64,000 bases of DNA from Haliclystus octoradiatus (taxonomy: Eukaryota; Cnidaria; Staurozoa; Stauromedusae; Haliclystidae): the NCBI GenBank assembly GCA_916610825.1, contig OU744451.1, positions 21,521,849 to 21,585,848 of the forward strand. The letters run 5' to 3'. Positions 1 to 64,000 of the stretch are shown piece by piece. Each line of letters opens with the position of its first letter. The first letter of the stretch is position 1. The notes under the pieces were generated by a model. That model saw only the letters and a program-made list of their open reading frames with translations. It had not been told where the DNA came from and did no database searches. A program made the translations under genes and the position numbers.

Positions 1-239
1 ACAATACGAAATAGCTATCACAATACATTATTAATTATCTCATGCGGTTATATGCCTCCAGGGCAATGCGTATTGCCTATTGTGCGTCATGCATATTGCC
101 TAAAGCATCACATGGCATCATATATATAGATACATCACAATAGCAACACTTCACAAAGTGATATAACGGAGACCAGGAAGACTTTTTACCATAAACAGTT
201 CATAACTAAATCCTACCAATGACAACTAAATATACATAC
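1..239. other. Intron of gene L (left window edge)
   Basis: AT-rich intron with a few repeats of TATTGCCTA-like words (around 60-115). No exon seen. Confidence 0.5.
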
Positions 240-468
240 CAACTAAGTGTTGCTTCACCAGCCGATAGCTTGTGACCCTCCTTGGAACGTTTAACAGCAA
301 GATTTTCACCCTCACCATTTGATGAATGCTCTAACGATCTTCTCTCTGCCGCTTTTAGAGCGTATTTCTGGGCTGCTTCGCAAAGCTCTGTTTTCATAAA
401 TAGTGGAGGAGCACCATGTTTTGCTCGATATTTGTTATGCGATTTCACACCCTCTTTGCAAAATCCAG
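240..468 (-). CDS. Gene L exon A6: N-terminal CAP half
   Basis: A-G-F-C-K-E-G-V-K-S-H-N-K-Y-R-A, L-E-H-S-S and G-E-G-E-N-L-A-V, ending TG|GTATGT. The Cys that normally follows G-E-N is missing, and a Cys sits near the start instead. 229 nt. Its B partner lies beyond the left edge. Confidence 0.78.
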
Positions 469-3400
469 CTAAATCAAAATAAACGAAAGTACAGTCAAAT
501 CTGTTATAACGGTCACCTCTATAAAGTGGTCACCTGTGTGTAATGGTCACTATTGGTATGTCTAAATATGAATTTTTTATTGAATCAACCATGGATATAA
601 AAGCCACCTGTGTATAATGGTCAGTTTATCTACCTCTCATATCTGGCCGTTATATACATGTTTCGCTGTAGTTATATTTTAGGTTTGTCACTCTAGGTCA
701 TATATCTTCCTAATTCTAAAATATTTTAATCAAAAAAGCAAAGAGTTATTTCCAGTGCAGAGTACTTTGGAGTAGAAACAGTACACGCATAGTCTGGTAT
801 CCACATTGCATGTGGACTGAATGCCCAGAGGAAATCCTCATTAGAGTTAAACTCTGATCTGACGAGTAAATGAGGATACAATGTAAGAAATCAAATTTCT
901 ATAAGCAGAAAAGTCTAACTATGTAGACGGGTTACCTCCTGAAAGTAAATTAACATATTTATAACTGTGCTTCGTTACCTGGGTCTCCATCTGCTTCAGA
1001 AAACGTCGATTTTGATTCTGCACTATTTGAATTATCTGGTTTATCATTGGCTGATTTATTATCATCCTCATTCCCAGTCACATTTTCACGTTTCAGGATT
1101 CCACCTGCTTCTTTGTTTTGTTCAAATACTTCATCAATAGGGTCACGTTGACAGAACGTCGCACGGTCGAATGTTCCTTGTTCGATGTTATCTTTTGCTT
1201 CTGCATTTGAATTTCCATTTCTACCATAACGAGCAACAACAAATGTACATTTTACGTTATCTTTAACTGAAGTAGAACGTCCCATGCCAACTTCATTATT
1301 ATTCTTCCAGATTAATTGAGAAAACTTTTTCACATCCTTTGTTACTTGTGGCTTAGTAAAATCAAATGCATTTGTTTTGCAAATCTGTGAATACCTATGC
1401 AATAATAGAACGTAATTAGTTTATCAAATTCATAGGTTCGTTCTGCGTTTTCATTTCAGCATTGTTTGAAACCTGGAAATGAATGCTGTCTACACAGGAA
1501 AATGTTAATTCATTTAAAATATGATGCTTGTTTCTAGTTTATTTCATATTTTTTAGCCAAAAATGTCTTGGTTTTGGCAAACATGTCTTGTTTCAAGCGA
1601 AGTTGCATTAGACCTGAAATACAAAAGCGTTTGAAATTTGGACATATTTGTGCTTGAACTTGCATCTCTGCTCAAAACAAGAAATTTTTAACACTAATCA
1701 GGTGAAGCAAACTCGAGAGAATCAAAACGTCTTATGTCGCAAGAATTACAGTTTGCCTGATGTATATTCATTTATCTATTATCATGTAAGGAAAATGAAT
1801 ATGAATCTGGAATAATGAGTTACCATGATTTAACAGCGTCTGTTGCAGTCATTTCTTTATCTTCAAGTCCACATGAATATGCAATGTTTTCATTTTCATT
1901 ATTACTATCTTCAACCGATGCTTCTGGTTTGCCTCGCTTTGACAATTCCTCTGCATATTTTTCAGCCTCTTTTGTAAGTTGCACACTTGCTTTAATCAAC
2001 GGAGCGTTGTGAATATTTCTTAATTTATTATGAGCAGCTACACCATCAGTTTCAAAATCTGAAAAACAAATGGCATATGACATCAATCAGCCAAATGATG
2101 ATATTTTCTAAGAATATTTTATTGTTTAATTTCCACAACACTAATAAACAGACTCAATTGACTCAAAAAATGAGTAGGATGAGCTTTAGAGTCAAGTAAA
2201 TTATCACATTTATCATCATTATTATCATCATATATTGTAATCCTTCAAGTTGCAGAAATTAAAGACTAAATAAGTTTACCCGATTCTATATTATTTTTGT
2301 TGGGGAAAGCTTCAAACTATGAATTATGAAGTAAAGTGTCTTTCGAATCTGCAAGTTTGACCTCAGAAGTTGACTCTCCATCTGTAAATCACTGTGAGAG
2401 AGTTCACAAAATTGAAATTCGCACAACACACAAACTGAAACACATAGCCACCTGGAGAAAATCACAAATTCCTATTTATGCAATGTTGGTCTGCTTTTGT
2501 GATTAACTAATCAGAGAGGGGGAATATGTACAGTGAAAGTAAACCTAGTGGAGCAATACATCGGATGTAAGTTTGTGCAGTTGTTTGATTTAGAACACCG
2601 AAACGTAGCAGCAAAATGTTTCTATACCTGAAACAGCAGCTGTAGAATCAGTTTCTTCGATCACATCGTCTGATGACTCTCCAGGTTCCTGCTCAATATC
2701 AATCATAGATCGCATTGCAGTTTCATCTGATTCTGACGCCATTTGACGTGCTGCAGAACGAACTTTAGTACATATTGATTCTGAAAATGTTCCACGTGGG
2801 ATATTTTCTCTGAATTGTCCAATCATATTGCCTGGATTTTTATATTTAGCAACAACAAATGTACATGTCATATTTTCAACTTTACTACGGGCTGTTGCCA
2901 GACCAAGACGATTTGAATTCTTCCATATTAATTGAGTAAAATGTCCAGAGCCTTGTGATCCTATTTCTGCATCAAAGTCATAGCTTTTATCACATGCTTC
3001 GTTGTACCTATAAAAAGGAACGATTAATTGATAATGAAAATTATGCAAACATTTTGAAAAGAACCATCACGAAGTATTTTCATCAAAGTATTTATTCCTG
3101 TGACATTAGTTCCTCACTAAAAAAGTTTTTCTACCGATTCTAGCATTAGCATTATCTTTTGTACTATGACTACGTTCAAAAAATATACTGTACAATATTT
3201 TTCACAAAATAGGATTCAAACGTATATGCTAAAGATGCTTACGAACTTAATTTGAAAAGAGAAATATATCAACGCGTACAAAGCGTACAAAATCAATTTT
3301 GATACCGAGTTATTCCATATAGAGGAAATAACTTTGTATACAGATACACAGATATTAATTAAAACAATTTCATTCGACTCACCAATTCATGACAGCATCA

Positions 3401-6400
3401 CGAACAACAGATGCACGACTACGATTTTTGCTACATTCTGAATAAATGTTTTCTCCGTCATTCTGTTTCATATCTTGATCAATGATCTTCAATCTTGCCA
3501 TGTGATTTGCTCGTTTTCTAGCCTCTCTGGTTGCATTGGAATCCAAACGCAAAGGTGGCGATTGATGAACCTTACGGAAATCATTGTGAATTCTCAATGC
3601 ATCAAGGGTCGCTGAATCTGTAAGATTTATATACATATTATTTTAGGTTAATCATGTATATAGATGCTAGCTTGTTTTTATCAAAGGGAATACTACTTGA
3701 ACATCTATCATATAAGCAGAGCTATCAATCATAATTCACATCTGAATAGTATGATGACTGTTAAAAATAACTTAAATGTGAACTATTCAAAGCTGTCAAT
3801 TATAACTCATCTGCATAATTAAATTGCCATATAATATATTGTTTTCAGAACTTGATTTTCATTAAACTTACTAATTAATGCATGGCGTTTGATAAAAAAA
3901 GTAGTCAAGATAATTGAGTGACTGCAGATACTACTGACCTGTTAGCGTATCTCGAAGGACAGCTTGATATTCTTCAGCAGCGGTAACGGTAGCACGTGAT
4001 GCAATTTTATGATAATCACTACAAACACTTTGATTAAACTGTCCAATTTGTACGTTGTCTTTGAATGCGCCTTTTTTATTACCAGGTGATGTGTATCTAC
4101 TAACAACATAAGTACACAATAAGCCATCATGACTCTTTCTTGTTGCTACACCAACACCTAAATCAGACGAATTCTTCCAGACTAATTGTGTAAAACGTGG
4201 CATTCCTTGGTCTCCGTTTTCGCTATTGAATTGGAAGCTCCTCTGACATAGCTCTTTGTACCTAGAAACACAAAAAAAAGATTTCAAACAGATTAGCAAA
4301 TATCCTATAAGCCCTATTGTTTATCTGTGTAGATGTTTATATCTTCGCGCGTAGCTTTATCATATTCGCAACGAACTTTGAGTTTAATCCTAAAATATTC
4401 GTATTACTTCGGGAATCCTTTCCACTTTATCGTTACCTTCATTCTTCCTTAACCAAATAGAGTGAAGCGAGAAACGCTTTTTCCGCTGAGGAGCTTTATT
4501 GTTTTTTTCAAAATAGTTTAAACGTGCGATGCTGCAGTTGTTGTAAGTGAAGCTCCAATCTAATATTTTGCATATGTTTAAAATGTTCGCATTTCACATC
4601 AAATGCTAATCTACTCGGCTCTACTATTTTAGGGTACCATTTTGGCATCATGATGGCCGTTTAATCAACCAAATTTTCAATTCTGTCTCCAATTTTCAGT
4701 TAGCAGCTATGAACTCGATGTTATCGCTTCTGTGAATGCTCCCAAGTCGATTTTTTTCTTTCTTTTTTTGATTGTAAGAAGCAAAGAGTATAACAAGTTT
4801 AATAATAAATCTAATAATAATTAACTATTTCCACAAATGCGATTTTCATGTGATTCCTCAAAAATGAAAATGTTCTGTGGATACTTACCATGCAGCCACA
4901 GCTCTGTCAGCTGGGACAACGGCACTTCTTGGATTGCAAGATAAAAACAGATTCTCTCCTTCATTTTCTAAATGGCTATGCTTCAAATGACCTTCTGTAG
5001 AGATTTGTCGTGCCCATGCAGCTGCCTCATCAGATAATTTTTCATCTAGTTGCAGGGGTGGTGACGAATGAATACTTCGCAAAGCATTGTGAGCGGCCAA
5101 GATTTGTCGTTGGAATAAATCATAGTCGACTTCTAGAACACAATGGAATAGATTGTACGATCAGTTAGATAACTGTATTTGCTCAGTTACCAAGAAAAAC
5201 GTATATCAAATTGGATAAATAAAGTATTGCTCTACTTCAAAGCAGGTTAGAATTTCGAGTTGTATTCTATGGTCAAACACTTGTTATTTATTATACTCCA
5301 ATGATATGCAATGTCCAATAAGATGTTGAACATTTCACTTTTAACTTAAAAGGTTGTATTTTATAGGACTACAACGAGGGAAAATAGGTTTTAAGAACTG
5401 GTGATGCTTAATTATATTCTTTACACATGTGAACTCCTTTCCAAGAAAGATGTACTACTAGTAACACCAAGACCATTAAAAAAAGTTGTGCAGTTTTCAT
5501 GGCAATTTCATGAAATCTTCAAATTTTAATGGAATCTTCATCAAATTTTTACAATTTGATTTCGTGAATATGAATATTAAAAAAAAATATTGGTTTAAAA
5601 AAATCATCTTTTCACTTTTTGACATTTCAATGGTGTTTTCACAAAATTTTCATCGCAGTGAAGACTTGTAATGATGAATACTTAAAAAATGAAACTCTTA
5701 ATCTTGCAGTTCTATATTTATGAATCTGAAAGTATCTTTAACATGCTGAATAATAATTAAAATATAAAATAATTGTATCATCTTCGAAAGTCGTAACTTT
5801 AATGAAATGGATTGTTAACTTATGAGATTTCCCATTTATTTTACATTGACATTATCGTTATAATTAGTCACGCATGAACAGACCAATTACAAGTCTGTGT
5901 AGAATATTTTACGTAGATTAATAAATTTGGAGCACTTTGTACCTGTTTCTTGTTCTTGTGTAGTACTCTCCTCTGCCTGGTTTATATCGTCCCTACCCTG
6001 ATGGCTAACAACAGCGTTTGCAATATCAAAAATCTTCTTACAATCAGTTGTGTTAAATTCACCAAGTGGTACGTTATCACGAAATGATCCTAAGATGTTT
6101 CCAGGTTCTTCATAGCGTGCAACGATGTATGTACATCTTCTACCATCAAGTGACTTTCTTTCTGCCACACCAACTCCTAGTTTATTTGAATTCAGCCAGA
6201 CGACTTGTGTGAAATGGCCGGCTCCTTGGTGACCCATTTCTTTACCAAAAGTGTACGATTTATCACACACTTCTTTGTACCTAAAACAGCAATGAATTAC
6301 TTAGGCCAGTCTCAGTGCATTGACTAAGGAGATACGTTCCCTTTACCTGCCGTATCTACAAAATATTGCTTAGCAGAAAACATAAAACGTGAACACTACT

Positions 6401-9400
6401 GGATTAAATAAAGAATGCCAGCTAACACGAATCGATGTCCATTATAAACAAACCATTATATGCAATAATCATAGCTATCTATTACCTGCCAAGCATGCCT
6501 TTTCATATCGTATGTGGATGCTTTTTTTCTCTAATAAACAATATTTCTAATAAATGACTGGTAGTCAGAACAATGCTTAGGGGTATATTATCAGAAACGA
6601 ACTAAATTTTGCCTCCTACTGAAATACTACATTAATCAAACACTAGACCAAACATAGATCATGTCTTGGATTATAGGATTACATATATCATCGGTATAGA
6701 AGTGGATTGGAAAAGTAATTATGATTACCTTTCAGTGGAAATCATATATGCTTCAGAAAGTGCTTGATAATGATACCTACCATTCAGAAACTGCTCGACG
6801 AGGGGGCACGTGATGTCCCTTTTTATCGCAGGCTAAAAATGAATTTTCACCATCGTCTGTATCAGTACCGAGTTCAAGTGTTCCCATCTTCGCTAGTTTT
6901 GTAGCCCATGTCTGTGCTTTCTCTGACATAGCTGGATCAAGATGCATCGCTGGACTACCATGAAGTTTACGGAAGGCATTATGAGTGGTTAACGTTTCTC
7001 TTCTGAATGTCTCTAGATCTGAAAACACAAAGTCGCTTGAGATTTAAAGTCCATCTTACTTTGACAACAACAACGTCAATACATATTTTCCGTCCAACAG
7101 ATTGTTTATTGTTATTTAAAATGTCATTTGTGGAAACAAAACATGTAATCAGTTACTATTCTCTTATATAGCTTCCTGATTGGTTCTACTAAAAATCTAC
7201 ATCACACCAATTATGTTAAGCAATAATTTCATTGATGAAAAATCTCTTTTATTTATAGTTAATTTTCTATACCTTCCAATGATGGAGCTGAGATTGTTTC
7301 ATCTGTTGCAATATCAGCCATGATGTCATTTGTTGGATCACTGTAGCTGCCATCATCTGTAGGGTACGTTACAAACTCCCGAGAATCGATCGACGGTTGT
7401 GATGGACCATTAAACATGTAAGCAGCATCTTCCGGTGATAGAAATCTTTCTAGACTTATTCGAGAATAAGGATCGCGACTGCGATAAAACGGTGAGCGAA
7501 CTGGCATTTCTTCTGATATTGCATTTCTAAGAGCATAGACAGCCGATCGATCATCATCAACATCATTTGGAACTAAAACTGATGAAGGAGGTTTGACATA
7601 AAATGTTCTTTTATTATTCGGTGATTTTGTTTTCTCTTTACCGACTAGAAAACCATCTTTGCCATGAAGCATTTTCTGACCTGTGCAGGGTTCAAATTAA
7701 TTTGTTAAATACTATATCACGATACATAACAATACAAATAACCATCAACATACTTTCCAATTATTTTATTGTGATCAGCAGTTCTTTCGAATTATGCTAT
7801 GCTCTGATCCAATCGTGTGAGGATAAATGACAATTATTTCAATACTTCTACCCATTGAAAAAACTTCTATGGATAGTTGAGGTGCTACATAGATGAAATC
7901 TGTATTCATCAACTAGCATCACAGCACAAATCACCTAGCCATTATGTTTTTATGTTTGCATGCACACAAACCTTGTAGCAAATTGGTCCCTAACATTCTA
8001 TGAAAGAATTTCTCTCTCATTCTTAAGTTGAAAAATCAATAATGTACAATAGGATGTCATTTACCAACTCAATACTTAGTGATAAGAATAGGTATGTTCC
8101 ACAATCATAGTGTTTTCACAAAATAATTCACGACAATCGTGAGGAAAACATTTTTCAGTTACATTTCCCACAAATAGCGGCTCATGTGAACTTCACTAGA
8201 ATGATCCACGCGCCTTGCAGGTTATTATTCATTAGCGAAACAGTGACATGTGTCAGCTGAACATGGGAAGATAAAGCTATATCTAGGCAGGTAATTTTAC
8301 CAATTTGAGTAAGAAAATACTGTCACAAAATCTTAATAAGCCCTTTGATAAAAGGTAGGAATTACTGATGAGTTAAATGCATAAAATTGACCAGCAGTCT
8401 TTGCCTCCGGTATTCGAATATGGTACATTATGCACACTACTTAGGACAGACTTAATGGCATTCTGTTTTTAAATCTGTGCTCGCAAGGCGAGATGGTTAA
8501 TTGTATGCCTTTAATTGTATCCACCTAAGTAGATAATTTTTCAAAAGTATTTCAGTGAGATAATAAATATATACATTACCGATAGAAGAATGTTTCTTAT
8601 ATCTTTGAATCATTTTTCTTCTAAGAAGAGATGCTGTTAATGTTATTGTTGTATCTTTGCAGTACGGTTTCCTATCAAATGTTCCTTTATTGACATTTTC
8701 TTTAAAGAAGCCTTGGATGTTTCCAGGTGGTCGATACAAAGCAACAATATACACACACGATTCATGTTTTGTGTTGTTGTATGCAAAACCAATACCAAGT
8801 TTTCGACTTTCTTTCCATATTAATTGTGTAAAGCTTGGAGCAGCTACTTTCATTGGTTGATCAAAAGTAAAACCTTTCTTGCAAACTTTGTTATACCTAA
8901 AATATTCAGCATCACATCATTTGAGAATTCAATGAATAACTGCTCGGTAATATATTATATTCTGAAATGTATCACTCTTATATAGGACCCAAACACCGTA
9001 TTTCAGTAATTAGTGCTTTTGGCTAAGATATGAAGTTTTAAAGTTTTCCAACTGATGATTTCATTTACTAGTGTGCATTGAATTCAAATGGTACACATTG
9101 CCAAAAGATGAACTCGTGTAAAAAGTTTGAAAAACTACCCATACAGCTATGCAAAAAGGTAGTGTTGGGAAAGGTTAGAGAGAATCCGGAAGAATTTTTA
9201 TCTCTTGTTACCCGTGTCCAAAATCCTCGTATGATAAATATGAATCAGATAAAACACAGAATGTTTATGAGTCTGGTAACAACCGTTTAATCATAATGGT
9301 ACAGGGGCTAATAAATGGACTCAAGTAATACAAGGAATATCGTCGTCAAGCCTGTTTCCCATATAGCCAACTCGCCCGCGTCATTTCCTGAGTTATTGGC

Positions 9401-12400
9401 TGCGACATTGCCTGCGTCATTCGACTTTCTTCTATTGTTTCGACCGGATGTCACTAGTCCTGCCTTAGTAATTTCAAAGTTGGTGTGAGTTCAACTTTGA
9501 AATCACTCAGGCAAGGCGGGCGATATCCGGTCTAAACAATGCAAAAAAGATCGATATACGGCTGTGACTCAAGCAAATGTTGCAGGCAACGATGCAGGCA
9601 AACTGGCTATGGGAACCAGGTTTAAATGGGAAGATGGAAGCAGGCTCATCAGAAATCGGTTTGGGAATATATATTAATGTAATAATGGTAGAGTTCTTTC
9701 ATGCAGAACTATGTGTCCTTAAAATAATGTTTTTTGCCCTTAAAAAGAATCACTTGTCCAACACAATCTGTTTATAGTGAATATCGCTTGAATTTTATAG
9801 AAAAGGTTAAATATGTAGAAAACAAGATGTTCCGATTATCGCTTAGAATAAAAAAGGAAACAAGGGAAAAATAACTCAATCAAAAGTCGGTTGTACTAAG
9901 AGTACGAAATTCAAAAAAAAAATTATCTGACCAAGATATACCCCCAAATACCCTAGGCTTCGAAATATCTATATAGTGGAATGCCAGGTTTGCTGATCAT
10001 TTTTCAGTTTAAAGTGCATATATACCGTAACAGTAAGTACCATATCAACAATACTGATACTATATATAAGTAATATATCGTATTTCTGTAATCCACATCT
10101 TTTATTCATTCTGAAATTAAGCTAACAAACTTTCAACTAATTTCAATTTTCAGATTTTGCCATAATTGATCATAATTTATTATAATGTGACGTAGTCACC
10201 TAATTATAAACGTGTCAATACTTACTGTGATTATTGTGTAACTACTAAAGTCATATGATCTTTGAATAATCTTGTAATGTATGTTGAAATATTGTCAGAT
10301 CTATTCAGACATAATGCAAGCATGTTCTCTGTCTAGAACGACACCACAAATTGGCGTCCCCGAGTGATTTCAGAAATTAATCACCAATTCATGCATATAT
10401 CATTATCGCGATATGCAGTATGGATATAAAAATTGAACGTTAAACTTAACTAATCCAATCCTGAACGCACCACACAGCGTGTTTCACGGCATTGGATGCC
10501 AAAGGACTTGGAAATATTATATTTGGTCTATCTAGCCCAGCTCTTGGTGGTATGTAAGGTGGTATGCAGCCCACAACTATTTTTATTGTCTAATTAAGTT
10601 ATAATACAGTGGAAATATAATAAGCCCACCCACTCTCGAAATTTAGTTGGTGTATGGTTTGACAAAACGTTTGATTGGACGTTTCAAAGTTTATTTAATA
10701 AATTATATAGTACAAGTGATAAACCTAATTGTTGACACACATCGATCATCGATAGATAGCATTTGGTAGAGATTCCATTTGGCTTGCAGTGGCTTGTAGC
10801 CCATTAGCCTTTACATAAAAATTCTAAGGTTTAATTATGTTACTGAAATAAAGGGTAATGGCTGTATGCCCACTGGCCCCCATAACCACGCTCAGATGGT
10901 TAGAAATTAATTGGACTCGTCGGACACCTTATATTTTGATAATAGTTGTATTTCAGCTACTTAAAGTTCAAAGGGAGATGTGTTGTAGATAGAAAAAGTT
11001 ATTGTATTGTGAATTTTGTATGTGTGTGAATTTCATGTGTTTGTTATATTACGTCGTATTACACACAAATATTACGTCGTATTACAACAAGAGAAATGAG
11101 AATGAGACCTCCTAGCCATTACGGTTTTTAGAATCTATATAACAATCTAGTAGTAAAGTTGTTGAATTGTTTTTACACTAGTTATATATATTAACAATAA
11201 TTAATTACTTAAATCTTTAATACTAATATAACTATCAAATTCATAAACATAACTGACAATTCTGTTTTCTCTAAGAAGGTTGAACTGACGTGAAATATGA
11301 CGTAGTCCCCTAATTATATTGATAGTGATTATTGTGTAACTACTAAAGTCATATGATCTTGGAATAATCTTGTAATGTATGTTAAAATATGGTCAGTTCT
11401 ATCCAGACATAATGCAAGGGTGTTCTTTGTCTAGAACGACACCACACATACTTTAACTTAATTAACTTATAATAATTTATTGTAATTTTTCATTGATAAT
11501 TATATTTGTCAAAATGTATCCTAATGTCTCCTAATTTATCATGATTCATCATGATAGTTTTACAGTTTTAGTAAGGCATAGTAAATTTCAGTAAGTAGCT
11601 TCTATTAATTGATTTAAGCATCCGATTGAAGTATTATTGAGTATAATATTTGCTACTGCTCCATATTGGAGCTAATTCTCAGATTTGTGTAGATCCACAT
11701 TTGACTTGCTTTCTGAAAACCAAACCTCATTTGGTTTTCTCTTACATTATTCTAAAACAAATTCTACATTGCAACGTTGATAAGGCGTAGAAACAGTTTG
11801 ATTTTGTTCAGATTAATAGCCTCTGATTCAAGTACAAAACTTGCATCAATCAATCTAACATATTCTATGATGGATTGCAGATACAACCAGCTAATATTTG
11901 GGAATAGAGTTGAAGTAATTGTGGACACAGTTCAATAGTTCATCGAAATACTTCTCGAAAGGCGCATGCATAAATTCAGTAACATCTCGCAGAAGCAAAA
12001 TTTATAACATAACGCTGTAACAAAATATTTCAACGAATAACGATACTAGCATTTAAATTTGAGATAAATGACAGCGATAAAAGAGACATAATTGGCAATA
12101 ATCCGTTATCTTCATAATAACATCGTCAGGCAAGAGAGTGATAAAGGAAATTTACAAAATATATATAGTGAATCTAAATACAGCGTAAAATTATAACAAA
12201 AGAGTGCTAATAATTAAACAAAGCGCCGGGATTTCACAGAGTCTGATTGTGTGTTGAGTCTAGGCTTGATCTGCCGAATTGCAAGCATTTCATGAATAAG
12301 GCAATCAAAGCGATTTTTGCATTTTTCAATTACTTTGAAATTTTTATGGCAATCGCGGACAATGATACCATGAGAATGTCGAAGATGCGATCCATTAGCT

Positions 12401-15400
12401 GATCCGCTATGTCCGTCAATGCGTTGATGTAAGTGTTGGCAAGTGAAGCCAACATAGCTTGCATCACACAAGTCACATTGAAAACAATAGACAACGCATT
12501 GATGGGACAAGAGCGGTGGCTTAGGCTCACGTAATCGCAATTCATCGACAAGTTTTTTAGTTTTAAAAATCGGTCTTACAGCTTGGCCGATATTACCACT
12601 TAAATTTGATAACTGTTTTTTTTAATGTATTTGCTGAAATTTGGTCCTTAAAGGGTAAAGTTATGTTAATATCATTTTTATTCCTGCTTGCGACTGGCAG
12701 ATCAAGTGTACCTTCAACACGCTGCTTTTTAATTTTGTTAATATAAAATTCAATCAATTGACTCTGATATTTTAAAGCTAAAAATCTACTACGTATTATA
12801 GTACATTCTTCATCAAAGTTTTTATCGGTTGATGAGAGCCGATTAGCACGATGAAGCATGGTAATCAATAATGCCTTTTTATAGCTAGAATCTACATGAC
12901 TCTGATAATGTAATAGTAGACCGTTATCAGTAGCTTTGTGATGAGCAATAGTTTCATTTATATTATTAGTAAACTCCATTGAGACGCCGAGAAAAGACAA
13001 CTTATTCTGTTCCGCTATTTCCATTGTAAATTTCAATGCAGGATGTTCATTGTTTAACTTTTGAAGTAGATTGTTTGCCTCGTATAGGCTTGGCATAATT
13101 GTCAAAGTATCATCAACATAACGATAATAATGATCAGGGAGATTGTTTTTTTCTCTTAATCTGTCTTCTATATGACACATAAAAACGTTCGCCATTAAGG
13201 GACCCAAAGGCGAACCCATTGCTATGCCATCTATCTGTTCGTACAGCTCTCCTTGAAAAGTAAATAGTTGATCCTTTGTGGCAATTTGCAGTAATTGTTT
13301 AAGATCATATTTTGTTAAATTTAAATCGTTTGTGTCGTTAAACCAATTATTTAGGAATGCCTTTTCTACTAAAATGTCTATTGTTTCGTCTACTGGTACA
13401 TTAGTAAATAGGGACTCTACATCATAGGATACCATACTATCACCCGCTACTGGCGTAACAGTACGAGTAAAGTTCGTGAATTGAAATATATATCATCTAC
13501 CGTGTATTCATTAATAGATATAGGATTTAGTTTCTCTTCTAACCGTTTGGCCAATTTAAAGCTATAGGAGTTAGTGCTAGACAGAATTGGTCTCATTGCT
13601 AAAATTGGTTTATGAGTTTTAGAGGTATCCGGTCATAACGTCCAGTCGAGACATCGTCCATATTCTTCGTTTACAATAACGTCCAGTCACAAAAAATATT
13701 TTTTCTTCATTTCTAGCTGGATTAATTAATGAATTAAAATATATATTATTAAATTGATCACTGGAGGTGATTGCATCAAATCAGATATTAATCATAAGAA
13801 TTATAACTTGACCAAAAAATACGCGCTGGAAGTCGATTGCGTGGAAATTCAAAAACAAGTCAATGAAACTACAACGCTAAATAGACCAAGGTATTACAAA
13901 TTAACTTGAACAAAAGTTTAATGGAAGAAATTCACAAGACCTAGCAATAAAAAGAAGGTGTACACATCATTTACTTATTGTAAGTTTGTCAAACTTTAAT
14001 TGGCCTTTATTGGAATGAACGCGTAAAATTTTGAAAATTGACGAAAACAAAACATTATTGCCCTTCAGAGTTATTCATGTTTTAAAATTAATTTTTATAT
14101 CAATATAAACTGCAGTTTTTGATTTATTAAATAACGAAGTGAATGATCTTTAACTGTTATTAAATCTTTAACTGCTTTTGAAACTGGACGTTATGACATT
14201 CGGCAGGACGTTCTCGGAAATGGACGACATCACCACTGGACGATACGACTGGTAACCGTTTTAGGAAGACCATAAATGTGGGCAAGTCTTGATCCTTTTG
14301 GTGACAGATTGTCCGCTAATGGTTTAGGTAGAATTCGTTTTAAAGCTTGCTGGACTTTTCGTTCTCTTTCTAATAAATTGTGGTCAATTTTCCGAGGCCT
14401 TCCTCTTGATTTTTTGCTATTTTTGCAATACGGCTGGAGGTTATCAGTTTTGTCGATAGACGCCTTTCTTAAAAAGTAGCTCGTATTCACTATAATCCAT
14501 TACGACAACACCATTTCCTTTATCAGGCTTTGTGATTACTATATCTTTAATATATTACTATAATACGTAGTATATTAATTGATTGAATTTTATATTAACA
14601 AAATTAAAAAGCAGCGTGTTGAAGGTACACTTGACCTGCCAGTCACAAGCAGGAATAAAAATGATATTAACATAACTTTACCCTTTAAGGACCAAATTTC
14701 AGCAAATACATTAAATAAACAGTTATCAAATTTAAGTGGTAATATCGGCCAAGTTGTAAGACCGATTTTTAATACTAAAAACTTGTCGATGATTTGCGAT
14801 TACGTGAGCCTAAGCCACCAGTCTTGTCCCATCAATGCGTTGTCTATTGTTTTCAATGTGACTTGTGTGATGCAAGTTATGTTGGCTTCACTTGCCAACA
14901 CTTACATCAACGAATTGACGGACATAGCGGATCAGCTATTGGATCGCATCTTCGACATTCTCATGGTATCACTGTCCGCGATTGCCATAAAAATTTCAGA
15001 GTAATAAAAAAATGCAAAAATCGCTTTGATTGCCTTATTCATGAAATGCTTGCGATTCGGCAGATCAAGCCTAGACTCAACACACAATTAGACTCTTTGA
15101 AATCCCGGCTCTTTGTTCAATTATTAGCACTCTTTTGTTAGAATTTTACGCTGTATTTAGATTCACTATATATATTTTATAAATTTCCTTTATCACTCTC
15201 TTGCCTGACGATGTTATTATGAAGATAACGAAATATTACCAATTATGTCTCTTTTGTCGCTGTCATTTATCTCAAATTTAATAAGTAAAAGTTTATTAAT
15301 CAGCATTTAAATTATGTTTATAATTAAAATAGGTTATAACTATATAGTCCAAATTTGAAAATTCTATTGATCAGTATACTACGTTATAGAGAATGGCTAA

Positions 15401-17832
15401 ATGGTCAAGCAATATCGGCAGCCTTGGCAAGAATTTCTTTGAAATCCGATCTCGTAGCTTTCTTATTTAGGTCATATTATTTTTGTGCGTTGATATTTGA
15501 GCCATAAAATTTGATACGCAACTTTTTAATGTTGTAACATTTCTCATAAAACACAAGCAAAACAATGTGAATTGAATATAAAGATGATGACAATCAGGTT
15601 TTCAAATACGACATAATATGACGTTGAAATATCATTCCATGCGAAAACACAAAATGTATGAATTATTAGGGCTCTGATCGTGGAATGATTAATAAATTCA
15701 TCTCTGGTGAGCTCCACAATAAATTTTGACTAAAACAAGGAACGGGAAAATGTTAATGTTATTTTTATGAACATTTTTATGAACATGTGAATTTGAAGTT
15801 GCCCAGAGAAAACTGCCGTTTTAGTTCTGTGGTTCTAAAACGAATTGCTGTAAAAACTCAAAACCGATTTGGTGGTTTCACAACTGGTGTTTGAAAATGA
15901 GGTTTTGAAAAAATCCATTCATACGAAAATTCAGATATTTAACGATAAAGGCACAAAGCCTTGAGTGGATGATAGAAGAAAAACTATTAGATGGATTACA
16001 AACTGCAAATTGAAATTATTAATCCACCATCTATTTTTATGATATTACTATCTTACATTTTATTTTTACTAGTGGAATTCGAGATTGTATACAATTATAC
16101 AATATGTAGAGTTCGCTTTCGTTGAATAAACGGGATAATTTCTGTTAGCCATCAAGAGCATTTCTCGTGTTGCCTTTGGAGAAGAACCCATTTTGGAATT
16201 CATTAGGGAAAATCACGTGATAAAATCGTGTAGCTTCAGAAATTTCTATTCGATGCCATCTTGTTTCACTTTCTAATTCAATTTAAGTAAACAATCCGGA
16301 ATTGAGATATAAAGAAATCGAGAATAAATAATACAGTACTGTAGAAAATATAATAGATAGTCTCAGGGAATGACAAGGAGCACACAACATAGACAAGTTC
16401 AGTCCTATATAAATTGTGATAATGTATTTCTCGATGTATTTCTCATTTAATGTGTTGCTACTTCAACGCTCTGTCTAACTCTCAGAGAACGTAAAGAAGG
16501 TATTTAATGCTTCCATGGGGGGTAACTCCACTAGGACGGCTATACAGGGACGTGCCACTTTTTTGGGTCCATATTCCAGCTGAGAAAAAACTTTTTGATA
16601 TGAGATTTCAAATTTTGGAGCTTTTGGGAATCCTATTTTCGACTTTTTCAAGATATTTTGAAAAAATTTGCATCATTTTTGTGTATTTACCAAATATCAA
16701 TCGACCTTCTAGAGCTTTTTGGGTAGCATCAGCAACTTTTTGGGTACTTTACCTTTTTCCAAAGTTGCACATCCCCGTCCCTAAAGAGCTGGAGTTACCC
16801 TCCCCCGGGAATGCTGCGCAATTGCAAATAGCAAATCATGTTATAGTTCTTGTTAACGCTATTGTTATATGTAAGCATTAGGCTTATTTCATAATAAATA
16901 AATATATAGCGTAGAGGGAGTTGGGCACAACACTATCGTGATAATATAGCGGCACTGTAAGTTTTTCCTCTTAGTCGATCCGTATGATGTAATAAGCCAA
17001 GTTTATAGGTCCTATAAAGCAAGCTATTCATTGTTTCATCTTTGAAGATCTTATCAGACGTTTTTTGACACTTTCTGTTCGTAATTCATTGGAGCGAATA
17101 GGATGATCAGAACTTGCAGATTTCGACGCTAAATAAAAATTATTAAAATATTTTCTAATTTTCTGATGATCTATAAAGAAAATTAAGGATACATTCGTGA
17201 AACGCGAAACTTTTTCCTGTGACTATCCTAATTGAACAAAAGATTCCAATAAACCAGTAGCATGTATTTATTCATGGAGTGCATCAGAAACATATGATAA
17301 TGTTTGATTAAGAAGTAGGGTAGCACACCAGACCTATACAATATCTTGAATTGATATATAATAATTAGAATGTATGGATATACGTTGGGACATCAATTTG
17401 CATATTTGTTTGATTAATTTTAAGTAATTCTATACTCACTATAGTCATACTTTCGAATAAAGCAAAATCTTATTATACCTAAGCTGTTAAAAGTAAAAAA
17501 ATCGTTATTTATTGCCATAATAGTATACTATGTACTTACCAGTTATCAGTAATCTCTTTCCCAGTGATACTTAAACTAAAAGTTGAGCATAAGCTATAAG
17601 AATTCTCTCCTGGTCTATTGCCTGCAAGAGAACCCCTTAAGGCTGCTTTGTCGGCTGTTTGCTGTGCCCATCTCATAAGTTTCCCATCAAGATTTAATCG
17701 TGAGGCATTATGAATCGCTCTGAATCTATTATGTTCTTTAAGAACATCATTTTTGAATTCCTTTGCAGGAATACTGTAACTCTTTAATCCATTATAGAAT
17801 AGGATAAATAAAAAGCTTAATATAAGCTGCAT
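240..17832 (-). CDS. Gene L: multi-CAP-domain secreted protein (3' end off the window)
   Basis: Model of 12 exons: 17540-17832 (signal peptide), 8580-8896, linker 7273-7680, 6781-7018, 5943-6280, 4889-5132, 3939-4261, 3383-3617, 2628-3007, 1824-2058, 979-1394, 240-468. They sum to 3,656 nt (1,218 codons plus two bases), all in phase. It encodes five full CAP domains and the first half of a sixth, which needs a B exon beyond position 1. Exons from 3939 leftward match gene R from its first visible exon onward, so gene L probably continues much like gene R. Its first intron is 8.6 kb and full of transposons, against 1.7 kb in gene M. Confidence 0.73.
492..668. mobile_element. Small TA-flanked MITE
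   Basis: CAGTCAAATCTGTTATAACGG at the left and the inverted CAGCGAAACATGTATATAACGG at the right, bounded by TA on both sides. The CAG...CTG ends with a TA duplication fit a Tc1/mariner (Tigger/pogo-like) MITE. It lies in an intron of gene L. Confidence 0.55.
979..1394 (-). CDS. Gene L exon B5: C-terminal CAP half
   Basis: Y-S-Q-I-C, V-K-K-F-S-Q-L-I-W-K-N-N (His to Lys), T-F-V-V-A-R-Y-G-R-N-G-N and F-D-R-A-T-F-C-Q-R-D-P-I-D, then an Asn/Asp/Ser-rich tail ending D-P|G at GTAACG. Counterpart of 58024-58529. Confidence 0.82.
1824..2058 (-). CDS. Gene L exon A5: N-terminal CAP half
   Basis: D-F-E-T-D-G-V-A-A-H-N-K-L-R-N-I-H-N-A-P and N-E-N-I-A-Y-S-C, where Asn replaces the Gly of G-E-N, ending K-S-W at TG|GTAACT. 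235 nt, counterpart of 59763-59997. Confidence 0.82.
2628..3007 (-). CDS. Gene L exon B4: C-terminal CAP half
   Basis: Y-N-E-A-C, G-H-F-T-Q-L-I-W-K-N-S, T-F-V-V-A-K-Y-K-N-P-G-N and F-R-E-N-I-P-R-G, then an acidic tail (E-S-S-D-D-V-I-E-E-T). Donor TCAG|GTATAG. Counterpart of 60654-61057. Confidence 0.83.
3383..3617 (-). CDS. Gene L exon A4: N-terminal CAP half
   Basis: D-S-A-T-L-D-A-L-R-I-H-N-D-F-R-K-V-H and D-G-E-N-I-Y-S-E-C, ending A-V-M-N-W at TG|GTGAGT. Counterpart of 62193-62427, same length (235 nt). Confidence 0.84.
3939..4261 (-). CDS. Gene L exon B3: C-terminal CAP half
   Basis: Y-K-E-L-C, M-P-R-F-T-Q-L-V-W-K-N-S (His to Arg), T-Y-V-V-S-R-Y-T-S-P-G-N and G-Q-F-N-Q-S-V-C, ending L-T|G at GTCAGT. 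323 nt, same length and same Arg as the gene R exon 63348-63670. Confidence 0.83.
4889..5132 (-). CDS. Gene L exon A3: N-terminal CAP half
   Basis: E-V-D-Y-D-L-F-Q-R-Q-I-L-A-A-H-N-A-L-R, L-K-H-S-H and E-G-E-N-L-F-L-S-C, ending TG|GTAAGT. 244 nt. Both the His and the Glu of the CAP site are present. Confidence 0.82.
5943..6280 (-). CDS. Gene L exon B2: C-terminal CAP half
   Basis: Y-K-E-V-C, A-G-H-F-T-Q-V-V-W-L-N-S, T-Y-I-V-A-R-Y-E-E-P-G-N and an acidic tail ending Q-E-Q-E-T|G at GTACAA. His kept. The frame beyond the donor is intron. Confidence 0.82.
6781..7018 (-). CDS. Gene L exon A2: N-terminal CAP half
   Basis: D-L-E-T-F-R-R-E-T-L-T-T-H-N-A-F-R-K-L-H and D-G-E-N-S-F-L-A-C, ending TG|GTAGGT. 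The CAP His before G-E-N is not seen (L-E-L-G). 238 nt. Confidence 0.82.
7273..7680 (-). CDS. Gene L linker exon L1
   Basis: 408 nt, phase 1-1 (acceptor GCACAG|GT, donor GAAG|GTATAG). Encodes Q-K-M-L-H-G-K-D-G-F-L-V-G-K-E-K-T-K-S, V-Y-A-L-R-N-A-I-S, then an acidic region rich in Ser/Tyr/Asp/Pro. Paralog of the shorter linker at 30221-30427. No known domain. Confidence 0.7.
8580..8896 (-). CDS. Gene L exon B1: C-terminal CAP half
   Basis: Y-N-K-V-C (Glu replaced by Lys), A-P-S-F-T-Q-L-I-W-K-E-S (His replaced by Ser), Y-I-V-A-L-Y-R-P-P-G-N, then a basic tail ending H-S-S-I|G at GTAATG. Clear counterpart of 32028-32341. Two of the four CAP cavity residues are changed. Confidence 0.8.
9351..9620. 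mobile_element. Foldback element, family F1
   Basis: Arms carry CTGTTTCCCATATAGCC and its inverted copy GGCTATGGGAACCAGG, plus a second inverted pair around GACCGGATGTCA and GATATCCGGTC. Matches the cleaner copy at 57490-57766. No ORF. Confidence 0.65.
10186..11446. mobile_element. Short LTR element (TRIM-like), no coding capacity
   Basis: Direct repeats at 10186-10348 (TGTGACGTAGTC...CACCACA) and 11297-11446 (ATGACGTAGTC...CACCACA), about 85-90% alike by eye. The first is followed by TGGCGTCCCCGAG, which resembles a primer-binding start. The ~950-bp interior has no long ORF. A truncated or non-autonomous LTR retrotransposon. Confidence 0.6.
12085..12129 (-). ncRNA. Hammerhead-like motif, minus copy, core mutated
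   Basis: Inverted copy of 15205-15249 with CTGACGA and stem II GTTAT/ATAAC intact. The GAAA core reads GGAT, which should abolish cleavage. Confidence 0.42.
12214..12540 (-). pseudogene. GIY-YIG endonuclease domain of the Penelope-like element (minus copy)
   Basis: C-V-V-Y-C-F-Q-C-D-L-C and A-S-Y-V-G-F-T, then L-H-Q-R-I-D-G-H and C-L-I-H-E-M-L-A-I, matching the C-terminal GIY-YIG nuclease of Penelope-like elements with its Cys-rich insertion. Overlapping frames in the other phase are shadows. Confidence 0.8.
12593..13435 (-). pseudogene. Penelope-like reverse transcriptase, main fragment
   Basis: 280 codons with S-Y-D-V-E-S-L-F-T-N-V-P, G-I-A-M-G-S-P-L-G-P-L-M-A-N and the catalytic Y-R-Y-V-D-D, typical RT motifs A to C of Penelope-like elements. 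A frameshift near 13450 separates it from the upstream RT part (L-A-M-R-P-I-L-S-S, to 13615). An extra A in an A-run near 12620 separates it from the GIY-YIG part. Confidence 0.85.
13623..14257. mobile_element. MITE nested in the Penelope-like RT, 7-bp target duplication
   Basis: 635 bp with inverted ends: left GGTATCCGGTCATAACGTCC, and the inverted right end GGTTACCAGTCGTATCGTCC, with similarity extending to about 40 bp. Flanked by GTTTTAG on both sides (13616-13622 and 14258-14264). Removing the insert and one repeat restores the RT reading G-L-P-K-T-H-K-P. No transposase ORF. Confidence 0.78.
14258..14556 (-). pseudogene. N-terminal RT fragment of the Penelope-like element
   Basis: Minus frame with I-T-K-P-D-K-G-N-G-V-V, a Lys/Arg-rich stretch (R-G-R-P-R-K) and R-L-A-H-I-Y-G-L-P-K-T. 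It is cut at G-L-P-K-T by the nested element 13623-14257; the continuation (H-K-P-I-L-A-M-R-P) resumes at 13622. Confidence 0.75.
14794..15141 (+). pseudogene. GIY-YIG endonuclease domain of the Penelope-like element (plus copy)
   Basis: Inverted near-copy of 12214-12540 with the same C-V-V-Y-C-F and Y-V-G-F-T motifs. Loss of an A in the run before the start (AAAAAC against AAAAAAC) throws it out of frame with the RT tail at 14579-14770. Confidence 0.8.
15205..15249 (+). ncRNA. Hammerhead-ribozyme-like motif, Penelope-like element (plus copy)
   Basis: CTGACGA, then GTTAT...ATAAC (stem II), then GAAA, a short stem III and GTC at 15247-15249. Order and spacing fit a minimal hammerhead with a very short stem III, known from Penelope-like terminal repeats. 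One extra T lies between the core and stem II, and stem I is weak, so activity is uncertain. Confidence 0.45.
16514..16809. mobile_element. hAT-like MITE
   Basis: GGGGGGTAACTCCA at the left and its inverted copy (TGGAGTTACCCTCCCCC) at the right, with further inverted similarity around GGGACG...CACTT. Flanked by AATGCTTC (16506-16513) and AATGCTGC (16810-16817), an 8-bp target duplication with one change. The 124-codon open frame across it is incidental. Same family as 59263-59651. Confidence 0.7.
17540..17832 (-). CDS. Gene L exon A1: signal peptide plus N-terminal CAP half
   Basis: ATG at 17832 gives M-Q-L-I-L-S-F-L-F-I-L-F-Y, a signal peptide, then K-E-H-N-R-F-R-A-I-H-N and P-G-E-N-S-Y-S-L-C, ending TG|GTAAGT. 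An in-frame ATG at 17910 would place 26 residues before the hydrophobic stretch. I prefer 17832 because it aligns with the gene M start (M-Q-F-V-L) and makes a proper signal peptide. Confidence 0.82.
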
Positions 17833-19054
17833 AATACAAGATACAAATTTATATATCAAACCAATTTTTTTATATCTGTATATCCAACATAATATTTCGT
17901 GTTTGCACAATTATTCAGCTCACACAGTGTTAAATACTAATATTTGCCAATAGTATGTAAAATATATTCTGTTCACACAAACTTGAGAGATTCCTGTGTT
18001 CAGAAAGAGGCCATGCATGCTGTCTGCTTGACTGCGCTTAAGGCTTGCTAGTTGTAAACATTTGCTCTGCTTGACTTGTTATAATCGTAAACTTACTATT
18101 AATTTTTCGACATTCACCTGCTGTAGCGTTTATGTCGTCAGTTACTGCTGAAACTATAAAAAAACACGATCACTTTATAAATTGCTTCGCATTAAATGAA
18201 AACATTAACTTGATATCTTTTTTCGGATAGTTCAATACTGATATTCTCAAGAATGACAATTCAATGATTATATAAGGATAAGGATTGAAGGGACCATTCG
18301 AACCAGCATGCACTCTGGCGTCCCAATGAAAATCATAAAAAGACCTGAGTATTCGAAATGTATAGTATGAAAGAAGAAACAGCCTTGTATGGAGGCAAAA
18401 TCGATTTCTGATTTCGTAAATGAGTCTTAACGAGCAGAGGATACTAGTGTGGTGTGAAACTTATGTTAAAGGAATACTTTTTTTCCATTGAAGCGATATA
18501 CGCTTTGATGTAGAATAACTCTTTCATCTGAAAATCATTTCGATAATCTAAGATTAACATGTTTTGGTAGCAACATTTCAGGGCTAACAAATCCAGATTT
18601 TTTCTCTGCATTGTATTACTTCAATCACATAAATGAGGTGGTACGTTTTCACTATCTTAATAAATGGTGTGACCATTATATATAAATGGCAATAATCGGA
18701 TGTAGGGCGTACATTCAACATTTGATATTTCCTGTATATCAGGCTTTCAATTGTTGGAATTGTGATTAATCAAAAATATTCAAAATTAGCATTACACAAA
18801 ATCCATGTTTTCACTTCTCCAGTGCCTAGAGTATATCTATTGCAATCAAACTAAATCTCATGTCATGAAAGAATTTTCTCCATAATATTCGTGAATGAAT
18901 ATGTGAATATCGTAAAGGAGGCCATCGTATAATAGTGTGATTATTCGATCTACCACGTCTGATTGAAATCAGATTGAAACCAAATCAAAATATTATTAAT
19001 TTATACGAAAACAAACTTCCAATCAGCTTTCATGGGCTCTTATAATTTTTTTCA

Positions 19055-19410
19055 AGCTCCCTCATGAGCAACCGAACTTCAGATCGGATCATGTCTGATC
19101 AACTGTGGTTCAAATCCCCCGAAGGTCAAACCATCCTTGACTTTATCTAAACCATCAAATGAGTACCATCTGAGGATGGCGGGTGGAATGGTCCAGAGGT
19201 AATTGCATTGTGAGTAGCTTCGGCGCATCGTTGCGCATTGACAATCAAGACCTATCTGCCATGAAATCTGTTGAAATTGATCTGCAGTGCCGCGGCTGAG
19301 ATCAACAAAGAGCGTTTAAAATCATTGCTCTCAGCGAAAAAAGTCACTCATCTAGAAATAGAGGAGTGGTACGGGTGCCTTCGGTAGGGCGACACCATCT
19401 ACATTACTTT
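19055..19410 (+). mobile_element. S1 SINE, nearly full length
   Basis: Box B GGTTCAAATCC and the whole body are present; box A is degraded (AGCTCCCTCATGAGC). 3' end CATCTACATTACTTT. Same orientation as the copies at 23299 and 30911. Confidence 0.8.
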
Positions 19411-19739
19411 ACTTAACATAAATAATGAAATAAATTAAACATTTGGTACAACTTAGACTCAAACAAGCATGATCTGCACTCTAGTCAGACGCACTCCCAA
19501 TGCGCTATGCCAATGAAAGGGGGTGAAACAGAAATGAATTTAGCCTTGACCGGGTGATTTATTGTCCATAATGGTTGCGACTGCTGATCATATAGTCAAT
19601 TTGTATGATAAAATCTATGATTATTAAATTTTGGGAAATAATCAATTACTATTTGTTGATTGGTTGGTTGAGCCTTTTATATTTTTGCACAGAGGATAAA
19701 AAGGATATGTTCAAATACATAAAGATTTCCATTTATATG

Positions 19740-19892
19740 TCATGAAATCTGTTGAAAGTTGATCTGCAGTGTCGCTGCTGAGATCAGTAAAGAGTAGTTG
19801 AAATTATTGCTCTCAGTGGAAAGAGGCACTCCTCTAGAAATAGAGGAGTGGTACGGGTGCCTTCGGTAGGGCGAAACCGTCTTCATTACTTT
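19740..19892 (+). mobile_element. S1 SINE, 5'-truncated
   Basis: Starts in the body at TCATGAAATCTGTTGAAAG and ends CCGTCTTCATTACTTT; close to the other S1 copies, with a few changes. Confidence 0.75.
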
Positions 19893-20581
19893 ACCAAGCT
19901 CGTTCATGGCTTTCCGTTTTATTCTCTTGTCTAAAAACCTCTAAAATATGCTGGTCCATTAATGACCTCCATTCTTGCTCTTTTCAGCTGAAGCAGGTTA
20001 CGTGTACTGATCTGCAATCATCGATGAAGGTTATCAGTGACAGAAAAGTATCACTGACGTTGCTGTAGTAGTTGGATATAGTTGGATAAAAGTTGGATAT
20101 AGATAATCATGAGATGTTTTGAATCTACTCCAAAATTGTCATGTATTGTATGATGTGCAATTATTTCTAGCTATAATTCGAACTCATCTATGCTCAGCAA
20201 ACATAACTTTGAGATTGAGCAACCGGTTATGCGTATAAATTTTCCCCAATATTAAGTTTGCAATCCAAGAGGTATAGTATAGATAATTTTCTTTTTACCA
20301 ACTCTATGGCAAGTAAAATACCTGTGGCAGCTACTGAGCGAACATTTGTACGGATTCATAGTCGATAATGTAGAGATTACTTCATGTATATTGCATTCAT
20401 CCTGATTTTTTTCACTACACGAGTAGTGATGTTTCACAAAACGGACAAGGGAGGTTTTGCGAGTCATGCAATACCCAACGAGAAATCAGCATTTTGTAGC
20501 AAGTATCTGATTGTAAATAAGAAAACAGCAAATTGAAAAAGAACACCTTAAAATACAAATGTAGTTTCATAAAAACATCTA

Positions 20582-21110
20582 ATAATAATAATAATAATAA
20601 TAATTTATTTATTTATTAAGCGCTATTTCCATAATTGCTCAATAGCGCTTTACACTTGCGATAAAATTGTATAAAATATAATAAAATTGTAAAATATATA
20701 TAAATGTGATTAACGCATAATAGGAATTAAATTAAAAGCAATAAATTTATGTATAAATTAATGATTAAAAGCAGATAAAATTTTACGTATAAACTGTTAA
20801 AAACTTAGCATTTGAAAGCTGCCTTAAATAAAATAGTTTTCATTGATGTTTGAAAAATGTCTGTGGAAGCATCAGATATTGTTGTATCTACATACGTGTT
20901 CCATAGCATAGGGGCAGCATGTTTGAACGCCCTGCCTCCACATCTTTCTAGTCTATAAACATATTTTCTTAGTTGTTTTTTGTCCATTGATCTCAGGATT
21001 CTGTTTGGCTGATATAATGTTAAAAGGTCAGATAAATAACAAGGTGAAAGGCCATTTAATGACTTATGAACTAAAAGTAATATAAACACATCTAAATGAT
21101 TTTCCTTTTC
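20582..21110 (-). mobile_element. LINE 3' fragment with (AAT)n tail
   Basis: Minus-strand frame 20805-21089 has L-L-V-H-K-S-L-N-G-L-S-P-C-Y-L-S-D-L-L, then L-R-K-Y-V-Y-R-L and A-P-M-L-W-N, the familiar tail of CR1/L2/RTE-type ORF2 proteins. The 3' end has an AGCGC hairpin and seven AAT repeats (20582-20602). 5'-truncated, not functional. Confidence 0.65.
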
Positions 21111-21988
21111 TTATTTTCACCAAATATGTATACCTTTTAATAATCCAATTTACAATTCATATTGCACGGCTAAGGCCTTCTCAGGATTTCGTGAAAATGC
21201 AACATGCGAATTACATGGGTTTGCGTTGATGATCTTTTAATGATTTTATGTACCATGGAATCATGACGAAAACACCAAACATGATGATGCATTAAGAGGG
21301 CTCTAACTGTAGAACTTAGTTTTAAATTGATTTTTGATGAGCTCTGCAATAAGATTTGACGACGTCAAAAAGCAGGAAAATAGTTATAGAAATCTTACGA
21401 AAGTAGTTATCGAAGTTGAAACCTGCCTTTTTAGGTATGTGGTGTTTGGTCTGCCACTGCAAGTCAGCTTTAATTAGACAATATAGGGTCATCATCTGAT
21501 ATGTCAATTCCATTCCAAATCAATTAAGTCCCAAATGAATAATTATCATAATAGTTGAAATATTATTGTTATTGAATGTGCTGATCTCGTAACTCGTGTT
21601 AAACTATTTTCTCCTTATTTATGCCGAATATTCCTTTTTACGTTTTCTATCATTAAATATTCCACTCTTTGAAGGCTGAGTTGGCAACCATAAAATAATC
21701 AAGTTTCCATCTTATAATTTATTATTGATCATTACGATGTTGGTATCAATAAATACAAGATTGTAAAATAAATTATATCATTCAGCCAAGTATTTAATGA
21801 TAAATAAATATCCATATTTTACTCGATTGCATACATACTACGAAACGTTATTGGAGATATAATTAGTTTAAAGTGATTGATGGTCAAGACAGATCTTCAT
21901 TGACTATATGGCAGCTTTGGATTATCTTCAATGTTGTGAAAAACTTCTGTAGATTCGATGTGTTGTGATAGCTCCTCGTCAGGACTAC

Positions 21989-34336
<12,348 letters not shown>

Positions 34337-35595
34337 TATCCAAAATTTTTATTATTGCAACATAAATTTGGATTATTCACAGTTCTAACATTTTTATGAT
34401 TTTCTTTATTCCTTCACTGCATTATTCCGCTCCCAATGTTTACGTAAGTCAATAGCAGTTCAATAACTTGTATTCATACAAATATATGATATATTTCTGT
34501 AATTTTGAATTGTTTGCTTCATTGTTCATCAGATAAGGATGGCCGAGTGGTTAAGGCGTAAGACTTCCAATGTGCGAATGCAGGTGTGGGTTTGAACCCC
34601 ATTCCTGATAATGTTCTAAGAAAATTTTGTGCTCTCACGGCTGACGAAATTACTACCCGAATACTTCTTCCTCACGCTATTCTCCGTGTTGCGAGTTTGA
34701 GTTGTACTCATACCAACATGAGTAAGGAAATTAATTTAAAATAACCATTGAAGTGGAATTTAAACCGAAGAATTAAATGTTCACAGTACACCCCCTGTAA
34801 ATACAAGTATACTTTATTCTGCTAAAAGTCAAAACTAAACGAACTCTTTGATTCCGAATGGGTTAAAAGTCAAAAGTCAGATTTTATATCTTGATTGCAG
34901 ATTAGACTTTGATAAAGAAGCCTTCACAGAAAATTCTTCGTAATGTTTTTTATGTAATAATCAGAATAATTCATAGGAATCCGGAAATATGGATTTATTG
35001 TCGTTTTATTTATATGAGTGTTCAAAGCAATATCTCTCAAGCGAGGCTCATAACGAATAGATATATTTTACCAATTATGTAACAATCCCTTCCAAACAAG
35101 TTCTCTGATTATAGTAGATAAAAAACCCCCCCAAAGGATCTTCTCCCTGTCCGTAACACCGCTTTGAGATAATAAATATTCATAATTACTTGAAATCATA
35201 ATCATCTGGTGTGTTGATGCACACCCTCTTGCAAACATCTGCTATACCGTAAAGGTCCAAGTTAGGAATATTTCCAAGGAGATTTCCAAGGTGAGAGCAA
35301 AAACTGATCTCATTAATACGTAAATAGCTGCATATACTCACACGTTAACAATGACACGCAAATACTAATACATATGAAAGCAGAAATATTGATTGGATAG
35401 AATATGAACATGCTTTCATGTGCCCTGATTGTTTTGATTCATAACAAATTAAAGACACTATCCACTAATCAATCTATGAACATATTATTATCTACATTAT
35501 AATTTTTATGATAGAAATTCGTTTATCATTGATTTTTTAATTGGAGTCATTAAAAAACAGGAATGTCAGCTCTTTTCATTCTTTATCCATTAAAT
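34337..35595. other. Spacer between gene R and gene M
   Basis: Contains the 3' flank of gene R, a tRNA-like sequence at 34533-34610 and the upstream region of gene M. No other coding exon is seen. The gene R 3' UTR and the gene M promoter should lie here; no convincing TATA box is visible upstream of the gene M ATG. Confidence 0.5.
34533..34610 (+). pseudogene. tRNA-Ser/Leu-like sequence (tRNA pseudogene or SINE head)
   Basis: Has a box-A-like D arm (GGCCGAGTGGTTAAGGC), a box-B-like T arm (GGGTTTGAACCCC) and acceptor strands ATAAGGA/TCCTGAT that pair at six of seven positions. The anticodon stem (TAAGA against TGTGC) does not pair, so a working tRNA is unlikely. Confidence 0.5.
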
Positions 35596-35890
35596 TTAAT
35601 TTGACTTCTCCTTTGATGATATTTCAGCTACTATCAAATCAACTTGCTTGCATACATCATCAGTAAATGTTCCTTTGACGACATTTGTATCAAAAGCACC
35701 TTTTTGATTCCCGCTCTTATCATACTTAGCAACAACCGTTGAGCAATACATATCATCCTTAAAGGATGTATATAAACCCATTCCAAGTTTTGTACTATTT
35801 TTCCATATCATTTGACTGAAGTGTTGAGTTGATAAGCCATTGTTTTCTTCTTTATCGAAGTCATAACCTGGAATACAGACTTCGCTGTAC
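35596..35890 (-). CDS. Gene R exon B10: terminal CAP half with stop codon
   Basis: Y-S-E-V-C, T-Q-H-F-S-Q-M-I-W-K-N-S, V-V-A-K-Y-D-K-S-G-N, then A-E-I-S-S-K-E-K-S-N and TAA at 35596. This is the only stop in the gene R chain and so its 3' end. The last exon of gene M (21989-22349) is the clear counterpart. The open frame upstream of 35890 is intron. Confidence 0.84.
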
Positions 35891-38800
35891 CTATAAAAGA
35901 TTTCATAATTGATATTAGAGCTTACTTTGATTAATGAAAGGGAATCGAACAGCTGCCACGGATCTGAATGGCAGGTTTGTCCAGGAAACTTTGAATTCAC
36001 ATAAAACTGTGAATGAAATTCGGACTGCAATTTTTGCTGCGATGGACTTCACTTATGAGAAGGAAATTTCTATCAGTATATCTCACGACTCAAGTGCAGC
36101 TATGGCCAATTACTTTGGTCCAAACGAAGTTCAACTCATCTTCCTTCCTAATGAAATTCGGATACAAATATATACTATAAGTACTTTCCCGTTTCTTGTT
36201 TTAGTCAAATTTCATCGTACTTATTTTAATATTCCTATTACATTCCCGGAAAGCACTTCCGTACATTGGATATACAGTGTCGTGCCATTTTTAGTCAGTG
36301 CCTTTCCCAGATTCGTGTGAAATTTTATGGTATCAATTTAGAAGATTTTCGAAATTTTAGATCTTTTCCTTTGTTTTCAAGGTAAAAACATGAAATATAG
36401 AGGTTTAATTCTCACCTGCCGTACAATTATCCCTGATTTTCGAAAATGGTATGCCACTTTTAAAAAATATCGAATTCTCCATCCCTAGGGTTTATATTCT
36501 ATGATTCATGTTCAAAGTCTTCTCAGCATTTGGAATGTAAATCGAATTTTTGAAACGTTTTAGTTAAACATGAAACAGGAAAGCATTCAGTATATATGTT
36601 TTTTGAACATTTTTATGCGAGTTCCGAATTCAAAAAAACCTGGCGTTTAGTTATCTTGTGAATCGTCTATTCGTTAATCCTCCTTATCATATCATCTTAA
36701 GCTCACCATGTTTTAACTGCATCTCCTGCACTCAATTTGGTGTTGGTGCTCTTGCATTCACTCAAAATATTTTCACCATCTGCGGGTGCTGATATATTTC
36801 CTGATTTCCCAAATGATTCTGCTCGCTTTTCTGCCTCCTTTGTCAATTGCTCATCCAGCTCCAGTTTTGGAGAGTCATGAATTGAGCGGAATTTGTTGTG
36901 AACTTTAAGTCCAAGCTCAGCAAAACCTACTGATAAAGAGAAATATAGTATAGAGAAATAGTGTAAAGTTTCCTTTTGAATTCCAAATGTAACTTATAGA
37001 TCAATGATAATTCCAGCAACCCCAGCTTTGAAGATCAGAATCGCACACTCAACCCACAGCAACCCACAATCGCTGCACTATATTATTCATTGATTGTCAA
37101 AAAAATTTCTTTGCCAGAATTTTACCTTGATTTGTCTAATTTCTCTGTAGCATGGATGAAAAAGGCACACAAAATAGAAATAGAATTTAAAAAAAAACGT
37201 GCTTACTACAATAGACTAATTATTGAATAACTAATGTGGTATATGAAGATAAAAACTACTGATTCGGGATAGTAACAAAGATTCTATAATAGATTCAGGT
37301 AATACAATCAAACCATCTATAATTATATTATCTATCCGAGCTTCTCTAATCCTTGAAATTATTATAATCATTTTGCCCTTGCATATCTGCATATTATATT
37401 TATGAAGGTTTAAAATCTTGAAAATAGATTTTGAGAGAGTTTCAAGAGAAAGCCAATGATTTTTAACGACATTCCCTTGCATACGTGTTGATCCTATAGT
37501 GGCAAGTTCTGATACGATCATTCATTAACAAAAAAATACCTAGCTCACCATCATTGTTTTCCTGTTTTCTTCCCACTGTTGACGATTCGGTATTTTCATT
37601 CTTATCCAAATCAGTATTCATGCTTATTGACGATAACCCAGTTTGATTTGTTTTCACATCCTCAGCGTTACCTTCCATTTGAAGCAATTTTCTATCTGCG
37701 GAATGAATATTCCTCATTTATAGTTACAATTTTCGTTTAGTTCAAACTAACAATTATTTACAATGAAATCAAATTACAAAAACATTTGCTTCTTACAAAA
37801 ATACGAAGATGTGAAGTATCAATCACTTTCAATCAAATCTTGCCCATCAGGCTCTATCGATTACCTATCGTGTTATACTCAATAGTGATATAGTATATAG
37901 AAATTCGACATTTAAGATTATAATTACAACATAGCATAATAGCTTATCAACGAGTGATCGCTTTATATCAAGAAAAGTCTATCTCAAGTAAAGTTCAAAT
38001 TCTAGCCGATCTTTAGAAAATAATCTAACTCTACAAAACGACAACTCTTAGGTAACAAAAACAAAAGACAACAACAATCTCTATAGAAAAATGCCAACTC
38101 GACGTTGATCTTTAAATAAACGAGACATACACGAGAATTATAAAGCTCTTCCATATATTGACTTTTCTAGAGATCGGAAGGCGCTCTTCCAGCGACGTTC
38201 TAAAATTCTTACCTGAATTATTGGCTTCCCTCTCTGTATTCGCTTTATTAGACGAATCGTCATTGCTTGATGAACTTTCATTGCTCTCCTTTCCCAATGC
38301 CTCGTCATTTATTTCTTTAAATATAGATGGTAAACCCTGACATACTCCAAGATTAAATTCACCTCTTTTAACGTTTTCTTTATATTTCTCAATCTTGTTT
38401 CCAGCATCTTGATATCGAGCAACAAGATAAGTGCAATTTCTTCCATGCTCTGTTCCTGTTGCTACACCTATTCCTAGCTTTGTACTACTGTCCCAAACAA
38501 GTTGTGTAAAATGGCCAGTTATTAATTCATCGTGATCTTCTTTCTCGAAATCATATTTATTTTCACAGATTTCTTTGTACCTAAAATTAAATGATTATAG
38601 GTGCAAGATGAGATACAATTAAATTTTTCGAGTTTATTATTTTCCACATACTTTATGAGCTAGAAGCTTTTTCTATCCTATGACTGGTTACATTGATTAT
38701 ATAGTCCAAGCATGCGTGAGGTAAATGGTCTAATGCTCTTCCTTTTGCCAAATATTGTTCCTCCTTATGATTGAATCTACACAAGACGCTGGAAGTAGAA

Positions 38801-41800
38801 GATCAAAATAATAGAAGCTGTATCAAGGCCGCATTGTATCCACGTTTTTAAATTATGGAGCTGTGGGATTATACACACATCATCCCAATAAATATTTTGT
38901 GAAAAATTCAGTCAATTTTCAGATGTAGAATCGCAAAATCTGGCAATTTTGAAAGATTGAAGAACCTAAGTTGCCGTGTTTCTATTCCTATTTACTACAC
39001 GAGGAATGTTGGAAGACACGATTGCTTCAACATTTTCTCCGGGAGACTTTTTCTCCTGTGGTTAGTAAATATGAATACAAACACTGAAATTTTTAGGCAA
39101 TCTTTTCTAAAATAAAACAAATTTCATTATCAAGTTTGTTATATTGCGAAAGGTCGTTCGAATCTTGAATTAATGATTTAAAATTCCATTTAAATTCAAT
39201 GTTTTACTTACTAAAATGTCCTTGGATCAAATTAAAACTTCAAAAACGTTAGTCTTTTTTGAATAGAAGCAGCTTTGTTGATATTATTTCTTTAGTAATA
39301 TATTGCAGTTTCCTATTCTTCTTCAGCTTTGAGTATCTGAAAAACTTTTAACGGGAATTTTGAAAATTGTTTATCCTTGAATTTCCAAACACATGAAACA
39401 GTCAATCGAATTGCAAGATTACGTTCGATTACGACGTCATATTTCAGAAACATCATTATTTATTACATGATGTGTTAAGAAATTTGAGCTATGACTGCCA
39501 TTGATATTTTATTATTTGATAAATTGTCATGAATTCAATCACATGATTTTCCATTCTGGTTTTGAGCTGAAAGTTGGTTGTTATCAAAACATATGACAGA
39601 AAAATTCAGGGAAGCATGAAACTCTATCAGGATATAGTGAGAACTTACTATATTGCTACTCATCTATTGGATGAAAATACCTAGCTATATACGCGCTGTA
39701 TACTTATACAAACCTGCATGCGACATTTTTTACAGAGGGCTACATTTTTCTGTTCTTAATTGGAAACATTATTTTTAGTAACTATATCCATAAAGAAACT
39801 CCCGTCCCTTGTTCCATGGAAATACCAATACAACACTTTACAGAATACTTTCATATAAAATAGTTTATTTATACCAGTGGCTATTCATCTTCATTTGTCC
39901 CCAAGTCACTTACCAACACTTGATAAGTTCTGTAACGTTTTTACCAGGTCCTTTTAGTCTGCATCCGTAGATTAGATTTTCACCAGCACCTTTCCTATCT
40001 TCTTTCTTCGCATGTTTTAATGTGCCAAGTTTTGCTATGACTTCAGCATATTCTTGTGCACCTTTTGTCAATTCTTTATCAAGTTTCATCGGTGTAGCAC
40101 CGTGGATTTTTCTTAGTCTATTATGAGCAATCAAACCCGTATATGCAGCATCTGTATGTGAAACAATATACCGTATATCAACATTTTGATATCAATATGA
40201 CGCCTTAAATTGTAGCCCTGTTATAATATCTGCTGCTAATATCATGGGCTACTTGTTAAAAAGTAAAACCCAAAATACCAGTCTTGATAATTATTAGCAA
40301 ACTCAAAGATGTAATATAGTAAAATCTAGTAAAATAAATTAACAATTAACCTTTTTCCGACGACATTCCTAACTGACTACAGAGGTATTGGTTATTACAT
40401 GATTGTGACTTCATGTCACCTATCATGGTCACGTGCTATTTACAAATTAACTAGTAAGATATTTATTTTTATCAATTACGTAAAAACTGCTATGTCCAAT
40501 ACTCCTTCTCAGTTAATTAATGTAACAATTCAAACCGATTTATTTTTTAATGTTTAAATGCAAATGTATAGATAATAAAAATGTTTGATATTCCTTCAAC
40601 TTTCGATTTGATTATACTATTAATCACGCACATATGATATGGATCTTGCCACGTATCATGCTGTGTCCTTTTAATCATCCCTTCTGTTTCCTCGAAGGTG
40701 CTAAATATATTTGAGAGACAAATTACACCTTTGTTATATATACGGTCTGTACCAAAAGCATGCTATTTTCCATCCGCTAGGTTAGTGATGTATTCTGTAT
40801 TCTCCTCCAAGGATGTACAATTTACCTTTTCTATATTACCTGACTCTGTACTACAGGGCTAACAAAGCCCTAATTTATTGTTATTCGGCCGACATTCAAA
40901 GTAAATCAACTACGTAATAACTGCTATTTCCGATACTACTTATGTAGCCTGATATCTCTGAAACATATTCAATCAAACACGACTTTTTCACGCCAGCGGT
41001 TTCTATAGCTTGCGTGCGTTCTGCGTGCATTCACAGGAAATTCGTCATAATTTATCACCTTTTCGTATTACGGTGTTTAGCGTTTCGATGTTTTGGAAGA
41101 AGTTCTGGCTTGACTAAATTTGGCAGTCGCTGTCATGTCGTAATTGACGGGGACTACATATACTGTCTGATGATAACTTAAAGCCTCAAACTCTGAGGCC
41201 TCTATTCTTGTTTCTGAATTATTTATGCTATGTTTAAATGACACTGATAACTATTACATACATTTGTGTGTTACTATTGACTATCATTTCTAATAAATTA
41301 GATTTAGGAATGAGAATTTGTATGCACAAATTATAAGAAATACTCAACGAAAAGAGCAGATTAAGAAATAAAGGAACTGCAAATACTAGACATGAATAAT
41401 TTGTATTCATAAAAAATAAACTGATGTCAAAGACCCCATTGATTTACGAAAGCCTAGCTAAATACGCTCTCTTATTCCACCACGTGATTTCTTGTCCATA
41501 TATATAATCGTTAATTGCATAATAGTATTTTACTAGTTCGTGTTTCACGCTGATTCCCTTTTCCATGATTTCAAATTTTCCTGCATTATTTGGTGACAGA
41601 CAGTGTAGTTGCAAATATTATAGCTTTTTATACTGTAAAAAAAACAACATCTTTCTTTGAAAATATTCCAATGCTCTAACCAATCTTTATATGGCCAAGA
41701 AGATGCGAAGCAAAAATATTCTCAGATTCTTGTATGGATAGCAGTATATAGGAAATGTGCTATTCCCCTTACACCTAGCTTGTTTTCCACACAAGGAGCT

Positions 41801-44800
41801 GTCATAACTCACACATAGCTACAAAGAAACTTGTATAAAAACTCCATTGCAGCAGTTGTGGAGCGCACTGTTTTCGATCTAGATCTTTCAAAATGGCCCA
41901 GCAATCCCACATGAGCCAACAATCCAACATGGACCAACAATTCAGCGACACCCAACAATCCAAAACGGCACAACAACTCAGTCTGGCCCAACAATCCAAC
42001 ACGGTCCAGCAATCCAACGCTGCCTAAAATATTTCAAGGTTAAGATCTATATGGCGAACGAGGCTAACAGGTCCACGCTGAATGTTTAATGAAGTTAATA
42101 AATTCTGAGATACCTTTTGATGATATTAACTCTGTATTACTATACTGCATGATTATTTTATTATGATTGCTCTTCTCATAACTTTTATCGCGATTTTAAT
42201 AGCAAAAAAACACTTCGGTCTTTACTGTGAAAAATCTTTATAGACTATTCTCATCAAACATTTTTAAGATATAACCATATGCGCGTTTACTCTGAAAACA
42301 GGTTCACGAGCTTTATGGCGCTAATTAGAAATTTAGAAACTCATGAATTACACATTTGAAATGCTTTGCATAAATCTCTATAAAAAGGAAGCAGATAAAT
42401 ACTGTAAATAAACTTAAATGAATTTTCTTACCGTTGTTGATTTTCATTGAGGATACTGCAGTTTCATCTTTTTTAAGATCATCATTGTCTTCAAATTGCT
42501 TTGGATTCTCATAATGTAATGAGTCATCTTTTACTTCTGAATCTGGGCTTCCATTTTCATCTCCTGAAAAGTTGGATCGCACCAAATTATTAACTCTCGA
42601 CTAAATATTGATAATACTCTAACCAATGTTTCGTAGCTTGGAGTTGGGATGCATTAAGCACGGGTCCTTCTTTATTACATCCAAATACTAGATTTTCACC
42701 AGTTCCATTCCTATCTTCAAGCTTAAAATGTACTAGTGTACCACGGTGATTACTACTAGCTATTACTTTTGTAAAGTCTTTGGCACCTTTTGATAAATCC
42801 TTATGGAGAGTCGTCAGTGGGGCATTGTGGATCTTTAGTAGATCAACAGTATGTTATAGAAAAAATGTGATTTTTGTATTACCATCTTATGGATGTACTA
42901 TATACTCAGCAAAATCATCCCTCTACCCATAAATCACTACAAAGGAGATAAATTTCACATAAATCCCATATAAATTTATCGCCCTTATATAGCGCTACCT
43001 TATAGAGCGCTACATCGACAAAATATTTGATAAACTTGACACACTCCAGCACTTGTATCATAAGGAGTTGGCTTATGTTATGGAGTAATGAAGAATCCAG
43101 TTCTTCGTGTATAAATACCAGTATTGTGAATTGATTAATTTTAGCAATGTAATGGAAAGTAAAGTAGATTATTCAACAACTTACCCCTAAATTTTGAATC
43201 ATGCCAATATTTAGCATTACTCATTGTCTTATTTGAGCTTTTTGGTTTACTGTCTTTATTTTCATCATTTAAACCATTAAAACCTTGTACTCCATGTAAT
43301 TGGTCTGTTTTATTATCCACGTTGATATTCAATTCCAGTAATGCTTTACCTCCCGTTTTTCCACTGCTGTTGGACAATAATTCTTCATCAACTTCTTTCA
43401 TCATTTCAGGCAATCGTTTACATACATCATTGTGTTTAAAAGATCCTTGTCCAACATTCTCTTTATATTGACCTTCCATATTCCCTCTCTCCTTGTATCG
43501 ACCAACGATGTAAACACAATTCATTCCATCTTTCTGGGCAGATGCCATTCCGATACCAAGCTTTGTACTATTCTTCCACACAATTTGTGTAAAATGACCA
43601 GTCTGATTAAGTCCTGTGGACTCTTTGAATTTATAACCAAACTTACATATCTCTTCGTACCTGTTAGTATGAAGAATGGAAATCAACTGATGAATCTTGA
43701 AAGGAAAAAACTGATGGATACATTTATTCGTGTCATATCAATTTGGAATTATGTCCACACGTCACAAAGCATACACAAATACGAATTGAAGACAAATTGC
43801 TTGGTGACAAGAAATATTCATACAAGAAATAAAATGATCCTGTGAATAGTATTAAAATCCCTTATGAACCTTTATACTGCAAATATAATATCTTGAAAAT
43901 GTTGAAAAATCATTCAATTTACGGTTATACTATTGCAAACATGATCTGCTATAGTCTCTCTCCTTTTAGTCCTTGCGTTTTCCAAATATTTAAAAAAAAG
44001 CGTAGATTCACAATATATTTTGCCACATTTTCATGATAAACACATTTCCCTGAATAATTTGACTATACTATCATTCTTAACAGAACATTATTAATTCTCG
44101 AATAAATATTGATACTAATCTCACCAATGTTTTGTAGCTTGAGATGTATTGAGAGGGGGTCCATCTTTATTACATCCGAATACTAGATTTTCACCAGTTC
44201 CATTCCTATCTTCAAGCTTAGAATGTACAAGTGTACCACGGTGAGTACTGTTAGCTAATACTTTTGCATAGTCTTCGGCACCCTTTGATAAATCCTTATC
44301 GAAAGTCATCAGTGGGGCATTGTGGATCTTTCTAAATTTATTGTGTGCTGCTAATCCCAACTTTGCATCATCTAGGTAAAATATCAAGATTAAAAAAATG
44401 AAGGTTATCGATAGATGATGAAAAATTTTCGGTTTATTAAATATATCATTTGAATTTCAAAAGAAGAAACAAACGAGTTACAAACTATTGAAAACTGCAA
44501 TCTGTGTACAGTTGCACTCGGTTAATATTCCCTCTTTTAATATCCTACTTTGCTTAATATCCCCATGTAAAACTGATTTCTTGTTTCAATTCTCCATACA
44601 AACTCTCATAACCTACCTCGCTTAATATCCCACCTCGCTTAATGTCCCGCTTTTTATCTGCACCAGAGGGAGAATATTGAGCAAGTTCGACTGTATTAGC
44701 ATGATCCCATGAAAACATAAACATATTCATACTATTGGAAATAATGTAGAATTATTCACGATGATATTCTTCATTAATTAGCCTGTTAATTATGCATTGA

Positions 44801-47800
44801 CTAAAACAGCTATTGATCTCAGGCCCAATGGATATCTGCATAATATTTCAAACTTTGTATGGTACTGAATATTATAATACCTGAAAATTCGGTTTCTCTG
44901 GTCGTATCATTTCCATCCTTCGTATCAGCATCCTTGTTTTCTACCTTAAAATCAGAGAAACTTTGCAGTCCCTGTGCTTGATCCGTTTTATCATACACGT
45001 CATTACTTTTGAATAAATTTGCATTATTTGTATTTGAAGAGTTCGAATTATTTTTTGACAATGCTTCCTTGTCAATCTCAGTCATCATTTCCGGTAAGCT
45101 CTTGCATACTTCATCATGTTTGAATGATCCCTGTTTAACGTTATCTTTATACATGCCTTCAATGTTACCTCTCGCTTGGTAACGGCCAACAATGAAAACA
45201 CAATCTAATCCATCTACTTTAGCTGATACCATTCCTATGCCAAGTTTTGTACTATTTTTCCAAACAATTTGTGAGAAATGTTTTGTTCTTTTGAGGTCTT
45301 TGGCTTCTTCAAAGTTATACCCATATTTACAGATTTCGTCATACCTGAAAATGTATTAATTTCAAAATTTACAACTAAGTTATAGTACAATTTCACGGAG
45401 TTTGACCTGAATTATTCATATATGAGAACAGAACAAAGAAACTTGGTAGCACCTGCCTGCACCATCCTACTTGTCAATGCATACATATTTAGGGCCTTGG
45501 CGTAGTAGTTAGGGTGTTAAATCTCGGCCCGCATATGGTATTGAGTTCAATCCCTGACTGAAACACTATTGACTGGAGTTAGGAAGGCTAACCGACAATT
45601 TAACTTACATGCTCCAAAAACATTAACTGGCTAGCCAGTCTAGACAATCATGCCGGTGAAAAAACATTTATCAGTAATGAAAAATCATTTCGAGTGAAAA
45701 ACAATTTATATCTATGATCACTTGTACTTATATAGTACCTGCCTGTTATACATATGATGTGAGAACATGACGGGTAAAAAGATTCATTCAGATTCATTCA
45801 ATTTGAGGATTACTTCATGGTTGATGAGCGCGTACGACTTTTATGCACGAATTGCAGGAGAATTTCAAACGAACGAACGATGCTCTGCGTGCCCCGTGCG
45901 AATCAAACCATGAAATAATATGTTTACTTTAGTTGTACATAGATTTACACATCTAAAAGATTACTACTAAGTTTTATTTAACTGATTTGAAAAAAAATTG
46001 GTAAGCCAGATGGTGACCTTTGCAGCGACCCTATTGTCTCGAGGGTAAATGTCAAAGTTTTGCTGTAAATTATTTCAAGATGACTTGCAGTCGCCCTCTT
46101 TCAGTGTGATATGAATATTGCTTCTATTAAAAAGCCTTACTAATGTTGAAATCTCTTATATCTGTTTTTATGCTGAGATACATATACTCTATAGTTATTG
46201 TTGATCTCAGGCGTACTGCAGATCAATTCCAAAAGATTTCATGAAAGATATGCCTTGAATTTAAAGACACAGTGTTATCCACAGAAACTTTTTATAGTAG
46301 AACTATTTCATTATTTCATTAATAAACTAAATTAAAGTTTACTACTACCATTGATTTTAACCATCATGAATACAATAAGAAAAGAGAAGCATTCTCATCT
46401 AATATGTAGAGAGACATAATTAATTAATCTTACCAGTGTCTTGTAGCTTGTGATGTGTTAAGGCTGGGTCCATCTTTGCTGCAGCCATAGACTAGATTTT
46501 CACCAGTGCCGTTCCTATCTTTGATATCTGAAGGTGTTAACATACCACGGTGAGTATTGTTAGCCAAGACTTTGGCGTACTCTTCAGCAGCTTTTGTTAA
46601 TTCTTCATCAAGCCTCATTAAAGGGATATCATGGATTTTTCTGAATTTATTGTGAGCTGCCAATCCAAGTTCAGCAGCATCTATCATAAATAAAAAAGTC
46701 CTAATTTTAAATGGTGAATGGTAATGAAATTCCAATATTGCAGCACTGTGCAATATTAAAGATATCACGGTTTAGCAAACATATATGTAAAAAGTTGATA
46801 AGGATAATAATGATATAGATACATAGGAATATTATAGAATAATAATTAGTTTGATAATAATCTAGTTTCTGTACAATACTCAACGCGGCCATAAATCGGG
46901 GATTGATTCATATTTCGGGCAATTTTAAAACGGGGAAATGGAAAATCGTGCGATGTTGAAGGTTTTTGAAGGTATTGCATCACTGAAGCTCCAAAATATG
47001 CAAATTCAACCACATTTTTTCTGGCAAAATTGATAAACACTCTCCTGGTCAGAAGCATCGTATAGGTACGACTTTGCGCTCCATGAATTGCTTAAGTAAG
47101 TAATGTAGACGGAGTTGCCCTACCGAAGGCACCCGTACCACTCCTCTATTTCTAGAGGAGTGGCTTTTAAAGTAATGATTTTAATTGCTCTTTGTTGATC
47201 TCAGCCGCGACACTGCAGATCAATTTCAACAGATTTCATGGCAGAAAGGTCTCGATTGTCAATGCGCAACGATGCGCCGCAGGTACTCACAATGCTATTC
47301 CCTCTGGACCATGAACTGCTTACGGCAAATAAACGTCATAGAGAAATTTATCAACTTCTGTACGACTATTTTGATCTGCATAAAATTTTTTCATCTTAGC
47401 TTGACAAGGGGAAACGGCAACTAAATCTCAATATCTGTCCAATAAATGCTTTAGATTACATAGACAAACGATTTTGAAATTATTGAATTTATTTGCTTAA
47501 GAGATTCAATGAGATATATAGCGTAAATAGAAAAGTCGGCTCATTTTCTCAGGCTTCCATAGCGTGACTCTGATACCCTCCAAATCAAGAAATGGATTTT
47601 ATAATTTCTTACCAGAAAATGTCGATTCATGTTTCACCTTCTTTGTATCCTTTGAATCAGTTTCTTTGAGTTCTTGTGTAGAAGAGAAGCCTTTCAAATC
47701 TTTATTTTTATTCACTTTTCTAGTAACTTCTTTACTCATTTTTAACAATTTTGTATTGTCGGCTGATTTGTTACCATCTTTTGAACAAGCTACTCCTTCA

Positions 47801-50800
47801 ATTTCTTTCAATAGTTCTGGCAAACGACCACAAATATCTTTTGTAAATGAGCCTTTTTCAACATTGTTTTCATACTCATTTGCCATATTACCATGTTCTT
47901 TATAACGACCGACAACATAAACACAATTCATTCCATCTTTTTCAGCAGATGCCATTCCTATACCAAGTTTTGTGCTCTTTTTCCAAACAATTTGCGTGAA
48001 ATGTAAAGTGCCACCAGAGAAAGGATGATTTTCAAAATCATATCCTGGTTCACAAACCTCTTCGTACCTGTTAACAAATATATCAAATAAAATTATATAT
48101 ATCAGAATTCATAGTGACCAGTTATTAAGTTCACCAGGACAATGCATTGCACTATTACAATAATCAGATTTAAGAAAATCAATTACTGGATGTCCTCAAA
48201 TTATGACTTCGAATTGCCAATTAGTTGCCAATAATTTCCACATTGCTGCTCATTGTGGTTTCAAGATTTTTTTTCAGGTTGATTGTTGGTAAAGTAGAGT
48301 CACATCTAATTCATTTTATCACATCTCCTTCATAATTTAATCCGATATATATGTAAATAATTGAAAATGTTGAGGCATACTGCCACCTAATAGTAAAGAG
48401 TACGAACAGTCAAAGCCTCCCAGCAGTACCAGTATAGATTGTTGTCATTAAATTGTTGATAGTCACGTAATAGATTGTTGAGTATGAAACTAAAAGTGAC
48501 AATGAAACTGCGGATCAATGCAGTTGAGATCGTGCTAGTTGTCATTTTCATGCAAACGTCATTTATGTCAATTCGAACCATATAGAAGATTTTTGGGCAT
48601 AAAAAAAGACAATATTTTTCTAGCTTATTAAATTTGTAACAAATGACAGCGATAAAAAACACGGGATTTCAAAACGTTTCGCCATATCATATCTTCATGG
48701 CATCATCAGGTATATGAATACAAATTAAAAAAATTTACAAATATATACAGTTTGAGTTTACAAAGGAAATTATCAAATACAATAACACGGAATGTTGTTG
48801 GAATGTTTTTTATCGCTGTCATTTGTTATAAATATTTTTTTCTAAACACGTTTTTGATTGGAACAAGGAATATCCTAATACTTGTCCACATAGATAGCAA
48901 ACGTTTTCTTATTTTAAATACAATTTTTCTTAAATTTCTCCTATGTTGACACCAAAAATTCTTAAAAGAAGAAAATGACACAATTAAGCAAAACAATGAA
49001 ATTGCTTTTCTGTCGATAAAAGCAAATGATCACACAATGTTAGCCTATTTCTGGTGATATTTATCAATTAAAGAAATAAATAATTAGCAAAAGACTTGAA
49101 ATGGTTATGGAAGTCGTCGTACTGTTAGCTATATGCAATCAATTCTAGTGCGGTCTTACTGTTGTGACTAGGGCGTTGGAACTCGGCCTGCTGAGGTTTG
49201 GGTTCAACCCCTGGCCTAAACACGAGTAGCGAGTAGGCGTCAGGAAGGGCATCATGCTGTTAAACGAAAATAAGCATCAAAAAACTGAAAAAGGTGTCCA
49301 ACAACCCCTGTGAGAAAATGCGGCAAGCTTATAAATGATTAATCCGAGAAAAAACAGAGACAAACATTAATGTCTAATTTCCGTTGCTTCTGCTTGCAAA
49401 CGCTGTTGGCTATTATATTATTCTAAGGGTAGCCATGGTTCAGATTAGTAACACATATGCGTTGTTATTGTTGATCTTTATTGCATTAGTTGAATTTTGA
49501 GATAATGTGATGGCGATATAATAATGCTATTAATAATCACTTGAAAAAACTCGAGTCACGATTGGTGGATTTGTACCACGTGTTTAGCAGTTATATCAAG
49601 ACAACCCACGATATTCCATGGCAACCACTAAAAGCGTGCAGGTGTAGGTCTATACCCGCACGTGTGCGGTTATAGACTTATACCTGCAAGGTTTTGTGTG
49701 TTTTGAAAATGGCGACAAGCTGCGACAGATGGAATATTTTTTCAAAATCAAATTAAATGTATACTCCGTAATTAAAAATTCAACTTGAGAAATTCAAAAG
49801 TAACAACTTAGGACTTGCTATATTCAAATGTAACTCTAATTTTATTTTTAATATTGCACATATGTTTGAAAAACAATTATGTTGAAATCTTTGCGTCATA
49901 TTTTGAAATGATTCGTAAGAATTTCATTCCAATTGTATTTAATGAAAAATCAATGACCGATTAAATTAGAAAAAAAATCATTGTTGTAGTGAAATTGATG
50001 AGAGATAATTGATGTTCCAGACAGAGTTTATGTTACATGATTATTAAAATGATTACATCACTTTTTGTGTCCGATAACCCACTCACAAGAGTGATATAAT
50101 CCCTCATTAACCCTTTTGGTTTACTTTTGTACCAAATTCATTCAGTTACATGAATGCAAATATTTTTTTGTTTAATGATTATAGGTGTTGCTAGCATGTT
50201 GCCATGCACTTGTGTCGAGTTATGCAAAAAATGTTCTCAACAAGTAGAAAGCAATAGACCAACAGGATTCAAATTTTGGATTTCATAAATGTCGATATTA
50301 ACGTCTATCCAAACCGCTGATAAATCAAATTCTGAATGCAGCACGACATAATAGTATTCTGAAAGTTCTGCACACCCTCATAGAGCGAATAAAATACCTA
50401 TGTAGGGGACGAGTTCATCTTACCAATTTGCTGTCGCCTGCTGTGTTGTTAGACCAGGGCCATTTGGCATACATCCGTAGGCAAGATTTTCACCTGCTCC
50501 ATCCCTATCTTTAGTCTCAGAATGTTTCAACTGACCAAGATTTGCTATGACTTTGGCATATTCTTCAGCCCCTTTTGTTAATTCTGGATCGAGTGTCATC
50601 GGTGGGGCATTATGAATTTCCCTGAACTTATTATGAGCGGCCAAACCCAAATCTGCAGGACCTGAAATTACATTACTTTTAAAATTGAGGTAAATTGTAA
50701 AATTGAAATAGAAATATCTGGCTTAGAGATTAGAGATATCTGGCATTTTTGCTGATACAACATTCGACAAGTGACATTTTAATCAAGGATGCTAAAGTAC

Positions 50801-53800
50801 AGTTGCTGAAAACCCATGGAAATAATTTATCTGTTGCACAGCACACATGTGAACCATAATCTTTGAAATTATTAATAACATCCAAAGAAAACGAATAGCA
50901 ACGAGAAATCTAAATATGTATTGCATAACAGATGTTGAAGGGAAGAGGGAATTGTTATCAAGTTCTTAAACTCTTATTTAAAAATAACAGCAGTGGGTCT
51001 AACAGTTGGTATAAGCTAAATTTGATTGATGTGCTGATGATTTGAGATTACAATACGTACTTGCAGAGCTTCCTGAATCAGAGCATGAACTAGTGCTTTC
51101 CACTTCAGCCCCTGTAGAACTTTCTGCTGCAGTCTCATTGCCACCATTCTCATTAAGAGGTTTATTCGTCATACTATCATCATTGGAATTTTGGCCGTCA
51201 TTGTTTTGTGAATTCTGTCCATTTCCACCACCAGCATTAGAATCTGTACCTTGATTTTGAGAATTTCGCCCATTGTCACCGCCATTATTAGAACCTGCGT
51301 TGTCAGCTTGATTTGGTAGGTTTTCTTCTGTGCTTCCACCGTTGTTAGAATCAGCATTGTCTGCCTGATTTTGCATATTTTGTCCATTGTTTCCGCCATT
51401 ATTCGAGCCTGCATTGTCCGTTTGATTTTGTGAATTCTGTTTGTTGACACTGTTAGGACTTGACTCTGAATTTTCGCCTTGATTTTGCATGTTTTGTCCA
51501 TTGTTGCCACCATTATTAGGATTTGTACTATCTGTCTGGTTTTGTGAATTCTGTCCGTTTTGATCACCGCTATTATCCCCGGCACTAGCTGAATCATTTC
51601 CTCCACATGATCCACCATCAATATCTTTTAACATATCGGGTAAACGATCACACATATCTTTTGTAAATGAGCCTTTTTCAACATTGTTTTCATACTCATT
51701 TCCCATATTACCATGTTCTTTATAACGACCGACGACATAAACACAATTCATTCCATCTTTTTCAGCAGATGCCATTCCTATACCAAGTTTTGTGCTCTTT
51801 TTCCAAACAATTTGCGTGAAATGTAGAGTGCCACCAGAGAAAGGATGATTTTCGAAATCATATCCTGGTTCACAAACCTCTTCGTACCTGTTAACAAATA
51901 TATCAAATAAAATTATAAATATCAGAATTCATTGTGATCAGTTATTAAGTTTACCCGAACAATGCATTGTACTAATTATTAATAATTGATATTATTCTAG
52001 TTGCAATTTCAACCGACATGATGTGGCTTTTAATATTTATTGATAACGTTATGATTATGATTTGCTTTATCATCCTCATTGGAAGTTTTTGCCATATAAT
52101 GATGGGAAAGACAGGAGTTAGTGCGATTATCCTGTACTAGATTTGTGCATAAAAACTCAAACAGGTACACTCTATATACTGTTGATTCTACACATATTTT
52201 TGTGTTTACTTCTTGATAATTGTTATTGATGCAAACTTTTGAGTGGTTTATTTGTACATTCATGTGCAAAAACAAAATCCTGAATCATATATTGTCAATT
52301 GATTTTCCAATGCTTTTTAGTGACCCTAACCGCTTTTTCCCAAAGAGATAGCTTGCACACTTTGGGGAGCGTATTTTTAGTATACGGAGACGTTAAAATA
52401 TTAAAAAGACCTTTTTCAAAATTCAAAAAACAAAAATTTCAAAATATTGCTTGCTATGAAAATGTTTTGACGAATACTTTTTGAAATTTTATTCTACTTT
52501 TTATAGTTGAATCCGTCCTTTATAAAAAATTATTTACGTATCATTTTCATGATGTTAAAACTTTTTACGGTCATTCTGCCAAATTTCTATTTGAACAACT
52601 TGGTGGAAGCACAACGGAAGTAACCACCAAGACTTGTTATCGCGAAGGCAAATTATGAGCAAGTTGAAATATTACATTATTTTGAATTTTATTTTTAAAA
52701 AATTGAAGTGAAGAATCTTATTGCCTTGCATATAAATTTTTCAAGGAACTATTATCTATTTAATTATAAGTAATTTATGTTTTTATTATTTTCAATCATT
52801 CGTTCACTCTTGCTGTGTTTTATCAATCTTTGTAGTTCCGTGTAGGCATTTCGCTTAAACGATTTCAAGGTTTATTGTTGTTAGAAGAAAATTTTCACGA
52901 TTATAAACGGCTTCAAAGTCTTGAGAAAAAGTGTTTATGTTTTTATTTCTGCAACGTTTTCCTAATTATATTGCTGTAACCTTGGCAATACAATAGGTTG
53001 TATCTGATATATTCATGCACAAACGTGATATTAGCCTACTTATTGCATTGAGTTTATCGCCCACAGCTGAGCACGTCGTAAATCCTATCAATAAAACATA
53101 GTAATTACCAATTCTTTGTAGCCTGCACTGTTGTCAGACCAGGACCATTTGGCATACAACCGTAGGCTAGATTTTCACCTGCTCCATCCCTATCTTCAGT
53201 CTCAGAATGTTTCAATTGACCAAGATTTGCTATGACTTTGGCATATACTTCTGCACTTTTTGTTAGTTCTGGATCAAGTGACATTGGTGGGGCATTATGA
53301 ATTTTTCTGAATTTGTTATGAGCTGCAAGTCCACTATCCGCGGGACCTAAAAGAATACATGGTTTCAAAATCGTTTGGCATTTCATAAAAACATTTCCAA
53401 ATAAATTTAAAAAGATATCTCACAGGAAAAATATTATTTATTGTAACAATATCTTACTTGATTGAATGCCTGTCAAGATTTTGTGCTGAAAATTTCGTTT
53501 AAGCCATACTTTCTAAGATTTTGATCTTGCAAATACATTTTCTAGTCTTACAAGTAAAAGATTGTTGAAAGTTGGATGCAAGCAAGAATGTTTTGCATAA
53601 ACAATAGAAGTTATCTATTAAACTATTATTCTTATTGACCTTAAAATCTCGCTTATGCCCATTTTAAGCATTCTGAGCTCGGATACTACGCTTGAAAGTA
53701 ACTAATACAAGTTAATTTAAGAAGCAAAGGTTTGTTTGAAAGATGAAAACGTTTCTTGAATCAAGAAAAGTGTTATTGCAGGAATATAGGAATTTCCTGT

Positions 53801-56800
53801 GCAATTCTGAACAGTTCAGGAACCTTTCGTATAATCTACTTTGCTGTAGTTTAATCTATATGATGCTACTTTGCAACCATTCAAAGGTTTGAAATATGAG
53901 TTATAATTAGGATAACAAATGAAAACTGATATCTGGTCAAGCTTGTAATGATGCAAGTATAACTGATATACAATATCCAAATCGTCTTTTCAAGGCCGAT
54001 ATCTCTGAGAATGTGTTTATGACTCAGTGGATTAATTTTTAGAAATGCATAAACGTCATATTCTCGTTTCTCTAGGCATTTTTCGTTATGTTACCAGTTG
54101 TGTATTGTTCGATGTAACTTTTTTATATAATCATCATTCCTATTATGCAGTTGATGAACAGTTGCTATGATCCATTTGGCACATGAGAAGACCACAAGGA
54201 GGAAAGGGTATTCTAACAAAAAATAACATGAGTCACGGTACGAGGTTTCTCCTGGGAGACGTGAATGCAGAGCCTCAACTTTAGTGACACACCAAAAGTA
54301 ATTCCTAAGTGTTCACGAAATCGGTGCAAAGTCAACAACTATTGAATAGCTTATCGGAACGATAATACCATTGTGCATCAATCCACGGTGCTCATTTTAC
54401 TTGAGTATAATTATCATATAAAAAATATAAAACTTCCATATTTGCGGCACTTTGTCGAAAATAGTTTGCATCGAACCTGAACATCAAATATTTTCCCTTC
54501 TAATATATGCATTTTCTAGAAAACGATATTAACTGATTTTTAACTGATGAACTGTTACTATTCACAAAGTGCTACAGGTTGAAATTCATTCCACTCACAT
54601 TGTTTTTTTCGATTGACATTCAGAATGCTTCAAATTGTGAATTTGAAGTAGCCGAAAGTTCTGAACTTAAAAATGGGTAAAACTGCTGGTATATTTTATA
54701 ATGTGTAGATACATTTTGTATTTTTCATCCTCGCCAAGAAACAACTAACATTTTAAAGTTACTTACTTCCACCTTTTCCCGTACCACCACATGAGCCACC
54801 TTTATCATCATTTTCAGATGCACCAGAACTGCTTGGTGATGTCTGATTTCCACTCTCATTAGATCCTGGTTCTTGTTGGCTTTGTCCGCCATCATTTCTA
54901 CCTTGATTTCCAGTATTATTGGGTTGGTTTTGCGGAGTCTGTCCATTATCGCCATTGTCTGAATTTGAACCTGTACTATCTCCTTCGTTGATCCCCTCGT
55001 TTTCATTTGATCCAGTATTTGGCTCTTGCCCATCCATGCTTTGTTCGTTTTCATTATTTTCTTCTTCTGAACTTTCTGTTGTTTCTTCACCATTTTGTTC
55101 AGTGTTTTCATTCTCATCTACTTTTGTACTTCTCAATAATCCTTCGACATCTTTGCAATTGTTTCGTTTGAAATTTCCTCTTTCAATATTTTGTGAATAT
55201 TGACCAAGATAATTTCCCATCGGTTCGTAAAATGCAGCAAATACACCACATGTCATATTTTCATTTTCGAAAGATGAGCTAGCTGCACCAAACTTTTTGC
55301 TGTTCTTCCAAATCACTTGAGCAAAATGCCTAGCATCTTTATAGTCACGATTGTTACCAGGGCTAACATTATCAAGGCAGGCTTCTTTATACCTTGATAG
55401 TCAGATAGAAAACAAGGTTGAAGTTATAGAAATACCGTCCCTTATCATATCCTTTTGGTGTACACTTTACAAAGTGATTTCAGTGGTTGCAGCCAGAGCT
55501 ATCTGTTTATAAAAGTTTTGACATGCAACTTGTTTGCTTTTGAACAAAAACTTTTTCTCATTCATGATATTATTTTCGCACGCTTTGTTCCAGTTTTGCG
55601 AGCTTGGGTTTGACGGAACGAAAATGGCGTCTGAAAATCACGTGACTTGCATCTGTCCGATTGGAGCTGAGAGCGGCACATAAAAGAATGTTCTAACTCT
55701 TGCAAAGAGATTGCTCTGGCTGCAACAACATTTTGATGGACTCAAGCGCCAAACCTTTACTTGACTATTCTTATCATAAACATGAAGTGAACTTCGGGGT
55801 GGAAACATGATGCATTATTTTTCGTCTAAAAGTCTTCATTTTAACATTTTAAAACTTACTCGTTGTTGTATAAAAACTGAATATGACAAGCAATAAAATA
55901 TTTAAATAGTATAGTATAGTAAAGTAAATTAAAGCTTTATCGATCAACTGGGTGCAAAAACTCGTTCGAAATCTGATGACCCACGCTCAAAACGTTTCCT
56001 TTATCGTTGTCTTGCCATCCAGCAGAGAGGTGGAACTCGACCAGCATCATGGAAACTTTTAATTATATTTAAATATGTATATAGAATTTATGGTATTACA
56101 TTTATAGATTTTAAAAGATTAAAACCTAAAGTCATATGATCAGTAGCGGTTTCCAAATTTTTATATCAATCCTATATAAATACGTTACCAGTTACTAGCA
56201 GTAACCTATTCTAGTGCCTTTTGTCATACAGTATAATCATTAGTTTGAGTGAAAATCATAACTGTGCAACATATTTAATTGCATGTATCCTAATTTGCAC
56301 TTCTCAGAAATTGTTTGGCAGGAACTTGACAGAAAAGTAATAATAGAGTATCAAAGTCTGAGCTGGTTAGTGGTTACATTGTGATTCCCTTTGTATTATA
56401 ATGAAACTTATTCGATCAATTAAACTCTAGTTTGGCGCCAAACCACCATAGCAAAACTTGGTTCGAAAACACAATCGATCTTACAATTCGAACTTGATAT
56501 CACGAATGAGAATTTGCAATTTGATCAGGAGTTTTCAAAAGCATTTTACGAGCAATAAGATCATATAGATACTTTTGTGAAAGTTGTGATTGTTATAATA
56601 CAAAGCAATCAGTGCACAGATTCCATGAGCTATTGATATTTGGGGCACATGAGTCACTCAAGAAGAAAATTCGAAGGCAAAAATCTCTCGCCACTGCGGT
56701 TTGTGATTTTCGGATGCCTTCTCGTTTTCTCCTTACGTGCTTATCGTTATAATTAACCTCACATATATACAAACAAATCCGTTGAATTTGAATTTAGAAA

Positions 56801-59800
56801 TATACACACCAGCTAAGTACAGCATCCGTTGCATTGATAGGCTTTGGTTCTCCAGCTGCACAATTGATATAAAGATTTTCTCCAACATCTTGTAATTCAT
56901 TTTCACCTTCTTTAGCATCATTTTTAGATCCCTTACTGATATTATCAACCCTTGCTTGAGCTTTTGCAAACAATTGTGAATCGAGTTCAAGCTTGGGGCT
57001 TCTATGGATTTTACGCAATTTATTATGCACTTCCAATGCTTCTTTAGCCACATCAGAAACTAAAGTGACAATAAATATAATCTTTTAATTTATATTATTG
57101 ATATAACATTTGAATAATTGATCGTTTTTTCCTTCAGTCAGGGTCTGGTAAAATGTGGCAACTTTGGCAAATCGCATTCCTCGCCCTATCAGAATTGATC
57201 AAAAGAATCATCGAAGATGAGGCCAGGTGGAAGATTATTGTTACATATGTTCTGTATAATGATCGTATGTAATTTTTTCTGGTATGATTAGGTCCATTGA
57301 GGCCTATGTGAATGGTTGAAAGTAATTCATCACTGATATACTGTGACAATATCATGAATGAACATGTAGTGAATCATGTAAGTTGACCTAACCGAGGCCT
57401 TGGATTGAGTGAGAGTTGAGACTCGTTAACCAAACTTCAGGAGAATCTTATAATGGGAAGCACTTAAAAATGGTAAGTTCCTGTAAAGCCTGGTTTCCCC
57501 TATTGCAAATTTACCTGCGTCGTTGCCTGCGACATTTGCCTGAGTCACAGCCGTAGACATTTAATGATCTTTTTTCTATTGTTTCGACCGGATATCATTA
57601 GCTTGCCTGCGTCATTTCAAAGTTGAACTCACTCCAACTTTGAAATCAGTCAGACAAGATGATATCCGGTCGAAACAATAGAAAAAAGATCATTAAATGT
57701 CTACGGCTGTGACCCATGCAAATGTCGCATGCAACGACGCAGGCAAATTTGCTATATGGGAACCAGTCTCAAAGCATGAGCATCGAAGATAAAATGAAGA
57801 GATTTTTCTTCGTGTTATTTCAAACACATATAATTTATGCTTTGTTCTATTCAATAACATAAGATAAATCAAGGCACTGATCGTTTTGAAAATGATTACA
57901 GGAAGAAGGCAAACATTTGTAGACCGTAATATTTTAAATTAGTGGAAATTAACATTGAATACATGAATAATCACCCCCATATACACAAAGATTATTTATG
58001 ATAGTATTTGTTTTTGAACTAACCTTTATCAGAACCAGATTGTCTAGGCATTGCTATATCCATGCCATCATTTTCCAGATGTAACGAGTTATATCCCTCA
58101 CCAAGTGTTTTTTTCCTGGCACTATTTCTCTCGGTTATTGATTCAGAAAGAACATTTTTCATATTAAGAAATTTATTATATACTTTAACTGTCATTTTCT
58201 CCGATTTATCGGCTGTTTTATCTCCTATAAATTTCTCACTCTTTTTAGATAGGTCCTCAAATGCAGCATCGATTGGACTCCTCTGGCACATAGTTGCCCG
58301 ATTAAACGTCCCTTTATCGATCACATCTTTACCCACAGCATTTAATCCTCCATTTTTCTTATACCTAGCCACTATAAATGTACACCTGACATTGTTTTTC
58401 TTGATACTTGCTCGACCCATTCCAATTTCGTTGTTATTTTTAGAAATTATTTGTGAGAATTTTTTCATATCGACTGAGTTTTGAGGCTGGGAAAAATCGA
58501 AGTCCTCCGATTTGCAAATTTCAGAATACCTAAAAGAAAAAGTATACAGTCGATAAGATGAAGGTGCAAATTCGCTGCGTATAAGTGGATAATATGATAT
58601 AGTTAATAATTGTAATTCTATGCAGTTAACAAAGGTTATAAATGCCTTATATAATATATACACTCAAAAATAATAATAATATAATAATAATACTTTATTT
58701 GGTATAGCGCACTTTCCAAAAAGCTCAAATGCGCTTTACAGGAAGTAAATAACTTATATATAGTTATTTACAAATAAAAAGTTTTAAAAAAATTCATGCA
58801 GAGAAATTATTGAACACTAACAACAGAGAGAAAACTGACAAATTGAGTAACTCCGTGAGCTTTTAATCAATCAAAATGAAATTAAAACTGCGAAAATGCT
58901 GTTGCTGTATGTTGAAAAATAAATCTGGGAAAATTACTAACATCTAATTGGAACGAAATAGGAAATAAAGAGTCTCGGATTAGTATAGCTCGTGTATACT
59001 GTAAACTCAGGTTAAAACAGTATCTAACTGTTTACTCTCCTCTTGTAAGCTACCAAATCTACATCTTCCTAGATGTAATTCAACACAAATTACTCTATAC
59101 TATATTGCTTGGTGGAATGATATGTAAGTATAGGAAAACAATAATTTTAATAGTGGCAAATGTCAATAGAGCGCTCGATGCTGATAAGCAAAGGAATACA
59201 AAATTTAAGTCAAAAGTAAAACATTTTCTCGGTTGTTTAGAGTTCACGCAGTAGCACTTATCCCCGGGGGGTAACTCCAAGTGACGCATTGATGGGGGGA
59301 GTGCCACTTTGGAAAAATGTGAAGTACCGGAAAAGTCCCGAAAATCCCCTTTAAGAGCTACCCAAATTGTTTTAAAAACTTGAAAATGCTACCCAAAAAG
59401 TCCACGGAGGGTACTTCCATATAGGCTCTATGCGGGAATATTCCATTTTTATGGGTAAAAATTCAAATCCTGTTTTCAGTTTTCAGCCTTCAAACTCAGA
59501 TTTTTCCCAAATTCTCTAGAAAATCGAAATGGGACCCAAAACGTTTGATATTTCAAAATTCCCTACACGAAAAGTAAAATTCTCAGCTGGAATATGGACC
59601 CAAAAAGTGGCACGTCCCCGTATAGCAGCAGTATGGGAGTTACCCCCCGGGCACTTATCAGACGGTCTGAATGACACATTATGATGAGATCGTGCCAAAC
59701 TTTGATTAGCGAAGATATGATCTGTGACTTGATATCTAAACGGGAAAACATTTGTACTTTACCATGATTTGACAGCATCACTTGCAGACATTTGTTTATC

Positions 59801-62800
59801 ATCCATTCCACATGAATAGGCAATATTTTCACCCTCATTATTGACGATTGATCGAGGTGAAGGCTCTTTTTCATCATTTGCTAATAGTTTTGCATAATCT
59901 TCAGCCTCTTTTGATAATGCAGCATTAAAATGCAACGCTGGTGCATTATGTATTGTTCTAAGTTTATTATGTGCTTTGATTCCTTCAATCGTAAAGACTG
60001 TCAAAAGAAATGATACAAGCTCTATAATTCCAAATAATAAAAGGATAAAAGTATCTTCGAGAGGCGGAAAATTTCTAAATGGGAAATAAACATAAAAATG
60101 ATACAAGCTCTATAATTCCAAATAATAAAAGGATAAAAGTATCTTCGAGAGGCGGAAAATTTCTAAATGGGAAATAAACATAAAAATGATACAAGCTCTA
60201 TAATTCCAAATAATAAAAGGATAAAAGTATCTTCGAGAGGCGGAAAATTTCTAAATGGGAAATAAACAAAAAATGTGTTCGGCTTCTAATTCTTCATGAC
60301 TTTCGGTTCAGATAGCAAGCCTGAAGATTCTCAGAGACACTTAAAACCGTGAGCGATTGAGTATTAAACACTGCTTTGCTGAAGACATAAAATTATGAAT
60401 ACTGATGGCAAATGCTAATCCGTTTTAAATGCGAGCCACCAATCAATAAGACTCAGAAGAAGATAAGTTGCTTAAAAAGTTGAGAGTTCCAAGAGTGAGT
60501 TGCTTAAGAGACTGAGAATGAACTGTTGAAATACGCTATTAGTTATTGAAGGGACCATATAAATTGTTTCAAATTTCCTTTACAGTTAACTAGAGATCTC
60601 CCCCTTGATCTCTTTGTTTTGATCTCAGAATTCAATTGTATAGATTCACTTACCATTTAACACAGGAGAATTGTCAGCTTTTTCATTTTGAATTCTCTTT
60701 TCTGTTTCCCTGGCTGCCGCCATCGTATCCCAATCATTTTCAAATGCTGCCATTGAACGAATTGCAACATTATCGTTTTCATTTTCCATTTTCACAGCGA
60801 CAGAACGAACCTTTGCACATGTTACATCTGAGTAATCGCCTCGTGGTATATTCTCTCTAAATTGACCAATCACATTTCCAGGATTCTTATATTTTGCAAC
60901 AACGAATGTACATGTCGTATTGTTTTTACGGTGATGTTGCTTCGTTGCTAATCCGAGACGATCTGAATTCTTCCAAACTAATTGAGTAAAATGTTTTGAT
61001 CCTTGGGGTCCATTTTCAGAATCAAAATTATAGCGTTTTGTACAGCCTTCATCGTACCTTTTAAAATGAATGATAGAAAAGCATTTGCAAACCCCAAGTA
61101 CCCAGCAAAATTCCAACATCACTGCTTCATAAATTTGTTATCTATTTACCTGTTTCACAGTGAAAATAAATATATTTTTTAATTTTCAAGCCGCGGATTT
61201 CAATAGCGTGTGGAAATGTATCTCTTCTGTGTGTGGAAAGCTTGGGGCTTATTGTCAACATTTCAGCATATTTTGGCATAAAGTCTGTCGTTTGATAACT
61301 CCACCGCAGTACGGTTGGCTTTTGCAGCCTTTGTGCTTGGTCATGAATCAGAAATCAGAAATCAAGGCAATGAGAAACTTCTACTTTTTAGTTTAATATC
61401 ACGTGACCTATAATATCTCATTAATATACGTATGATTCCACTGCATAAACAAGATAAGGAGATTGGATAAAAATAGAAGAAATACCAGTTCGGAAAGTTC
61501 AGAAACAGATTCAGGTTCAATTTAATGCTGGGTCACTAATATATAATATCAGCAGCGTTACTCACATAGAAGATTCAATAGGTGCTAATTCAAACATTAT
61601 ATAAAAAAATTTGTAAGGCACAGGTTTATTTACAGTCTCGAATTCTTAGATATAAAATTCCTCAAATAAATGCACTTTGCAAATCCTTGTCATTTCAAAC
61701 TTTTCATATTTATTTGTATTGCGTCACAAATATATGGCAGAAGTCAAAAATCTAATACTCCTGTCTAGAATCCAGCGGTGATTCTGCGCATATAAGCTAC
61801 GTATGTAATTCAATGTAAGTATTACTCATTATAGGTGTATGGAGTCAGAATTCTCAGACTCCAAATCCGAAAAATAATTTTTATAGAATTGTTTGACTCC
61901 GAGCCTGGCTCCAAAAATGTAAGTAAAATCGACTAATTTATCAACCCAAAATTAAGTAAACATAGGAAGATACAAATAAATTAACATAATCTTAAATACG
62001 TAGCCAATCCTAGAATCCAGCAACCTCTATGTAGAAATATGCAGACAATTTTCAACTTTACAATGATTATTAAGAATTTACCAGGAGTGCATTCTAGACT
62101 CCGGCTCCGACTTCTTCTCCAGTCTGGCTCCTGTTGAAAGATGGATACTTATCCCGGAGTCTAAGTCCTGCTTCTGTACCTCTGTTACTCACCAGTTCAT
62201 GACAGCATCTCTAATAATAGCTCTTTCACTTCTCTGATGTCCACATTCCGAATAAATATTCTCACCAACAACAGCATTGTATTTTTTACCAATTAATTTT
62301 AATCTCATTAATTGATTTGCTCTCCGTGTTGCTTCCCGTGTAGCAACTAGATCCATTTGTAATGGGGGCGATTTATGAAGTCGACGGAAATCATTGTGAA
62401 TACGTAAGGCCTCTAGAGCAGCTGGTTCTGTAAGAGAGGGAGAAATGTATGTGTACGCTTACGATATATATTTAACTTAAATGATCAATTGAGCATGAGC
62501 AAAGGACGATAAATTAATTCTTTAATAAATAGGTCATAGAAGAAAACATAATATCATAAAAATATGTAAAACTTTAATATATTATTTGTCTTTGCTGAAT
62601 GCTGATTTGTAGTGATTTCTTAAGCTTACAAGATGATTAAAATAGATTTTTAAACAGATTAAAAAAGATTCTTAGTTTTGCAAAGCAATCATCACTCCTA
62701 AGAGATCATCGGACAATCGATTAAAGATATTTCAAATTATCTGAAGAATTTTGTTAGAAAATAAAATGAAAACCCTAGTAAAACCCAGAGAACATTCCTG

Positions 62801-63670
62801 ATATTCATTTTATCGAAGATGAGTGGTTGAAGCGTTATCAAGGTATTAAAAAATATAAATATAAAGTTAAACCAAAATGTAGACTGAAAATGATGATAGG
62901 AAGCTAGGTGTAAGGAATTATATTACGGTCTAATCAGTATTATTATTATTTTTCTCTTCGGACCTTTATTGATTTATTGCGCCATGCATTTTGCTGCAAG
63001 TGGCAACATCAATAAATCCATTACAGAGATACTCTATATACAGTGATTTGCCGTATCGACTTAGACTCCACTAAGCATCCATGCTCCAATAATTGGACAC
63101 TATTCGCCCTAACATCTAAATATCGTATTGATAGTTTTATTATTTTACCATAAAATAATAATTAGTATGGTGGCCATATCGAGTATCTCAGTCATTAAAT
63201 ATTCCCTTGAAACATTACACACCACTTTGATTGATCTCTGTAATGGATTTATTGATGTTGCCACTTGCAGCAAAATGCATGGCACAATATATAAATAAAG
63301 TTTGATTATTAAATTTATTAATAATTTAAATTAACTAAAATAATTACCCATCAAGCTGCTTCTGATCATTGTATTATATTCCTCGGTAGCAGCAATACTG
63401 GCCCTTGATGTAATCTCTGATAAATCATTGCAAACACTTTGATTAAATTTTCCAGATTGTACATTACTTTTATACATTCCGTTGCTATTTCCTGGTTGTG
63501 AATATCGACCAACAATATATGAACATAACAAACCACTTGAGCGTTTTCTTGTTGCGATACCAATACCAAGATTTCCTGTGTTCTTCCATACTAATTGGGT
63601 GAATCTTGGTGCACCTTGGTCACCTGATTCCTGATTGAAATAATATCCACGTCGACATAATTCTCTGTAC
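35596..63670 (-). CDS. Gene R: giant multi-CAP-domain secreted protein (5' end off the window)
   Basis: Gene model of 21 exons: 63348-63670, 62193-62427, 60654-61057, 59763-59997, 58024-58529, 56810-57059, 54767-55392, 53109-53346, 51061-51887, 50424-50661, 47613-48067, 46434-46680, 44881-45344, 44125-44371, 43185-43660, 42432-42563, 39914-40151, 38213-38580, 37549-37695, 36707-36926, 35596-35890. The visible exons sum to 7,171 nt: one base completing a split Trp codon, then 2,390 codons including TAA. A exons are 3n+1 long, B exons 3n+2 and linkers 3n, so the whole chain stays in frame. It encodes half plus nine full CAP domains joined by polar tails. Paired Cys after the G-E-N motif and in Y-x-E-x-C suggest an extracellular protein. 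CAP proteins bind sterols or lipids or act as extracellular effectors; the role here is unknown. The transcript could instead be divided into several genes, but no internal signal-peptide exon or stop is seen before 35596. Confidence 0.75.
36707..36926 (-). CDS. Gene R exon A10: N-terminal half of the last CAP domain
   Basis: GT-TTT-GCT after the acceptor: F-A-E-L-G-L-K-V-H-N-K-F-R-S-I-H and D-G-E-N-I-L-S-E-C, ending TG|GTGAGC. 220 nt, the same as the gene M counterpart 24814-25033 and about 70% alike by eye. It has no ATG, so it is visible only as an internal exon. Confidence 0.84.
37549..37695 (-). CDS. Gene R linker exon L2
   Basis: 147 nt, phase 1-1. Acceptor CCGCAG|AT, donor GAT G|GTGAGC. 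Encodes D-R-K-L-L-Q-M-E-G-N-A-E-D followed by Asn/Glu/Ser-rich sequence. No domain recognised. It sits between the ninth and last CAP units, the same place linkers take in gene M before its last unit. Confidence 0.6.
38213..38580 (-). CDS. Gene R exon B9: C-terminal half of a CAP domain
   Basis: Translated by hand from G-TAC: Y-K-E-I-C, T-G-H-F-T-Q-L-V-W-D-S-S, T-Y-L-V-A-R-Y-Q-D-A-G-N, then a Ser/Asn-rich tail (S-S-S-S-N-D-D-S-S-N). No stops. Ends N-N-S|G at a GTAAGA donor, phase 1. Partner of 39914-40151. Only its last third lies in an ATG-started frame, so it is easily missed. Confidence 0.82.
38581..39913. other. Gene R intron without recognised features
   Basis: AT-rich intron; no exon, RNA gene or clear repeat found. 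Confidence 0.5.
39914..40151 (-). CDS. Gene R exon A9: N-terminal half of a CAP domain
   Basis: Acceptor CATACAG|AT completes Asp. Encodes A-A-Y-T-G-L-I-A-H-N-R-L-R-K, L-K-H-A and G-A-G-E-N-L-I-Y-G-C, ending TG|GTAAGT. 238 nt, standard length. Confidence 0.83.
41834..41840 (+). promoter_or_regulatory. TATA box upstream of the Q-Q-S repeat ORF
   Basis: TATAAAA, followed about 20-25 bp later by a possible initiator region (TTGCAGCAG) and the ATG at 41893. The spacing suits a short 5' UTR. TATA-like strings are common in AT-rich DNA, so the support is the combination with the ORF and the poly(A) signal. Confidence 0.35.
41893..42027 (+). CDS. Candidate 44-aa Q-Q-S hexapeptide-repeat peptide, intronless, nested in a gene R intron
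   Basis: ATG in a fair Kozak context (TCAAAATGG) opens a 44-codon frame ending TAA. The peptide is M, then seven hexapeptides (A-Q-Q-S-H-M, S-Q-Q-S-N-M, D-Q-Q-F-S-D, T-Q-Q-S-K-T, A-Q-Q-L-S-L, A-Q-Q-S-N-T, V-Q-Q-S-N-A), then A. A TATAAAA lies 59 bp upstream (41834-41840) and an AATAAA 70 bp downstream (42097-42102). The frame is visibly richer in G+C than its surroundings. It is antisense to, and inside, the 40152-42431 intron of gene R. It could instead be an 18-bp minisatellite with a chance frame. No family recognised; too short for routine ORF finding. Confidence 0.4.
   Translation: MAQQSHMSQQSNMDQQFSDTQQSKTAQQLSLAQQSNTVQQSNAA
42097..42102 (+). terminator. Candidate AATAAA poly(A) signal for the Q-Q-S repeat ORF
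   Basis: AATAAA 70 bp after the stop codon of the 41893-42027 frame, followed by T-rich sequence. Compatible with a very compact transcription unit; could be chance in AT-rich DNA. Confidence 0.3.
42432..42563 (-). CDS. Gene R linker exon L1
   Basis: 132 nt, phase 1 at both ends (acceptor TTTTCAG|GA, donor CG|GTAAGA). Encodes an acidic/polar peptide (G-D-E-N-G-S-P-D-S-E-V) with no recognisable domain. It probably extends the tail after CAP unit 8. Being a multiple of three, it could be skipped without breaking the frame. Confidence 0.6.
42624..42849 (-). pseudogene. Dead duplicate of CAP A exon 44125-44371
   Basis: Reads H-N-A-P-L, T-L-V-H-F-K-L-E-D-R-N and G-T-G-E-N-L-V-F-G-C like 44125-44371, and its 3' flank (the ACTAAATATTGATA region) also matches. 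It lacks the first ~15 codons and has no acceptor at the boundary. It would also be out of phase with the next exon, because an A exon ends in phase 2 and the linker starts in phase 1. No B exon follows. Best read as a truncated tandem copy inside an intron. Confidence 0.7.
43185..43660 (-). CDS. Gene R exon B8: C-terminal half of a CAP domain
   Basis: Y-E-E-I-C, T-G-H-F-T-Q-I-V-W-K-N-S (canonical CAP1 motif) and V-Y-I-V-G-R-Y-K-E-R-G-N, followed by about 65 residues of Asn/Asp/Lys-rich tail. Phase-1 donor GTAAGT after F-R. Together with 44125-44371 it makes one of the best-preserved CAP domains here. Confidence 0.84.
44125..44371 (-). CDS. Gene R exon A8: N-terminal half of a CAP domain
   Basis: D-D-A-K-L-G-L-A-A-H-N-K-F-R-K, T-L-V-H-S (CAP His present) and G-T-G-E-N-L-V-F-G-C, ending TG|GTGAGA. 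A degenerate duplicate of this exon and its 3' flank sits at 42624-42849. Confidence 0.83.
44509..44693. mobile_element. Small TA-flanked MITE
   Basis: Ends CAGTTGCACTCGGTTAATAT and inverted CAGTCGAACTTGCTCAATAT, with TA on both sides. The interior repeats the TTAATATCCC word. Tigger/pogo-like non-autonomous element in a gene R intron. Confidence 0.6.
44881..45344 (-). CDS. Gene R exon B7: C-terminal half of a CAP domain
   Basis: Opens with G-TAT GAC GAA ATC TGT (Y-D-E-I-C) and continues with K-H-F-S-Q-I-V-W-K-N-S and V-F-I-V-G-R-Y-Q-A-R-G-N. A tail rich in Asn/Ser/Asp ends T-E-F-S|G at a phase-1 GTATTA donor. I read the part upstream of the internal Met codon directly; it has no stops. Confidence 0.82.
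45492..45660 (+). mobile_element. tRNA-derived SINE, second family (S2)
   Basis: Box-A-like TTGGCGTAGTAGTTAGGG and box-B-like GAGTTCAATCCCTGAC, followed by a body with GAGTTAGGAAGGCTAACC. Related to 49152-49320. Lies in a gene R intron. Confidence 0.5.
46197..46255 (-). mobile_element. S1 SINE fragment
   Basis: TTGTTGATCTCAGG...CTGCAGATCAATTCC...AGATTTCATG is the inverted S1 body, decayed. Confidence 0.5.
46434..46680 (-). CDS. Gene R exon A7: N-terminal half of a CAP domain
   Basis: Acceptor GATAG|AT completes an Asp codon. Encodes A-A-E-L-G-L-A-A-H-N-K-F-R-K-I and G-T-G-E-N-L-V-Y-G-C, ending TG|GTAAGA. 247 nt, sharing a T-H-R-G insertion with exon 44125-44371. An upstream in-frame ATG at 46768 lies in intron sequence. 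Confidence 0.83.
47098..47312 (-). mobile_element. S1 SINE, 5'-truncated, minus strand
   Basis: Begins AAGTAATGTAGACGGAG (inverted 3' end) and follows the S1 body to TCTGGACCAT. The tRNA-like head is absent. The only long S1 copy in minus orientation. Confidence 0.8.
47613..48067 (-). CDS. Gene R exon B6: C-terminal half of a CAP domain
   Basis: Y-E-E-V-C, L-H-F-T-Q-I-V-W-K-K-S, G-R-Y-K-E-H-G-N and V-E-K-G-S-F-T-K-D, then a Lys/Asp/Ser-rich tail of about 50 residues ending S-T-F-S-G at a GTAAGA donor (phase 1). The CAP half is almost the same as that of 51061-51887. Confidence 0.83.
48640..48845. mobile_element. Penelope-like terminal fragments, inverted pair
   Basis: AACAAATGACAGCGATAAAAAAC (48640-48660) and the inverted GTTTTTTATCGCTGTCATTTG (48808-48827) are the same terminal sequence seen in the Penelope-like element at 12060-15290. 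A hammerhead-like core lies between them. No RT sequence is left. Confidence 0.55.
48660..48709 (-). ncRNA. Hammerhead-ribozyme-like motif (Penelope-like)
   Basis: CTGATGA, stem II GCCAT...ATGGC, GAAA, then CG...CG as a two-pair stem III and TG. The conserved core is better than at 15205, but the residue at the cleavage position appears to be G, which hammerheads do not cleave. Stem I is weak. Confidence 0.42.
49152..49320 (+). mobile_element. tRNA-derived SINE, second family (S2)
   Basis: Box-A-like GTGACTAGGGCGTTGG and box-B-like GGGTTCAACCCCTGGCC, then GCGTCAGGAAGGGCATC, resembling 45492-45660. Confidence 0.5.
50424..50661 (-). CDS. Gene R exon A6: N-terminal half of a CAP domain
   Basis: Encodes P-A-D-L-G-L-A-A-H-N-K-F-R-E, L-K-H-S and G-A-G-E-N-L-A-Y-G-C, ending TG|GTAAGA. 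Acceptor TTTCAG|GTCCT, phase 1. It differs from exon 53109-53346 at only a few residues. Confidence 0.85.
51061..51887 (-). CDS. Gene R exon B5: C-terminal CAP half with tandem N/Q/G repeats
   Basis: Y-E-E-V-C, L-H-F-T-Q-I-V-W-K-K-S and V-Y-V-V-G-R-Y-K-E-H-G-N form the CAP half. From about residue 105 the tail is an imperfect ~19-residue repeat containing N-S-Q-N-Q, D-N-A-G-S-N-N-G-G and N-G-Q-N. The exon closes at a phase-1 donor (GCA A|GTACGT), which joins in frame to the next A exon. Its first ~110 codons and its upstream intron are nearly identical to 47613-48067, but the tails differ entirely. Confidence 0.83.
51888..53108. other. Gene R intron without recognised features
   Basis: AT-rich. 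The start matches the intron at 48068. Short open frames at 52030-52275 and 52299-52484 show no similarity or composition suggesting coding. Confidence 0.5.
53109..53346 (-). CDS. Gene R exon A5: N-terminal half of a CAP domain
   Basis: After the AG acceptor, GT completes a Ser codon from the previous exon. The exon encodes P-A-D-S-G-L-A-A-H-N-K-F-R-K, L-K-H-S (first CAP-site His kept) and A-G-E-N-L-A-Y-G-C, ending TG|GTAATT. It is very close to exon 50424-50661, same length 238 nt, which marks a recent unit duplication. Confidence 0.85.
53347..54766. other. Gene R intron without recognised features
   Basis: AT-rich; nothing specific seen. The introns 55393-56809, 61058-62192 and 62428-63347 are similar. 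Confidence 0.45.
54767..55392 (-). CDS. Gene R exon B4: C-terminal CAP half with long acidic Asn/Gln/Ser tail
   Basis: Y-K-E-A-C, R-H-F-A-Q-V-I-W-K-N-S and F-A-A-F-Y-E-P-M-G-N mark the CAP half (about residues 1-85). About 120 residues of Glu/Asn/Gln/Ser/Gly-rich sequence with no hydrophobic core follow, apparently a flexible linker. Phase-1 donor GTAAGT after G-G. The A partner is 56810-57059. A second open frame over the same bases is an overlap artefact. Confidence 0.8.
56810..57059 (-). CDS. Gene R exon A4: N-terminal half of a CAP domain
   Basis: Encodes V-S-D-V-A-K-E-A-L-E-V-H-N-K-L-R-K and V-G-E-N-L-Y-I-N-C, ending TG|GTGTGT. Slightly longer than most A exons (250 nt) because of a Lys/Glu/Gly insertion before G-E-N. 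It holds the same position as 240-468 in gene L but is only weakly similar to it. Confidence 0.78.
57490..57766. mobile_element. Foldback element, family F1 (near-perfect hairpin)
   Basis: CTGGTTTCCC...GCAAATTTACCTGCGTCG pairs with the inverted right end. Inside, GACATTTAATGATC and GACCGGATATCAT appear again in inverted order. Almost the entire 277 bp can fold into one hairpin. No ORF. In a gene R intron. Confidence 0.75.
58024..58529 (-). CDS. Gene R exon B3: divergent C-terminal half of a CAP domain with basic tail
   Basis: Begins with G-TAT (Y-S-E-I-C) and keeps C-T-F-I-V-A-R-Y. The CAP1 motif is degraded to M-K-K-F-S-Q-I-I-S: the active-site His is Lys and the usual Trp is Ser. About 75 residues of Lys/Ser/Asn-rich tail follow to a phase-1 GTTAGT donor. 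The His-to-Lys change is shared with the gene L counterpart 979-1394, so it predates the gene duplication. Confidence 0.78.
58676..58745 (-). mobile_element. LINE/SINE 3' end with AAT tail
   Basis: AATAATAATATAATAATAATACTTTATTTGGTATAGCGC, then a loop and AAATGCGCTTTACAGG: the same AGCGC hairpin plus (ATT)n tail as 20582-20660 and 25205-25264. Confidence 0.5.
59263..59651. mobile_element. hAT-like MITE with perfect 16-bp inverted ends
   Basis: Ends CCCGGGGGGTAACTCC and its exact inverted copy. Flanked by CACTTATC on both sides (59255-59262 and 59652-59659), an exact 8-bp target duplication, the hAT hallmark. Internal GTGCCACTTT and CCATATTCCAGCTGAGAA-like words are shared with 16514-16809. 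Confidence 0.82.
59763..59997 (-). CDS. Gene R exon A3: N-terminal half of a CAP domain
   Basis: A pyrimidine-rich acceptor (TTTCTTTTGACAG) precedes the exon, which encodes G-I-K-A-H-N-K-L-R-T-I-H-N-A-P and E-G-E-N-I-A-Y-S-C and ends TG|GTAAAG. 235 nt, the same as its gene L counterpart 1824-2058. An open frame continues upstream to an ATG at 60106, but that stretch lies in an 88-bp tandem repeat and is intron. Confidence 0.8.
60012..60270. repeat. 88-bp tandem repeat, three copies
   Basis: Units start at 60012, 60100 and 60188 with GATACAAGCTCTATAATTCC and are nearly identical, the last slightly shorter. The array begins 14 bp from the acceptor of the CAP exon 59763-59997. Intronic, non-coding. 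Confidence 0.92.
60654..61057 (-). CDS. Gene R exon B2: C-terminal half of a CAP domain
   Basis: Begins G-TAC after AG and encodes Y-D-E-G-C, K-H-F-T-Q-L-V-W-K-N-S and F-V-V-A-K-Y-K-N-P-G-N, then an acidic/polar tail. Phase-1 donor GTAAGT. The CAP His is kept. It pairs with the A exon at 62193-62427 and is the counterpart of 2628-3007 in gene L, sharing Y-K-N-P-G-N and the adjacent G-Q-F-R-E-N-I-P-R-G. Confidence 0.82.
62193..62427 (-). CDS. Gene R exon A2: N-terminal half of a CAP domain
   Basis: Acceptor is followed by AA completing a Glu codon (phase 1), and the exon ends TG|GTGAGT inside the conserved Trp. It encodes A-L-R-I-H-N-D-F-R-R and V-G-E-N-I-Y-S-E-C. The first His of the CAP site, expected shortly before G-E-N, is not evident. 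Same length (235 nt) as its gene L counterpart 3383-3617. It has no usable ATG near its start, so it is an internal exon. Confidence 0.8.
63348..63670 (-). CDS. Gene R exon B1: C-terminal half of a CAP domain
   Basis: Starts after an AG acceptor with the G that completes the split Trp, then Y-R-E-L-C. It carries P-R-F-T-Q-L-V-W, where the usual active-site His is Arg, and the CAP2-like motif S-Y-I-V-G-R-Y-S-Q-P-G-N. It ends at a phase-1 GTAATT donor. Length (323 nt) and sequence match exon 3939-4261 of gene L. Its A partner must lie beyond the right edge, past the (AAT)n array. Confidence 0.8.
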
Positions 63671-63683
63671 CTTTAACATAAGA

Positions 63684-64000
<317 letters not shown>

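Follow-up and report, generated by a model that had tools for sequence, protein, structure and literature searches.

Head-to-tail genes for predicted secreted poly-CAP proteins

CAP proteins are widespread, although how they act is poorly understood. The CAP domain usually comes singly or in pairs, and the locus described here raises the question of whether a long array of CAP exons is a row of small genes or encodes a single chain. The array lies on the minus strand of an AT-rich window (by which we mean the whole stretch of DNA that was analysed, 64,000 nucleotides), and the first-pass annotation had taken it for one gene encoding a giant chain of at least ten CAP domains.

Exons and reading frame of gene 1

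For the first (A) and second (B) halves of the domain, profile HMMs were built from the window itself, with 11 exons of each kind as the training set. A search of the window with these profiles returned 18 A and 17 B minus-strand stretches, each with an E-value below 1e-14, and none of this quality on the plus strand. The 22 training exons match by construction, seven A and six B stretches are new, and the remaining hits have E-values of 2.2 or more. An exon table rebuilt from the DNA places 21 minus-strand exons of gene 1 (10 B, 9 A and two linkers) in one open frame that runs from 63670 to a TAA at 35598..35596 and covers 9.5 CAP domains, as follows.

63348..63670, minus strand: B3, second half of domain 3 (HMM, 114 bits; pairs with B3 of gene 3, support 98)
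60654..62427, minus strand: domain 4, A4 62427..62193 and B4 61057..60654 (HMM; partner is gene 3 domain 4, support 100)
58024..59997, minus strand: domain 5, A5 59997..59763 and B5 58529..58102 or ..58024 (HMM; partner is gene 3 domain 5, support 99)
54767..57059, minus strand: domain 6, A6 57059..56810 and B6 55392..54767 (HMM; long hydrophilic tail; no clear gene 3 partner; the acceptor used is not the best-scoring one)
51061..53346, minus strand: domain 7, A7 53346..53109 and B7 51887..51061 (HMM; complete tetrad and caveolin-binding-type motif)
47613..50661, minus strand: domain 8, A8 50661..50424 and B8 48067..47613 (HMM; complete tetrad and caveolin-binding-type motif)
44881..46680, minus strand: domain 9, A9 46680..46434 and B9 45344..44881 (HMM; B9 donor GTATTA weak, uncertain)
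43185..44371, minus strand: domain 10, A10 44371..44125 and B10 43660..43185 (HMM; complete tetrad)
42590..42853, minus strand: A11, a dead copy of A10, outside the reading frame (no usable acceptor, no B partner)
42432..42563, minus strand: linker exon of 132 nt, phase 1 to 1 (recovered by a blind exon scan)
38213..40151, minus strand: domain 12, A12 40151..39914 and B12 38580..38213 (HMM; complete tetrad)
37549..37695, minus strand: linker exon of 147 nt, phase 1 to 1 (placed by eye)
35596..36926, minus strand: last domain (13), A13 36926..36707 and B13 35890..35596 including the TAA (HMM; partner is the last domain of gene 2, support 100)

An AG acceptor precedes each of the 21 exons, and a GT donor follows each except the last. 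Exon lengths are 3n+1 for A, 3n+2 for internal B and 3n for linkers, the linker exons, like the internal A+B units, all run from phase 1 to phase 1, and there is no stop codon before the final TAA either within exons or across junction codons. This reproduces the earlier count of 21 exons joined in phase and 2,389 codons before a single TAA, provided that the B5 donor at 58024 is used, and the 9.5 domains and the absence of intervening stops likewise stand in the rebuilt table. The model adopted here (7,093 nt) uses the B5 donor at 58102 and is 26 codons shorter; donor 58024 adds 78 nt, and B5 has a third in-phase GT at 58240.

The B exons extend past the CAP fold into tails. The nine such tails of gene 1 are 24 to 194 residues long and hydrophilic at 77% of positions overall, vs 57% in the CAP halves; the longest, that of B7, is rich in Asn, Ser and Gly and is composed of 57-nt repeats. 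The gene 1 model has 38 N-glycosylation sequons. Each internal B exon of gene 1 has at least one in-phase GT ahead of its stop and B13 has none (in-phase GTs were listed with generic donor weights; the blind scan and the phase test below used weights from the window's own sites). Since the last B exon of gene 2 carries two weak in-phase GTs, the absence of a donor marks the gene end only in gene 1.

The intron within the domain cuts the same Trp codon throughout: all 18 A halves end in TG/GT and all 17 B acceptors read AG/G TA(C/T), with the slash at the splice point. For acceptors and donors elsewhere, phase was assessed by taking the best-scoring site whatever its phase, each class of site being scored with weights derived from the other class. 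For 15 of 18 A exons (p 2e-5) the top acceptor had the predicted phase; the exceptions are domain 6 of gene 1, the dead A11 and the start exon of gene 3, and the count includes the start exon of gene 2 as a match, though no acceptor is expected there. For A5 and A8 of gene 1 the best AG is a different one that lies farther upstream but has the same phase. Among the B exons the top donor agreed with the predicted phase in 11 of 17 (p 0.008), with the terminal B exon of gene 2 scored as a match; here the exceptions are domains 7, 9 and 13 of gene 1 (the last of these terminal), domain 1 of gene 2 and domains 4 and 5 of gene 3. B5 of gene 1 and B2 of gene 3 have ambiguous donors, the best in-phase one differing from that of the model, and the donors of B3 and B9 of gene 1 and B1 of gene 2 are weak. 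The acceptors are strong; the B donors are moderate and form the weakest part of the exon evidence. Among its best 46 candidates, the blind exon scan recovered the linker at 42563 and the linkers of genes 2 and 3; the linker at 37695 was not among them, and the further weak candidates were taken as false.

One extra half-domain of gene 1, A11, is dead, and the first-pass count likewise leaves it out of the frame. Positions 42586-42836 are 87% identical in DNA to 44087-44331 in A10, but A11 is without the first part, its best AG scores -3.8 and falls out of phase, and a search with the B profile found no hit between A11 and A12. Its inclusion would also break the frame, an A exon ending in phase 2 and the A exon after it requiring phase 1 at its start; on these three grounds we rejected A11 as a coding exon.

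The window also contains several repeats. Domains 7 and 8 are near-copies, with amino-acid identities of 90% for the A and 96% for the B halves; at the DNA level, B8 and B7 plus about 100 bp of upstream intron (47795-48164 vs 51615-51986) are 94% identical and A8 and A7 86%, which suggests a recent conversion of the B part between the two domains. Immediately upstream of A5 (10 bp) there are three recent 88-bp tandem copies with 99-100% identity (60008-60275). Nearly pure, very long ATT/AAT microsatellites occupy 25262-25782 and 63684-64000, the second of which starts 13 bp upstream of the B3 exon and reaches the window end. A foldback element with long inverted arms is found at 9345-9623 and 57483-57769 (about 75% identical), one of the two in a gene 1 intron. 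A dispersed repeat of about 220-370 bp occurs at 19066-19410, 23300-23670, 30911-31273 and 47090-47312 (89.5-94% identical); two incomplete copies lie at 19734-19894 and 46198-46258.

Paralogous genes and the extent of the chain

The rest of the window contains two further genes of this kind in tandem on the same strand, which the first-pass annotation had not noticed.

21989..34336, minus strand: gene 2, 706 codons as placed, two CAP domains, ending at 21989
34336..34047 and 32341..32028, minus strand: gene 2 A1 with ATG and hydrophobic leader, and B1 (weak donor)
30427..30221, 28940..28728, 27353..27126 and 26517..26230, minus strand: gene 2 linker exons
25033..24814 and 22349..21989, minus strand: A and B of the last gene 2 domain
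240..17832, minus strand: gene 3, 5' part, running beyond base 1 and off the window
17832..17540, 8896..8580 and 7644..7273, minus strand: gene 3 A1 with ATG and hydrophobic leader, B1 and linker L1
7018..6781 (A2) to 1394..979 (B5), minus strand: gene 3 domains 2 to 5 (B2 donor, at 5943, uncertain)
468..240, minus strand: gene 3 A6

In place of middle CAP domains, gene 2 has several linker exons (26207-29103), at least three of them alike and rich in N-glycosylation sequons; an additional linker copy near 28453-28217 was left unplaced in the model. The first intron of gene 3 holds two inverted 0.7-kb copies of part of a retroelement (12053-15281; 96% identical). The element has a GIY-YIG domain and an ORF for reverse transcriptase, an architecture by which we take it to be of the Penelope type. 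Between genes 1 and 2, on the plus strand, lies a tRNA-like sequence (34533-34610; Rfam 35.8 bits, gathering threshold 29) that could represent a tRNA, a pseudogene or a piece of a SINE; ARAGORN, run with the bacterial code, reported no tRNA there.

The exon order is A1-B1-L1-A2-B2-A3-B3-A4-B4-A5-B5-A6 in gene 3 and A1-B1-linkers-A-B in gene 2, and L1 of gene 3 matches L1 of gene 2 (E 8e-7). A maximum-likelihood tree of the A+B halves pairs domains 3, 4 and 5 of genes 1 and 3 with support of 98 (for gene 1 domain 3 from the B half alone), 100 and 99, respectively. Support is 100 both for the pair of first domains in genes 2 and 3 and for that of last domains in genes 1 and 2. Separate A and B trees return the same domain pairs (support 91-100); domain 6 of genes 1 and 3 stays unpaired. 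This pairing in a fixed order implies that the genes descend from a multi-domain unit and that the window edge falls inside domain 3 of gene 1. The missing half of that domain would sit past the window end, beyond the (AAT)n run, and by analogy with gene 3 the leader, domains 1 and 2 and A3 of gene 1 would be expected above position 64000, for a probable total of about 12 intact domains. The earlier statement that there is no signal-peptide exon is accurate for 35596-63670; as a property of the gene we reject it, since colinearity with the paralogues indicates that the window cuts the gene at domain 3 and the missing leader appears to be an effect of this truncation.

Could the array nevertheless be a row of separate small CAP genes, one A+B pair each, with their own promoters, leader exons and poly(A) sites? 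CAP genes commonly stand alone, the frame of each B exon reaches a stop soon past its donor, and in-frame ATGs were seen by eye just upstream of gene 1 A7 and A9 (the former followed by a moderately hydrophobic stretch) and of gene 3 A4 and A5. An ATG with a strongly hydrophobic leader, however, is confined to A1 in genes 2 and 3. A scan of gene 1 for separate start exons (ATG to phase-1 donor with a hydrophobic stretch) gave no candidate on the coding strand and one on the opposite strand, a coarse result that is blind to leaders inside A exons and has just that one match on its control strand. The domain order is colinear between genes. In the B3 tails of genes 1 and 3, past the CAP fold, codon positions 1, 2 and 3 agree in 10, 19 and 8 of 24 cases; the tail is coding as far as its donor, beyond which the two genes diverge. 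On the strength of the colinearity, the B3 tail pattern, the placement of the strong leaders and the leader scan we rejected separate small genes, which we regard as very improbable. Single-chain architecture of gene 1, in turn, we consider highly probable; this central claim of the first-pass annotation is well supported, if indirectly, by the paralogues.

The exons are also constrained. In 17 of 19 exon pairs dN/dS is 0.11-0.55, the other two pairs being saturated and the ratios rough, with several dS values above 1. Exon length is equal in four of 11 paralogue pairs (B3, 323/323; A4, 235/235; A5, 235/235; A13, 220/220), and in those four the exons are 63-80% identical vs 25-52% for the 60-nt flanks (ungapped). 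The seven between-gene DNA matches of CAP exons extend at most 17 bases beyond any exon border. The dead A11, the loss of tetrad residues in many domains and the retroelement copies inside gene 3 could be taken to mean that the cluster consists largely of decaying, expanded copies devoid of function. We rejected this reading, to which we attach hardly any probability, given that the 21, 8 and 12 exons placed in genes 1, 2 and 3 contain stops only at two gene ends, that dN/dS is below 1 in all 17 computable pairs and that three Cys residues are kept in all 17 B halves.

The number of domains per protein is a separate matter. Since gene 2 has just two CAP domains, the family is not uniformly giant. 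All internal A+B units and linkers, running from phase 1 to phase 1, could each be skipped in frame, and gene 2 offers a two-domain form under constraint, so the locus might yield a set of proteins of varied CAP number and no fixed giant chain. The phase symmetry would, however, be left equally by tandem duplication of exon pairs, and we judge such skipping unlikely, though by no means negligible. Overall, head-to-tail poly-CAP genes, with gene 1 encoding one secreted multi-domain chain, appear to us the probable explanation of the locus.

CAP identity and residue patterns

Pfam CAP (PF00188) was matched at E ≤ 0.05 by all 17 A halves scanned (the dead A11, the 18th, was left out) and by 15 of 17 B halves. 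B3 of gene 1 by itself has no Pfam match at E 1, yet reaches 114 bits in the search with the B profile built here. In profile searches of the PDB, a ranking that covers solved structures only, the A half has GAPR-1 on top (1smb/4aiw; E 9e-13) and Pry1 third and fourth, and the B half has yeast Pry1 on top (E 3e-12) and GAPR-1 second (E 7e-12); Na-ASP-1 (3nt8) is a weak match to the B profile (E 7e-4). The reference to nematode secreted proteins in the first-pass annotation finds no support, the closest relatives being GAPR-1 and Pry1. Members of the GAPR-1/GLIPR2-like group typically have a single domain and are not known to carry a signal peptide; here genes 2 and 3 start with a leader and the domains are many. 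Searches of viral contigs with the B8 half and of genome contigs with the A8 half gave 16 and 58 pattern matches, respectively, none of which was confirmed.

Each domain has four conserved Cys residues, three of them in all 17 B halves and the fourth in every A half but one of 18, A6 of gene 3, where Arg replaces it; these nearly invariant residues would allow two putative disulphides per domain. According to the accessible part of PMC10189770, the CAP tetrad coordinates Zn2+ and Mg2+, and other features of CAP proteins are two conserved disulphides and the caveolin-binding motif, OXOXXXXO. The His/Glu/Glu/His tetrad is complete in four of the 16 whole domains, all in gene 1 (domains 7, 8, 10 and 12); its first Glu is present in all 18 A halves, and its first His falls in a gapped stretch of the alignment. 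The motif OXOXXXXO is found in two of 17 B halves, those of gene 1 domains 7 and 8. With 12 of 16 domains lacking the full tetrad and 15 of 17 B halves lacking the caveolin-binding motif, a general ligand-binding role is weakened.

Another reading is that the protein is no soluble binder but part of a secretory capsule, such as that of a stinging cell, in a structural or venom role. The AT-richness of the window and the GIY-YIG retroelement fit many aquatic invertebrates, a background compatible with such a role. Many Hydra nematocyst proteins contain CAP domains, for which a structural proposal is cited in the accessible part of PMC3627010; the same text, however, reports no strong indication of a structural CAP role in Nematostella, and no capsule gene was recognised among the ORFs scanned in the window (a minority of its other ORFs). 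We view a capsule component as quite unlikely.

Proposed mode of action and known multi-CAP systems

As judged from the DNA, the window contains at least three head-to-tail paralogous genes for predicted secreted poly-CAP proteins. The chain of gene 1 would consist of a leader, CAP domains 1 to 10, 12 and 13, and glycosylatable linkers rich in Asn, Ser, Gly and Glu; domains 4-10, 12 and 13 and half of domain 3 are seen, and everything before them, from the leader through domains 1 and 2 to A3, is extrapolated from gene 3. If a single transcript is made and its product secreted, the protein could be an extracellular beads-on-a-string, each bead a GAPR-1/Pry-type CAP fold with two putative disulphides. 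Beads 7, 8, 10 and 12, which keep the tetrad (7 and 8 also the sterol-linked motif), would be the candidates for ligand binding, and the other beads may be structural or differently specialised. Because every internal unit runs from phase 1 to phase 1, units could be gained, lost or skipped with the frame intact, and gene 2 may have come down to two domains by losing internal units, or it may never have acquired the middle ones.

Repetition of this kind would provide avidity through stoichiometric binding rather than catalysis. Concatenated CAP domains have been taken to suggest a stoichiometric rather than a catalytic role (PMC10189770, accessible part), and a natural CAP chain would fit stoichiometric binding better than catalysis. 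That the protein is a multivalent lipid or surface binder is nonetheless a tentative proposal, for which we see somewhat less than an even chance. Still more speculative, and in our estimate rather doubtful, is the full scheme of phase-locked CAP cassettes that build secreted chains of up to about a dozen domains, their number evolvable and perhaps varied by splicing, in which a few beads bind ligand and the rest are specialised, making a modular extracellular multivalent lipid or surface binder. We found no description of such a modular multivalent binder for the CAP superfamily in the open-access literature. With some beads keeping and others losing the metal site and the sterol motif, each feature would be testable within one protein.

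Among the known systems, GAPR-1/GLIPR2 (PDB 1smb, 4aiw; 5vhg), the top solved relative of the A profile and second for B, resembles the present domains in sequence; unlike them it has one domain and is Golgi-associated by name, whereas here the domains are many, each with four conserved Cys, and the paralogues carry leaders. The CAP domain of yeast Pry1 (PDB 5ete, 5jys), top match of the B profile and third and fourth for A, differs in that the solved chains are matched across one stretch, whereas here the domains form a chain. Outside the short single-domain kind, animal CAP proteins include NOWA and other CAP proteins of the Hydra nematocyst; the majority of Hydra CAP proteins are set against the short single-CAP ones of Nematostella (both from the accessible part of PMC3627010). 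In NOWA, unlike here, CAP is combined with lectin and SEA domains (PMC11565402, accessible part). Given the contrast between Hydra and Nematostella, cnidarian multi-domain CAP proteins may be better known than appears here.

Chains with more than one CAP domain have been described from several sources, in each case as given in the accessible part of the paper cited. Trichuris CAP proteins have more than one CAP per chain, as here, but two or three domains (PMC9778506). Na-ASP-1 (Ancylostoma secreted protein 1, PDB 3nt8) has tandem CAP domains in one chain (PMC10189770), though two of them and of the ASP type, compared with 9.5 seen and about 12 predicted here, of the GAPR-1/Pry type. Protein A0A2V0P999 of the alga Raphidocelis subcapitata, too, has concatenated CAP domains (cited in PMC10189770); it has eight of them, comes from an alga and was compared by description only. 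These eight domains make the longest CAP chain that we found in the open-access literature, as far as the accessible text of PMC10189770 goes, and sequence databases could hold longer ones. If gene 1 does encode about 12 domains, the maximum per chain would rise from the eight that we found in print to about twelve.
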